From positions 1-44,682 of IMG/VR virus record IMGVR_UViG_3300010316_000015: a DNA stretch of 44,682 nucleotides. One strand, written 5' to 3'. The position numbers and the translations under genes are program-made. The notes below the pieces were generated by a model that was not told where the DNA came from, ran no database searches, and saw only the letters and a program-made list of their open reading frames with translations. Of the stretch, positions 1 to 44,682 are shown piece after piece. Positions within the stretch are counted from its first letter, which is position 1. Every line of letters starts with the position of its first letter. The stretch is from a virus.

Positions 1-361
1 TACCCATGGCCTGATCCGGGTCGTCAACCTTTTCAGCCTCGATCCGGGCATAAATCTTTTCCATGAGTGCATCCATCTGTACCTTCTCTTCGGCGAAATG
101 CACAACCGATCTGGCTTCTGCATCAGCGATTGCATCAGCCTCTGAGAGAAAGGTCCGGTCGGCTTGCATGTATACGGTATGACCATAACCATCATGGAAG
201 GCGTACACGCTGCCCTCGCTGAAGCTATCCAAAACCTTATCACCAGAGAAATTTGTGTGCAGTGCAACACTACCAGTTTCGGGTGTAGTGTCTTCCCAAT
301 AACGAATCGGGCTGAACCAGAGTGGAGTGCCGATTGGATGCTGTGTGACAGTGTTGGTCAT
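1..361 (-). CDS. hypothetical protein, 3' end outside window
   Basis: An open frame on the minus strand starts at the ATG at 359-361 and runs off the left edge (120 codons visible). The product begins MTNTVTQHPIGTPLWFSPIR and ends in this window in a charged helical stretch. I do not recognise the family. The start is supported by a GGGAG Shine-Dalgarno sequence 6-10 nt upstream and by a good promoter (385-413). The forward ORF at 164-391 is its shadow. Function unknown. Confidence 0.8.
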   Translation of the reverse strand, partial: MTNTVTQHPIGTPLWFSPIRYWEDTTPETGSVALHTNFSGDKVLDSFSEGSVYAFHDGYGHTVYMQADRTFLSEADAIADAEARSVVHFAEEKVQMDALMEKIYARIEAEKVDDPDQAMG

Positions 362-384
362 TGTGTTCTCCCGGTGTTCATAAT

Positions 385-413
385 GTTATAAACGGATAAA
401 CACTATATGTCAA
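385..413 (-). promoter_or_regulatory. sigma70-like early promoter
   Basis: On the minus strand TTGACA (408-413) is followed by a 17-nt spacer and TATAAC (385-390). It faces the gene starting at 361. The same architecture recurs before many genes in this window. Confidence 0.75.
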
Positions 414-426
414 CATCTATATTATA

Positions 427-624
427 TTAAAAAACCGGAAGTTGGGTAGCTTCACGTTTATCACTATAAAGTCTTTGCCACGACCAAGCAATTGCTTCAA
501 CTACATTACTATCAGTACGGAACTTATTATAAATGGAACGCAATTCACGGTTCGATACTGGTTCCGAAGAACGAGCAAGCGGTTGAACTGTTCCATCCTC
601 CAAAAGCAAACCGACGATAAGCAT
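427..624 (-). CDS. hypothetical small protein (65 aa)
   Basis: A 65-aa ORF starting MLIVGLLLEDGTVQPLARSS. A GGA-type ribosome binding site lies upstream of the ATG at 622-624. It sits between tRNA-Ala (upstream, same strand) and the next minus-strand gene, so it may be read with the tRNA transcript. I see no domain. The overlapping forward ORF (442-642) lacks a ribosome binding site and is treated as a shadow. Confidence 0.6.
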   Translation of the reverse strand: MLIVGLLLEDGTVQPLARSSEPVSNRELRSIYNKFRTDSNVVEAIAWSWQRLYSDKREATQLPVF

Positions 625-646
625 TTTTATATTCCATCATAAAGTT

Positions 647-722
647 TGGTGGAAGCGGACGGGATCGAACCGACGACCTCAACATTGCAAGTGTTGCGCT
701 CTCCCAACTGAGCTACGCCCCC
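647..722 (-). tRNA. tRNA-Ala(TGC)
   Basis: Complete cloverleaf on the minus strand: acceptor GGGGGCG/CGCTTCC, D-arm GCTC..GAGC, anticodon loop CTTGCAA (anticodon TGC), TTCGATC T-loop and encoded CCA. A promoter with -35 at 763-768 and -10 at 740-745 precedes it. Confidence 0.95.
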
Positions 723-739
723 AAATAAACTGTACACAT

Positions 740-799
740 TACTTACAGCAATAAATCATCCACGTCAACCGTTGACATGAATTTTAATTCAGCTATTAT
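740..799. promoter_or_regulatory. divergent early promoters with back-to-back -35 boxes
   Basis: Minus strand: TTGACG (763-768), 17 nt, TAAGTA (740-745), facing tRNA-Ala. Plus strand: TTGACA (772-777), 16 nt, TATTAT (794-799), facing the gene at 823. The two -35 boxes form the near-palindrome GTCAACCGTTGAC, so one bound region could serve both directions. Confidence 0.65.
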
Positions 800-822
800 A
801 TCCATACAAAACGGAGAACACT

Positions 823-1002
823 GTGGCTGATTCAACCAAACAACTATCCGGCATCATTTGGATATACGATGATGGAACCAATGAGTATGCACCCGTGAAA
901 CCTGTGCCTAAAACAGATTCGGTATTCTCGGTGCTAAAGGATACAATAAAATCTAACATTAGACTTCATAGAGCATTCTCGCCTATTCGAACGGGCGAAT
1001 AG
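823..1002 (+). CDS. hypothetical small protein (59 aa), GTG start
   Basis: A 59-aa frame with GTG start at 823, GGAG ribosome binding site 6 nt upstream and its own promoter (772-799). The product begins (M)ADSTKQLSGIIWIYDDGT. No recognised domain. Its last 20 bases overlap the convergent gene that ends at 983. Short but well supported by signals. Confidence 0.65.
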   Translation: MADSTKQLSGIIWIYDDGTNEYAPVKPVPKTDSVFSVLKDTIKSNIRLHRAFSPIRTGE

Positions 1003-1288
1003 TATTATCTAAAAAAGAATCAAGGGTAGCTTTAGTAGAACTACAGTTCCAATTTTCACCACGGAGAGTAATAATTTCAACTCTATTCCCTTCGGTGGTG
1101 TATGCATCTCTAATAATTATATTATAATCTTCGTCGTGTTCTATATCATTTACACTGGTGACCACCATAACAAGTGGTGTCGCGCTCGCAGAACAAATAT
1201 GAAGATAGCCTTCATCAGCACCGAAACTATTGGTTATAAGAGATGGTTGTATTAATAATGTAACAGATAATATAAATGAAGATAACAT
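983..1288 (-). CDS. putative secreted protein with signal peptide (101 aa)
   Basis: The product starts MLSSFILSVTLLIQPSLITN followed by SFGADEG, a typical Sec signal peptide with a likely cleavage near residue 24. The mature part is about 75 aa with two cysteines, enough for one disulfide. AGGAG lies 7 nt before the ATG. Periplasmic location is inferred; the role is unknown. Confidence 0.7.
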   Translation of the reverse strand: MLSSFILSVTLLIQPSLITNSFGADEGYLHICSASATPLVMVVTSVNDIEHDEDYNIIIRDAYTTEGNRVEIITLRGENWNCSSTKATLDSFLDNTIRPFE

Positions 1289-1315
1289 GATTTGCTCCTA
1301 ATACTATTTAGGACT

Positions 1316-1582
1316 TCATGCTCTCCATTCGTAGGTGGAACCGGAAAGAGTTTTGAACTTCACATACTCGTCTGTTTCTTCTAGAATTTCTGTTACCAGA
1401 CTTGTCTGCCACCAATCTTGTGCGGAGTATGAACGAGCCGATAGTGAACCGACTCTAATAGCACGACCGACAACAGGACGACCGGGTTCAATTTTCATTT
1501 TACCGTCTTCAACCCATACCTGATCTGAAGAAGCGCCAGAGTCACCAACGTGTGGACTGCCAACTTTCATTAAACTAGGCAT
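1316..1582 (-). CDS. hypothetical protein (88 aa)
   Basis: The product starts MPSLMKVGSPHVGDSGASSD and has a C-terminal half rich in beta-type residues ending in YEWRA. GGGAG lies upstream of the ATG. The gene follows the zinc-ribbon gene at 1585-1758 almost without a gap, so the two are probably co-transcribed. Function unknown. Confidence 0.65.
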   Translation of the reverse strand: MPSLMKVGSPHVGDSGASSDQVWVEDGKMKIEPGRPVVGRAIRVGSLSARSYSAQDWWQTSLVTEILEETDEYVKFKTLSGSTYEWRA

Positions 1583-1584
1583 TC

Positions 1585-1758
1585 TTAATCTCCCATCGGG
1601 GTTGGCTTGCCAGCTTTACCGCGTATCTTACCACCGTTCCTAATACCACAATGGTCACACTTAGAACCAGCAGATATTTTATCATGATCACAACACGAGC
1701 ACCAATATTTCTGGCCTCTAGGTTCTCGTGATTTTTCTCTATTGGTTGGTTTGAACAT
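1585..1758 (-). CDS. zinc-ribbon small protein (57 aa)
   Basis: A 57-aa frame with start at 1756-1758 that overlaps the upstream stop by one base (TGATG). The product contains CSCC, a 10-residue gap and CDHC, giving two CxxC knuckles expected to bind one zinc ion, with basic flanks on both sides. Size and layout fit a small nucleic-acid-binding zinc ribbon. The partner is unknown. Confidence 0.65.
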   Translation of the reverse strand: MFKPTNREKSREPRGQKYWCSCCDHDKISAGSKCDHCGIRNGGKIRGKAGKPTPMGD

Positions 1759-2054
1759 CAATCGACTTTATCATAATCATCATAATCATCTTCGACACCA
1801 TCATAGCGATGACGGTTATCATAATGACAAAATGAAATAGAGCCACCAAGAAAAGATATTCCAAAATCAACACCACGATGCATGGTTTTTCGACCAGTAA
1901 TACGTAATGATGCACCGGTAGATAAATTCCAACTGAAGCTATCTACTTGAATTTCAATTGAAGAATTTTTTGTAACCTTCCAGTCTTTAACGAAAAGAAT
2001 ATTATTCTTCATTTCAACAAACGGATTGGATACAAATAACGAAAAGCTTAACAT
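1758..2054 (-). CDS. hypothetical protein (98 aa)
   Basis: I start this gene at the internal ATG (2052-2054) with an AAGGAAAA ribosome binding site, because a longer frame would read through tRNA-Trp. The product begins MLSFSLFVSNPFVEMKNNIL, is beta-rich in the middle and ends in an acidic Asp-rich tail. It is translationally coupled to the zinc-ribbon gene by TGATG. Function unknown. Confidence 0.65.
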   Translation of the reverse strand: MLSFSLFVSNPFVEMKNNILFVKDWKVTKNSSIEIQVDSFSWNLSTGASLRITGRKTMHRGVDFGISFLGGSISFCHYDNRHRYDGVEDDYDDYDKVD

Positions 2055-2074
2055 AATGTTTTCCTTGAAGGAAT

Positions 2075-2152
2075 TGGCATGGGTGGAGGGATTCGAACCC
2101 CCGACACTCGGGTTTGGAGGCCGATGCTCTAGCCAGACTGAGCTACACCCAT
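2075..2152 (-). tRNA. tRNA-Trp(CCA)
   Basis: Minus strand: acceptor ATGGGTG/CACCCAT, anticodon loop CTCCAAA (CCA), T-loop TTCGAAT, discriminator G, encoded CCA. D-stem position 24 is G, so it lacks the Hirsh-type change that lets tRNA-Trp read UGA. This matters for the release-factor gene at 10581. Confidence 0.95.
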
Positions 2153-2163
2153 GCAGTGATTTA

Positions 2164-2192
2164 CTTATACCTATCACTGATAGTCTTGTCAA
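2164..2192 (-). promoter_or_regulatory. early promoter for tRNA-Trp
   Basis: Minus strand TTGACA (2187-2192), 17-nt spacer, TATAAG (2164-2169), 12 nt before the tRNA. The -35 box overlaps the 3' end of the upstream gene. Confidence 0.7.
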
Positions 2193-2614
2193 CCATCTTG
2201 ATTTAATAGTGTGGATATTTTTTCGCGAACCGTGGCAGCATCAGCCTTGCCCTGAGATTCCTTCATTACCTGTCCAACAAACCAGTTAGCCAATTTGGGT
2301 TTTTGTTTGGCGGCATTCCACTGGTCAATGTTATTCTCGATAAGAGAAGCAATCATATCATCCATTTCATCACCACTTGATGCGGACATCTCTTCACGAC
2401 ATACCGTGGTGACTGATTCCCAAAATGCCATTTCGAATGATGGAGTAGGACTATGGAAATTCCCATCTTCTATTAATTGAATTTCTTCGGCTTGTATTAA
2501 AGCTGCCCAACGTTCATTAAAATTTTCAAGAAGATCAAACTCTATTTTACGATGAAGTGATCTATCAATGATACCTGCATCAATTCGTTCATACAACGTG
2601 ACCAACGACTCCAT
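2189..2614 (-). CDS. GatB/YqeY C-terminal-domain protein (141 aa)
   Basis: The C-terminal 30 residues (WFVGQVMKESQGKADAATV and following) match the signature of the GatB/YqeY C-terminal domain, in which the 'FLVGQVMKxxxGKAxP' helix belongs to the tRNA-amidotransferase GatB tail and to YqeY proteins. The N-terminal 100 residues are helical and not recognised. A second protein with the same domain is at 26651. No strong ribosome binding site precedes the ATG, and the 5' end overlaps the upstream gene by 73 bases, so coupling is likely. A role near tRNA or translation is inference. Confidence 0.65.
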   Translation of the reverse strand: MESLVTLYERIDAGIIDRSLHRKIEFDLLENFNERWAALIQAEEIQLIEDGNFHSPTPSFEMAFWESVTTVCREEMSASSGDEMDDMIASLIENNIDQWNAAKQKPKLANWFVGQVMKESQGKADAATVREKISTLLNQDG

Positions 2615-2868
2615 GTGTAAGACACGAGAATAAGGTCTTTCTCTTTAAGAGCCACAGCAAGCGGTCCTAATGAGAAATTAACATATTCATCCGCCCATTG
2701 TGGAAGACACATGATAAAACTCAAATGATCCCATGCATCAAACCCATTAAAGTTTGATCCCATGCTGAACAAATTACTGAATTTATCTTGTGAAACGGGA
2801 AGACACATCTTGTCTGTAACGTATTCGTAAGGGTTTCGAACCCAGTAAAAATAATCTTTATCACTCAT
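2542..2868 (-). CDS. hypothetical protein (108 aa)
   Basis: I prefer the ATG at 2866-2868 (MSDKDYFYWVRNPYEYVTDK) because GGGA lies 6 nt upstream; a GTG four codons earlier is possible. It is aromatic-rich with no recognised domain. Its last 73 bases overlap the next gene in another frame, long for this compact genome, so a frameshift fusion of the two cannot be excluded. Promoter at 2890-2918. Confidence 0.6.
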   Translation of the reverse strand: MSDKDYFYWVRNPYEYVTDKMCLPVSQDKFSNLFSMGSNFNGFDAWDHLSFIMCLPQWADEYVNFSLGPLAVALKEKDLILVSYTWSRWSRCMNELMQVSLIDHFIVK

Positions 2869-2889
2869 GATATATCCCACTTCCTAATA

Positions 2890-2918
2890 ATTGTACCAGT
2901 ATGGATAAACCGGGTCAA
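2890..2918 (-). promoter_or_regulatory. sigma70-like early promoter
   Basis: Minus strand TTGACC (2913-2918), 17 nt, TACAAT (2890-2895), facing the gene starting at 2868. Confidence 0.7.
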
Positions 2919-3042
2919 CCCATTAAGAGGGGATTATCACATGAAGGTTCCCGCATAAACGCATAGGGGAATTGCGGATTTGCTTATTGATTATCGATAA
3001 AGATAGACTAAGTAAGTATGTATGGAAAACGGAGAAAAGAAA

Positions 3043-3147
3043 ATGAGTTTCTTAAAACAGAATATCAACGGACTGATTATGGTTCTATTATACGGCTCAA
3101 TGGTAGCTGGCACAGTGTTTGCAGTTGGTCAGGCTTTAATCGCCTGA
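3043..3147 (+). CDS. single-pass small membrane protein (34 aa)
   Basis: ATG with GGAG 9 nt upstream. The product starts MSFLKQNINGLIMVLLYGSM and continues hydrophobic to the end, so it is essentially one transmembrane helix. It is a lone plus-strand gene between minus-strand genes. The 3' end forms half of the hairpin at 3124-3152. Confidence 0.55.
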   Translation: MSFLKQNINGLIMVLLYGSMVAGTVFAVGQALIA

Positions 3148-3152
3148 CCAAC
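3124..3152 (+). terminator. perfect hairpin at end of small membrane gene
   Basis: An 11-bp perfect stem (GTTGGTCAGGC / GCCTGACCAAC) with a 7-nt loop spans the stop codon at 3145-3147. No T-run follows, so it may be a bidirectional, Rho-assisted or protective hairpin between convergent genes. Confidence 0.45.
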
Positions 3153-3164
3153 CGGCATTCCCTA

Positions 3165-3572
3165 TTAAGCGGATTCTGAATTCATGAACCGGCGTGACGT
3201 TACAACCGGATAATCAAAAACCAACGTTTCCGCTTCCGAGATGAAGGCATTGCGACTTCCACTTGCATCAATGACCGTATTGTTCATCCATGATGTACAG
3301 AACACAGGGTTCTTGTAATACTTGGCAATCTTATAATCTGGCGAAAGATTGCAATCACGGATCATCATGATAGCGGAACACATCAAAACGGCTCGACCAT
3401 CCGGCCATGCAACGACAATCGCTTCCCGGTATGGTCGTTCGGAAATAACCCGGACATCACATACCGCTTCGCCAGAATCACGGGCACGAGTAATCATATC
3501 CTTGACGATACCTTGGGCGGTAACCCAAAGACCATTAGGCACATCGATATAAGTTTCACAGGTTTGGTTCAT
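3165..3572 (-). CDS. hypothetical protein (135 aa)
   Basis: The start at 3570-3572 has GAGGGAG upstream and an exact promoter (3594-3622). The longer frame reading into the promoter is rejected. The product begins MNQTCETYIDVPNGLWVTAQ and contains 'VVAWPDGRAVLMCSAIMMIR'. No recognised family. Confidence 0.7.
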   Translation of the reverse strand: MNQTCETYIDVPNGLWVTAQGIVKDMITRARDSGEAVCDVRVISERPYREAIVVAWPDGRAVLMCSAIMMIRDCNLSPDYKIAKYYKNPVFCTSWMNNTVIDASGSRNAFISEAETLVFDYPVVTSRRFMNSESA

Positions 3573-3593
3573 AGCAATCTCCCTCGGATATAC

Positions 3594-3622
3594 ACTGTAC
3601 ATGATTTGTACACTATTGTCAA
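3594..3622 (-). promoter_or_regulatory. early promoter
   Basis: Minus strand TTGACA (3617-3622), 17 nt, TACAGT (3594-3599). The -35 overlaps the stop codon region of the endonuclease gene upstream. Confidence 0.7.
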
Positions 3623-5361
3623 GCATTATTCCATGAATAGAAAATCTGTCCAGAATCATATACTTGTAACCATTTGTTATCTAGCATATTCTGTTTCTCG
3701 CTTTTCATACTATCAAACATATCACCCAACAATTCAGGCAACTTATGTTTCATGGCTTGGTATCTAGATTTAACATATTTTCCATAGATATAGACATAAT
3801 TAGGCGCAGTAGTTCTTGTTTCTACAAACCCGGACTTTAAGTATATATTATTATTTCTATTTGTTCTAGATCGATTAGCAAATGATACTACACTAGTATA
3901 ACCAGTTCTTTTTAATATTTTGGACAATCCACCAACCACTCTTATACTAGATGCTAATCTAATAAGTTCCATTCCTTGTTTATGTTTTGTAAACGATGCA
4001 CACATAACCAACTCATCGTTATGAAATAACCCATAACATTCCGATGCGCCACGCTTCCCGTCGAAATGATAGGTATCAAAGAAGGTTGCAGCCATTGAGT
4101 TATCAATTCGCATAAAAGTTGTTTGTCTGGCACCTATAGTTTTTCTATCATTAACCAAACCAGTTATTAATTGAATCACCTTTGATGATTTATTATTAAT
4201 TTCATGTTCATATATCTGTATAAGTTGAATACCAATGCTCTCGCAATATTCCGTTTTATCTAAATGTTGTGACTTAGGAGCGAATAAATGGGAATGCCAA
4301 TAGGAACCATTTATTTCAATACCTATTTGTAACGCGGGAAGAAATATATCTATCTCTTTGTTATTAGGTAATTTATATGATTGAATAATTTCACCATCAT
4401 ACATTTCGGAAATCATGGTAGTTATTTTGTCTTCCAGAACAGATCGACCTGTTGTGTTTCGGTTTAGCATTTCTGGACTTATGTTGAATTCCTTCAGAAC
4501 AGTATTGTATAAATTACTGGTATTAGCGAAACCCAAGTATGCACTAAGCTGTTCACCAGTAATACCTTCATCTATCAGTTGTCTAATCTCGTCCTCTTTA
4601 TCATGCCATCCTAGATAGGTTCCGGGTTTTATATTACGTTTTTTGTAATCATCCGATTGTGAATAATATGGGACACTGTACCGGGACAACATGGTTTCTT
4701 GGCGTTTTGCTTTAACACCTTCATCGGAGGACGGATTCGGTATTCCGTAATTACCAATAGATGTTTGTATTTTTAATGCCTTTACCGCTTCTGACTGTGA
4801 TGGATTATCCACACCATAGCTTTGTCTAACAGTTACCTTTATTTTATCTTTGATTTGTTCGGCCTGTGTATGAAAATCCACCCCGTAGACGTGTTGATAA
4901 TGGGCTTTTATATGTTTCTTATACTCGTCCGTTTGAAACAAATGCACCCCACCGTTGTTGGCTTTATTCGTTTCCATGATTTTTTCCCTAACACCGGGAA
5001 TATATATTGGATTATCAACCCCATATTTAGTTTTAAGGGCAAGACGAGCAGCTTCAGAAGCACTCTTCATAGAACATTCTTTACTACAATATGTTTGAAA
5101 TAGATTGTTACCCGCTTCTGCTATAGGAACACAGTTGTCACAACCCGATAACTTGCAGGCGGGAATTTGTTTGATATCATTAAGTATAATATTGACACGT
5201 GTGCCTAATGTACATTCACTTACAAATGAAGTTGTCGAGTGTATTGTATTAACCAAATCTTCAAGATTATTGGTCTGTATATATGTATCATTCAGGCGTC
5301 GAGAAACGATACGACCATTGACCTTAAAGGTTTTTTCGATTTTTTCTTTAAGTTCGTTCAT
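3619..5361 (-). CDS. VSR-like homing endonuclease (580 aa)
   Basis: The N-terminal part has a cysteine cluster (CKLSGCDNC ... YCSKEC). Residues about 110-240 carry at least four 'YGVDNP / YGIPNP' repeats separated by Lys-rich segments. A helix-turn-helix-like stretch (ITGEQLSAYLGFANTSN) follows. A nuclease core with 'EIDIFLPALQIGIEINGSYW' then HSH lies near residues 335-360. The YGVxNP array plus a VSR/EDxHD-type core is the layout of large homing endonucleases found in T4-like phages. It sits between the sheath gene and an early gene, as a free-standing invader would. GGTGGG precedes the ATG. It probably cleaves an unmodified related genome at or near this locus. Confidence 0.75.
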   Translation of the reverse strand: MNELKEKIEKTFKVNGRIVSRRLNDTYIQTNNLEDLVNTIHSTTSFVSECTLGTRVNIILNDIKQIPACKLSGCDNCVPIAEAGNNLFQTYCSKECSMKSASEAARLALKTKYGVDNPIYIPGVREKIMETNKANNGGVHLFQTDEYKKHIKAHYQHVYGVDFHTQAEQIKDKIKVTVRQSYGVDNPSQSEAVKALKIQTSIGNYGIPNPSSDEGVKAKRQETMLSRYSVPYYSQSDDYKKRNIKPGTYLGWHDKEDEIRQLIDEGITGEQLSAYLGFANTSNLYNTVLKEFNISPEMLNRNTTGRSVLEDKITTMISEMYDGEIIQSYKLPNNKEIDIFLPALQIGIEINGSYWHSHLFAPKSQHLDKTEYCESIGIQLIQIYEHEINNKSSKVIQLITGLVNDRKTIGARQTTFMRIDNSMAATFFDTYHFDGKRGASECYGLFHNDELVMCASFTKHKQGMELIRLASSIRVVGGLSKILKRTGYTSVVSFANRSRTNRNNNIYLKSGFVETRTTAPNYVYIYGKYVKSRYQAMKHKLPELLGDMFDSMKSEKQNMLDNKWLQVYDSGQIFYSWNNA

Positions 5362-5398
5362 GACCCACCTTTGACATAAAAAAGAAAGGCAGTCAATG

Positions 5399-5429
5399 AT
5401 CGGGTGCTAGATTTAATCTAGCACCCGAT
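5399..5429 (-). terminator. terminator hairpin after tail sheath gene
   Basis: A 14-bp perfect stem (ATCGGGTGCTAGAT / ATCTAGCACCCGAT) with a 3-nt loop lies 11 nt beyond the sheath stop codon. A T-rich stretch follows about 20 nt later on the minus strand. Confidence 0.7.
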
Positions 5430-5439
5430 ATGAGTACAG

Positions 5440-7797
5440 TTAAATAGTTGTACCCGGTTCATCAATACGAAGTTCAACATAAACGAATTCAGTTGCTGTT
5501 ACCGGAATAATAGCGACCTCAACCCATAGTTCATTTCTTGCTCTTCTTTCTGCGGTATTTATCTCTTCATCACAGCGAACACCATAATCTTCTAAGGCAT
5601 TTGCAGCAGAAAGACCCGCTAGGTAACGATTGGCCGTATTACGAACAGATGACCATGTACCGGACAGATTGGGTTGACCGAGATAAGGCATCAGTAGTTG
5701 ACGGATTTCGTAACGGATTTTCGAAACAAGGCGAGAAACGTTAACACGATTGGTCAATTCAGAACCACCGTAAACTGTTTTGTTACCCATATTACGAAGA
5801 CCAACACGATAGATATTCTTAACCATATTGACTTGGTTATTATATAGAATATCAGCATGACCATCAGTGATGTTCAATAATTTGTAAGCACCGGCATCAG
5901 TCAAGTATCCAACAGATGAAACCTTATTGATAACACCGTTTGAATAACCGATAGCCGCTTGCCATGGACCAGAATTATTATCTGTTCTAACAAGCATCGG
6001 AATGACATATGCAGAAGCAGGTGCAAGGATATCGACCCCATCGACATTTGACATCAAGGCATGTGGATAATACATCGAAGCGATTGCATTAGACGAGGAA
6101 GCAAAACCTTCTTCACCAGTTGCAGAAGCACCAACAGTATTTGATTTCCAATCTGCTACAGTAACTTCTTTGCCAGCAGCGACACCAGACGGGATCATAT
6201 TGAATGGAACATCAGCAATAACATGAGCACGCTCATTGATCGCAGTTGAAACATTCACCATCTCGTCATATAGTTCAGGATATCCCGGTGCAGCCATAAG
6301 CTGATACAAGATAGCTTCTGATTTCAGTTCATCAACATTAGCTAATGCAGCCTGAAGCTTCGAAGAAACCATATAACGTTGAGCCTTACGCAAGAAGCGT
6401 GAACCTGCAATTGGTTTCCAGTGACCATCAGCCGAAACCCATGTATCTTTAACACCGGAAGCAATAGTTACCGGAAGATAGGTTGAGTCATAGACTTTGA
6501 CCGTACACTTGGTGCTTACATCATCAAGGTTTAACCACAACGATCCATTAGCAACCAATGTTGGTGCTGTATAAGAACCCGACATATCAACCGAAGACGT
6601 GATGTCTTCCCATACAGCGCCAGAATAACGCTTGATTACTGGGAAATTATCAAGATTATCACCAGAAACATCAACCCAGAATGCACCAGTTGATGGAGTT
6701 GTCGGTGCAGAAGCACTAATAACCTTTTGAACTGCTGTTGGGGTTTCTGTTCCTACAGTAGTGATAGGAATCCACTCATCAGATACTTCTTTGTACAATC
6801 CGAAATCCGTGATGTCATCAGAGTACCAATAATCACCATCAGTCGCCGCAGTTGTTGGTGCAGCTGCTTGGATAACAGTTGTTAGTGCAACAAAGGCACT
6901 ACCGTTACCAACCTTCAACGGATGATAACCATCATCAGTTAGAGAAGACAGGTCTTCCCAAATTGAAGTTGTGCTTTTATCGGTTGGTTCAATTGTTGAA
7001 CGAGTAGGAATAACTTCAACCCATGTAGCATCGCTTGCACGATATTTCGAAAGCTTCAGGTTATAACCACCAGATGCAGCATTTGTTTTCCACCAGTAAT
7101 CATTCGCACCAGCACCTAATGGAGCTGTTTCGGACAACCAAATATCAGCAGTCGTACCAGTACGAGAGTCGATTGCAGTTGAAGATAGATCAGTTGCACC
7201 GATATCAGCCCAAACTGTTGCAGTTGTTTTAACTTTGACGGTTCCGTTAGCAGTCGAATAATCGAGAGCAATATTACCTTCAACTCCGTCACCAGAACCC
7301 GGTGTGGTTGTGTATACTGCTGACGTAAGAGCTTCCCACGCAGAGTTAGCAGCATTTCGACGATAGAAACCACCGACTACTGCATCACTATCAATCCAAT
7401 AAGTTCCATCCACGGGTGGATTTACTGGTTCCGTAGTTGATGGGAGCAGTTGATCTAGATCGATATCCGCACGAACATAATAAGCCAACGATGAGGTTGC
7501 CATCAAATTCCAGAGGGCAAAGACACCATACTCATTACATTCATGTCCATGAACGGGATTTCCACCCGATGTGACAAACGTGGGATTTCCAAGAAGCTGT
7601 AACACTTCTCTTTGCGATGTGACCGAACGGACCACATTACTTTCAGTCGTTCCAGCCGCAATACCTGTTCCAGAAGGGTTGGTTTTACCAGCCCGTGATG
7701 CTAAAACAATGAGCGGAACCGTAGTTGGATACGTTTCCGAATATTGCGATTGGTTATTGATGCTAACTTGAACGTTAGGCGAACTTAGTGTAGCCAT
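5440..7797 (-). CDS. tail sheath protein (gp18-like, 785 aa)
   Basis: The N-terminus 'VPLIVLASRAGKTNPSGT' and the C-terminal 'EDYGVRCDEEINTAERRARN' region match contractile tail sheath proteins; the C-terminal domain drives sheath polymerisation around the tail tube. T4 gp18 is 659 aa. The extra length lies at residues about 120-480, where five or more short modules of the type 'W-x-S/D ... G-x-Y-R ... W-x-x-I/L-T' repeat, probably surface domains. AGGAG precedes the ATG, and a late promoter (7825-7832) and terminator (5399-5429) bracket the gene, fitting high late expression. Confidence 0.93.
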   Translation of the reverse strand: MATLSSPNVQVSINNQSQYSETYPTTVPLIVLASRAGKTNPSGTGIAAGTTESNVVRSVTSQREVLQLLGNPTFVTSGGNPVHGHECNEYGVFALWNLMATSSLAYYVRADIDLDQLLPSTTEPVNPPVDGTYWIDSDAVVGGFYRRNAANSAWEALTSAVYTTTPGSGDGVEGNIALDYSTANGTVKVKTTATVWADIGATDLSSTAIDSRTGTTADIWLSETAPLGAGANDYWWKTNAASGGYNLKLSKYRASDATWVEVIPTRSTIEPTDKSTTSIWEDLSSLTDDGYHPLKVGNGSAFVALTTVIQAAAPTTAATDGDYWYSDDITDFGLYKEVSDEWIPITTVGTETPTAVQKVISASAPTTPSTGAFWVDVSGDNLDNFPVIKRYSGAVWEDITSSVDMSGSYTAPTLVANGSLWLNLDDVSTKCTVKVYDSTYLPVTIASGVKDTWVSADGHWKPIAGSRFLRKAQRYMVSSKLQAALANVDELKSEAILYQLMAAPGYPELYDEMVNVSTAINERAHVIADVPFNMIPSGVAAGKEVTVADWKSNTVGASATGEEGFASSSNAIASMYYPHALMSNVDGVDILAPASAYVIPMLVRTDNNSGPWQAAIGYSNGVINKVSSVGYLTDAGAYKLLNITDGHADILYNNQVNMVKNIYRVGLRNMGNKTVYGGSELTNRVNVSRLVSKIRYEIRQLLMPYLGQPNLSGTWSSVRNTANRYLAGLSAANALEDYGVRCDEEINTAERRARNELWVEVAIIPVTATEFVYVELRIDEPGTTI

Positions 7798-7824
7798 TAT
7801 ATATTGCTCCTAAAACCTTCGATA

Positions 7825-7832
7825 TATTTATG
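7825..7832 (-). promoter_or_regulatory. T4-type late promoter (CATAAATA)
   Basis: Minus-strand CATAAATA, one base from the T4 late consensus TATAAATA, lies 28 nt upstream of the sheath ATG. No -35 box is visible, as expected for this class. Confidence 0.6.
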
Positions 7833-7936
7833 GCCATCCCTCGTTTCCGTGTGAATTACATAATGTATCTGTTATGCATGTATTTATTAAATATACTCAG
7901 GAACGGGTTACTTGGCCCGAACAGAAGGATTATCCG

Positions 7937-8488
7937 ATGACTAATGTCATATTCTATTATGGTTCGAAGGGTCGTGAAGTTGATTTCAATAATCCCGATA
8001 CTCTGAAATTTAATAATGGAAGTTTATTTTTCACATCATTGAAAGAAGCCGTTCAATCTTATGTTTGGCCAAGCGGATACATCTATCATTGTCAGATTGA
8101 CATGATACCACGAGCACGAAGATTGAAAGAAGATGGTGAACCTAACGAAATGAAGATGCTCGAATTGATGAGAGCAAGTCCAAATTACCAACAGGTTTTG
8201 AAATCAGGTTTCAGTGGCAGCGAAAAGATTGCCGCAAAGATTATGTTATCAAAAAGTCGTACTGGTGCAATTGTCGATCTTATTCGAACCACCTTTTACG
8301 AATCACATAATATTGAGTTTTGTTCTGAGATGGTCAATATTGGATATGATGGCTATTACGGGAAATTTCATCCGCCTGCCAGTTTCCATACTGATAAAGA
8401 AAAGTTTTATTACGCTCGCCTCTTCGACTTTGACCGTATCAAGGTGACCAAAGTCGAAGAGATAAGCGTTGATATCACCGGACTTTGA
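7937..8488 (+). CDS. ART-like fold protein, possible toxin/effector (183 aa)
   Basis: I start at 7937 (MTNVIFYYGSKGREVDFNNP), where AAGGAT lies upstream; an earlier ATG at 7874 has weaker support. The order 'FYYGSKG', 'GSLFFTSLKEAVQSY', 'YIYHCQIDM' and the late 'GYDGYYGKF' resembles small ADP-ribosyltransferase-like families whose members begin with an H/Y-G-S motif and have a 'FTS/T..eA..Y' strand. Catalytic residues cannot be assigned with certainty. No capsid-targeting leader is present, unlike the ART-like genes near 12 kb. Family call is tentative. Confidence 0.55.
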   Translation: MTNVIFYYGSKGREVDFNNPDTLKFNNGSLFFTSLKEAVQSYVWPSGYIYHCQIDMIPRARRLKEDGEPNEMKMLELMRASPNYQQVLKSGFSGSEKIAAKIMLSKSRTGAIVDLIRTTFYESHNIEFCSEMVNIGYDGYYGKFHPPASFHTDKEKFYYARLFDFDRIKVTKVEEISVDITGL

Positions 8489-9002
8489 GACTGACACCCG
8501 GTGATACGAACCATCGCTGCACGTCTTTATTATAAGAAATGATGCGATGTGGTTTACGAGTATCAGCCGAATACTTCTTCTGACACATTGTAAACGCGTT
8601 GATCATCGATTTACAACGCGAATTGGCTGTCGCTGTTGGTAGATTGAGACGTTGACCCAATTCAATCGACGACATACCCTTGGTTGAATTTCCTAATGTA
8701 TTCAGAATATCAATCGTGTTTCGGGATTTAGTAAAGGTCCGAAAACGAGTGGCTTCCACTTGGGTGCACCATTCATAATCCATACCCAACCAGTGATGAT
8801 CGCGAGGACCGGGTTTGGATTTGGATTTCTTGACCTTTACCGTTCGAAGCAATGCAGGTTCGAACGGTAATTCTGGCACAGGTGGTTTTGCCGCAACGGA
8901 AGTAGGTTTTGGTCGCGTCGTTTTAGAATCACCATTACTGGTAATCCGATTGATTGCGGTGATAACGTCATTCGTTCCACCATCGAGAATAATCGCTCGC
9001 AT
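8475..9002 (-). CDS. winged-helix-like protein with MxAIIL N-terminal module (175 aa)
   Basis: The ATG at 9000-9002 is preceded by AAGGGGAAG. Residues 1-22 (MRAIILDGGTNDVITAINRI) form a strand-loop-helix module shared by the next three upstream genes. After a Pro/Lys-rich linker, residues about 105-150 (ILNTLGNSTKGMSSIELGQR and following) read like a winged helix-turn-helix. DNA binding is inferred. Its 3' end overlaps the convergent gene at 8488 by 14 bases. Confidence 0.6.
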   Translation of the reverse strand: MRAIILDGGTNDVITAINRITSNGDSKTTRPKPTSVAAKPPVPELPFEPALLRTVKVKKSKSKPGPRDHHWLGMDYEWCTQVEATRFRTFTKSRNTIDILNTLGNSTKGMSSIELGQRLNLPTATANSRCKSMINAFTMCQKKYSADTRKPHRIISYNKDVQRWFVSPGVSLKVR

Positions 9003-9012
9003 TATCTTCCCC

Positions 9013-9648
9013 TTAGAAAGTTTCGATGCCAAGTTCTGATAGCGCCGTCATGAATTCTGGATGCAACACAACATATGGAGCACCGTCATTCATGTTCTTG
9101 TAAAAAGCAATAGTAGACGGCTTCGTGCCTACAAGCTTTTGCCCACGACGACATTTCATATCACGCATCAACCGGCTGAATACTGCTTCAGCCTTATAGT
9201 CCACATGGGATGCGGAAATATCATCCATCGCAGCAATACATGAAAGTACGGGAAGACGACCCTTGTGTTGAATCAGCGAGCGAATAACACGCATGATGGC
9301 ATCGTTACGAGTGATGTGGTTTTGTGGATGGGAACCCGTGATGAAATGTTTAATCTCATCAATTGTGGCTGGACGCTCATTAGTCAGGCGTGTCACCATT
9401 TTGAAACCATGACCAAGTTTGGTGTCTTTATAATCGGCAACGGTCAGGGGAACGGAATATGCTGGAAGGTTTTCGTTTCGAATAACCTTTTTCGGTTCAA
9501 CTGCAACAGGTGCGACAGCAACTGGTTCAGCTTTCACCACTGGTAACGACACATTTGCGTGTGAGGCATTGATATATCCGAGGATTGCGCGAACGATATC
9601 ATCGGATTGATCGCTTTCAAGAATGATCGCTTTCATATTATCAGTCAT
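9013..9648 (-). CDS. MxAIIL-module protein (211 aa)
   Basis: The product starts MTDNMKAIILESDQSDDIVR, the same short N-terminal module as its neighbours, followed by an Ala/Val/Pro linker and a C-terminal region of about 140 aa with several helices (residues 95-160). GGAAAAACC precedes the ATG. Probably in one operon with the genes at 9660 and 9979. Function unknown; regulatory DNA binding is possible by analogy with its neighbours. Confidence 0.65.
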   Translation of the reverse strand: MTDNMKAIILESDQSDDIVRAILGYINASHANVSLPVVKAEPVAVAPVAVEPKKVIRNENLPAYSVPLTVADYKDTKLGHGFKMVTRLTNERPATIDEIKHFITGSHPQNHITRNDAIMRVIRSLIQHKGRLPVLSCIAAMDDISASHVDYKAEAVFSRLMRDMKCRRGQKLVGTKPSTIAFYKNMNDGAPYVVLHPEFMTALSELGIETF

Positions 9649-9659
9649 TGGTTTTTCCG

Positions 9660-9935
9660 TTAGTTGAAAAGGTTAGTGAGAGTCGAAAACCATCCGGTCT
9701 TCTTGATCTTGGTTGATTGCACGATTTCTTCTACCGGAAGTTCAACCACTGATTCGACCGGTGATTGAACGGGGTCAACAATCGGCTTAGCACGTTTTGT
9801 GCGTTTAGGTTTAATGGGTTGAGCTGAATCTGATAGAACTACGAAATCCGCATTACCTTCCTGTAGACCAGCGATGATATGATCAACCGCCGCCCGTTCA
9901 GAAGGTCCATCATACGTTAGTATGACTGAATGCAT
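9660..9935 (-). CDS. MxxVIL-module protein (91 aa)
   Basis: The product starts MHSVILTYDGPSERAAVDHI, a divergent copy of the shared N-terminal module, then a basic KPKRTKRAK stretch and an acidic Val/Glu/Pro linker ending in GWFSTLTNLFN. It appears to be the module plus a short tail without the globular domain of the neighbours. Function unknown. Confidence 0.6.
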   Translation of the reverse strand: MHSVILTYDGPSERAAVDHIIAGLQEGNADFVVLSDSAQPIKPKRTKRAKPIVDPVQSPVESVVELPVEEIVQSTKIKKTGWFSTLTNLFN

Positions 9936-9978
9936 GGAAGTTACTCCCGTATCGGTTAATAGGGGTTAATGATTGTTA

Positions 9979-10482
9979 TTAATCAAGCGATTTATCAAAT
10001 ACCCGAATCGCAAGCCGTGCAGTCTGAGCTACCCGATAACGAACACCAGTTCCGCCACCACGAACGTTTGATTCGTTAGCGGAAATGACTTCAACGGGAG
10101 CACCCTTTTCATTCACGAAGCCAAATTTACTGGCACGTCCGTTAAAAGTACGGATAACATTTTCGATATCGCGTGTAACGATTTCACGATCAAATTTATT
10201 AATTGATACCGGCTTCGGATAAGAAATAAGCGTTTTCAGAATATTTTTCATCGTGGGGGTTAGAGAATTCAACAAGGTGCGCGATTGTTCAAGTGTTGGC
10301 TCGTTGGCCAAAACGTTGGCTTCATAGGATTCCGCGAACAAAGAGATGTGCATTCGACTGCCACCTTTACCCGGCACTTGGTATCCAAGTGATACATCAT
10401 CTTTAACAATGCGCCCGTCATATTCTTTGGCAAGGCGGTTAAGCAGGGCTTGATTATTGGTACGAATTACTACGGCTGACAT
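9979..10482 (-). CDS. MxxVVI-module protein with HTH-like region (167 aa)
   Basis: The product starts MSAVVIRTNNQALLNRLAKE, the shared module. Residues about 85-125 ('LTPTMKNILKTLISYPKPVS' and on) look like a MarR-type winged helix. First gene of the four-gene minus-strand operon, with GGAG before the ATG and an early promoter at 10524-10552. Probably an early DNA-binding regulator; unproven. Confidence 0.6.
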   Translation of the reverse strand: MSAVVIRTNNQALLNRLAKEYDGRIVKDDVSLGYQVPGKGGSRMHISLFAESYEANVLANEPTLEQSRTLLNSLTPTMKNILKTLISYPKPVSINKFDREIVTRDIENVIRTFNGRASKFGFVNEKGAPVEVISANESNVRGGGTGVRYRVAQTARLAIRVFDKSLD

Positions 10483-10523
10483 GAGGTATCTCCGATAGAT
10501 AGATAGATTGGTGTGACTTGATG

Positions 10524-10552
10524 AATATAAACACCTATAATATGTATGTCAA
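10524..10552 (-). promoter_or_regulatory. early promoter of the four-gene operon
   Basis: Minus strand TTGACA (10547-10552), 17 nt, TATATT (10524-10529), driving the gene starting at 10482. Confidence 0.7.
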
Positions 10553-10580
10553 TACCCTAAATACTATCAAGGAGGTTTCA

Positions 10581-11249
10581 ATGAAACTAGAAATTAGACC
10601 CGGTGAAGGTGGCGAAGATGCCCGCCTATTCATGACAGACATGGCATCCGCATACGTTAAGCTTTTCAATCGGTTCGGTTGAAGTTTCGAGAAACATGTG
10701 TCTGATAATCAGATCAGTTTCGTACTACCCGACAAACACAAAAAATTAAATCAAGAATCAGGTGGCCATCGTATTCAACGTGTTCCTCCCACAGAGAAGC
10801 GTGGACGCGTTCATACGTCTACCGTGACCGTTGCCGTCATTGATAAGGCCGAAGCTGACCCACGGTACGCCTTACGCGATACAGAGCACTTCTATAAGGA
10901 ATGGTTCAGCGGTACAGGGAATGGTGGACAGAATCGCAACAAGCATCAAAATTGCTTACGGCTTTATCATCTTCCAACCGGCATCGTTCAAACCATTCAA
11001 GGTAAGAGTCGAACATCCAACGAAACCACCGCCATGAAAGAATTGTGTGAAAAATTGGATCAGTTGTCTCATAGCGATTCAATGGACGGTACGAATCAGG
11101 ATCGGCGCGAAAAGATTGGTTCTGGTATGAGAGCCGATAAGATTCGCACGTATCGTTTTCAAGACGATCAGGTTAACGATCATCAGTCTAACAAGTCCAC
11201 CAGTTGTAAACGAATCATGCGTGGTATGTTTGATGAGCTTTGGAGATAA
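10581..11249 (+). CDS. release-factor-like protein with in-frame UGA (recoded or disrupted)
   Basis: A strong AAGGAGG precedes the ATG at 10581. The frame reads MKLEIRPGEGGEDARLFMTD ... FNRFG, meets TGA at 10680-10682, and continues in the same frame (SFEKHVSDNQISFVLPD ...) to the stop at 11249. Downstream are 'GGHRIQRVPPTEKRGRVHTS', containing the PxT tripeptide of RF1-type codon recognition, and 'GTGNGGQNRNKHQNCLRL' with the catalytic GGQ. The UGA sits where bacterial RF1 has a conserved Trp ('gWk'). The N-terminal domain of full RFs is missing, so the product is about 222 codons. Either UGA is read through, perhaps as autoregulation, or the gene is a UGG-to-UGA nonsense mutant. TGA is the normal stop of many other genes here. 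Confidence 0.8.
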
Positions 11250-11252
11250 ATA
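11245..11252 (+). promoter_or_regulatory. T4-type late promoter (GATAAATA)
   Basis: GATAAATA overlaps the stop of the release-factor gene and lies 23 nt before the first capsid-tagged gene at 11276. It would allow separate late transcription of the 11276-13383 cassette. Confidence 0.5.
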
Positions 11253-11275
11253 AAACGGTACAACAGGATATTATC

Positions 11276-11620
11276 ATGAAACTCTTAGATTTGATCAAGG
11301 AAAGCACAGAGCGGCCTTTTGTTTTTATTGAAAACAACAAAGCAGTCCCGCTGAATATTGTACAAAAGATCAAAATGGAATTAGGGATAGTTATCCTTCA
11401 TAAAGATAATAAAACGTTTGTAGCTAAGAAAGATGTCCGGTTCTATGATGCTGTGTCGGAACTGGAAGACAAAGATATTCCAATCGGTAATGTATACTTC
11501 GTCAACAAAAACAAAACCGGTATATATGTTAGAATGACTAGCATGGCACAAGAAGATGGAGAGTATATAGGCAGCTTTGTTTTTGTTATACCATTTGATA
11601 AAAGTCAATTCACTGTATGA
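11276..11620 (+). CDS. putative capsid-targeted protein, unknown (114 aa)
   Basis: I start at the ATG at 11276 (MKLLDLIKESTERPFVFIEN), not the GTG upstream. The N-terminus fits a capsid-targeting leader with a possible cut after I-K-E (residue 9). The rest is a small beta-rich domain without recognised motifs. The stop overlaps the next start as ATGA, so the cassette is translationally coupled. First gene of a four-gene group all carrying such leaders. Confidence 0.7.
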   Translation: MKLLDLIKESTERPFVFIENNKAVPLNIVQKIKMELGIVILHKDNKTFVAKKDVRFYDAVSELEDKDIPIGNVYFVNKNKTGIYVRMTSMAQEDGEYIGSFVFVIPFDKSQFTV

Positions 11621-12096
11621 AAATCCAGCAACTCTTCGAAAATAACAGACAACCATTGTTCCATGGTACTGATTTTTATTCTACCTGCAATATTATATTA
11701 ACAAACACGATGAGCGAAGGGGAATATTTCGGCCTTCCGGGCGAGCCACACGGTATTAGGACAACCAGAGACTATAAGGTAGCAGAAAGGTTCACTCATA
11801 ATCATGAAGAATACGGGTTGGGTGGTATCTTTGTATTTGACACCAATAAATTAAGAAATAGATATAAGATAATTCAATACAATGATAGAATTAACGGCCA
11901 CGCGAGTTACGATGAAGCTGAAGAAGTTATCGCAACGGAAGTAATAGAAAATATAGACCAATACATAATAAGGATCGATTTGGAACGGAAACGGATTTCA
12001 GAAGGCATCATTGCATTAGAAGAAGATGAATCATTTGATATCATTGATCAGATGGATAAAATATTATCTTACTCTAAACTAAATATCAAAGATTAG
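11617..12096 (+). CDS. capsid-targeted ADP-ribosyltransferase-like protein (159 aa)
   Basis: Leader MKIQQLFE resembles the T4 capsid-targeting peptide, with expected cleavage after LFE. Immediately after it comes 'LFHGTD', the first-strand motif of many ART-fold enzymes, then 'GIRTTRDYKVAERF' (second motif with T-T-R) and 'YDEAEEVIATEVIENIDQYI', which contains an E-x-E. Order and spacing fit an ART fold. T4 packages the ART Alt in the same way. An HGT start may instead indicate a phosphotransferase-like relative. NAD-dependent modification of host proteins or RNA is inference. Confidence 0.65.
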   Translation: MKIQQLFENNRQPLFHGTDFYSTCNIILTNTMSEGEYFGLPGEPHGIRTTRDYKVAERFTHNHEEYGLGGIFVFDTNKLRNRYKIIQYNDRINGHASYDEAEEVIATEVIENIDQYIIRIDLERKRISEGIIALEEDESFDIIDQMDKILSYSKLNIKD

Positions 12097-12100
12097 AATT

Positions 12101-12487
12101 ATGAAAATCCAACAACTCTTCGAATTATTTGAAAATGACGCATTCATGAAGAACCCTTCTTCAAGGCGGCTTCAATCATTTCTCAGTAAACGAGTTGAAC
12201 ACTTTGCCAGAGCCGTGGTTGATCAAGAAGGTAATTTCTACGTTTTCAATCCATACATCTATATTCACGATGAATTCAAACAAGAACAAGGCATCACATA
12301 TTCTCGTAGCATACCATTATGTGGATATTCACTGTATGCATATACAGATTGCTTAGCCTGTAGACAACAGGATGTTGATGATGGTGAAGTTCACGAAACA
12401 ATGACCGATCTTGCCCGACATACACCAACCATTGTTCGTGCTTATGGTCCGGGCGTCACCTGTATTGATATTCATGGTGATCCATGA
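12101..12487 (+). CDS. putative capsid-targeted protein, unknown (128 aa)
   Basis: The leader MKIQQLFELFEN has two possible (L/I)xE cleavage sites in tandem. The rest is a compact domain with 'RAVVDQEGNFYVFNPYIYIH' and a Cys pair 'CLACRQ'. It overlaps the next gene by 4 bases (ATGA). I do not recognise the fold; its place between two ART-like genes suggests cargo or a partner. Confidence 0.65.
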   Translation: MKIQQLFELFENDAFMKNPSSRRLQSFLSKRVEHFARAVVDQEGNFYVFNPYIYIHDEFKQEQGITYSRSIPLCGYSLYAYTDCLACRQQDVDDGEVHETMTDLARHTPTIVRAYGPGVTCIDIHGDP

Positions 12488-13383
12488 AAATTAACCAACT
12501 ATTAGAAGGCATCAGTTCTATATTGTTCCACCGAACCGATGTGTTCAGTATGCTATCGATCCTTGATGATAATCAATTCATTCTCACCAGTGATATGGGA
12601 ACCAGTTCGGAAAATGATTTTTCTGGCGGTGAACCCTTTTATCTATCAACTACCAGAACCCTATCCGGCTTTTATGAGCGTGATATTCGCCATGCCAGTA
12701 GTGCTGGATATGTTGTGCTGGATGGACAAAAACTGATGGCAGACGGTTTTACCGGAAAGCCTATTGATTATTGGGGTCCATCATTTCGCACAACGCGGCC
12801 TGATAAGTTCGAATCAGAAGATCGTATCTTCTCAGACAAGCCTGCTATTCCTAACGCCGTAAAATATATAACCGAAATTCACCTGTACGCAAACTTGGAC
12901 AAGATGGACAAGAATCAGGACACCGGTTCCGAAAAACAGAAATCCAAAATACGTAAGATCATCATCGCCGCGAAGAAGAATAATATACCCGTGTCGGTTT
13001 ATGATAATGCTGATGCATATAATAGTCGCAATAAAGCTAAAGCGCTGACTGATCTATCACGGCTTAAGAGTGATTCATCGGTAGACACGAGTGATAGGTA
13101 TCATGGCATCACTGTGAATTATCTGAAGCCATATGTGGAATTATTATCAGCGCCATTACATGTCACCCTATCGAAAGATGCGCGCCGAATTAAGAATAAT
13201 ATACTAGATCATCCGTGGCACGTTGGTGATCATGTTAGATCACTTGATTCCACCATTCATAATTCTCGCAAGAAGAACATGAAGTCCAACGAGTTCACGG
13301 TGTTGTGTAAGAAATTAGGGTTGCGAAAATCCGCTGACATAATTGAATACATCAGAAAGAAATATGATGAACCCAAACAGTGA
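12484..13383 (+). CDS. capsid-targeted R-S-E class ADP-ribosyltransferase-like protein (299 aa)
   Basis: Leader MKINQLLE (cut expected after LLE). Then 'LFHRTD' supplies the first-strand Arg, 'FYLSTTRTLSGFYERD' the S-T-T motif, and 'FESEDRIFSDKPAIPNAVKY' an E-S-E with the two acidic residues typical of R-S-E class mono-ADP-ribosyltransferases. The C-terminal 130 aa are basic and helical, possibly for nucleic acid or target binding. Last gene of the coupled cassette, followed by a terminator hairpin. Best parallel: T4 Alt, a packaged and injected ART that modifies host RNA polymerase. Target here unknown. Confidence 0.7.
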   Translation: MKINQLLEGISSILFHRTDVFSMLSILDDNQFILTSDMGTSSENDFSGGEPFYLSTTRTLSGFYERDIRHASSAGYVVLDGQKLMADGFTGKPIDYWGPSFRTTRPDKFESEDRIFSDKPAIPNAVKYITEIHLYANLDKMDKNQDTGSEKQKSKIRKIIIAAKKNNIPVSVYDNADAYNSRNKAKALTDLSRLKSDSSVDTSDRYHGITVNYLKPYVELLSAPLHVTLSKDARRIKNNILDHPWHVGDHVRSLDSTIHNSRKKNMKSNEFTVLCKKLGLRKSADIIEYIRKKYDEPKQ

Positions 13384-13412
13384 AAGCCCCCGGCTATTAA
13401 CCGAGGGCTTTC
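13382..13412. terminator. terminator hairpin, identical copy at 30941
   Basis: GAAAGCCC..CGG / CCG.GGGCTTTC stem with a CTATTAA loop directly follows the stop codon of the ART-like gene. With a few flanking bases the 34-nt sequence is repeated exactly at 30941-30974. The stem is nearly symmetric, so it may end transcripts from both sides. Confidence 0.65.
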
Positions 13413-14246
13413 ATTAGTTCGCCGTGAGACTAGCGGCAAAAATAGTGGCCTTCAAATCGTACCAAGCAGTTGCACCCGCTTGTTAATTTCACATCCACAG
13501 GAGCCGGTTAAGGTCTTCCTGTATCCACCAGTGCTGCCTTTTTTAAGATGTGGCGTTTCATCTATCACGCTGTACTACTCATTGGTTTCTGTCCCATCTG
13601 CCTTTTACAACAGTTAACCATCGCTAAATGGCTATGAAACTTTCTCCAACAAACACCTTCGGCTTGCGACCTCCGGCGCACCTTATTCCCCGAGGGGTAA
13701 GGCTTTAAGCACCTTTCATACAACGATGGATTAGACTTTGCTTTTTGTTACCTTGGAGTGGTTTCTTTGCAATTACTAAGACGTGCTAATCCAGTTGCTT
13801 CGACCCTTGTTAGAGTCAAAATACAACACGCCTCCTGTTTTTCGCCCGCTAAGACTACTAAACCATGTTTCAAGAACACGTATTTGATGACTATTACATC
13901 ACCAACTCCATGCCTTTAACATTGCGACCCGCCCTGTCCCGCTAAGGTTCGGACTATAATATCTCCCGAAGAAGATACTAGATCACTATCCATTAGTCTT
14001 CACATTCAAACAGTTGCTGTGTTAATTACTCAAAGGAGCTACCCTTGAACGATTCTAACCAGTTGGCCTCGAATCTCATTAACCTGTTTTTACTGCTTCG
14101 TGCCTTTGTGAAGACACACCGTTACCGGCAGACTTGGACTTGTATAGATGAGCCATCCTTACGGTGGTGCAGAGATGTAACCCCTGCTTTGGGTCGATTA
14201 CTCGACTTATTCTTAATGGACGCTATACCGCCCATTCATTATAACA
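13413..14246 (-). ncRNA. candidate large structured RNA, about 830-850 nt
   Basis: Between the plus-strand cassette and the next minus-strand gene there is no ORF with a protein-like product on either strand. The region is dense in short inverted repeats: GCCG/CGGC (13421-13437), ACAGGA/TCCTGT (13498-13521), CCAT/ATGG (13619-13632), CCTTA-CCCC/GGGG-TAAGG (13681-13702), a longer-range TGGATTAG/CTAATCCA (about 13727-13792), TGATG/CATCA (about 13885-13901), TATCT/AGATA and GTCGA/TCGAC. On the minus strand an extended -10 (TGTTATAAT, 14238-14246) marks a start and the hairpin at 13382-13412 an end. Size and phage context recall GOLLD/ROOL-class ornate RNAs, but I cannot match a consensus. Strand is likely, not certain. 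Confidence 0.5.
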
Positions 14247-14332
14247 TATATCTAGAAGCATCGTGGCCTCTAGTAACAACGTGGCGGCTTGCGGCCCCGC
14301 GTCATGAAGATGTATATATAACAGGTTTTTTC

Positions 14333-14469
14333 GATCTGTAAACCCTGTCACTGCACTTTTTTTTATTTTTCTCAGCGGCGGTAAAACCGAGAGCACTCAT
14401 TCGTTGAGAACATATTTAGCAGGCTTCGCGGATATGTAAACCCCCTAACTGCGTTTTTTAATATTTTTC
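14333..14469. repeat. imperfect 39-nt direct repeats (14333-14371, 14431-14469)
   Basis: Two copies of 'GATnTGTAAACCC..T.ACTGC' followed by a T-rich tail ending ATTTTTC lie 98 bp apart. The second copy overlaps the 3' end of the minus-strand ART-like gene, so the first may be a remnant of a duplicated gene end. Confidence 0.45.
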
Positions 14470-14807
14470 ATTTTCCACATATCGGTGATCTGATCGGGGT
14501 GCACTCGTTCCGTTATGAATTCATGCGTTCGGGTGATCCAAGCTGACCCTTTATCATATGGCGATGGTGATAGTGCCGGGACCACGCAATGGCTATTTTC
14601 TGTTAATGCGATCTGAAGAATACAGGTAGGCCAACCGGATGCAGCTTGTGTTTCAATTATATATTGAGGATTATCAGTCAACCACACAAAACGATCACGG
14701 CTTCTATAACACGTAAGACCACGGCGCAGACATTCATACTTAGGTACAATACCGCGCTTAAGAATGGAGTCCAAACTGTTTTGATGAGTGATGTGGTACA
14801 ACAGCAT
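14445..14807 (-). CDS. small ART-like protein (120 aa)
   Basis: The product starts MLLYHITHQNSLDSILKRGI, the 'YHITH...SL.SIL..G' signature of small ART-fold proteins (DarT-like/DUF4433 relatives). Then 'FVWLTDNPQYIIETQ' and a C-terminal 'THEFITERVHPDQI' give the usual three-block order. It has no capsid-targeting leader. DarT enzymes modify DNA, but the family also holds inactive or RNA-acting members, so the substrate is open. It lies downstream of the 308-aa gene, separated by a 15-bp hairpin. Confidence 0.6.
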   Translation of the reverse strand: MLLYHITHQNSLDSILKRGIVPKYECLRRGLTCYRSRDRFVWLTDNPQYIIETQAASGWPTCILQIALTENSHCVVPALSPSPYDKGSAWITRTHEFITERVHPDQITDMWKMKNIKKRS

Positions 14808-14825
14808 CTGTACAATCCTTACATT

Positions 14826-14861
14826 CTCTCAAGACTGTTTGTGCGAAAACAGTCTTGAGAG
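14826..14861. terminator. 15-bp perfect hairpin
   Basis: CTCTCAAGACTGTTT / AAACAGTCTTGAGAG with a 6-nt loop lies between the stop of the 308-aa gene and the start of the ART-like gene. No T-run on either side; termination or RNA processing are both possible. Confidence 0.55.
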
Positions 14862-14869
14862 GCTGTTAT

Positions 14870-15796
14870 CTAGTTGCCAACCAGATTCTGAAAATCAAGT
14901 TCCGAGATACTGGCACCATTGACCGAAATCAGAGCTGGCCATTGAATAAACGGAACACCATATTTGGAAGTATTATATTTCAAGTTTTGAACAACACCAA
15001 CCGTATCACCATTTGGCAGGTTGCCGCGAATGACGAAGCTGTATCCTTGAACCTTGGAAAGTTTCACATTCTTCAGATCAACCAGCTTCAGAGAAAGCTT
15101 GTGAACGAAACCGGCGACCTGATCATCGGCATACTGAATTGCGAGCTTGTTCAGACGATCTTCATCAATCTTCTTTGGTGCATAACGGTTCGTGTTGTCA
15201 ACATCCTCATTGACCAGATGCTGGCGCAGGAAATCCCAGAGTTGATAATCATAGGTCGAGAAGCCGCGACGATTAGCAATGACCACCCAATCGTTTTCAT
15301 ATTTGCCCAAAAACAAAGCGAAACTAGCTTCAACCTGCTTCTTATAATCTTCGATGATACCGGGCTTCAGAAGATTGAATTCAGCGGCGATGTTTGGAAT
15401 TTCGCTGCGAGCCAAAATAGCTTGTTCGCGTTGTGCCTTGGTTTCGACCTTGACAACCGGCATCGCCTTGATCTTATCACGAAGAGCAGAAAGGGCAAGA
15501 ACCTGCGAACGTGGTTCAACATTACCCATGAAACAACCAGCATGTTTGGCATCACGGTACTGGTTCAGATTGAATGGCAGTTCGATCAACTTGCGAAGAC
15601 CGGCAAAATAAAGTTCATCATCGCCAGCAGAAGCAGCACGAAGGCGGTCAGTTTGTTCATCACGTGCGGCGCGACGGACAATTTCATATGCGCGATTCAA
15701 ATGATCAAGCGCATCCTTCTTGGCCACAGCCGTAGAAAATTGGTTATCAACAGACGCAGCAGCCGCTTTTTCGATACGTTGTTCAACAGTGATCAT
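14870..15796 (-). CDS. hypothetical protein (308 aa)
   Basis: The product starts MITVEQRIEKAAAASVDNQF and is mostly helical and charged (residues 1-190), with a beta-rich C-terminal domain ('GYSFVIRGNLPNGDTVGVVQ' onward). GGGAGAGAAC precedes the ATG and a clear early promoter (15825-15853) drives it. I do not recognise the family. A 365-aa frame on the other strand is its shadow. Confidence 0.75.
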   Translation of the reverse strand: MITVEQRIEKAAAASVDNQFSTAVAKKDALDHLNRAYEIVRRAARDEQTDRLRAASAGDDELYFAGLRKLIELPFNLNQYRDAKHAGCFMGNVEPRSQVLALSALRDKIKAMPVVKVETKAQREQAILARSEIPNIAAEFNLLKPGIIEDYKKQVEASFALFLGKYENDWVVIANRRGFSTYDYQLWDFLRQHLVNEDVDNTNRYAPKKIDEDRLNKLAIQYADDQVAGFVHKLSLKLVDLKNVKLSKVQGYSFVIRGNLPNGDTVGVVQNLKYNTSKYGVPFIQWPALISVNGASISELDFQNLVGN

Positions 15797-15824
15797 AATG
15801 TTCTCTCCCGCTTCTCTATTATTG

Positions 15825-15853
15825 AATATAGACGGAAGATATCATTATGTCAA
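15825..15853 (-). promoter_or_regulatory. early promoter
   Basis: Minus strand TTGACA (15848-15853), 17 nt, TATATT (15825-15830). Confidence 0.7.
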
Positions 15854-15867
15854 CTATCAATTTTATA

Positions 15868-16236
15868 TTATCGAATAATAATCCAGTCACGAATAGCTGA
15901 TGGATATTCGAATGGAACTGAATCTGTTACTTCATATTCGAAGTTGTTATGAATTTCCCATTCAGGATCATAATCAATTTCCCACCCGTGTGAAACTTTA
16001 TGATATTCGAAAGTTTCAAAATTCTCGGTGGTCACCATGAAATACTTCCTATAACCACAAGTATCAGCATCATTGACGAATTCGGCAGAACGAAAATATT
16101 CCAGAACCAATTCGCCCGTGGTTTTTGACTTTTTGATAATATAATCTTTATAGTCATCACGACTCAATAGTTCTTCAATCGTGCACCACTTGTTACCGCG
16201 ACAAGCATAAATTCGTGGATTGTAAAAATAAGTCAC
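15868..16236 (-). CDS. hypothetical protein (122 aa), GTG start
   Basis: GTG at 16234-16236 preceded by GGGAG at 8 nt; the longer frame would overlap the DUF2786 gene and is rejected. The product starts (M)TYFYNPRIYACRGNKWCTIE and is rich in Tyr, Phe and acidic residues. It begins 4 nt after the upstream stop, so it is co-transcribed. Function unknown. Confidence 0.65.
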   Translation of the reverse strand: MTYFYNPRIYACRGNKWCTIEELLSRDDYKDYIIKKSKTTGELVLEYFRSAEFVNDADTCGYRKYFMVTTENFETFEYHKVSHGWEIDYDPEWEIHNNFEYEVTDSVPFEYPSAIRDWIIIR

Positions 16237-16240
16237 AATC

Positions 16241-16972
16241 TTAGCTCCCAGAAATTGACGTGTTAAGATTGGCACGGCCACCAGCATTATGACCGGCTAC
16301 ATAAGAGTTATTATTATTCCCAGTCAAGTTAACGGTCGTATGTTTAAGTCTTGAAGCCACCGCCGTTTTGGAAAATTCCGCATTAACGATCTGCTTTTTC
16401 AAAACAACCAGAGAAGTACCAGTTGTTTCTTGTGGTGCCACTGGTTTCATTTCTTCCAACCGTTCAATGATGCGATCAATAAAGCCGCGCTGAAAGCTGG
16501 TCGAAGCCCGACGACGCCCACCCTGAAATTGATCGGCCATATGGTATGCACGGGTGTTTTTGAAAATATTGGTTTCCGTTTCCATCGTATTATTGATCAG
16601 GTGATAAAAGTATTCAACGATTTCCAAATCGGACTTGTGACCATAAAAACAGTAAGTCAAAACCTTTTTACCGTTCGACCGGGCACGACCCTTCCAATAC
16701 TTTGTATCAGTATAGAGAGAAAGAGCCGAAATAACCCACTGCATTGAGTCTGATGCGCCGCGACCAGTATGAATAACAAGAGTTTCACACACAGTTCCAC
16801 GAAGCGAAACTTCGTCCATGGTCAGATTATATTTGGCAAGCAATTCGCCAATCTTGCGCATGGCAGCAAGGGCTTCAGCTTCGGTGGCACCACGACTTTC
16901 AGTCTTAGCCATCAAGCCACTAATTTGGGTGGCGATCTTGGCACGCTGTTTAATGTTGATCGTGTTGGTCAT
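16241..16972 (-). CDS. DUF2786-containing protein (243 aa)
   Basis: Residues about 10-55 ('GLMAKTESRGATEAEALAAM' then 'KIGELLAKYNLTMDEVS') match DUF2786, a helical N-terminal domain of phage and bacterial proteins of unknown role. The middle (residues 80-160) is a mixed alpha/beta domain; the tail is Asn/Gly-rich and low in complexity. GGGAGAGCAC precedes the ATG, promoter at 16997-17025. Confidence 0.75.
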   Translation of the reverse strand: MTNTINIKQRAKIATQISGLMAKTESRGATEAEALAAMRKIGELLAKYNLTMDEVSLRGTVCETLVIHTGRGASDSMQWVISALSLYTDTKYWKGRARSNGKKVLTYCFYGHKSDLEIVEYFYHLINNTMETETNIFKNTRAYHMADQFQGGRRRASTSFQRGFIDRIIERLEEMKPVAPQETTGTSLVVLKKQIVNAEFSKTAVASRLKHTTVNLTGNNNNSYVAGHNAGGRANLNTSISGS

Positions 16973-16996
16973 TGTGCTCTCCCGTTGTTGATACTT

Positions 16997-17025
16997 TGTA
17001 TAAACGGGTGATCAATAGAAGTCAA
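16997..17025 (-). promoter_or_regulatory. early promoter
   Basis: Minus strand TTGACT (17020-17025), 17 nt, TATACA (16997-17002), facing the DUF2786 gene. Confidence 0.7.
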
Positions 17026-17028
17026 CTA

Positions 17029-17190
17029 TTAAATGAGACTCATTGCATATAATGACAGTATCATAACCGTCATATCTATTATCATATACTTATTAATATG
17101 CGGAATAACACGCTTTGTATTGTCTACAAGAAGCGTGGATGGGAATGCTAGAAGCCCAATCAAAAACACTGTTACAAAAAATAATTCCAT
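17029..17190 (-). CDS. small membrane protein, two TM segments (53 aa)
   Basis: The minus-strand frame starts MELFFVTVFLIGLLAFPSTL and ends in a second hydrophobic stretch (MIIDMTVMILSLYAMSLI). Two AGG tracts lie upstream of the ATG, and a CTAAATA late-like element lies near 17215. An overlapping plus-strand frame (17033-17221) is also hydrophobic but lacks a ribosome binding site. The minus-strand choice is likely, not certain. Confidence 0.5.
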   Translation of the reverse strand: MELFFVTVFLIGLLAFPSTLLVDNTKRVIPHINKYMIIDMTVMILSLYAMSLI

Positions 17191-17266
17191 ACCTTTTTAC
17201 CTTACCTATATAGGTATTTAGGGATAATCGAAATTTATTTGATCGTCCGTATACGGAGTAAATTGG

Positions 17267-17488
17267 TTATTCGTAGTAGAAATTGAATAAACCATGGAGT
17301 TCCATTGGTATCATAGGAGTGCTTGCTGTAGCCACAATGGAATTCAATCTATCATATTCGGATTCGGTTAATACCGTGTTGATTTGGTGCAAGGTATGCA
17401 AGAAATTATAATCCGAATCATCAACGGTGATGGCTACTGCTGGATGTTCACCAAGGCTATCATCAATGGTTATAACTATATTTTTCAT
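17267..17488 (-). CDS. hypothetical protein (73 aa), paralogue of 28283 gene
   Basis: ATG at 17486-17488 with AGGAAAAC upstream. The product starts MKNIVITIDDSLGEHPAVAI and ends 'MELHGLFNFYYE'. The gene at 28283 has the same plan: MKNVII start, '(T/S)xxEYxxxNS' in the middle and 'VDGLFLFYW' near the end. A small phage family of unknown role. Confidence 0.65.
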   Translation of the reverse strand: MKNIVITIDDSLGEHPAVAITVDDSDYNFLHTLHQINTVLTESEYDRLNSIVATASTPMIPMELHGLFNFYYE

Positions 17489-17512
17489 GATGTTTTCCTC
17501 AAATGAAAGAAG

Positions 17513-17588
17513 TGGCTTGGGTGGAGGGTCACGATCCCCCGACATCTTCGTTAACAGCGAAGCGCTCTACCAACTGAGCTACACCCAA
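17513..17588 (-). tRNA. tRNA-Asn(GTT), copy 1
   Basis: Acceptor TTGGGTG/CACCCAA, anticodon loop CTGTTAA (GTT), discriminator G, encoded CCA. The T-loop reads ATCGTGA instead of TTCGANT, which is unusual. Confidence 0.9.
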
Positions 17589-17596
17589 ACAATGAT

Positions 17597-17673
17597 TGGC
17601 TCCCCGCGTAGGATTCGAACCTACAGCATTCAGGTTAACAGCCTGACTCCAGTGCCTTTCTGGACCGCGAGGA
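17597..17673 (-). tRNA. tRNA-Asn(GTT), copy 2
   Basis: Acceptor TCCTCGC/GCGGGGA, anticodon loop CTGTTAA (GTT), T-loop TTCGAAT, discriminator G, encoded CCA. The body differs strongly from copy 1, so this is not a recent duplication. Positions 8-9 read GG instead of TA. Confidence 0.85.
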
Positions 17674-17682
17674 ATAAATCAA

Positions 17683-17768
17683 TGGTCCGTGGGTGTAGAA
17701 TTGAACTACTCCCCCGAAGAGCGAGGTTTTACAGACCTCTTGCCAGAACCACCGGCTTTACCCACGGA
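17683..17768 (-). tRNA. tRNA-Tyr(GTA)
   Basis: Class II tRNA with long variable arm (GCTCTTCGGGGGA), acceptor TCCGTGG, anticodon loop CTGTAAA (GTA), encoded CCA. Confidence 0.95.
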
Positions 17769-17815
17769 TAGGATTGATATATTAAAATGTTATGTGAGAA
17801 ATTCTATATAAACCC

Positions 17816-17977
17816 TTACGGGTTATATCGCCCGGTGACATATGCTGCGGCTGATTTGATACCAGCCCATACGTTCTTGGCAGTACCGGTCACAACAGCG
17901 CGAGAAGTCGGATTCATACCGGCAGCGAAGGCTACAGCCATCATTGCTGCTTCATCGATAAAACCAAAAATGAACAT
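17816..17977 (-). CDS. small Ala-rich protein (53 aa)
   Basis: The minus-strand frame starts MFIFGFIDEAAMMAVAFAAG and ends YVTGRYNP. AGGAAC lies upstream and a promoter (18029-18057) drives it; the tRNAs downstream are probably in the same transcript. An amphipathic or membrane-active helix is likely. The overlapping forward frame has no signals. Confidence 0.6.
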   Translation of the reverse strand: MFIFGFIDEAAMMAVAFAAGMNPTSRAVVTGTAKNVWAGIKSAAAYVTGRYNP

Positions 17978-18028
17978 CTCTACGTTCCTTATACAAGACC
18001 GCTAACCGGCTTTGTGACTGTACGAACA

Positions 18029-18057
18029 TATTTACACGGGAAAATCACCCTTGTCAA
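18029..18057 (-). promoter_or_regulatory. early promoter of small gene and tRNA-Tyr/Asn/Asn
   Basis: Minus strand TTGACA (18052-18057), 17 nt, TAAATA (18029-18034). It abuts the plus-strand late element at 18067. Confidence 0.65.
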
Positions 18058-18066
18058 CCGTTAACT

Positions 18067-18074
18067 GATAAATA
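18067..18074 (+). promoter_or_regulatory. T4-type late promoter (GATAAATA)
   Basis: GATAAATA lies 25 nt before the ATG at 18099, with a TGGAAACC ribosome binding site between. Confidence 0.5.
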
Positions 18075-18098
18075 ATTTCAACAACTGGAAACCATCAC

Positions 18099-18983
18099 AT
18101 GGATAAGACCAAGATCACCATTCAAACCATTCTAGAAGCACCAGTTGCTGGACACGAAAACATCGGCGATTTCGATAAGTCATCCAGTTTCAGAAAGCCC
18201 ATAGATCGCAAACTTGTTTCTGATCCAGCGATGGTCAAACGAGTTGCTAATGCGTTCAAGGCTGTGAACCAAGACGTATATTTCTATTTTGTGAATTCAC
18301 CCAAGGCTAATCAACATACAGAAGTGGGCGAAGTGTCGCTTGAATGGGTTCAGAAAAACCTAGACGAAGAACTGTATGATAAATTATCAGCAGACATGAA
18401 TAAGGAATGGGCCGACTCAAACGGGTTATTCATTGTGTTCACTAATAACAAGGGTTCCGAATGGCGACCAATGACACCATGGATCATGGCACACCGAGTT
18501 GGACATGCTTTATCCAGATATCGAAATGGTGCTGGTTTACAATATCAATTTCTAGAATATACAGAATTGGTAGAAATGATAGGAAGAATGGCTGTTGACC
18601 TTCTTGATGCTGGTTACGATATTGATTTTGATCCATCATCAATAAAATCATTTGATAGATCAAAAAGACGACATCAACTTATATTCAAAGGATTCTGTCA
18701 GCAGCACATGACATTTAAGTCAGCACGTGACAGAAAGGTCAGAGATTATTTTGAAATATTCAATGAACTCATTGCCCAAAAGATGATTACTGATAGCACA
18801 CCGATCAAAACGGTTCCAGAACCATTCAAAGTTGGTAACACTATATACAATCCGAAAATGAATATATCAGATAGCGACCTTGATGATTTCAGACAATTAT
18901 CGGAAATGTATGCACGTGATATTAGTGATTACGCGATTGAGGGATTATTAAGTTCTGCAATTGGTAAAATTCTCGTGATGTAA
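18099..18983 (+). CDS. putative capsid-targeted protein with HRxxH motif (294 aa)
   Basis: Leader MDKTKITIQTILE ends in I-L-E followed by A-P, fitting a capsid-targeting peptide. The middle has 'PMTPWIMAHRVGHALSRYRN'; HRVGH resembles a degenerate metallopeptidase HExxH (the Glu is replaced by Arg-Val), so zinc binding is uncertain. The remainder is helical. It converges with the 669-aa gene with no gap. Late promoter upstream. The function is not recognised. Confidence 0.65.
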   Translation: MDKTKITIQTILEAPVAGHENIGDFDKSSSFRKPIDRKLVSDPAMVKRVANAFKAVNQDVYFYFVNSPKANQHTEVGEVSLEWVQKNLDEELYDKLSADMNKEWADSNGLFIVFTNNKGSEWRPMTPWIMAHRVGHALSRYRNGAGLQYQFLEYTELVEMIGRMAVDLLDAGYDIDFDPSSIKSFDRSKRRHQLIFKGFCQQHMTFKSARDRKVRDYFEIFNELIAQKMITDSTPIKTVPEPFKVGNTIYNPKMNISDSDLDDFRQLSEMYARDISDYAIEGLLSSAIGKILVM

Positions 18984-20993
18984 TTATTTCTTATCACGCT
19001 TGTCTTTCGGGTGTGGTTTACCTTCCAGCGTTTGGTGCAAATCATATATCGTGTGTTCCAACCAGTCTTTGCCCATCTTTGATAAATCAAATTCACCAGA
19101 GAATATGTATTTGGTATATGCCGTAAGATAATGAGTATCAGCTTCGGGCCAATCTTCGACACCAAAGTGATTTGGAGCTTCACCAGAGTGTTCTAAGGAA
19201 GAATCAAGCGCATGACGTAACCAATCATCTTCACTCCACTCTTCGGGCAATTCACTATCACCGGAATTTTCCCCCAGAACGAGTTCATCACCAATAGGCA
19301 AGGTGCGGCGTGTTAAGGTAACAAAGGGCATAGAATCACCGTAATAATAGTTGTATAAAATACTATTAATGACTTCTTCCAACATGTTAACAGTAAATTT
19401 ATCGAATGAATCTTTTGATAGATCAAATCCCTCTACAACAAGTATATCAGCAATGGTTGCAATATTATTTAAGAATGTCTTTGATTTATTAATGAAATCG
19501 AATTCCATTTGATCTGGATTTATATCACTAGTTCTAATCTTATCAAAAATTGCTTTTTTAATTCTTACATCATTACTCTTAAAAATTTCACTAAGAACAG
19601 TGGTCAAGTATTCTTTCTTGGAAAAAAGCTGGATTTCTTCTAGTTCTTCAATAACTTCATCTATATCATAGTTCTCATTGAAGATACGTTTGATAAATTC
19701 GTATAACCATTCAAGATGAGGTTTTTTAAAACCTTTGTTAATACCATTTTTTACAAAGTTGTCCATATCAGTCATCAAATATTGTATATCACGTACTGTG
19801 TTACCAGTATCAATAAGCATGAAGTGTTCATTGATTTCATGGACATTATAGATACCCATACTATGGATGTGATTTAATAGAGCTTGAGGACTACCCGGAA
19901 CATTCTCCATCCACGCTTCAAGTGGACTCATTAAGGTGGGTTTAGCATCAAGTAATTTTTTCTTATCATTATAATCAAGATCATTTAGACTGAAATTATT
20001 TTCGGGCATATATCCACCACCCTGAATACCGTGGATTATATCTTTCTTTAATAAATCAATAATGTATGGATGATATCGTTCAGCTGGTTTTTCATTACCA
20101 CGACCCTTCATCTCCGTAATGTAGCCGTCACTTTTTAAAATAAAGGTCAAATGTGGTTCCCAATATTTTTGACCACCAGCAACATGAAGCGTTCTAAAGC
20201 TTAGAATATTATCATCGGTGTGTGATCTAGGGGAATTACCACAATGGCCCATGGCATCAGCCTCATCACTACACGATGCTCTATCTAGGCGAACCCACGC
20301 TTTGGTTTTCTTATCATACCACGCAATGACTTCCGTATCATCTTCATCGTGTTCAATATATCTACTGAATCTATCCCGATATTCTTTCTCTAATGTATCA
20401 AGCTCTTGTATTATCGTATACAACGATTGATTATGAAACACCATACGGTCAATAGAGTGAATACCTTGACTGAAATAGTGTTCAAATTCAGTCACTAACC
20501 TTTTAGTACGTGACCAACCTGCAACCCATAATTCACCAAGAGTATCTACCAAATCGACACGGCTTCGACCATTCAGCTTGCTTACGAATTTGTATTCTTT
20601 GATAATAAGCGAATACCAATCAATTGTTTCATCAACACCAGACGGAAGCTGTGCACCATCGGGTACGGAATGAGATATACTACCGTGAATGACTTTAAGT
20701 GGCATTATAACATTTGTAAGTTTACAAATTCGAACAGCCCACGTAACTCTGTCTTCTTTATCATTTAAAACTTTTCTAAATAACGGCACAGTAGCGGCAT
20801 ACTCCGTACAGGATTTCTGAATAACAGTGTCAACTTCAGCTAGAAGCCGTTGAACATCTTGTTCCGGTACTCTTTTCATAGCACCAGATGCTTCAATTAT
20901 TCTCTGAGTAGATGCACGAATGGATTGAACATCCATCCCCTGTGACATCTGCTTCACATCTGCTTTTTCAAAGAGTTGATTTAAAAATGACAT
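18984..20993 (-). CDS. putative capsid-targeted large protein, PcfJ-like GHCG motif (669 aa)
   Basis: Leader MSFLNQLFE followed by a helical N-terminal half. Residues about 235-345 contain 'ASCSDEADAMGHCGNSPRSH', 'PHLTFILKSDGYITEMKGRG' and 'GGGYMPENNFSLNDL'. The 'MGHC' followed by 'ILSFR' resembles the 'M.HCVG..Y' core of PcfJ-type proteins, of unknown biochemical role. The C-terminal 300 aa are acidic and helical. The start overlaps the neck gene stop (TAATG). Packaging in the head is inferred from the leader and from the late structural neighbour. Confidence 0.6.
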   Translation of the reverse strand: MSFLNQLFEKADVKQMSQGMDVQSIRASTQRIIEASGAMKRVPEQDVQRLLAEVDTVIQKSCTEYAATVPLFRKVLNDKEDRVTWAVRICKLTNVIMPLKVIHGSISHSVPDGAQLPSGVDETIDWYSLIIKEYKFVSKLNGRSRVDLVDTLGELWVAGWSRTKRLVTEFEHYFSQGIHSIDRMVFHNQSLYTIIQELDTLEKEYRDRFSRYIEHDEDDTEVIAWYDKKTKAWVRLDRASCSDEADAMGHCGNSPRSHTDDNILSFRTLHVAGGQKYWEPHLTFILKSDGYITEMKGRGNEKPAERYHPYIIDLLKKDIIHGIQGGGYMPENNFSLNDLDYNDKKKLLDAKPTLMSPLEAWMENVPGSPQALLNHIHSMGIYNVHEINEHFMLIDTGNTVRDIQYLMTDMDNFVKNGINKGFKKPHLEWLYEFIKRIFNENYDIDEVIEELEEIQLFSKKEYLTTVLSEIFKSNDVRIKKAIFDKIRTSDINPDQMEFDFINKSKTFLNNIATIADILVVEGFDLSKDSFDKFTVNMLEEVINSILYNYYYGDSMPFVTLTRRTLPIGDELVLGENSGDSELPEEWSEDDWLRHALDSSLEHSGEAPNHFGVEDWPEADTHYLTAYTKYIFSGEFDLSKMGKDWLEHTIYDLHQTLEGKPHPKDKRDKK

Positions 20994-21805
20994 TAATCAG
21001 CAGTCCTAATAATAAAACCATCAATCAAATCTTGTGAAGACCAATCTGATGTTTCTAAAGCTTTGTCTTGTTCACGAATATTGAAATGGATTTCCTCAAT
21101 TATTTGAGCATTGTAAACTTTGGCTGGTGGACTGATGTTCACCACTGTAGAGAATTCCATATTAACAATATGATAGTCATCATTGCCACCACCACCACCA
21201 ATGTCTTTGACACTCTTGGTGAAATCAAACGAACCAGCGAATTTCAGGGTGGTCAAATAGGTCCAATCAAGGGGCGAATTGGATAATTGAATATCCAACT
21301 CATCATTGAACTGTTGTCCTAACTGTTCGGTGACTTGAAACACTTCATCCATATTAGATGCCCATAATGATAATCTAATGTTAAGATCGTATGGTACAGG
21401 CATGTAGCGTTCCACCTGCTTGATATCATGAGTTCCACCGGCCCCTGATGTATTTGTACTCATATCGCCCTCAGAGACGCCCTGTGGTAATCTTTCTCTA
21501 TATGTAACAACTTCACTATGGCTTGGTGCTCGTCTGGATTCAGGCTTTTGTTTCAAACCTGTTACTTCCAATGAGAAAACCGGCACGGATAAAACTGTAT
21601 TCATCTGACCACCGGATAGATAATGGCTGACAACTCGATCCTGTGAAGCCATCACCAACGGGATATCTCTAAATCTAGGCAAACCATCTTTCTGTTTACC
21701 GGACATAACTTGGTAACCGGCAAAGCAAGCACCGATTTGCACAAGGTATCGTTTTAGTTGAGCATCGTAAAAGAATGGTTTTCTCTTGATGATGAATTCT
21801 TTCAT
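20993..21805 (-). CDS. neck protein (gp14-like, 270 aa)
   Basis: The signature blocks of the T4-type neck protein family appear in order: a KRYLVQIGACFAGYQV-like start, 'DIPLVMASQDRVV', 'VERYMPVPYDLNIRLSLWAS', 'LGQQFNDELDIQLSNSPLDW' and 'FSTVVNISPPAKVYNAQIIE'. gp14 joins the filled head to the tail. T4 gp14 is 256 aa, so the length fits. It lies downstream of a small tail-type gene and is coupled to the 669-aa protein. Confidence 0.85.
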   Translation of the reverse strand: MKEFIIKRKPFFYDAQLKRYLVQIGACFAGYQVMSGKQKDGLPRFRDIPLVMASQDRVVSHYLSGGQMNTVLSVPVFSLEVTGLKQKPESRRAPSHSEVVTYRERLPQGVSEGDMSTNTSGAGGTHDIKQVERYMPVPYDLNIRLSLWASNMDEVFQVTEQLGQQFNDELDIQLSNSPLDWTYLTTLKFAGSFDFTKSVKDIGGGGGNDDYHIVNMEFSTVVNISPPAKVYNAQIIEEIHFNIREQDKALETSDWSSQDLIDGFIIRTAD

Positions 21806-21813
21806 GATCTATC

Positions 21814-22140
21814 CTATGAAATTCTGTGATCGATATTGAATTTGAAAAGTATATTCTCAACACCAGCAGTCGTTTTATATCTGAATACGCGCTTACCGTT
21901 GAAGTGTGAAATATCGAAAGACACATTCAAAGAGCTACCGCTTGGAACAATGGTCCACTCATGATCGTTCTGAACAGCAACGCCATTATCATTGATGTCT
22001 ATTTCACCAATCTGCTGAACGGTTCCGCGAGTAGCAGTATAATAGAACATAAATTTCTTATACCCACCAAGATCACTATCGAGAAGAGGATGAACTGTTG
22101 CCCATTCAGTTGAGGGTGTAAGTGTCACGGATGTTGTCAT
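21814..22140 (-). CDS. small virion protein, domain shared with 909-aa protein (108 aa)
   Basis: The product starts MTTSVTLTPSTEWATVHPLL and contains 'FYYTATRGTVQQIGEIDIND' and 'FRYKTTAGV'. The same plan ('YYVITRGANQEAGEIIINDN', 'RKLKYTMTAG') forms the C-terminus of the 909-aa protein at 40771-43500. Probably a beta-sandwich structural or binding domain. Late-type element CATAAATA upstream. Confidence 0.7.
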   Translation of the reverse strand: MTTSVTLTPSTEWATVHPLLDSDLGGYKKFMFYYTATRGTVQQIGEIDINDNGVAVQNDHEWTIVPSGSSLNVSFDISHFNGKRVFRYKTTAGVENILFKFNIDHRIS

Positions 22141-22142
22141 AT

Positions 22143-22176
22143 TATAAATACCTGAACTGGATTAATAGTATTTATG
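22143..22176. promoter_or_regulatory. divergent late promoters
   Basis: TATAAATA (22143-22150, plus) faces the gene at 22174; CATAAATA on the minus strand (22169-22176) faces the gene starting at 22140. The two elements are only 18 bp apart. Confidence 0.6.
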
Positions 22177-22491
22177 AGCTTTAGTTATCTTTATGCAATT
22201 GGACCGAATGACAATGGTCCTATAAAAATAGGGTTTTCAAAAAATCCTATCCAACGAATCAAAACACTACAGACGGCTCACCCATCCCCGCTTGTTATTC
22301 ATAAGATGGTGGCGTTCGAGACAGACAAAATAAGACTGGTTGAAAAATCAATCCATCAATCCCTGTCATACAAAAAGAAAAAAGGGGAATGGTTCAATAT
22401 AACACCAGAGGAAGCCATAGACTTCATCGAACATACTAGAATCACACACGAAAATGTATCAACCGGTGTATTAAAGATATTGACCAGTTAG
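22174..22491 (+). CDS. GIY-YIG-like (T5orf172-type) protein (105 aa)
   Basis: 'YLYAIGPNDNGPIKIGFSKN' followed by 'RIKTLQTAHPSPLVI' matches the T5orf172/MUG113 branch of the GIY-YIG fold, with Y-L-Y-A-I for the first strand and K-I-G-x-S for the second. The full domain is about 90 aa, so this is the isolated domain. Nuclease or nucleic-acid-binding activity is expected from the family. Late promoter TATAAATA lies upstream. Confidence 0.75.
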   Translation: MSFSYLYAIGPNDNGPIKIGFSKNPIQRIKTLQTAHPSPLVIHKMVAFETDKIRLVEKSIHQSLSYKKKKGEWFNITPEEAIDFIEHTRITHENVSTGVLKILTS

Positions 22492-22513
22492 AATAATATT
22501 GATACGATGCAAT

Positions 22514-22843
22514 ATGAAAACTTTTTATCGTATTCGCCCCGGCAATATCATATATTCAATGATAGTTACATCGGTGGTGTGGCTTTTTATCGGTATCATG
22601 GCAACGCTATGGTTTCCAATGGCGACCATAAATGCACATGAAGAATATATGGAACAACCAGTTGTAATGGTTACGTTCAATTATTTCGAAACCAATCGTA
22701 ATGGGATGTACACAATTTCAAGCGAGAATATGAGTTTGAGAGAATGTATTGAACGTTCGAACCTTCAATCGGTAACCGATGTTACAGAAGGTGGATCAAT
22801 ACACGTGAGAGCTAGAACATGTCGAATGAACCCCTCGTTATAA
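22514..22843 (+). CDS. membrane-anchored protein (109 aa)
   Basis: The product starts MKTFYRIRPGNIIYSMIVTS and has one transmembrane helix (residues about 13-38), followed by a beta-rich domain with two cysteines, presumably outside the inner membrane. The ribosome binding site is weak. It overlaps the next gene by 25 bases. Possibly a membrane protein acting on superinfection or lysis; unproven. Confidence 0.6.
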   Translation: MKTFYRIRPGNIIYSMIVTSVVWLFIGIMATLWFPMATINAHEEYMEQPVVMVTFNYFETNRNGMYTISSENMSLRECIERSNLQSVTDVTEGGSIHVRARTCRMNPSL

Positions 22844-23361
22844 ACGCCATTGAGTTACTTACCGCTTATAAAAAAAGTGACCGGCGAGTTGAATTTTATT
22901 CTTATACTCCATCTGGTATTAGAAAGCCTGAACTATTCTTCATCACTAAGATATTGGAAAACGGTTCAGTTACTATAGCAAACGACAGTCAATCGAATAT
23001 TGTTAATTTCAACAATCTGATTCCCATGTTTGGTGTTGGCATCTCGCATACACATAACCCACTGGGTGAAAATTCAAACGTGTCCTTCGTTAAGAACCCA
23101 CCCGTTGAAAGGATGTTGGAGTTAACGATACCGTCGCTTTTCTCTCAAGGAAGCAAACAGGTACACGATACATTGTTTCAATTGAGGAAACTGTTTGGTA
23201 AAAACACGTTCATGATTTTACACGCACCATTGATAACCGGTATCAAAGATTCGAAAACATGGACTTATATGTTTGAAACATCGGCTCATTGCTTGAATGC
23301 TAGAATGTTTTTACAGCACAATATGAACAAAGGCGATATTGATATCAAAATATTGAATTAA
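22819..23361 (+). CDS. hypothetical protein (180 aa)
   Basis: The product starts MSNEPLVINAIELLTAYKKS. GAGAG lies about 9 nt before the ATG. Mixed alpha/beta with a stretch 'GVGISHTHNPLGENSNVSFV'. No recognised domain. It converges with the 104-aa gene at 23358. Confidence 0.65.
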   Translation: MSNEPLVINAIELLTAYKKSDRRVEFYSYTPSGIRKPELFFITKILENGSVTIANDSQSNIVNFNNLIPMFGVGISHTHNPLGENSNVSFVKNPPVERMLELTIPSLFSQGSKQVHDTLFQLRKLFGKNTFMILHAPLITGIKDSKTWTYMFETSAHCLNARMFLQHNMNKGDIDIKILN

Positions 23362-23672
23362 CCAATTACAATATCTTCAATATCACTCTTTTTGATGTGA
23401 ACCAACTTCAATACGCCCTTGGCTTTTCCACGCCAGTAGCCTTGTGCGTGTAGGTTCATCAACGCATAATACAAATAGTCACCAACGATGATATCAGGAC
23501 GATTGATACCTATTCCGAATGATTCTGGATTATATTCTTTCGAGACGGAACCAACAGATTGTTCTGATCCACGGCGAGTGATCCAGAAATTCGCTTCAGG
23601 AAATTCTGTGGCTACCTGACACAAATCCTTAAGGCGATATTGTTCGCCTTCGTATAGATCATTGACTTTCAT
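23358..23672 (-). CDS. putative capsid-targeted protein, unknown (104 aa)
   Basis: Leader MKVNDLYE fits (L/I)xE with expected cleavage after L-Y-E. The rest is a small mixed domain with 'EANFWITRRGSEQSVGSVSK'. It overlaps the kinase-like gene by 14 bases, so the two are one unit. Confidence 0.65.
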   Translation of the reverse strand: MKVNDLYEGEQYRLKDLCQVATEFPEANFWITRRGSEQSVGSVSKEYNPESFGIGINRPDIIVGDYLYYALMNLHAQGYWRGKAKGVLKLVHIKKSDIEDIVIG

Positions 23673-24390
23673 CGTCTAACCCTTGTTCTAATTCAGGGTT
23701 CATATAAATGATTTCGATATCTGATAGATCATCATCAATACCTTCGTTCAGTTTATGAAGGTCATTCAAATCATATGATATAGGATCAGTGATGACCAGT
23801 GTGTTGCCACGCTTCATTATATTATCTCCATGGGCATCAAAACCCACTCTTACTCCACCGGCCTTCACACCGAACACATTAACGTGTCTGCCTAGTCTAA
23901 CACTCTTTGACCATTCTTCAACCATTTCATAAACAGCCATGAATGAAGCATTGCTTTGAATGAACTTATTAACAGCGGGAGTAAAGTTTTGTTCCCATAA
24001 GTTCTCAACGGTTTTATATGTTTTCTTGTCCAGTGGAGTTAGTTCTTCCATGATGGTCACAGTGTTCTTGGTCTTAGCATATCGAAATGACAAATAATAT
24101 TCTGGGACATGTGGGGATTTAATGGTGTTCGAATATTTCACCCATTGTTCATAACCCGGATCAATTCGATGTGTAACACGGATGATATAACCGTTTGACC
24201 GGTACACCATCGCAAACTTGCTTTCATCTGAAATCAAAACGGCATCTGATAATGCTGATTGAATCCATTCATCCAGTTTCGACATCCTGCGATAATCAGA
24301 AAGCCCGGAATAATCAGGCAGCTTCTTCAACCGCTTTGCGATGTTTTTTGGTTCTTTACCAATCCGTTCGAATAGATGTTGAATTTTCAT
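23659..24390 (-). CDS. capsid-targeted protein kinase-like protein (243 aa)
   Basis: Leader MKIQHLFE (cut expected after LFE). Then kinase-fold landmarks in order: 'FAMVYRSNGYIIRVTHR' (glycine-strand/Lys region), 'KNTVTIMEELTPLDKK' (hinge), 'FDAHGDNIMKRGNTLVITDP' (catalytic loop H-G-D-N and metal-binding D-P). This resembles aminoglycoside-phosphotransferase-type small kinases. T7 Gp0.7 shows that phage kinases can act on host proteins; packaging one in the head would be a novel route. Substrate unknown. No Shine-Dalgarno precedes the ATG; a late element lies 5 nt upstream. Confidence 0.65.
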   Translation of the reverse strand: MKIQHLFERIGKEPKNIAKRLKKLPDYSGLSDYRRMSKLDEWIQSALSDAVLISDESKFAMVYRSNGYIIRVTHRIDPGYEQWVKYSNTIKSPHVPEYYLSFRYAKTKNTVTIMEELTPLDKKTYKTVENLWEQNFTPAVNKFIQSNASFMAVYEMVEEWSKSVRLGRHVNVFGVKAGGVRVGFDAHGDNIMKRGNTLVITDPISYDLNDLHKLNEGIDDDLSDIEIIYMNPELEQGLDDESQ

Positions 24391-24395
24391 ATAGA

Positions 24396-24403
24396 TATTT
24401 ATC
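24396..24403 (-). promoter_or_regulatory. late promoter immediately before start codon
   Basis: Minus-strand GATAAATA ends 5 nt before the ATG of the kinase-like gene. Transcription from it would begin at about the A of the ATG, giving a leaderless mRNA. Confidence 0.45.
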
Positions 24404-24418
24404 AATAATGTGGAATGA

Positions 24419-24631
24419 TCACGCCAACTTCACCGTGACCGTTACCTTGGCATCCAGTTTTTGCCACTGGCCACCATAACCACTACCGCTTTCACCAAGA
24501 GTGCCATCGGAGTTGATCTTGTTCCAATACCACCAATTTGAAATACCATGATCACCAAAGAATGATCCGCCATTAATATAAACTGGGCCATCGGTTGGAT
24601 GATTATAAACATTGCCAATTGATAAACGCAT
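24419..24631 (-). CDS. hypothetical small protein (70 aa)
   Basis: ATG at 24629-24631 with GGGAG upstream. The product starts MRLSIGNVYNHPTDGPVYIN and has an aromatic, Gly-rich core ('SNWWYWNKINSDG'), followed by a beta strand tail. Its promoter, ribosome binding site and first codons are duplicated upstream (24688-24754). Confidence 0.65.
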   Translation of the reverse strand: MRLSIGNVYNHPTDGPVYINGGSFFGDHGISNWWYWNKINSDGTLGESGSGYGGQWQKLDAKVTVTVKLA

Positions 24632-24754
24632 AGTATTCTCTCCCATTGTTGATATTTATCATATACGGATGTTATGATTTGTCAATAGATAAACGCATAG
24701 TATTCTCTCCCATTGTTGATATTTATCATATACGGATGTTATGATTTGTCAATA
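24621..24754 (-). repeat. perfect 67-bp tandem duplication of promoter, RBS and start
   Basis: Positions 24621-24687 and 24688-24754 are identical. Each copy has a minus-strand TTGACA, 16-nt spacer, TATGAT, GGGAG and ATG-CGT-TTA-TC. Promoter 1: 24658-24685; promoter 2: 24725-24752. The distal copy encodes a nonapeptide-size frame, MRLSIDKS then stop (24672-24698). Confidence 0.9.
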
Positions 24755-24773
24755 GATGTCATATTATTAATAC

Positions 24774-25310
24774 ATGGCACATAAGTTACACGATAATGGA
24801 ATCATTGAGGTTGATATAACGCCCGAAATGATTACCCAAGCTAATGTACATTCAGAAGAAGTGGCCAGCATCAAGAGCAATGACAGGCATTCTTTAAGAA
24901 AAGGCGAGGGAACACTGATAGGTTCAATAGGCGAACTTGCAATAAAACAAGTGTATCCATACTGGAACCATAGTAATACGTTTGATTATGATTTTGAATA
25001 TGATGGCATCAAAATTGATATCAAAACGAAAGATAGAACTGTTCCACCGCGTTTGAATTATGAAGCTTCCATATCAAACTACAACATTACACAAAAATGT
25101 GATGTTTATATGTTTGTATCAGTATTGCGTAATAAATCAAAAAACAATTTATTTGAGAAAGCATATATAATGGGTTTGTATATGAAGGAAGATTATATGA
25201 GGGATGCCACCTTTTTAAAAAAGGGTAGCATTGATCCTTCAAATAATTGGAAAGTCGGGTGCGACTGTTATAATCTTGAATATTCTAGATTAGAAACAAT
25301 CGCGCCGTAA
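24774..25310 (+). CDS. PD-(D/E)XK nuclease-like protein (178 aa)
   Basis: 'GSIGELAIKQVYPYW' supplies a helical Glu, 'YDGIKIDIKTKDRTVPP' the D...(K)xK motif, and 'KCDVYMFVSVLRN' the following strand, in the spacing of small PD-(D/E)XK endonuclease-like phage proteins. Here the acid/Lys motif reads D-I-K-T-K. No ribosome binding site is evident. It could act in host DNA breakdown or as a homing relative; unproven. Confidence 0.6.
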   Translation: MAHKLHDNGIIEVDITPEMITQANVHSEEVASIKSNDRHSLRKGEGTLIGSIGELAIKQVYPYWNHSNTFDYDFEYDGIKIDIKTKDRTVPPRLNYEASISNYNITQKCDVYMFVSVLRNKSKNNLFEKAYIMGLYMKEDYMRDATFLKKGSIDPSNNWKVGCDCYNLEYSRLETIAP

Positions 25311-25386
25311 TGGTGTCCTCGGAGAGACTCGAACTCCCACCTGATTGATTCGAATTCAACCGCTCTATCCATTAAGCTACGAAGAC
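25311..25386 (-). tRNA. tRNA-Arg(TCG)
   Basis: Acceptor GTCTTCG/CGAGGAC, anticodon loop ATTCGAA (TCG), T-loop TTCGAGT, encoded CCA. Last tRNA of the seven-tRNA array. Confidence 0.9.
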
Positions 25387-25392
25387 TTTATT

Positions 25393-25466
25393 TGGTCCTA
25401 ACGCCGGGACTCGAACCCGATCTTCTTGATCCACAATCAAGCGTGCAGCCACAACACTTCGCTAGA
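25393..25466 (-). tRNA. tRNA-His(GTG), no encoded G-1, A73
   Basis: Acceptor TCTAGCG/CGTTAGG, D-stem GTGT/GCAC, anticodon loop TTGTGGA (GTG), T-loop TTCGAGT, discriminator A, encoded CCA. The base before position 1 is T. Most bacteria encode G-1 paired with C73; absence of both is known from a group of alphaproteobacteria and from eukaryotes. See the Thg1-like gene at 30074. Confidence 0.85.
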
Positions 25467-25618
25467 ATGGTACTCCGTTTTGGCTGAGACGGTGGGATTT
25501 TCACCCGACTTCGTTACGGTCAATCATACCAACAACATGATCATGTCTTGGGAACCGGACCTCGTGTGCTTTGTACAATCGACACGATTAAGATTCTTTT
25601 ACACTTCCGCCTCAAACT
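25467..25618 (-). other. structured spacer in tRNA array
   Basis: 152 nt with no ORF between tRNA-His and tRNA-Arg(ACG). It contains CCGT/ACGG, GGTG/CACC and TCGTGT/ACACGA hairpins and the palindrome ACATGATCATGT. Its right end repeats 11 bases of the tRNA-Arg 3' end (25468-25478). Confidence 0.45.
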
Positions 25619-25694
25619 TGGTACTCCGTGAGAGAATCGAACTCCCGACAACCCGGTTTCGTAAACCGGTGCTCTTCCGCTGAGCTAACGGAGC
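25619..25694 (-). tRNA. tRNA-Arg(ACG)
   Basis: Acceptor GCTCCGT/ACGGAGT, anticodon stem CCGGT/ACCGG with loop TTACGAA (ACG), T-loop TTCGATT, encoded CCA. Confidence 0.95.
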
Positions 25695-25701
25695 AAACCG
25701 T

Positions 25702-25929
25702 TTAGATATCAGACCCGGCGCGATGTGCACCACTTCTAATACGATGTTCTTGTTCCTTTAGACGTTGTTCAGTCATAGCACCACCAACAGATAGAACTTT
25801 CCATCCTTCATTCCATGTATCACCTTCTTTCAGTCCAACGATCTTACCGACCTTGGCGAACGTCGAAGGAATCCACGAAACTACAATACTATTTTCTTTT
25901 CTTAGTCTACATTGATTAAAAGTTTTCAT
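25702..25929 (-). CDS. small phage protein (75 aa) inside tRNA array
   Basis: Starts at 25927-25929 (MKTFNQCRLRKENSIVVSWI) with AGAGAT upstream; the longer frame would read through tRNA-Glu. The pattern 'CRLRK...SW.P..FA.VGK...LK.....W..GW.V' recurs in small proteins of many myoviruses and ends here in HRAGSDI. Function unknown. Confidence 0.7.
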   Translation of the reverse strand: MKTFNQCRLRKENSIVVSWIPSTFAKVGKIVGLKEGDTWNEGWKVLSVGGAMTEQRLKEQEHRIRSGAHRAGSDI

Positions 25930-25953
25930 TTTCTTATCTCTTCTTTTTATTTT

Positions 25954-26029
25954 TGGCAATCCAGACCAGAATCGAACTGGCATTTTCACCGTGAAAAGGT
26001 AACGTCCTAAGCCATTAGACGACTGGATC
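25954..26029 (-). tRNA. tRNA-Glu(TTC)
   Basis: Acceptor GATCCAG/CTGGATT, anticodon loop TTTTCAC (TTC), T-loop TTCGATT, encoded CCA. Confidence 0.95.
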
Positions 26030-26059
26030 ATGCTATGTAAATCTCGTTAGAGATTATTT

Positions 26060-26134
26060 TGGTAGTAGCAGTTGGATTCGAACCAACGACCGCTGACTTA
26101 TCAGGTCAGAACTCTTCCACTGAGTTATGCTACT
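26060..26134 (-). tRNA. tRNA-Ile(GAT)
   Basis: Acceptor AGTAGCA/TGCTACT, anticodon stem CTGAC/GTCAG with loop CTGATAA (GAT), T-loop TTCGAAT, encoded CCA. Confidence 0.95.
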
Positions 26135-26139
26135 ATTAT

Positions 26140-26216
26140 TGGCGATTCCGAAGGGACTCGAACCCTCAACCTTCGCGCAGACAACGCATTGCTCTAGCCA
26201 ATTGAGCTACGGAACC
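26140..26216 (-). tRNA. tRNA-Asp(GTC)
   Basis: Acceptor GGTTCCG/CGGAATC, anticodon loop TTGTCTG (GTC), T-loop TTCGAGT, encoded CCA. One mismatch closes the anticodon stem. Confidence 0.9.
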
Positions 26217-26224
26217 AATAATGT

Positions 26225-26349
26225 TTTAGACGGCCACGACACCTTTGATGTTCAGACCATTATTTCGGACTTAATCGGACAATCCGAACCTGATGTACAC
26301 CCAGAACTTCCGATAGCATGGTTTGTCGCTACCTCTTGGGCCGTCTAAA
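26225..26349 (-). ncRNA. candidate structured RNA closed by 11-bp stem
   Basis: TTTAGACGGCC (26225-26235) pairs perfectly with GGCCGTCTAAA (26339-26349), enclosing about 100 nt with an internal TCGGA-CAA-TCCGA hairpin. It lies exactly between tRNA-Asp and tRNA-Phe and has no ORF. It should be cut out of the tRNA precursor as a discrete RNA. Confidence 0.55.
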
Positions 26350-26351
26350 TT

Positions 26352-26426
26352 TGGTGGACGCAGAGAGAATCGAACTCCCGACCTGCTGTGCTTCAAACAA
26401 CCACTCTACCACTGAGTTACACGTCC
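26352..26426 (-). tRNA. tRNA-Phe(GAA)
   Basis: Acceptor GGACGTG/TGCGTCC, anticodon loop TTGAAGC (GAA), T-loop TTCGATT, encoded CCA. First tRNA of the array. Confidence 0.92.
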
Positions 26427-26457
26427 AAATTCTGTTTTATTTCCTTCTTCCAAATAC

Positions 26458-26491
26458 AAAAAACCCTCCACGATTTTCACCGGGAGGGTTT
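26458..26491 (-). terminator. intrinsic terminator
   Basis: Minus strand AAACCCTCC / GGAGGGTTT stem followed by a T-run: a classical Rho-independent terminator after the 21-aa gene and before the tRNA array. Confidence 0.85.
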
Positions 26492-26515
26492 GTTTGACAT
26501 ATGACACATACGTAT

Positions 26516-26581
26516 CTAGTCGCGCAAGCCTCCGGGCTTTTCGATAATATCAAATTCGCGATGTTCAAAACGCATAGTCAT
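26516..26581 (-). CDS. very small protein (21 aa)
   Basis: AAAGGAATT precedes ATG at 26579-26581; the product is MTMRFEHREFDIIEKPGGLR plus D. It has its own promoter (26626-26654) and terminator, so this is a complete monocistronic unit. Could be a real micro-protein or an attenuation leader. Confidence 0.45.
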   Translation of the reverse strand: MTMRFEHREFDIIEKPGGLRD

Positions 26582-26625
26582 AATTCTAATTCCTTTGAGG
26601 GCGAATCATTCACCCAACATTATTA

Positions 26626-26654
26626 CTTATAGGATAAAACCAACTTGTTGTCAA
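26626..26654 (-). promoter_or_regulatory. early promoter of 21-aa gene
   Basis: Minus strand TTGACA (26649-26654), 17 nt, TATAAG (26626-26631). Confidence 0.7.
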
Positions 26655-27082
26655 CCGGCTTCTGAAATTTTTGCAGTAATCATTTCATTCGCGGTTTTCG
26701 GGTTGGCTTTTCCCTGACAGGCTCTCATAACTTGGCCAACAAGGAAACCGATATTTTCTTTTTTAATCTTGTCAGAATGTTCTGTCAAGACCTTAACGAT
26801 AGCATCATCAAGACTTAGTGCCGACGCCACCTTTGGCATGAATTCCTGAACAACACTGATTTCTTCAAGAAGTTCTGGTGACGAACGTAGCGCCTTGGTC
26901 TTCTCAAGGTTCTTCATGAAGCGTTTAGCAATAATAGCTACATCGGCATCAGTTGCTTCACGTTGCTCATTCTTGCCAGCCATATTGACATCAGACAACA
27001 TGGTTACCAGCACATCAGCACGGGCTTTGTTCTTTTCTTTACGAGCCTTTAGAGCTTCGTCTTTAAGATGTTGCAATGACAT
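26651..27082 (-). CDS. YqeY-like protein (143 aa)
   Basis: 'MSLQHLKDEALKARKEKNKA' with 'RADVLVTMLSDV' near residue 25, and a C-terminal 'IGFLVGQVMRACQGKANPKT', are the hallmarks of YqeY/GatB_Yqey proteins (about 150 aa). Family members share the tRNA-binding tail of GatB but are free-standing; exact role unknown. In a phage with many tRNAs it may handle tRNA. Ribosome binding site GGAAG; promoter at 27115-27143. Confidence 0.88.
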   Translation of the reverse strand: MSLQHLKDEALKARKEKNKARADVLVTMLSDVNMAGKNEQREATDADVAIIAKRFMKNLEKTKALRSSPELLEEISVVQEFMPKVASALSLDDAIVKVLTEHSDKIKKENIGFLVGQVMRACQGKANPKTANEMITAKISEAG

Positions 27083-27114
27083 TATATGATCTTCCTGAAA
27101 ACTAATTCAACAAG

Positions 27115-27143
27115 ATCATAAATCAATTATATGAAGCGGTCAA
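27115..27143 (-). promoter_or_regulatory. early promoter
   Basis: Minus strand TTGACC (27138-27143), 17 nt, TATGAT (27115-27120), facing the YqeY-like gene. Confidence 0.7.
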
Positions 27144-27154
27144 CTGGTTTTATT

Positions 27155-27826
27155 CTAGATTTTTCTATTAATAGGGGTTTTACGAGCCGCAGCAGATTCA
27201 TCAACTTTAGCACCAGCGCTAGTAACTTCAATATCATTCGGGTTTTCACGCCCCGCGTTTAACCATTGGCGAAGTTTTCTAACCGGACCAGCTGTATCTA
27301 GTTTACCACCAAGAATAGCTTGGCACGCACCAAGCAACATAAGTACTCCTAATGTTTTTGCAAACACGGTCAAGGTGGCGGTGCCCAACCCTTGCGTAAG
27401 GGTGCCACGCGCGCCGCCAAGGCCGGTGAAGAATGTGAGAACAGTTTTAAGCTCTTGCGCCTTCTTACCTTCTTTATAACCAGCCATGTGACGGAATAAG
27501 AAGGTAGCAAGGTTAAAAGCAATATCAAACAGTTTTAATACCATCTCTGGGAACTTTAATACACCAACCAAGAATGATCTTGCTTTATCCATGAAGGATT
27601 CTTCAGTTAACAATCCTTCATTTAAGAGGCCCAAATGTTTTTTGCACCAATCCATAGCTCTACGAACTATACCTTTATTTCTTGGCGCTGCACGAACAAC
27701 ATCGGGAACAGCGCTCTCAAAATCTCTGCACCAATTTTCAGCCCATTTGGCGATGTCAACTTCCGGCTCATCAGCACCTTCACGAAGGATTGAGTTTAAT
27801 ATCTGAGGGGTAATATAAGATGACAT
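27155..27826 (-). CDS. putative capsid-targeted protein with hydrophobic segments (223 aa)
   Basis: N-terminus MSSYITPQILNSILRE followed by G-A-D fits (L/I)xE (L-R-E). Residues about 90-115 and 150-170 are hydrophobic or Gly-rich ('TLTVFAKTLGVLMLLGACQA'). The mix of leader and membrane-type segments is unusual for an internal head protein. GGAG and a late promoter (27854-27861) precede it. Function unknown; membrane action after injection is speculation. Confidence 0.6.
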   Translation of the reverse strand: MSSYITPQILNSILREGADEPEVDIAKWAENWCRDFESAVPDVVRAAPRNKGIVRRAMDWCKKHLGLLNEGLLTEESFMDKARSFLVGVLKFPEMVLKLFDIAFNLATFLFRHMAGYKEGKKAQELKTVLTFFTGLGGARGTLTQGLGTATLTVFAKTLGVLMLLGACQAILGGKLDTAGPVRKLRQWLNAGRENPNDIEVTSAGAKVDESAAARKTPINRKI

Positions 27827-27853
27827 GGTTCGCTCCGAATTTATATTCGTTCT

Positions 27854-27861
27854 TATTTATA
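27854..27861 (-). promoter_or_regulatory. late promoter, exact TATAAATA
   Basis: Minus-strand TATAAATA, identical to the T4 late consensus, 27 nt before the ATG at 27826. Confidence 0.75.
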
Positions 27862-27888
27862 CAAAACGAACCAAACCGAAGCGAAATA

Positions 27889-28236
27889 TCATTTTTCGAG
27901 GATGCGCATCATCTCTGCATCCATCTCTTTTGCTATTTCTGTTGCTAATACTTCTAAAATCTGTGTTTCAAATCTTGTTGCAGATCGTCTTTCAGCAAAT
28001 TTGAGAATAGGCGAAAGAATTAATTTATTAAGAGTCTTATGAAACCATGACTTATATTCGGGATAACTGACACATCCCTCATCAACCATATGTGATGTAT
28101 TGTCAGACCATTTACCAAAACGATCACGTAGACGATACCAAAACGATTTGGGTTCTAAATCAATAATGTAATCAGCCGCCATGGCTCGTGTAACTGGTCT
28201 TGTCGGAGTTTTATGAACATAGGGTGGTTTTGTCAT
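27889..28236 (-). CDS. hypothetical protein (115 aa)
   Basis: Start at 28234-28236 (MTKPPYVHKTPTRPVTRAMA) with AAGGAT upstream. A basic, Trp-rich middle ('FWYRLRDRFGKWSDN') precedes a long C-terminal amphipathic helix ('FETQILEVLATEIAKEMDAE'). No known family. Confidence 0.65.
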   Translation of the reverse strand: MTKPPYVHKTPTRPVTRAMAADYIIDLEPKSFWYRLRDRFGKWSDNTSHMVDEGCVSYPEYKSWFHKTLNKLILSPILKFAERRSATRFETQILEVLATEIAKEMDAEMMRILEK

Positions 28237-28282
28237 ACAATGAATCCTTTTAATACACAATATGACAAAGCCATACGATTAA

Positions 28283-28768
28283 TTATTCAAAACCGAAATT
28301 CTTACTTCTGTTTGCATTGAGTTTGGCGACGATTTCAGCATCTCGATCCATTTTCTCCTGAAGATACGGTGGGAGTTTTGCCACCCGAGGAAGCGACCGA
28401 AGCCAATCCTCTGGTGTTTCATGACCACCAAGTGCTTGAGAAACAGATACTACGGTTTTAGGAGAAGCATCTTCATCTTCTTCATCTTCTTCATCATCAC
28501 CAACGGTATCTTCATTCCAATAGAACAGAAAAAGACCATCGACTTGCGCCGGAAATTTAAATTCTGGATGATTAGACAGACTATTGATAAAGCGATATTC
28601 ATCAGCAGTCACTTCATGATCATCTGACCAGTGTTTACCTTGATAAGCTTGTTCAATCGCAACAAGCTTATCGAACTCGTCATCCGAAATAACTCGGCAA
28701 TATGCATCGTGCATACCACCATCATCCTGCCAATTACATTCTTGTTCCTGTATAATCACATTTTTCAT
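28283..28768 (-). CDS. hypothetical protein (161 aa), paralogue of 17267 gene
   Basis: The product starts MKNVIIQEQECNWQDDGGMH. The middle 'VTADEYRFINSLSNHPEF' and 'AQVDGLFLFYW' match the plan of the 73-aa protein at 17267. It adds an acidic Asp/Glu run (residues about 90-100) and a basic C-terminal tail. Early-type gene of unknown role. Confidence 0.7.
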   Translation of the reverse strand: MKNVIIQEQECNWQDDGGMHDAYCRVISDDEFDKLVAIEQAYQGKHWSDDHEVTADEYRFINSLSNHPEFKFPAQVDGLFLFYWNEDTVGDDEEDEEDEDASPKTVVSVSQALGGHETPEDWLRSLPRVAKLPPYLQEKMDRDAEIVAKLNANRSKNFGFE

Positions 28769-28953
28769 AACACAATCTCCGTGTTGAATACATATATTGC
28801 CCGAACCATTTTATCCTGACGCTTACCCTCTCGGGCAACACTTTCAAGTTCATATATGGCGTCTTTGGTACGAATGAATTGCCGCCATTGAGGAATGTGC
28901 CGTATATCGCCCCGAAATACTATCGAAATATTTGGTCTGATCGGTTCCGCCAT
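28765..28953 (-). CDS. hypothetical small protein (62 aa)
   Basis: The product starts MAEPIRPNISIVFRGDIRHI; it overlaps the next gene by 4 bases (ATGA), supporting translation. Weak ribosome binding site. Basic and charged, no domain seen. Confidence 0.55.
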   Translation of the reverse strand: MAEPIRPNISIVFRGDIRHIPQWRQFIRTKDAIYELESVAREGKRQDKMVRAIYVFNTEIVL

Positions 28954-28962
28954 TCTTATAAT

Positions 28963-29175
28963 TCAGTATCGACGCCAAACAGTCAAATGGAACACCGCCG
29001 CGATAGCAGTTATAACACCCATAAAGAGTGCAACCCAAAGCGCTATGGTCGTCTTGTCTGCGATAGATGAAATCCATTCACCCATAGCTAACGAAAGCCA
29101 TGTGCCTACAAAAGCAGCCAAGGCCACGATCAGAACAGCCGCGACGGCTCCGATGATCATTGTAATTCGACTCAT
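28963..29175 (-). CDS. small membrane protein, two TM helices (70 aa)
   Basis: Start at 29173-29175 (MSRITMIIGAVAAVLIVALA) with GAGG upstream. Two hydrophobic helices (residues about 5-30 and 45-65) separated by a short polar loop, ending WRRY. The size and layout fit a holin-like or exclusion-type membrane protein; no direct evidence for either. Confidence 0.65.
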   Translation of the reverse strand: MSRITMIIGAVAAVLIVALAAFVGTWLSLAMGEWISSIADKTTIALWVALFMGVITAIAAVFHLTVWRRY

Positions 29176-29183
29176 ATTAAACC

Positions 29184-29702
29184 TCATTGAGAATGCGGGG
29201 TTCCGCCATATGCCAACCGGTTATAGATGTTTTCCAGATCGCAACGATTTTGGTCTTTTGTTTCGATGCATGGAAATGATTTCATAGAAAATCCACGCTT
29301 CTCAACAACACTGAGTTCAGAATACCGATAACCAAACACCGGAAACGCATCAGCGACATAAGCAAGAAGTGCTGTGATTCGTTGCTGGCCATCGATAAGC
29401 CACTGATCACATTCGTCATCCATATCGTTGCTTGCGTTATAAACAAACGAACCAATAGGCAACTCCAACCAAATACTTTCAAGCAACGCGATTTGTTGTG
29501 CCTGTGTCCATACTGGTGGCCGTTGAAACGGTGGCAAGATGAACCGACCCAAGCGACGACAACCATCACGCAAAATTGGTGCGAATTCACCTTCTGTCGA
29601 AAGAACGAACATCACCATCGTGCTATGAGGCGAACCAACATAAAACGGTTCCGGCATTACCCGTACTTGATCTTCTGCCGAAAGTTGTGGAACAGGTTTC
29701 AT
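29184..29702 (-). CDS. DUF262 (ParB/GmrSD N-terminal-like) protein (172 aa)
   Basis: 'ILPPFQRPPVWTQAQQIALL' with 'PIGSFVYN' and 'WLIDGQQRITALLAYVADAF' are the core motifs of DUF262, whose DGQQR loop is shared with GmrS and other ParB-like nucleotide hydrolases. The usual C-terminal nuclease half (DUF1524) is absent, so this is a short stand-alone domain. ATGA overlap with the gene upstream. In bacteria the domain serves anti-phage systems; in a phage it might act on modified DNA or interfere with such defences. That is inference. Confidence 0.75.
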   Translation of the reverse strand: MKPVPQLSAEDQVRVMPEPFYVGSPHSTMVMFVLSTEGEFAPILRDGCRRLGRFILPPFQRPPVWTQAQQIALLESIWLELPIGSFVYNASNDMDDECDQWLIDGQQRITALLAYVADAFPVFGYRYSELSVVEKRGFSMKSFPCIETKDQNRCDLENIYNRLAYGGTPHSQ

Positions 29703-30022
29703 TGTGCCAACGGTGTGGTTGGAATTTGATCAATGGTGCCGTTCTTCTTGGCGGTCAGGACACGCGTAAGAAGGGCATCACCAATATTCTCAAGAGATTG
29801 TTCGCGGCGGCTGGTGTCATATTCCACAGAAACAACCTTGCCCAAACGGGTCATCGCGCGATAGTTGGGAAGATCACCATCATTATAGAAACGGTAATAC
29901 GCATTTTGGAAAGTCCGAAACTCTTCAACCACGGTAACAGGGGTCGCACCAGTAATCGGAACGAAGCTATTAGCAACAGCAACGTCTTCTGCACGACGAC
30001 CAGTCCAAAACGTATCAGTCAT
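29699..30022 (-). CDS. hypothetical protein (107 aa)
   Basis: The product starts MTDTFWTGRRAEDVAVANSF, AAGGGTG upstream, promoter at 30049-30077. It overlaps the DUF262 gene by four bases, forming a two-gene early operon. No recognised family. Confidence 0.65.
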   Translation of the reverse strand: MTDTFWTGRRAEDVAVANSFVPITGATPVTVVEEFRTFQNAYYRFYNDGDLPNYRAMTRLGKVVSVEYDTSRREQSLENIGDALLTRVLTAKKNGTIDQIPTTPLAQ

Positions 30023-30048
30023 AACATCACCCTTTTCAATTCTTGTAC

Positions 30049-30077
30049 AGACTATCAGGTTACAAAGTACTTGTCAA
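30049..30077 (-). promoter_or_regulatory. early promoter
   Basis: Minus strand TTGACA (30072-30077), 17 nt, TAGTCT (30049-30054). Confidence 0.6.
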
Positions 30078-30868
30078 CTTTTATTGATTATAGGAACCGC
30101 ATTATCAAAAATCACTTCAACCGGATTGACCAGTTGTATAAACATATCAGTCGAGTATACCTTAAGCACGCTACGCAAAAACGGACCAGTTGGGCGCTTG
30201 TGTTCTGGAATATGGGCCAACTCAGCTGGCGTTAATGATTTATATTCTTTTTCACTACGCACGAACGATCCATACATGCTGCGACTTGGGAATGAATATG
30301 GATCAACACCCGCCATTCGGATTTTCTCAATAAGATCAACCGTTTGTATGCCCTGTAGTTCACCATGATCGAACATAGACTGGGCGATTGATTGAATAGC
30401 ATTACGAGTGCAATCCATATAACGCCAACGAAGCATGTTCACCGCTTCCATACGGTCAGGCAGGTTCATCACACGGGCGTCAAAGCAGGGCAGGCGATCT
30501 TCATACCCATCCCACCCACGAATACACGCGTTGAGTTTCGCCGTGGCCATGGATGCAAAAACGCTAACCATTTTATGAACTTTGCCACCAAACATCAATT
30601 GAGATGTATCGGTTGTCGGTGTGATCATCAAACTGATTTCATCTGATTGAACATAACCGATAACGGAATTGGTTTTTTGCACCATGTACTTGGTGGTTTC
30701 ATTCATGGCTTCGGTCATCCGTTGATCGAACGGCTTCGTCATGCCACTGGTGAAGGTGGAGAAGGAGCGACCATCAAGCCGAACATACACCGGACGAGAA
30801 CCATCAACTCTACGACACGTTTCAAACGCTTCGTAATTCTTCATACGATTGCCAAGGTCCGGTGACAT
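30074..30868 (-). CDS. Thg1-like tRNA 3'-5' nucleotidyltransferase (264 aa)
   Basis: 'RPVYVRLDGRSFSTFTSGMT' (first metal-binding Asp and the RLDGR motif), 'KPFDQRMTEAM', 'IGYVQSDEISLMITP' (the SDE motif) and 'GGKVHKMVSVFASMATAKLN' are the conserved blocks of the Thg1/Thg1-like family, which adds nucleotides in the 3'-5' direction, classically G-1 on tRNA-His or in tRNA 5'-end repair. Length matches the family (about 240-280 aa). GAGGG precedes the ATG; promoter at 30897-30925. The phage tRNA-His at 25393 lacks G-1, a plausible substrate. Confidence 0.88.
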   Translation of the reverse strand: MSPDLGNRMKNYEAFETCRRVDGSRPVYVRLDGRSFSTFTSGMTKPFDQRMTEAMNETTKYMVQKTNSVIGYVQSDEISLMITPTTDTSQLMFGGKVHKMVSVFASMATAKLNACIRGWDGYEDRLPCFDARVMNLPDRMEAVNMLRWRYMDCTRNAIQSIAQSMFDHGELQGIQTVDLIEKIRMAGVDPYSFPSRSMYGSFVRSEKEYKSLTPAELAHIPEHKRPTGPFLRSVLKVYSTDMFIQLVNPVEVIFDNAVPIINKS

Positions 30869-30896
30869 ATCATTCCCTCATTCAAAACCAAACCAA

Positions 30897-30925
30897 TGTA
30901 TACTGTATTCGAAAACAGTTGTCAA
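30897..30925 (-). promoter_or_regulatory. early promoter of Thg1-like gene
   Basis: Minus strand TTGACA (30920-30925), 17 nt, TATACA (30897-30902). Confidence 0.75.
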
Positions 30926-30940
30926 TACAGCATAAATGGA

Positions 30941-30971
30941 GAAAGCCCCCGGCTATTAACCGAGGGCTTTC
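30941..30971. terminator. terminator hairpin, identical to 13382-13412
   Basis: Same GAAAGCCC...GGGCTTTC hairpin and loop as at 13382; identity covers 34 nt. It separates the small gene and structured leader upstream from the Thg1-like gene promoter. Confidence 0.65.
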
Positions 30972-31116
30972 ATTGGTGCCCCGATAATCCTATTAAGATC
31001 ACCGGAGCATTGGTGCGGGAACTATCCTATTCGGACAACTCCCGCATGAGGCAGAACAGCTTGGCAGCTCCCATACACAGATACTTAGGGGTTCCAGATA
31101 ATGTTTGCAACCCCTA
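30972..31116 (-). ncRNA. structured 3' region, possible small RNA
   Basis: 145 nt without an ORF between the stop at 31117 and the terminator. On the minus strand TAGGGGTT/AACCCCTA, GCGGGA/TCCCGC and GGAGC/GCTCC can pair as one hairpin followed by a closed multi-stem unit. It could be a 3'-UTR-derived RNA ending at the terminator. Confidence 0.45.
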
Positions 31117-31365
31117 TTATGAAATTAATTCAGCTTGAGTGATAATTTCTTCGGTCGTTGGTAGCAAAGTCTTTGGAAACGTTAGGTTTCCCATGCGAAT
31201 ATTTTTAATCATATTCGCTGCAACGAACTGATTTTCACCGTTTTCGTGCTTCGCACAGAAGCCAACCATAGCGATACTACCGAGTGCATCGCGTGCCATG
31301 CCGTCTTCATCAAACGAAAACGTAATTTCTTTACCCGAAATTAAACAAATTGTTAGTTCAACCAT
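31117..31365 (-). CDS. hypothetical protein (82 aa)
   Basis: The product starts MVELTICLISGKEITFSFDE, GGGAAAC upstream of the ATG. Small alpha/beta domain, no recognised family. It lies at the end of the minus-strand late operon. Confidence 0.6.
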   Translation of the reverse strand: MVELTICLISGKEITFSFDEDGMARDALGSIAMVGFCAKHENGENQFVAANMIKNIRMGNLTFPKTLLPTTEEIITQAELIS

Positions 31366-31382
31366 TTCTGTTTCCCTATTGA

Positions 31383-31994
31383 TTAGTAATCCCTGATTTC
31401 TTCTTTAGCCTTCAGGCCATTCTCACGTTCACGCATTACGCCCTTTGGTACGAACGAAAACGTCATTGTAATGATTGAGCTTCCTATATGATTGGTATGA
31501 TTCCTATCCAGTTTTTGTGGAATGTCTGAATCTGAATAATTAATTATCATATCAGTGGCGGCATCCAGCTCAATAACGGCATGAGAATAATCAACCTTAG
31601 TGCTATTTGGTAAATTAGCAATAATTATTTGTTCAAATTTCTTCAAAAAATCCTTAGTTGCATCTCTGATATGATCCGCTTGAACACGATTCTTACGTTT
31701 CATGAAATATTTTTTGAAATCGACCTTAAGAATAAGGCTAGCTTCTTCCCACTGGACTCTGTGTCTTTCACCATCATCATCACCAACCATATCACCATCG
31801 ATTGTATATTGTAATGGAACGGCGGTAATAAATTTTGTTTTATGACCATTCATCTTGCTTTTTTCATTTATGCTATCAGCTAATGATGAAATGATTTTGG
31901 TAATTCTCCGCACCAATGTCTCATTCATTTCAGGAAGCATAACATCGTTGACTTCCATGATGGTCTTTAATTTGTCTTTTAATGTATGGGTCAT
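31383..31994 (-). CDS. putative capsid-targeted protein, unknown (203 aa)
   Basis: N-terminus MTHTLKDKLKTIME fits (L/I)xE with a cut after I-M-E. The rest shows a helical part (residues 20-55), then beta strands and 'HIRDATKDFLKKFEQIIIAN'. No recognised domain. Part of the operon starting at 33564. Confidence 0.6.
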   Translation of the reverse strand: MTHTLKDKLKTIMEVNDVMLPEMNETLVRRITKIISSLADSINEKSKMNGHKTKFITAVPLQYTIDGDMVGDDDGERHRVQWEEASLILKVDFKKYFMKRKNRVQADHIRDATKDFLKKFEQIIIANLPNSTKVDYSHAVIELDAATDMIINYSDSDIPQKLDRNHTNHIGSSIITMTFSFVPKGVMRERENGLKAKEEIRDY

Positions 31995-31998
31995 GTTG

Positions 31999-32466
31999 TT
32001 ATCCTAATTTAATTTTTGCACTGACCATATCATTACGACCTTCGTCTTTAAAGTATTCAGCACCAAGTTTATTCCAAAACGGTCTAGCCGATTTCTTGAT
32101 ATCGTTTATTATTAATTCACCATCACTTGTACAGTTGGTTAATAATGTTACGACCTTCGTACCAATTCCATTTTTCTTCTTACCGCGAAGTAATTCAATA
32201 TTTATCAAACGGGTTACAGTCAGTTGATCTTCACCAACGCCTATAGTGACGGTCCCGTAATGCTCTTCGCCGACTACAATATTACCTTCCATTCTATATT
32301 CTGTGTTTTTCACGGAAGTTATTTTTCCATCACCACGGTTGATCGCAACAAGGATTTGATCTTCATCAAAATCGGCCCAATAGATAGGAGCACCCAAAAA
32401 CTCATGGATTTGTTTGCCAACCTGCATACGAGCAACAGATTCATATATCAGTTGTGCCAGTTTCAT
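31999..32466 (-). CDS. capsid-targeted GNAT-like protein (155 aa)
   Basis: Start at 32464-32466 with GGAAG upstream. Leader MKLAQLIYE, cut expected after I-Y-E. The C-terminal half has 'ELLRGKKKNGIGTKVVTLLT' (motif A-like: R-G-K-x-x-G-I-G) and 'SARPFWNKLGAEYF' (motif B-like), the pattern of GNAT acetyltransferases. Acetylation of a host protein soon after injection is a possible role; the match is by eye only. Confidence 0.6.
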   Translation of the reverse strand: MKLAQLIYESVARMQVGKQIHEFLGAPIYWADFDEDQILVAINRGDGKITSVKNTEYRMEGNIVVGEEHYGTVTIGVGEDQLTVTRLINIELLRGKKKNGIGTKVVTLLTNCTSDGELIINDIKKSARPFWNKLGAEYFKDEGRNDMVSAKIKLG

Positions 32467-32746
32467 TTTTCTTCCATCTTTTGTCACGGGTCATCCAGAA
32501 ATATGTTCCACCAGTAGCAACACCGACAAACATTGCAGCAGCCACCACCACCATGAACCAATCACCCGTTGCCGCTACACATGCAAATAATTCAGCATCG
32601 GCACTGAACTTCTCTGCGGCTGTTTGTGCATACCAATATGCAACGTCATGAGCGTCACAACATTGAACAATCACATTATCTGCAACCGTATCAGGAAACA
32701 GGGTGCAGCCATCGAGATATTCAGTTGGTGGCGGTGCTTCGGTCAT
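32441..32746 (-). CDS. phospholipase A2-like motif protein with C-terminal TM (101 aa)
   Basis: 'NVIVQCCDAHDVAYWYAQTA' contains C-C-x-x-H-D-x-x-Y, the catalytic His-Asp signature of phospholipase A2-like domains, with a further Asp and Cys downstream ('FSADAELFACV'). A transmembrane helix (residues about 60-85) and a basic tail follow. It is coupled to both neighbours (TAATG upstream, 26-nt overlap downstream). Membrane damage or lysis is a possible role; no calcium loop is obvious, so activity is uncertain. Confidence 0.55.
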   Translation of the reverse strand: MTEAPPPTEYLDGCTLFPDTVADNVIVQCCDAHDVAYWYAQTAAEKFSADAELFACVAATGDWFMVVVAAAMFVGVATGGTYFWMTRDKRWKKNETGTTDI

Positions 32747-33201
32747 TATAGAGAATGAATATTCCAGACACGAATAACGAAGTCTGGACCACCAACCGGC
32801 GCAATATCAACATTGAATCCTAGTGATCCAGATGAACACTCAACTATATAATGGGATTTACCATAAACACTGCGACGATATTTTTGCGGAGCTGGTTTAC
32901 CGGATAATTGATTTAACAGATGATCAGTGATAGTGGCAATTATCTTGCCAATTGATTGGCGGGTATCATCGAGTTCGCAATGAATGTGGACGCTCGCAAT
33001 ACCGGAATCCTTATTGACGCTTGTTTCATCAGCACGAGGCGAATATTTTCCAAGAAGTTTGATGAAACCCTGAATCAAGGCGTTAGCAGCTGCCGTATCT
33101 AATTGTTTCACATCGGCACTAGCAGCACCAACTGCATCGAATTCGCTATCATCTTTGAATTCGAAAATACGATTTAGATTTTCTTTAAGTATATCGGGCA
33201 T
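32746..33201 (-). CDS. putative capsid-targeted protein, unknown (151 aa)
   Basis: N-terminus MPDILKENLNRIFE fits (L/I)xE (I-F-E). The remainder is a mixed domain with 'SVHIHCELDDTRQSIGKIIA' and ends 'FVIRVWNIHSL'. It begins directly after the upstream gene ends. No known family. Confidence 0.6.
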   Translation of the reverse strand: MPDILKENLNRIFEFKDDSEFDAVGAASADVKQLDTAAANALIQGFIKLLGKYSPRADETSVNKDSGIASVHIHCELDDTRQSIGKIIATITDHLLNQLSGKPAPQKYRRSVYGKSHYIVECSSGSLGFNVDIAPVGGPDFVIRVWNIHSL

Positions 33202-33564
33202 TTATCTTGGACCTTTATTTGGAGTTGGTTCATTTTTCGCTAAAATATATTTATAAGTGTGTACAACACTTTTATAACCATCGGTGTCTTGATAAACGGC
33301 ATCAACCCAATTCAACAGATTGATAAATTCCACATCAAAAGCACCATCACGTTCTGGGTCATCAACAAAGCTGGCAAGAGTTGCCAATTTACCTTTGATC
33401 CATCTACGGGCTGAAGCACGGGTTCGGCTTCCTGATCCACCAGCTGTAGTAATCTCTTCTTCTTCACGATTTTGCATATTCGTGGCGTGATCACCGGCAC
33501 CAAAATCATCTGGTGTGACTTCACTGAGAATCGTTTCTAGTTTTTTTCGGAACGGACTAGTCAT
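33202..33564 (-). CDS. putative capsid-targeted protein, unknown (120 aa)
   Basis: N-terminus MTSPFRKKLETILSE fits (L/I)xE (L-S-E). A basic and acidic linker ('NREEEEITTAGGSGSRTRAS') precedes a helical C-terminal domain. First gene of a late operon of six genes with an exact late promoter (33588-33595). Confidence 0.6.
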   Translation of the reverse strand: MTSPFRKKLETILSEVTPDDFGAGDHATNMQNREEEEITTAGGSGSRTRASARRWIKGKLATLASFVDDPERDGAFDVEFINLLNWVDAVYQDTDGYKSVVHTYKYILAKNEPTPNKGPR

Positions 33565-33587
33565 ATTATATTTCCCATGGTATACTT

Positions 33588-33595
33588 TATTTATA
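33588..33595 (-). promoter_or_regulatory. late promoter, exact TATAAATA
   Basis: Minus-strand TATAAATA 23 nt upstream of the ATG at 33564. It should drive the whole 33564-31117 operon late in infection. Confidence 0.75.
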
Positions 33596-33645
33596 AGAAA
33601 CTATTAGTTTGTCTGTTAGATTAAATAGAATAACAGGAACACAAT

Positions 33646-33845
33646 ATGACAAACCGTGATATCACTTCGCTACGAGAAACACTGAACCTAGTGGTAATTG
33701 GAAAGAATATTCTTTTGCAAAACAATATAATCGAACCGGATTTCTCTGGTTGCAACAGGGTGAAGCGAAAAGCGTTAAAGCTGCTGCTACCGAAATGGGA
33801 CACGAATTGAGTTTTTCAGATACTTGGATCGTATTGAAGAAATAA
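33646..33845 (+). pseudogene. small gene with apparent -1 frameshift
   Basis: ATG at 33646 has AGGA at ideal distance and opens MTNRDITSLRETLN, but the frame then becomes unlikely and stops early. The -1 frame from about 33680 reads WKEYSFAKQYNRTGFLWLQQ and on to SFSDTWIVLKK with stop at 33845, clearly protein-like. The joined product would be about 65 aa. No classic slippery heptamer is seen, so programmed frameshifting, a real mutation or a sequence error are all open. Confidence 0.5.
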
Positions 33846-33846
33846 T

Positions 33847-33920
33847 TGGTGGATCAGACCCCGCTTGCAGGGGCACCTACGGATATACCGTGCTCTGCGT
33901 TGATGTTAAGCTACTGACCC
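33847..33920 (-). tRNA. tRNA-like sequence, degenerate anticodon arm
   Basis: 74 nt on the minus strand with acceptor GGGTCAG/CTGATCC, discriminator A, encoded CCA, T-arm GCCCC-TGCAAGC-GGGGT and a D-arm-like GCT..AGC. The anticodon arm is only ACGG-TATAT-CCGT (4 bp, 5-nt loop), and the T-loop lacks TTCGA. Either a decayed tRNA gene or a deliberate tRNA mimic. Confidence 0.5.
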
Positions 33921-33928
33921 TTGAACCA

Positions 33929-34369
33929 CTATCCGGTTGATTGTCTAAGATTTGGCATCGTTGTATCTATCTTGGTTCGTTCAACCGTGACGCGTACACG
34001 ACCCTCGCCCTCACGACCAGTCAGAATCAAAATATGTGACATCAGTTTTTGGTATTTCCCGGTGTATTCTTCCCGGCCTAAAACCTTAGCAGCATTCTTC
34101 CCGTCAATTTTTTTACCCGTGAGCCACCAAGACTCGACATAATCACCCACGACCGCCACTTCGATTGGTGTCAGCACTGGGCCTTTCTCAACGGGTTTTG
34201 ATTTCTTTATATTTTCGACGGGCACACACGCCACAAGACGATTGCGCTTTGGTTTATCAAGAATAATAACACCAATGGTTTGATCTTGATCAACTAGTCC
34301 ACCAAAGATACCAGTACACTTCGGTGCCTTCGTGGTTTTTACTTGATCGCCTACATTAATATCAATCAT
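33929..34369 (-). CDS. hypothetical protein with KOW/SH3-like start (146 aa)
   Basis: Start at 34367-34369 (MIDINVGDQVKTTKAPKCTG) with GGAG upstream and late promoter TATAAATA (34386-34393). The opening 'VGDQVK...GIFGGLVDQDQTIGVI' resembles a small SH3/KOW-type barrel that often binds RNA or protein. The C-terminal half ends in a basic 'REGEGRVRVTVERTK'. Family not certain. Confidence 0.6.
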   Translation of the reverse strand: MIDINVGDQVKTTKAPKCTGIFGGLVDQDQTIGVIILDKPKRNRLVACVPVENIKKSKPVEKGPVLTPIEVAVVGDYVESWWLTGKKIDGKNAAKVLGREEYTGKYQKLMSHILILTGREGEGRVRVTVERTKIDTTMPNLRQSTG

Positions 34370-34385
34370 TCTTTTATCTCCAAAA

Positions 34386-34393
34386 TATTTATA
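34386..34393 (-). promoter_or_regulatory. late promoter, exact TATAAATA
   Basis: Minus-strand TATAAATA 16 nt before the ATG at 34369. Confidence 0.65.
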
Positions 34394-34446
34394 TACAAGG
34401 ATCATACGTGTTCGACTAAATAAAGTCAATAGAGGATTCAAACCCA

Positions 34447-35055
34447 TTGACTTGCGAAAAATGTAATAATGATCATGACGGAACATATGGCTCTGGCCGT
34501 TTTTGTTCCAGCCATTGCGCTAGAAGTTCTTCTACAAAGGACAAACGAGAAGAAATCAACAAAAAGGTTAGCGATAAATTAAAAGGTAAACCAACAGGTA
34601 GAACGTTATCAGATGAAGATATCACTCGACTACAAACCGCCAAAGGCATCAGGCCACCAAGAAAAGAATATATATTGTCCCTTGACTTTAACTCTCTGAA
34701 GTATGAGATGCTTAGAGAAAGATTATTATATGAACAAGATTACAAATGCCACGATTGTTATATTGATGAATGGAAAGGTCATTTTATTTCGTTAGAATTA
34801 GAACACATTGATGGTAATAGAGATAACAACGATAGATCGAATCTTAAAATGATATGTCCCAATTGTCATAGTATAACCCCAACGTGGCGAGGACGGAACA
34901 AACAAAGTAATAAAAATAGATACACCGACAAAGAAATGTATACAGCTTATTTAAAAAACGATAATATATTTCAAACACTCAAATCTTTAGATATGGCGGC
35001 TAAGGGCGCTAATTATGCTAGATTACAAATATTAATTGAACGCTTTGAAAGATAA
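34447..35055 (+). CDS. HNH homing-type endonuclease (202 aa)
   Basis: Probable TTG start (MTCEKCNNDHDGTYGSGRFC) with GAGG about 11 nt upstream. An N-terminal zinc knuckle (CEKC..FCSSHC) is followed by a helical linker and an HNH core: 'YKCHDCYIDEW', 'LELEHIDGNRDNNDRSNLKM' and 'CPNCHS'. The His-Asn-His/Cys pattern is intact. The gene is inserted between a late gene and a tRNA pair, typical for a free-standing homing endonuclease. Confidence 0.85.
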   Translation: MTCEKCNNDHDGTYGSGRFCSSHCARSSSTKDKREEINKKVSDKLKGKPTGRTLSDEDITRLQTAKGIRPPRKEYILSLDFNSLKYEMLRERLLYEQDYKCHDCYIDEWKGHFISLELEHIDGNRDNNDRSNLKMICPNCHSITPTWRGRNKQSNKNRYTDKEMYTAYLKNDNIFQTLKSLDMAAKGANYARLQILIERFER

Positions 35056-35139
35056 TGGTGAACACGGTGGGATTCGAACCCACGAAGCTTGCGCAATTGG
35101 TTAAAAGCCAATTCCCTTTGACCGCTCGGGAACGTGTCC
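35056..35139 (-). tRNA. class II tRNA with anticodon TTT
   Basis: Acceptor GGACACG/CGTGTTC, Leu/Ser-type D-arm CCCGAGCGGTCAAAGGG, anticodon stem ATTGG/CCAAT with loop CTTTTAA, so anticodon TTT (reads AAA/AAG, Lys). It has a 12-nt variable arm with a GCAA loop, discriminator A, encoded CCA. Bacterial Lys tRNAs are class I; the body looks Leu-like. Identity uncertain. Confidence 0.8.
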
Positions 35140-35172
35140 ATTATTATAAAGTCATCTCCTATTTCATAAAGT

Positions 35173-35249
35173 TGGTAAACCGGGTGGGATTTGAACCCAC
35201 GGCACATGGAGTAAGAATCCACTGCTCTGCCAGACTGAGCTACCGGTTT
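35173..35249 (-). tRNA. tRNA-Lys(CTT)
   Basis: Acceptor AAACCGG/CCGGTTT, anticodon stem GTGGA/TCCAT with loop TTCTTAC (CTT), T-loop TTCAAAT, encoded CCA. Confidence 0.93.
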
Positions 35250-35288
35250 ATAAACTTTTCAAAATTTGGAAATTAGATAAAGTTGTGC

Positions 35289-35354
35289 TTACGCACGTTT
35301 TCGGAAAACGTGTTTGGGTGCGATTGCAAACGGAAGGGCACGAATCATTATCAT
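35289..35354 (-). CDS. possible 21-aa basic leader peptide of tRNA operon
   Basis: An ATG-ATA-ATG start lies at the predicted transcription start of the tRNA-Lys promoter. The frame gives MIMIRALPFAIAPKHVFRKR plus A. It covers a hairpin CACGTTT-TCGGA-AAACGTG. It may just be a structured leader; there is no ribosome binding site. Confidence 0.25.
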   Translation of the reverse strand: MIMIRALPFAIAPKHVFRKRA

Positions 35355-35360
35355 GTTTTA

Positions 35361-35389
35361 CTTATACCCAATTTCTAGAACCGTGTCAA
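35361..35389 (-). promoter_or_regulatory. early promoter of tRNA-Lys operon
   Basis: Minus strand TTGACA (35384-35389), 17 nt, TATAAG (35361-35366). Confidence 0.75.
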
Positions 35390-35398
35390 CAATAAAAA

Positions 35399-35659
35399 TT
35401 ATTCTGATGCACCTTCATAAACAGGCATAGGAGCATAATCTGATTCACGGCAACCCATAACATGAACGCCATCGGCTTCATAACGCGGTGACATATTACG
35501 AGATGAACCAATGAATCGAGTGCGCGATACATATTCACACCCTGTATCACTATCAATGAACACACGGAAACCACTATCTTGAAAATAGTAATCATGATTA
35601 CTATCAGCCGAACAACCAATCAGACCGATAACAGCTACAATCATCAATATATATTTCAT
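35399..35659 (-). CDS. small lipoprotein (86 aa)
   Basis: MKYILMIVAVIGLIGC is a lipoprotein signal with the lipobox L-I-G-C; Cys16 would be lipidated. The mature domain 'GFRVFIDSDTGCEYVSRTRF' followed by IGSSRNMSPRYEADG resembles a small beta domain seen in other phage and bacterial proteins. It overlaps the AlkB-like gene by 4 bases. Possible superinfection exclusion or membrane role; not demonstrated. Confidence 0.7.
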   Translation of the reverse strand: MKYILMIVAVIGLIGCSADSNHDYYFQDSGFRVFIDSDTGCEYVSRTRFIGSSRNMSPRYEADGVHVMGCRESDYAPMPVYEGASE

Positions 35660-36246
35660 TTCAAACTCCGATACGTCATTGAAATTCTCGGACCATCGGG
35701 TTCCGGGCTAACAGCCTTTGGAATCCTGTGATAATATTCGTCCTGCATACCGGGTGGCATAAACAGGACTGATCCCGGCTTCAGCAAGATACCATTAATG
35801 GCATCCATCCCTTTGACCGGATTACCGTCTGCGTCCTTGATCAATTTCCATTGCAGCATTCTTGCATTACCAAGGGTAACAACAGCAATAGGATTATCAT
35901 GATCAATACCCGGATCATCATCAGCATGCCAACCAAGCTGGTCGCGACCATGATCATAACGATTCAGGAAACATCCTTCATAACGACCGGACCACGAATG
36001 TTTTTCATTCATGGACACCAGCATGTCACGAACCGCTTCAATGTACACATGGGATGGTTGTGAATCATAGGTTCTGACTCCAACGCCACGGCCATAGGTG
36101 TACGAACGGTTATTAAGGGTTGCCCAATATTCCTTACGAGGAACATTCTCACGGTGGACCCAATCCAGATCGGTCATCAGAGTTTGATACACTTCATCAG
36201 CCACAGGCGGCGACAGGAAGTTTTCAATATAAACAGGCGTGAACAT
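35656..36246 (-). CDS. AlkB-like 2OG-Fe(II) dioxygenase (196 aa)
   Basis: 'FLNRYDHGRDQLGWHADDDP' gives the N-x-Y and H-x-D metal ligands; 'LLKPGSVLFMPPGMQDEYYH' and the following R-I-P supply the distal His, and 'PRISMTYRSLK' the 2-oxoglutarate-binding Arg. Order and length fit AlkB enzymes, which remove methyl or other alkyl groups from bases. In a phage it may repair nucleic acid damage or tRNA/RNA methylation. Downstream of a conserved early gene and followed by the lipoprotein. Confidence 0.88.
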   Translation of the reverse strand: MFTPVYIENFLSPPVADEVYQTLMTDLDWVHRENVPRKEYWATLNNRSYTYGRGVGVRTYDSQPSHVYIEAVRDMLVSMNEKHSWSGRYEGCFLNRYDHGRDQLGWHADDDPGIDHDNPIAVVTLGNARMLQWKLIKDADGNPVKGMDAINGILLKPGSVLFMPPGMQDEYYHRIPKAVSPEPDGPRISMTYRSLK

Positions 36247-36254
36247 TTTAATTC

Positions 36255-36608
36255 CTAGTACAAGGTAACGGTGGTGAACCCAGCAGGGGCAACAACATAA
36301 GCAACGTTCGGCTCATGGTCGAACACGATATAATCGGACACATCCATGGACCGTGGGCATTCGGTGATGCACGTGATCTGGTCCAAATCAGACCAAGGGG
36401 TATCCAGATTTTGGGTCATCGCCCAAATGGTTTCAGGATCAAGATCATCAGCAACAATCCGTGCCGCAGGTTCATAGACGCCACGAGTGATATCGCCCTC
36501 GAACCGGGCCGCACAATAGTTCTTACCGGCTTCACATTCCCAACCGTTCTGATTGATTTCATCAGAATCGCGTGTCAGGAAATAAATGGTTGCATTAATC
36601 TTAGCCAT
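36255..36608 (-). CDS. hypothetical protein (117 aa)
   Basis: The product starts MAKINATIYFLTRDSDEINQ. GGGAGAGAAG and a clear promoter (36635-36663) precede it. Mixed alpha/beta with many acidic residues; no family recognised. First gene of a three-gene early operon with the AlkB-like enzyme and lipoprotein. Confidence 0.7.
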   Translation of the reverse strand: MAKINATIYFLTRDSDEINQNGWECEAGKNYCAARFEGDITRGVYEPAARIVADDLDPETIWAMTQNLDTPWSDLDQITCITECPRSMDVSDYIVFDHEPNVAYVVAPAGFTTVTLY

Positions 36609-36634
36609 GATCTTCTCTCCCGTTGTTGACTTTA

Positions 36635-36663
36635 TGTATAAACGTGTTATAAGAATAAGTCAA
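36635..36663 (-). promoter_or_regulatory. early promoter
   Basis: Minus strand TTGACT (36658-36663), 17 nt, TATACA (36635-36640). Confidence 0.75.
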
Positions 36664-36681
36664 CCGTTAAATATAGTGATC

Positions 36682-37353
36682 ATGGAACAGTTAATTAAAA
36701 AAGCACCGAATCCTGTTTTAATCGAGAAGTCGTCACCTGTTACTGACTTCTCGACGCTTGAACAATTTTTGATTCCTCAACTGTTACGAACCATGTCAGA
36801 GTTAAACGGGGTTGGAATTTCAGCTGTTCAAATTGGATCACTGCGACAAGTCTTCATCTATCGTGATTCAAAATATGAATTTCATACTGTATGTAATCCA
36901 GAAATCATTTCATGTGGTAAAAAGAAGGTATCACTCATTGAAGGATGCCTATCCGTAGACAATGTGCTTTATGATATCATGCGACCTAACCGAATCGATG
37001 TGAAATATCAAACCGTTGACGGGTCACCGGTCGAGAAAACTCTTAGAGACATGGATGCTCGCATCTTTCAACACGAGTATGATCATCTTCAAGGTATCAT
37101 GATGAGTGTTCGATCTGGATGCAGTGAAGCACTACTGGATGCCATGATGAAACACGACAACGATCAGATCATAACCGTGAAGTTTGATCTGATCGATGTT
37201 GAAGCTGGAAGTTTTACCGAAACTTATATCAATGCATCATTGTTCCGCTTTAAAACGGATGATGATTACACGATGACGATCACAGATTTGAAAGAATTGA
37301 TAGACAAGGACTTTCCGATCAAGAATATCGACCTTGTTTCAATTCCTCTCTGA
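36682..37353 (+). CDS. def: peptide deformylase with C-terminal extension (223 aa)
   Basis: The three PDF motifs are intact: 'GVGISAVQIG' (GxGxAAxQ, here with Ser), 'EGCLSVDN' (EGCLS) and 'QHEYDHLQG' (HExxH). PDF removes the N-formyl group from nascent proteins using Fe/Zn held by Cys and two His. The catalytic domain ends near residue 150; another 70 aa at the C-terminus are unusual, since phage deformylases are often shorter than host ones. ATG at 36682 chosen; the ribosome binding site is weak. Divergent from the operon at 36608. Confidence 0.92.
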   Translation: MEQLIKKAPNPVLIEKSSPVTDFSTLEQFLIPQLLRTMSELNGVGISAVQIGSLRQVFIYRDSKYEFHTVCNPEIISCGKKKVSLIEGCLSVDNVLYDIMRPNRIDVKYQTVDGSPVEKTLRDMDARIFQHEYDHLQGIMMSVRSGCSEALLDAMMKHDNDQIITVKFDLIDVEAGSFTETYINASLFRFKTDDDYTMTITDLKELIDKDFPIKNIDLVSIPL

Positions 37354-37900
37354 TTTGGTTTCGTTTTTCCATTTGCGCATGAGCAGCCTCGCGCTGTTTC
37401 ACCTTGGCCTCATCAGTCGCCGCCTTTTGATAAGCCGCAAACTGTTTACCAATAGTTTCAAACCGACGCTTCATATCACGCAGATTTGATTTGGTGAAAC
37501 GCAACAGGGCTTCATCTTCAACTTCATAGAGCAATTTTTGAAGTGGCCCTTTATGCCAAGTGTTTGGTATAAACTTGCGATATGCGTCTCTGCAAGAAAT
37601 TTCACGCAGAACATGCAACCATTCGTTCACCATACTGGTTTCGGCACGGGTCTTGAGTTTGGCAATATGGTGCAACTTAATCCCCTGATTCAACAGATAG
37701 GTTCTGGATACCCGAGCAGTCCAATATGTAGACACATCACCTTTATGGTGAAAACTACCAGTAAGATCACCACGATTAAGCCACAGTGACATCACTGGTG
37801 GATTTTTTACGGTGGGATTTGGTTCAATCACTACGCGGAATGGAGCCGACATATTATTCAAATCAGCCATTCTACAGATTATTGCAATATTGGTTTCCAT
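37319..37900 (-). CDS. hypothetical protein (193 aa)
   Basis: The product starts METNIAIICRMADLNNMSAP; the central part is helical and basic and the C-terminus is a long charged coiled-coil-type helix rich in Lys, Arg, Gln and Glu. It converges with the deformylase by a 35-base overlap. Promoter at 37939-37967. Unknown function. Confidence 0.7.
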   Translation of the reverse strand: METNIAIICRMADLNNMSAPFRVVIEPNPTVKNPPVMSLWLNRGDLTGSFHHKGDVSTYWTARVSRTYLLNQGIKLHHIAKLKTRAETSMVNEWLHVLREISCRDAYRKFIPNTWHKGPLQKLLYEVEDEALLRFTKSNLRDMKRRFETIGKQFAAYQKAATDEAKVKQREAAHAQMEKRNQIREELKQGRYS

Positions 37901-37938
37901 AGTATATCTTTCACCAGAATGTTGCTCGCCTATAAAAT

Positions 37939-37967
37939 ACTATAACACATATATAGAGCAAAGTCAA
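37939..37967 (-). promoter_or_regulatory. early promoter
   Basis: Minus strand TTGACT (37962-37967), 17 nt, TATAGT (37939-37944), facing the gene starting at 37900. Confidence 0.7.
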
Positions 37968-38131
37968 TGAGTGTTATAGAACAAGAGGCATTAATATCAC
38001 AAGTAACCAATAAGAACTTATATCATTATATTAAAGCATTACAAGATAATGCCGAAGACGATATCAATATAGAAAAATTTATGATCCGTCTATATAATGA
38101 AATGGCTATTCGTATTTTAACTAGCCATTAA
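37967..38131 (+). CDS. possible small protein (54 aa)
   Basis: Frame MSVIEQEALISQVTNKNLYH ... MAIRILTSH ends at 38131, overlapping the convergent lysin gene by 4 bases. Composition is protein-like and helical, but the ribosome binding site is weak and its start abuts a promoter of the other strand. Confidence 0.4.
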   Translation: MSVIEQEALISQVTNKNLYHYIKALQDNAEDDINIEKFMIRLYNEMAIRILTSH

Positions 38132-39273
38132 GTCCACTTGGTATCTATATAAAATACGTGTCCAGCTATTCTTGACACTTCTTCAGTTCGCTCATCATCT
38201 GCCCAATATGGATTGATCCTAGCAGTATGATACATTGTCGCTCCATTAGTAGGGTCTTCACTACGGCCAGTCAGAATTTGTACGGCAACTGCTTGTGCAA
38301 CCTTCCATGCAACACCGTCTGGTGATTCTGGAATGATTGAATCAATGTTCAGCATCTTGTCTCTATTTGGATCATCGTCATTCCAGCATGAAAATTGTCG
38401 ATCTTTGGTTGCAACACCACGAATGGTTTCACCACCATACATTTGAACGCCAATATTTGCCCGGTTTACAATAACATGGCCAACTGCACGCATACCGATT
38501 TCACCAGTAGAACGAGCCTCACCCCAAATCGTTAGGGACAAATATATAAAATCATCGGTTTGTATTAGTGCTTCAACATCATATGCATCTGGATTCATTG
38601 ATTCATATTCCTTTTCATCATGTGATTGGGTGGTCATCCATCGTTCGAAGGTTGCCGGGTCAATCACAATAGGGGCATCAACGGCTTCTACAGCCGCCAC
38701 TGATGGCGATCTGGTCACAACACGTAACGGTGCCACCATTGACGACATTAACAGTCCTAGCGATGCCGCTATTGCTGTAATGCGATTTCCTAAAGATGCT
38801 TCCATTAACTCTTCCTCCATAATCAGGTGAACAAAAGCTTTCTTTTCGCTTTCGTTCATTTGACCAAGGCCAGCATGTAAGCCCGTATTACTTCTAATAA
38901 GATCAGATAGTGGTTTCCCACCCATATCAATACCGCGATAGTATACATTCATATCAGAAATACTAATACTATCAGTATAATATGATCCTTCTTTAGAATT
39001 TATGTCCGTGACAAATAATTCAGTTGATTCATCAACTATAGTTTCTTTGTATCCCAAGTCAAATACTAAATTGTGTCTCATCATATCATGATCACACTCA
39101 GCAGCATCTGCAACAATGAATGTTCTAGAATCATCAAGAACAAGACCGCGAACCGCAATCCTGTTCTTAACAAGGTGTTTCAATTTTGATTTCGAGGGAT
39201 TTATATATAAAATATATTCATGACTATAATCATGAGGACTCGATACCCGTTCGTGTGCTTCGTATACAAACAT
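38128..39273 (-). CDS. SleB-type cell-wall hydrolase with unknown N-terminal domain (381 aa)
   Basis: Residues about 245-378 ('YLSLTIWGEARSTGEIGMRA', 'VGHVIVNRAN', 'KDRQFSCWNDDDPNR', 'DPTNGATMYHTARINPYWA') match the Hydrolase_2/SleB muramidase-type domain, including the catalytic-type Glu in WGEAR. A hydrophobic segment (residues about 165-185) separates it from a beta-rich N-terminal domain of unknown function. The start overlaps the neck gene stop (TGATG). Likely a virion-associated lysin or an endolysin with a membrane anchor. Confidence 0.8.
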   Translation of the reverse strand: MFVYEAHERVSSPHDYSHEYILYINPSKSKLKHLVKNRIAVRGLVLDDSRTFIVADAAECDHDMMRHNLVFDLGYKETIVDESTELFVTDINSKEGSYYTDSISISDMNVYYRGIDMGGKPLSDLIRSNTGLHAGLGQMNESEKKAFVHLIMEEELMEASLGNRITAIAASLGLLMSSMVAPLRVVTRSPSVAAVEAVDAPIVIDPATFERWMTTQSHDEKEYESMNPDAYDVEALIQTDDFIYLSLTIWGEARSTGEIGMRAVGHVIVNRANIGVQMYGGETIRGVATKDRQFSCWNDDDPNRDKMLNIDSIIPESPDGVAWKVAQAVAVQILTGRSEDPTNGATMYHTARINPYWADDERTEEVSRIAGHVFYIDTKWT

Positions 39274-40019
39274 CAACCAAAGAAAGGCATTGGACCGCCA
39301 CCCCCATCTGCATAATCCACCAATTCTTGAATTAAGGCTTCCTTCATATCATGACCGCTCTGGATAAGATCGCTACCCTTCATCACTGTTCCACCTTGTG
39401 GACCCGGAATAGTTGCGAACTTGGAATATTTTTCACCAAGTATCATACGAACGCCACCTTCAGTATATTGTGACAACCATCTATAAGCTGCCGAACTAGC
39501 TAATAGGCGTTTGATACTCTTGACGGCAGAAACTTCTAACATAATCTTTTCATCTGCACGAATTGTGCGCCATAGATTAATTTTGCTTTCACCTTCATCA
39601 AATTCAAACATGATATGTTCACCAAACATTTTACCAATCTGTTCTTGGAACTGTGATAAGGCTTCGAAATTAACAAGTCCGGGGAAAGTTGTATCTCTAT
39701 ATCGAAGGGTGTGTTGTACAAATGCCGCAGAAAATGGTTCAAAGCCTTGGCCACCAGCGAGTAGAGCTGTTCGCATTCGTCTGATTTCTTTTACATTGTC
39801 CACTTCTTCTGGAAGTGAGTAAGATTGTTGTCCTGCTTTTAATTCCATGAAGAAGAAACCTTCATGAATAGCATTACGAGAATAGGTTCTGTATATTCTC
39901 AATGCTTCATCGAATGCAACATTGTAATCATCCTGTTCTATTTCTACCTCAATACTCGTACCACCCAATTTTACGTAAATTGAATAGAATAGTTTCTCAA
40001 GATCGTTACGTTTTTCCAT
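39273..40019 (-). CDS. neck protein (gp13-like, 248 aa)
   Basis: 'EALRIYRTYSRNAIHEGFFF', 'LKAGQQSYSLPEEVDNVKEI' and 'LGEKYSKFATIPGPQGGTVM' are typical of the neck/head-completion proteins of cyanophage-type T4 relatives usually called gp13. The length is close to but shorter than T4 gp13 (309 aa). It helps seal the head for tail attachment. Start ATG at 40017-40019 with AGG upstream; late-type GATAAATA at 40043-40050. Confidence 0.75.
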   Translation of the reverse strand: MEKRNDLEKLFYSIYVKLGGTSIEVEIEQDDYNVAFDEALRIYRTYSRNAIHEGFFFMELKAGQQSYSLPEEVDNVKEIRRMRTALLAGGQGFEPFSAAFVQHTLRYRDTTFPGLVNFEALSQFQEQIGKMFGEHIMFEFDEGESKINLWRTIRADEKIMLEVSAVKSIKRLLASSAAYRWLSQYTEGGVRMILGEKYSKFATIPGPQGGTVMKGSDLIQSGHDMKEALIQELVDYADGGGGPMPFFG

Positions 40020-40042
40020 TGTCACACCTATTTGCTTATGGA

Positions 40043-40050
40043 TATTTATC
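40043..40050 (-). promoter_or_regulatory. late promoter (GATAAATA)
   Basis: Minus-strand GATAAATA 24 nt upstream of the neck gene start. Confidence 0.55.
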
Positions 40051-40090
40051 CTAACAGTAAATAGATGTGAAACATCCGATAGGAAATGTC

Positions 40091-40519
40091 ATGGCAACAA
40101 TCAGCGTTTACAATAAATTCAAACTATATATGGGAGATGGCAGCATCGATTTAGATACCGATCAGTTCAAAATTGCTCTCATGGATAGCAACCATTCATA
40201 CGTCTCAACTCATACAGATTGGTCACAAGTCAGTACCAATGAGATTTCTGCCGGTAATGGTTATACAGGTGGTGGAGTAGTTCTCGCCAATACATCGTGG
40301 TTAGAGTCCGGTGGTGTTGTTACGTTTGATGCAGATAGTGTCACATGGACAGCAACTGGTGGTGCTCTTGGTCCAGCAGCTTTTGCCGTCATTTATGATG
40401 ATACGGCAACTGATGATAAACTGGTGTGTTCTATCGATTTCGAAGGATCACAATCAGCTGGTGAAGGAACCGAGTTCCGCATCACCTTTAACGCAAATGG
40501 AATTTTTAGAATATCATGA
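40091..40519 (+). CDS. virion structural protein, minor tail/decoration type (142 aa)
   Basis: ATG at 40091 with AGGAAA upstream. 'YNKFKLYMGDGSIDLDTDQF', 'EISAGNGYTGGGVVLANTSW' and 'AFAVIYDDTATDD' are the core of a widespread small phage structural family of beta-sandwich type. Its exact position in the virion is not known here. It overlaps the 83-aa gene by 4 bases. Confidence 0.8.
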   Translation: MATISVYNKFKLYMGDGSIDLDTDQFKIALMDSNHSYVSTHTDWSQVSTNEISAGNGYTGGGVVLANTSWLESGGVVTFDADSVTWTATGGALGPAAFAVIYDDTATDDKLVCSIDFEGSQSAGEGTEFRITFNANGIFRIS

Positions 40520-40767
40520 GCATTATAAGAGACGGCGTTAGATCACAAGTTGGTGCAGAACTGTTGAAGCATAAGCAAGAAATTACTAGAAGTGCTTCAA
40601 ACATTATCAATGATGTCATTATACGAAAAGTTAGATTTAGTGAACTTCGTGAACAAATGCGAAATGATACTGACAACTTTTCAGCATCTGATATCGCTGA
40701 CCTCGATGATATTGAGGGCGAGTTAATCACTCGTATTCAAGAAGTGTTCGCACTTGTTAGTAGCTAA
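40516..40767 (+). CDS. hypothetical structural-operon protein (83 aa)
   Basis: The product starts MSIIRDGVRSQVGAELLKHK and is fully helical with mixed charges, likely coiled coil. ATGA coupling with the gene upstream and a 3-nt gap to the 909-aa gene place it in the tail/virion operon. Confidence 0.7.
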   Translation: MSIIRDGVRSQVGAELLKHKQEITRSASNIINDVIIRKVRFSELREQMRNDTDNFSASDIADLDDIEGELITRIQEVFALVSS

Positions 40768-40770
40768 TAT

Positions 40771-43500
40771 ATGGCACAGCAATGGTATAATGCTCTATGG
40801 CAGCACCGACAATTAGTTACAGTTCATAGCGAAAACGTAACATCAACACTTAATAATTTCGTTCTGTATATGGACGAGACTGGTTTCGTTAAGCCCGGAA
40901 TCAACAACGATGTGTTTGATAGAGCAAAAGCCGATGGCACCGATATCATCATTACTGCAAGCGATGGTGTCACCAAACTAAGTCATGAAATTGTTAATTT
41001 TGATATTGGATCAAAGAAATTAGAAATATGGGTTCGAATCCCAACCGTATCATCCACAAATGACACCACACTTTTTGTATATTATGGAAATGCAGTCCAT
41101 ACCGAGCCATATGATGCTTCTGTCTGGACATCATATCAATATGTATCACACGATGGTGGTCAAACCGATTCAACCGGTACAGTAAGCTCTACTACCTACG
41201 GAACACCAGTCGAAGTTGATGGTATCACCGGTAAGGCATATAGATTCCCTGATGCTGGCGATATTCATGATACCGGTCTTCAGGTTATTGATTATCCACT
41301 AACATTTCAAGCATGGGTTAAGCCCGAATCATTTACGGGTCCATATGTAATGGGTAACTTCGCGACCAGTGCCGAAGACTTCACTTTATATACACAAGCA
41401 TCCCAATGGGTTCTAACCGCTGAAAACGGTGGTGGTGCTCATGGATTCGGTACAGTCAATCAGAGTTCTTGGAACTTCTTGTCAGTCACTATCGATAATC
41501 TATTCAATAGATCATATCACAACGGTGCACCAATCGGAAATATCTCATCTGGTGGAGCAACCGGTACTATTGATTCCGGCGATACATTAAAAATCAACGA
41601 CAAGGGTGATACAATCAATTCAGCCGGTGGTATCATCGTTGATGAAATTCACTTCTTCACTGGTGTATTATCAGCGGATCACATTGCTGCCCAATATACA
41701 AACCAGTATTCACCCGTAACATTCTATGATGTATCAAACCAACAAGAAGTATCAGGTAGCTATGTTTCACCACCAGCTAGCGACATCACAATCACCACCT
41801 TCGTCGCTATCGTATCAGTCGGTGTCAATATTAAACCACCGATGTATGGTGCAGCAATCACAACATTCGCACCATCAATTGGAACCGGTGTTCTTATTGA
41901 TACACCAACGGCAACACTAACAATAACCTCGCCACTACTGGGTGTTGAAGCAAATATCTTTATCAGTTCAAACATCAATGTCGAATTTGGTCAAATATTC
42001 GGTGGTGCATCGAAATTTAAACCTTCACGCCAATTTGAATTGTATAAAGAAGGTGACCCCAATAATAAAGACTCTCAATTCCTGTCAGGAATAAATAAAC
42101 AAATTATTGATATTGGTGGTGTCACTTGTTACATTTGGAAATTACTTGGAACTCATGACCAATCCAACGTGGACGGCACACCCGGAACACAACTCGATGA
42201 AGCTTTCGGGGTTTTGGATGATGGTGTTCTAGATGGTATTCAGGATGTTGTGCTTGGTGAGAACCGAGATAGAAAATATTCCGATAATGCTATTCGATTA
42301 AAGGGTGCTTACGCGGTTTCTGAAAACGAACTTGATTATGCTCGCTTCGGAATGTCTTTGCTTGGTGATATTATTCAAATTGAATTTCACAAAGTAGACA
42401 TGGTGGATAAAGTTGGACGTAGACTTAAACCCGGTGATGTATTGGAAATGCCTCATCTTCGCGAAATTGGTGAAGATGGATCAATCGCAAATCGTTATTA
42501 TGAAGTCGATACACTTTCCAGATCACCTACTGGTTATGATCCATCATACCAATATCATATTCTTGCTGCAACTCTGAAACCAATCAGAGATAGCCAAGAG
42601 TTCATCGATCTGATGGAACGCAAGGATGAATACGGTAAAACCCTTAGAGAACAAACATCTAATCGCAAACACATTGAAGCATCAACGGCAAAAATCCAAG
42701 ATGCCGCCGATGAGCAAGCTTATACAACCAATTATGATACAACCCCATTATATATCAGCGATGAGGGAGTTATTATTTCTCATATGTGGTCTGATGATGG
42801 GAAACCACCGAACGGACGACCTGTCACACAAGTGAGTAGTTTCCCGGCGAGTCCAACAGAAGGCGATTATGTTGTTCGCATCGATATGTACCCTAATAAA
42901 TTGTATCGTTATCAAGCTGGTAAATGGTTGCTCAAAGAAAAAGACAACAAACGGGAATGGCAACCTTATAACTGGACGCGTAAACTTAGAGAATTTTCGT
43001 CTGACAGATCATTGGAGGATGACATGCGACCATGGGAACTAAAATCAATTCACGATGTCCTGTCACCTACTCAGGGTCGATCAAACCCATCTCCAAAGGG
43101 TAGAGACATCATTCATGCCAATATATTCAACTGGGATCGAAAGATTGAAGTCGAAATCCCTAGTGACGTGATTGCTGAAGCTGCTGAAGTTGAAAGAAGT
43201 GCCACACTGGTTCCAACTAATGCGGCCACTAGTATTTCAGACTTCCTGAATACCGGTGTTGGTGAATATGATTTCTTCGTCTTGTATTATGTTATTACTC
43301 GTGGTGCTAATCAGGAAGCGGGTGAAATAATCATCAATGATAATGGAACCGCAATTTCTATGGATCATGAACACAACGACATTGGTGATGTTGGTGTTGT
43401 TTTCTCAACTGTCTATGAGGGCGGGTTCAGAAAACTCAAATATACCATGACAGCTGGTTCTGCTGCCGTGATGAAATTCTTCGTTAAGGGAGCATGGTAA
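40771..43500 (+). CDS. large multidomain virion protein: DUF2341, LamG-like, T4-type structural core (909 aa)
   Basis: Residues 1-115 match DUF2341 ('NFVLYMDETGF' ... 'LFVYYGNAVHT'). Residues about 150-300 read as a LamG/concanavalin-like lectin ('LTFQAWVKPESFTGPYVMGN', 'SWNFLSVTIDN'). Residues 320-390 are degenerate repeats around 'ITTFxxxxGVxI'. Residues 400-620 ('GGVTCYIWKLLGTHDQSNVD', 'LGENRDRKYSDNAIRLKGAY', 'GRRLKPGDVLEMPHLREIGE') match a structural protein common in T4-like cyanophages. The C-terminus shares a domain with the 108-aa protein at 21814. Lectin parts suggest receptor or surface-sugar binding. Confidence 0.75.
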   Translation: MAQQWYNALWQHRQLVTVHSENVTSTLNNFVLYMDETGFVKPGINNDVFDRAKADGTDIIITASDGVTKLSHEIVNFDIGSKKLEIWVRIPTVSSTNDTTLFVYYGNAVHTEPYDASVWTSYQYVSHDGGQTDSTGTVSSTTYGTPVEVDGITGKAYRFPDAGDIHDTGLQVIDYPLTFQAWVKPESFTGPYVMGNFATSAEDFTLYTQASQWVLTAENGGGAHGFGTVNQSSWNFLSVTIDNLFNRSYHNGAPIGNISSGGATGTIDSGDTLKINDKGDTINSAGGIIVDEIHFFTGVLSADHIAAQYTNQYSPVTFYDVSNQQEVSGSYVSPPASDITITTFVAIVSVGVNIKPPMYGAAITTFAPSIGTGVLIDTPTATLTITSPLLGVEANIFISSNINVEFGQIFGGASKFKPSRQFELYKEGDPNNKDSQFLSGINKQIIDIGGVTCYIWKLLGTHDQSNVDGTPGTQLDEAFGVLDDGVLDGIQDVVLGENRDRKYSDNAIRLKGAYAVSENELDYARFGMSLLGDIIQIEFHKVDMVDKVGRRLKPGDVLEMPHLREIGEDGSIANRYYEVDTLSRSPTGYDPSYQYHILAATLKPIRDSQEFIDLMERKDEYGKTLREQTSNRKHIEASTAKIQDAADEQAYTTNYDTTPLYISDEGVIISHMWSDDGKPPNGRPVTQVSSFPASPTEGDYVVRIDMYPNKLYRYQAGKWLLKEKDNKREWQPYNWTRKLREFSSDRSLEDDMRPWELKSIHDVLSPTQGRSNPSPKGRDIIHANIFNWDRKIEVEIPSDVIAEAAEVERSATLVPTNAATSISDFLNTGVGEYDFFVLYYVITRGANQEAGEIIINDNGTAISMDHEHNDIGDVGVVFSTVYEGGFRKLKYTMTAGSAAVMKFFVKGAW

Positions 43501-43916
43501 TGAAAATAGAAAATCTATTTGAAACAGAATATGAAACGGTTCAAGGTCTACGTGGTCCAACAGAAGTCATGATGCATCCTTCATATAAGAGTGTTGCTGT
43601 AGGAATAAATGCACATGAAGAACTTCGTGGGTTCTATTCACCCGGTGATGACATGATTGCGTTCTGGGATGCGAATTCACTTCATGAAGAAGTTATTGGC
43701 AATGATCCACTGTTTTATGAATATGAAGATGTGTTGAAATTATACGTAAACAAAACCGTGTTTTCTGTTTATCATTTCAATAATCCAAATCGCACTGGTG
43801 AAATCGTTGTCGATATGATGGGTGGTTCTGAACCATCATGTTTAGCTAAATTGCGAGAATTTTCTGTATTCCGCATTTTGATGAAATCGAGACGAACCAC
43901 TTTTGATGAAGACTAA
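43500..43916 (+). CDS. putative capsid-targeted protein, unknown (138 aa)
   Basis: Leader MKIENLFE (cut after LFE) followed by 'TEYETVQGLRGPTEVMMHPS' and a mixed alpha/beta domain. TAATG coupling with the 909-aa gene. It is the only tagged gene in this structural operon. Function not recognised. Confidence 0.65.
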   Translation: MKIENLFETEYETVQGLRGPTEVMMHPSYKSVAVGINAHEELRGFYSPGDDMIAFWDANSLHEEVIGNDPLFYEYEDVLKLYVNKTVFSVYHFNNPNRTGEIVVDMMGGSEPSCLAKLREFSVFRILMKSRRTTFDED

Positions 43917-43917
43917 C

Positions 43918-43948
43918 AAAAAGCGGCCCCGGAATTAACCAGAGCCGC
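43918..43948 (-). terminator. terminator of SPFH-like gene
   Basis: On the minus strand GCGGC...GCCGC with an inner GG/CC pairs and is followed by TTTTT. It lies between convergent genes and may also stop the plus-strand transcript. Confidence 0.65.
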
Positions 43949-43974
43949 CTTCATTGTTTAGATCAGATCAACTG

Positions 43975-44682
43975 TTACTGTGGTGTTCGACCACCAAGGC
44001 TACCCTGAAGGATGGCCGCAGCATTTTCAATACCACCACCACCGAACAGAACCGTATCCGGTAGATTGATGCTTCCAAGAATTTCAGGATTATCAACCAG
44101 CATCTGGACTACACCAGTTTGGAATGCCAGTTGAAGTTCCAGTTCGCGCAGTTCCTGAACCCGTTCTTCACCGAGAACCAGAACCTGTGCACGCTGACCA
44201 GCCGAAAGGGCTTCAAGATATTCACGGTCAGCATTACCACGTTGCTGTTGCGTCTGGGCGTAGATTTGAGCCGCAACGAGTTCAGCCTGTTGATCAGCCG
44301 TTGCACGTTGTTGTTCAGTCGCAATACGAGCCTGCTGGGCACGTTCTTCCTGTACGAAGGTAACTTCCAGCTGCGAAGCAATCTGATCACGCTGTGGTGC
44401 GATCAGGAGTTCAGGTGGAACAGCTGGTTCACCCATGGTCACTTCCAGAATGTTGATACCCGAAGTAGTCGATCCGCTCATAACTGCATGAGAGATTTCG
44501 GCTTCAAGTGATGCACGACGATTGGAGAAGTCCAAAGCCCGAGTGGCACGATAATGATACGCTTGTGTACCAGCCGATTGAATAACCGGCGAACCATCAG
44601 GATTGAACATATATGGATGAGGCGTATCAACTTCGAAATCGATGGACACACAGTTTTCACCACCATTCTCGTTGAATGAACA
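43975..44682 (-). CDS. SPFH/band-7-like protein, 5' end outside window
   Basis: The frame is open to the right edge (235 codons visible, stop at 43975). The visible part shows a conserved 'GINILEVTMGEPAVPPELLI' strand, then a long Ala/Gln/Glu-rich coiled coil and a short C-terminal 'TVLFGGGG' tail, the layout of stomatin/prohibitin/flotillin (SPFH) C-termini. SPFH proteins form membrane-associated rings; a phage copy could organise membrane or block superinfection or host proteases. N-terminal part not seen. Confidence 0.65.
   Translation of the reverse strand, partial: CSFNENGGENCVSIDFEVDTPHPYMFNPDGSPVIQSAGTQAYHYRATRALDFSNRRASLEAEISHAVMSGSTTSGINILEVTMGEPAVPPELLIAPQRDQIASQLEVTFVQEERAQQARIATEQQRATADQQAELVAAQIYAQTQQQRGNADREYLEALSAGQRAQVLVLGEERVQELRELELQLAFQTGVVQMLVDNPEILGSINLPDTVLFGGGGIENAAAILQGSLGGRTPQ

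Follow-up and report, generated by a model that had tools for sequence, protein, structure and literature searches.

The window analysed here is a stretch of 44,682 nt, positions 1 to 44,682 of the IMG/VR record IMGVR_UViG_3300010316_000015, and it contains fourteen genes whose products begin with a short, amphipathic N-terminal leader ending in (L/I)-x-E. All the starts and leaders that a previous sequence-only reading had listed are present in the window, together with a late promoter element upstream of one of the genes:

11276..11620, + strand: leader MKLLDLIKE; 114-aa protein, first in a run of four leader genes
11617..12096, + strand: leader MKIQQLFE; ART-like by motif only (FHGT...TTRD...EAEE)
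12101..12487, + strand: leader MKIQQLFE; orthologue in the related contig G002 keeps the leader as MKLQDLFE
12484..13383, + strand: leader MKINQLLE; ART-like by motif only (FHRT...LSTTR...ESED)
18099..18983, + strand: leader MDKTKITIQTILE; conserved HRxGH protein
18984..20993, - strand: leader MSFLNQLFE; 669-aa protein
23358..23672, - strand: leader MKVNDLYE; orthologue keeps the leader as MKIRHLFE
23659..24390, - strand: leader MKIQHLFE; protein kinase related to T7 gp0.7 (phrog_15752, E=1.9e-7)
24396..24401, - strand: TAAATA of a putative T4-type late promoter, separated by exactly 5 nt from the ATG at 24390
27155..27826, - strand: leader MSSYITPQILNSILRE; leader kept in the orthologue
31383..31994, - strand: leader MTHTLKDKLKTIME; member of a leader-gene run also found in G002
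31999..32466, - strand: leader MKLAQLIYE; possible GNAT acetyltransferase, weak match
32746..33201, - strand: leader MPDILKENLNRIFE; positional counterpart in G002 has MSNVTRDQLNSILNE
33202..33564, - strand: leader MTSPFRKKLETILSE; leader kept in the orthologue
43500..43916, + strand: leader MKIENLFE; orthologue keeps the leader as MKICDLLE

The motif was found in 14/14 genes at residues 8-16, comparable to the ~10-20-residue propeptide of the T4 type, and at least two leader lengths can be distinguished, with the glutamate at residues 8-9 or at 13-16. The tagged proteins of the window are products of separate genes and are mostly short (104-669 aa), and the start at 11617 overlaps the stop of the preceding gene. 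The mature parts had been described as unrelated domains, and this proved right: as in the T4 system, 151 leader proteins from five records are diverse, falling into 120 BLAST families. The predicted cleavage site itself is conserved, since P3 and P1 are kept in 11/11 credible leader orthologues. P3 is L or I in 80/85 leaders and P2 is free, while the glutamate at P1 is built into the rule used for the search. In one orthologue pair the site is retained in the interior of the protein, between two domains; the junction ILE/APVAGHEN of 18099..18983 is internal in G002, where it follows a different leader and an extra ~130-aa domain. No DNA similarity to known phages was found for 20 kb of the window, and searches among viral contigs with the kinase (23659) and the protein at 12484 returned the same phage only.

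The motif is clearly more frequent at N-termini than internal positions of those proteins would lead one to expect. With the rule of the sequence-only reading, (L/I)xE at residues 7-16, 20/59 window genes match against 6.5 expected (p=2e-6). A unified rule, hxx[LIF]h(x)E, selects 17 window genes where 1.4 are expected (p=2e-14), namely the fourteen listed above plus three likely chance hits; these matches, at 9013, 2189 and 427 (- strand), were judged to be chance or unrelated, as were the RIIB protein of G002 and several other rule matches. Of the start methionines of the window, 6 open the exact form M[KRH][ILVM]xx[LIV][FLIVYM]E, versus 0/250 internal ones. The unified rule was framed after inspection of G002 and of the window's own contig, G001, and thus independent sets weigh most. 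The part of the same contig outside the window, which had already been seen when the rule was framed, together with the sample-mate contig G010, which had not, gave 18 matches versus 3.9 expected (p=7e-8), and G010 alone gave 11 versus 2.4 (p=3e-5). The isolated jumbo Salicola phage SCTP-2 showed 44 versus 19 expected (p=5e-7), a 336-kb relative has 51 leader genes versus 10.6 expected, and in T4, used as positive control, the rule recovers the internal proteins, Alt and gp24. RaK2 showed no significant leader excess by count (p=0.09), and the strict class A form of the leader is absent from all genes of PA5oct, RaK2 and T4. The density had been predicted to be far above that of T4, and it is well above it, with 14 leader genes in 45 kb versus about four non-core cargo proteins in T4; by sequence counts, roughly 40 leader proteins would be expected in the near-complete relative (51 counted minus ~11 by chance). 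Leader genes do make up the proposed fifth or so of all genes in the window (14 of ~62), but this is a local peak, as over the whole relative they represent ~10% net of chance.

A candidate protease for these leaders was found as well. A prohead protease of the gp21 type, as in T4, is encoded on the 64-kb sample-mate contig G010, that is, off the window's own contig, and G010 probably derives from the same phage, as judged by sample, GC content and complementary synteny. The gp21/S77 protease is also found in G002, G003, G005, SCTP-2, PA5oct and RaK2. In T4 the cleavage consensus is L/I-X-E, and a 10-residue capsid-targeting sequence (CTS) is sufficient for targeting (PMC9026906). In the major capsid proteins of six relatives of T4 (G002, G003, G005, SCTP-2, RaK2 and PA5oct) and of two dozen further loci, the position of the T4 gp23 cut is occupied by an L-x-E whose L and E never vary and whose central residue is unconstrained; in the sample-mate contig this site reads LME/NASGG. 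A protease with a different consensus would have spoken against the T4-like scheme, and this conservation indicates that the consensus of the group is L-x-E. A scan of protease substrates, which had been suggested, revealed early (L/I)xE sites in the protease, the scaffold and gp67-like proteins, such as MLFKDIFE in RaK2 and MKINDIITE in PA5oct, the latter in a protein detected in virions. One core-protein orthologue in the sample-mate contig has LFD in place of LFE.

The cargo had been proposed to include ART-, kinase-, GNAT- and HRxxH-type proteins. The kinase stands by its profile match, to a T7-type kinase in PHROG, whereas the GNAT assignment is weak (only the orthologue matches Pfam, at 0.016) and the ARTs of the window are identified by motifs alone, no library having matched either 11617..12096 or 12484..13383. 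Two leader genes on the same contig outside the window do match ART-PolyVal (6.8e-23 and 6.6e-15), and a 2H phosphoesterase is also among the leader cargo. Pfam returned zero matches for the 14 leader proteins of the window, a PDB sequence search with two of them gave no significant match, and the AlphaFold2 models of 12484-13383 (pLDDT 33) and of 18099-18983 (pLDDT 41, two sequences) were unusable. T7-like kinases, ART-PolyVal ADP-ribosyltransferases and 2H phosphoesterases belong to the kinds of enzyme whose injection by phages is assumed (PMC9503650). The cargo of kinase, ADP-ribosyltransferase, HRxxH and 2H phosphoesterase type may have an effector function.

The system resembles that of T4 (IPI, IPII, IPIII and Alt, processed by gp21) in its N-terminal amphipathic propeptide of 8-16 residues ending in (L/I)-x-E, its gp21/S77 protease, its putative late promoters and its unrelated mature proteins, which include ADP-ribosyltransferases. 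It differs in the amount of cargo, in having at least two leader lengths, and in that part of the leader genes have a leaderless-type promoter, which is not seen in T4. The inner-body or ejection proteins of phiKZ and SPN3US are likewise many packaged proteins of giant phages cut by a gp21-related protease; however, these phages belong to another group, and the propeptides of SPN3US are mostly much longer, often >100 residues (PMC5694885). With polyvalent proteins and MuF-fused effectors there is an overlap in enzyme domains thought to be injected (ART-PolyVal, 2H), and a domain of the 669-aa leader protein also occurs inside ~3000-aa ORFs of other viral contigs. Those systems gather many domains in one long protein or fuse them to a head protein, whereas here separate genes carry their own removable tags, and the window leader proteins do not combine several effector domains in one long polypeptide. 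SCTP-2 has the same leader signature, and its homologue of the 669-aa protein bears a leader too (MRLNNLFE), but it is a distant relative whose leader genes are not annotated as packaged, and only one of them has a leaderless-type promoter.

Taken from the sequences, it is likely that these leaders act as T4-type capsid-targeting propeptides, on a far greater scale than in T4. The cargo genes would be expressed late, and the opening 8-16 residues, forming a short amphipathic helix hxx[LI]h(x)E, would bind to the assembling prohead core. A gp21-type serine protease would then cut after (L/I)-x-E, freeing the mature protein inside the head, which it would leave together with the DNA when the next cell is infected. 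The presence of one kind of tag on dozens of unrelated proteins suggests that this giant T4-related phage loads an unusually large protein set into its head and delivers it along with its DNA. Nearly every sequence-level test agrees with a T4-like leader cut by a gp21-type protease, as originally proposed, but the direct tests in PA5oct and RaK2 were negative. Leader-like N-termini are not enriched among the PA5oct virion proteins identified by mass spectrometry (11/89 versus 22/186, p=0.52), and this, together with the lack of an excess in RaK2, indicates that not every member of the group has the leader expansion. Among PA5oct proteins, homologues of leader proteins are more frequent in the virion proteome than other homologues (10/12 versus 45/110, p=0.006), in a comparison to which core head and tail proteins and one obvious chance match (RIIB) also contribute.

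The leaders could also be true packaging and cleavage signals on proteins that are mostly structural or core parts of a large head and not effectors for injection. Several conserved leader families without an enzymatic domain lie in a common gene run (31383-33564 in the window), and the signature is shared with scaffold and gp67-like proteins, and some conserved leader proteins may be head-core or structural parts. As an account of most of the cargo this is rather unlikely, given the T7-like kinase, the ART-PolyVal ADP-ribosyltransferases and the 2H phosphoesterase, and considering that more than half of the contig's leader genes have no reciprocal orthologue in the relative. An N-terminal helix serving otherwise, in a non-capsid complex or in membrane docking, with an incidental glutamate, would fit the amphipathic character of a leader whose cleavage is deduced from sequence. 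This is improbable, because a pure helix would need neither a glutamate at two very different distances from the methionine nor the retention of the site once it is internal, and because fixed P3 and P1 with a free P2 resemble the capsid-protein cleavage site. Chance or wrong start codons are hardly conceivable as an explanation: some 1-3 of the 17 formal matches of the window are expected by chance, but the enrichment (p between 1e-5 and 1e-20, in independent genomes and against internal controls) and the conservation in orthologues stand against it, and the independent sets already refute it. The absence of ribosome-binding sites was at first read as a sign of wrong starts; the constant distance of 5 nt to the promoter led to this reading being given up.

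Many leader genes are preceded, at exactly 5 nt from the ATG, by a putative T4-type late promoter. In the geometry of T4 late promoters (PMC1524935), a TAAATA ending at this distance predicts a leaderless mRNA. The leaderless variant was defined by a TATAAATA-like box at -13 to -6 plus the gp55 late sigma factor, homologues of which are present in G002, G003, G005, SCTP-2 and G012; the G002 orthologue of 12101..12487 has such a promoter. A late-promoter motif lies within 60 nt upstream of 68/204 leader genes versus 356/2020 others (p=2e-7), an overall figure that does not apply to every gene or every phage. This fixed spacing, and the ATG-AAA-like starts that class A genes have in common, would suit a shared start kept at the DNA or RNA level, either to permit leaderless translation or as a cassette by which recombination joins late promoter and start codon to new genes. 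Such an origin is very improbable, however, since leader codons vary synonymously, genes with ribosome-binding sites or translational coupling carry leaders too, class B leaders differ in DNA sequence and length, and in more distant relatives most leaderless-promoter genes have no leader.

Beyond the propeptides themselves, we tentatively propose, as a real possibility, that in a giant T4-like phage clade the tag is a general loader, by which dozens of exchangeable late effectors, many from leaderless mRNAs, would be cut and injected. The injected proteins of a phage are hard to know and usually require proteomics. If effectors are indeed cut after L-x-E and injected, the tag would make the whole injected arsenal readable, and the N-terminal signature would list packaged proteins across the clade straight from sequence. 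Such a list would consist mostly of uncharacterised proteins and a few recognisable enzymes, possibly directed at transcription, signalling and defence of the host. Leaderless mRNAs from T4-type late promoters are a testable case offered by this system, and NATAAATA-like boxes at fixed spacing were found in seven records.

The window is the entire IMG/VR record (44,682 bases), and a longer contig, G001 (79,174 bases), contains it in reverse orientation at 99.98% identity. Its tail sheath leads to jumbo myoviruses of the T4 superfamily (PA5oct, RaK2, Atu_ph07 and Phosso), and the sheath of a larger relative, G002 (335,552 bases), is 82% identical to it. A second contig from the sample of G001, G010 (63,866 bases), probably belongs to the same phage, since the two cover complementary parts of the G002 map (17-87 kb for G010, 120-190 kb for G001), have equal GC content and show similar divergence. 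The comparison with G001 also brought out a repeat of about 79 bases, 97% alike, at window 24612-24757.

The sequence-only reading had claimed that 14 genes of the window bear a leader ending in (L/I)-x-E, and all 14 starts and leaders were found in the sequence; the starts at 11276, 24390, 32466 and 43500 are shorter than the longest reading frame, but are nonetheless sensible. In class A leaders the glutamate is residue 8 or 9 (e.g. MKIQQLFE), in class B leaders one of residues 13-16 (e.g. MADPIKSKLNSILKE). The core is common to both: a hydrophobic residue, two others, L or I, and a second hydrophobic residue that E follows directly or after one further residue. A third form is MSFLxxLFE, and a fourth, found in Salicola phage SCTP-2, has E at position 12 (e.g. 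MNDIRKYMSLLE).

Genes were called with a simple purpose-written caller, and internal positions of the same proteins served as chance control in three tests. The original rule, (L/I)xE at residues 7-16, matched 20 of 59 window genes against 6.5 expected, and a unified rule (hydrophobic-x-x-[LIF]-hydrophobic-(x)-E, with the E among residues 7-17) matched 17, where 1.4 were expected. In its strict form, class A was present at 6 start methionines of the window and at 0 of 250 internal ones. Under the unified rule, G001 outside the window plus G010 gave 18 matches against 3.9 expected (p=7e-8). As G001 and G002 had given this rule its shape, independent sets count for most: 11 against 2.4 expected in G010, 44 against 19 in SCTP-2, and 32 against 13, 22 against 10 and 18 against 8.7 (p=0.003) in the further records G003, G005 and G012. 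The excess in RaK2 was not significant. The rule matched 14 T4 proteins against 7.4 expected, and among them are proteins with known propeptides: internal proteins, Alt and gp24. Three adjacent genes at 8475-9935 (-) with similar starts (MRAIILDGG, MTDNMKAIILESD and MHSVILTYD) were left out of the leader count and perhaps form a separate small family.

L/I-X-E is the cut site of T4 gp21, and residues 1-10 of IPIII suffice for capsid targeting (PMC9026906). The major capsid protein of this group has L-x-E at the position of the T4 gp23 cut.

Capsid-protein site in T4 and relatives
T4: FLTE/AEIGG
G002 and G010: MLME/NASGG
G003: VLME
SCTP-2: MLKE
RaK2: ALFE
PA5oct: FLVE

In two dozen more capsid-protein loci L and E are invariant and the middle residue varies; likewise, 80 of the 85 leader sites have L or I at their first position, and the second is variable. 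Early (L/I)xE sites also occur in the prohead protease, the scaffold and a small gene after the portal.

Eleven leader genes of G001 have a credible reciprocal best match in G002, and all 11 keep the site, with differing adjacent residues. The most telling pair involves 18099-18983, whose leader ends ILE/APVAGHEN. Its G002 counterpart (L272:12038-13327 (-)) has another leader, MSDPIKLKLKAILE, then about 130 extra residues and NQPILE/APVAGHEN, so that the cut site would remain inside the protein as an L-x-E separating two domains, much like that of a small polyprotein. Leader codons differ synonymously from gene to gene, so it is the peptide that is under selection. A counter-example is one G010 core-protein orthologue, with LFD against LFE in two relatives. 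The domain of the 669-residue leader protein at 18984-20993 recurs inside ORFs of about 3000 residues in other viral contigs (L273 5738-15001; L274), which are without such a leader.

Packaged proteins must be synthesized late. TAAATA, the T4-type late-promoter core, was found no more than 60 nt from 68 of 204 leader genes, compared with 356 of 2020 other genes (p=2e-7). A surprise was its fixed position in many leader genes, with its end exactly 5 nt upstream of the ATG and no ribosome-binding site, as in the window:

24388-24401, minus strand: spacing-5 promoter before the kinase gene starting at 24390; no ribosome-binding site

As the late boxes of T4 occupy -13 to -6 (PMC1524935), the A of the ATG would be the first transcribed base, and leaderless late mRNAs are predicted for these genes. 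This spacing, with no ribosome-binding site, was found at 60 genes in seven records, G001, G010, G002, G003, G005, SCTP-2 and G012 (6, 2, 16, 10, 7, 6, 13), with p values from 1e-13 (G002) to 0.03 (G010, SCTP-2), and is absent in T4 and RaK2. Taken over all records, genes with a leader have it more often (odds ratio 4.6, p=2e-6), an effect driven by G001 and G002. The near-complete relatives encode gp55 homologues.

Of 12 PA5oct homologues of leader proteins, 10 were detected in the PA5oct virion proteome, compared with 45 of 110 other homologues (p=0.006). Since the 12 comprise core proteins of head and tail and one chance match as well, this is supporting evidence only. The proteome also contains the PA5oct protein starting MKINDIITE, an example of the early (L/I)xE sites above, and shows no enrichment of PA5oct genes that themselves have leader-like starts. 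From sequence, the reading of the leaders as capsid-targeting signals is well supported; packaging of the tagged cargo is likely, and some of it may plausibly be injected and act as effectors. In the openly accessible journal papers searched, we found for this group neither a genome-wide set of capsid-targeting leaders nor leaderless late mRNAs of the T4 type.

Among the enzyme types proposed for the cargo, the kinase was borne out, 23659-24390 being related to the T7 gp0.7-type kinase (phrog_15752, 1.9e-7), and the GNAT match was weak. The window's candidate ADP-ribosyltransferases (ARTs), at 11617 and 12484, are ART-like by motif only; outside the window, two leader genes of G001 encode ART-PolyVal enzymes (6.8e-23 and 6.6e-15) and another matches LigT/Acb1-like 2H phosphoesterases (0.0014, under the curated cut-off). 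Enzyme packaging is not a new idea, since reviews have already made the case that myoviruses often package ARTs, Nudix and 2H enzymes (PMC9503650); the new element is the tag-defined scale. SCTP-2 has seven related leader proteins, six of them adjacent, at 208780-214398 (L184) and 326749-327663 (L208); several have ART-like YHGT motifs, and no ART was matched in Pfam.

A short protein without leader at 14445-14807 (-), which has a G002 orthologue, weakly resembles DarT at its start (Pfam 0.072). A lone GmrSD_N domain (6.5e-17) lies at 29184-29702 (-), the remainder of the enzyme being absent; T4 IPI inhibits the GmrSD restriction-enzyme family. The window also carries a Thg1 tRNA-His guanylyltransferase (30074-30868 (-)) and tRNA-His (25393-25466 (-)) among 13 tRNAs, a peptide deformylase (36586), a release-factor-like protein (10698) and a YqeY-like protein (26651).
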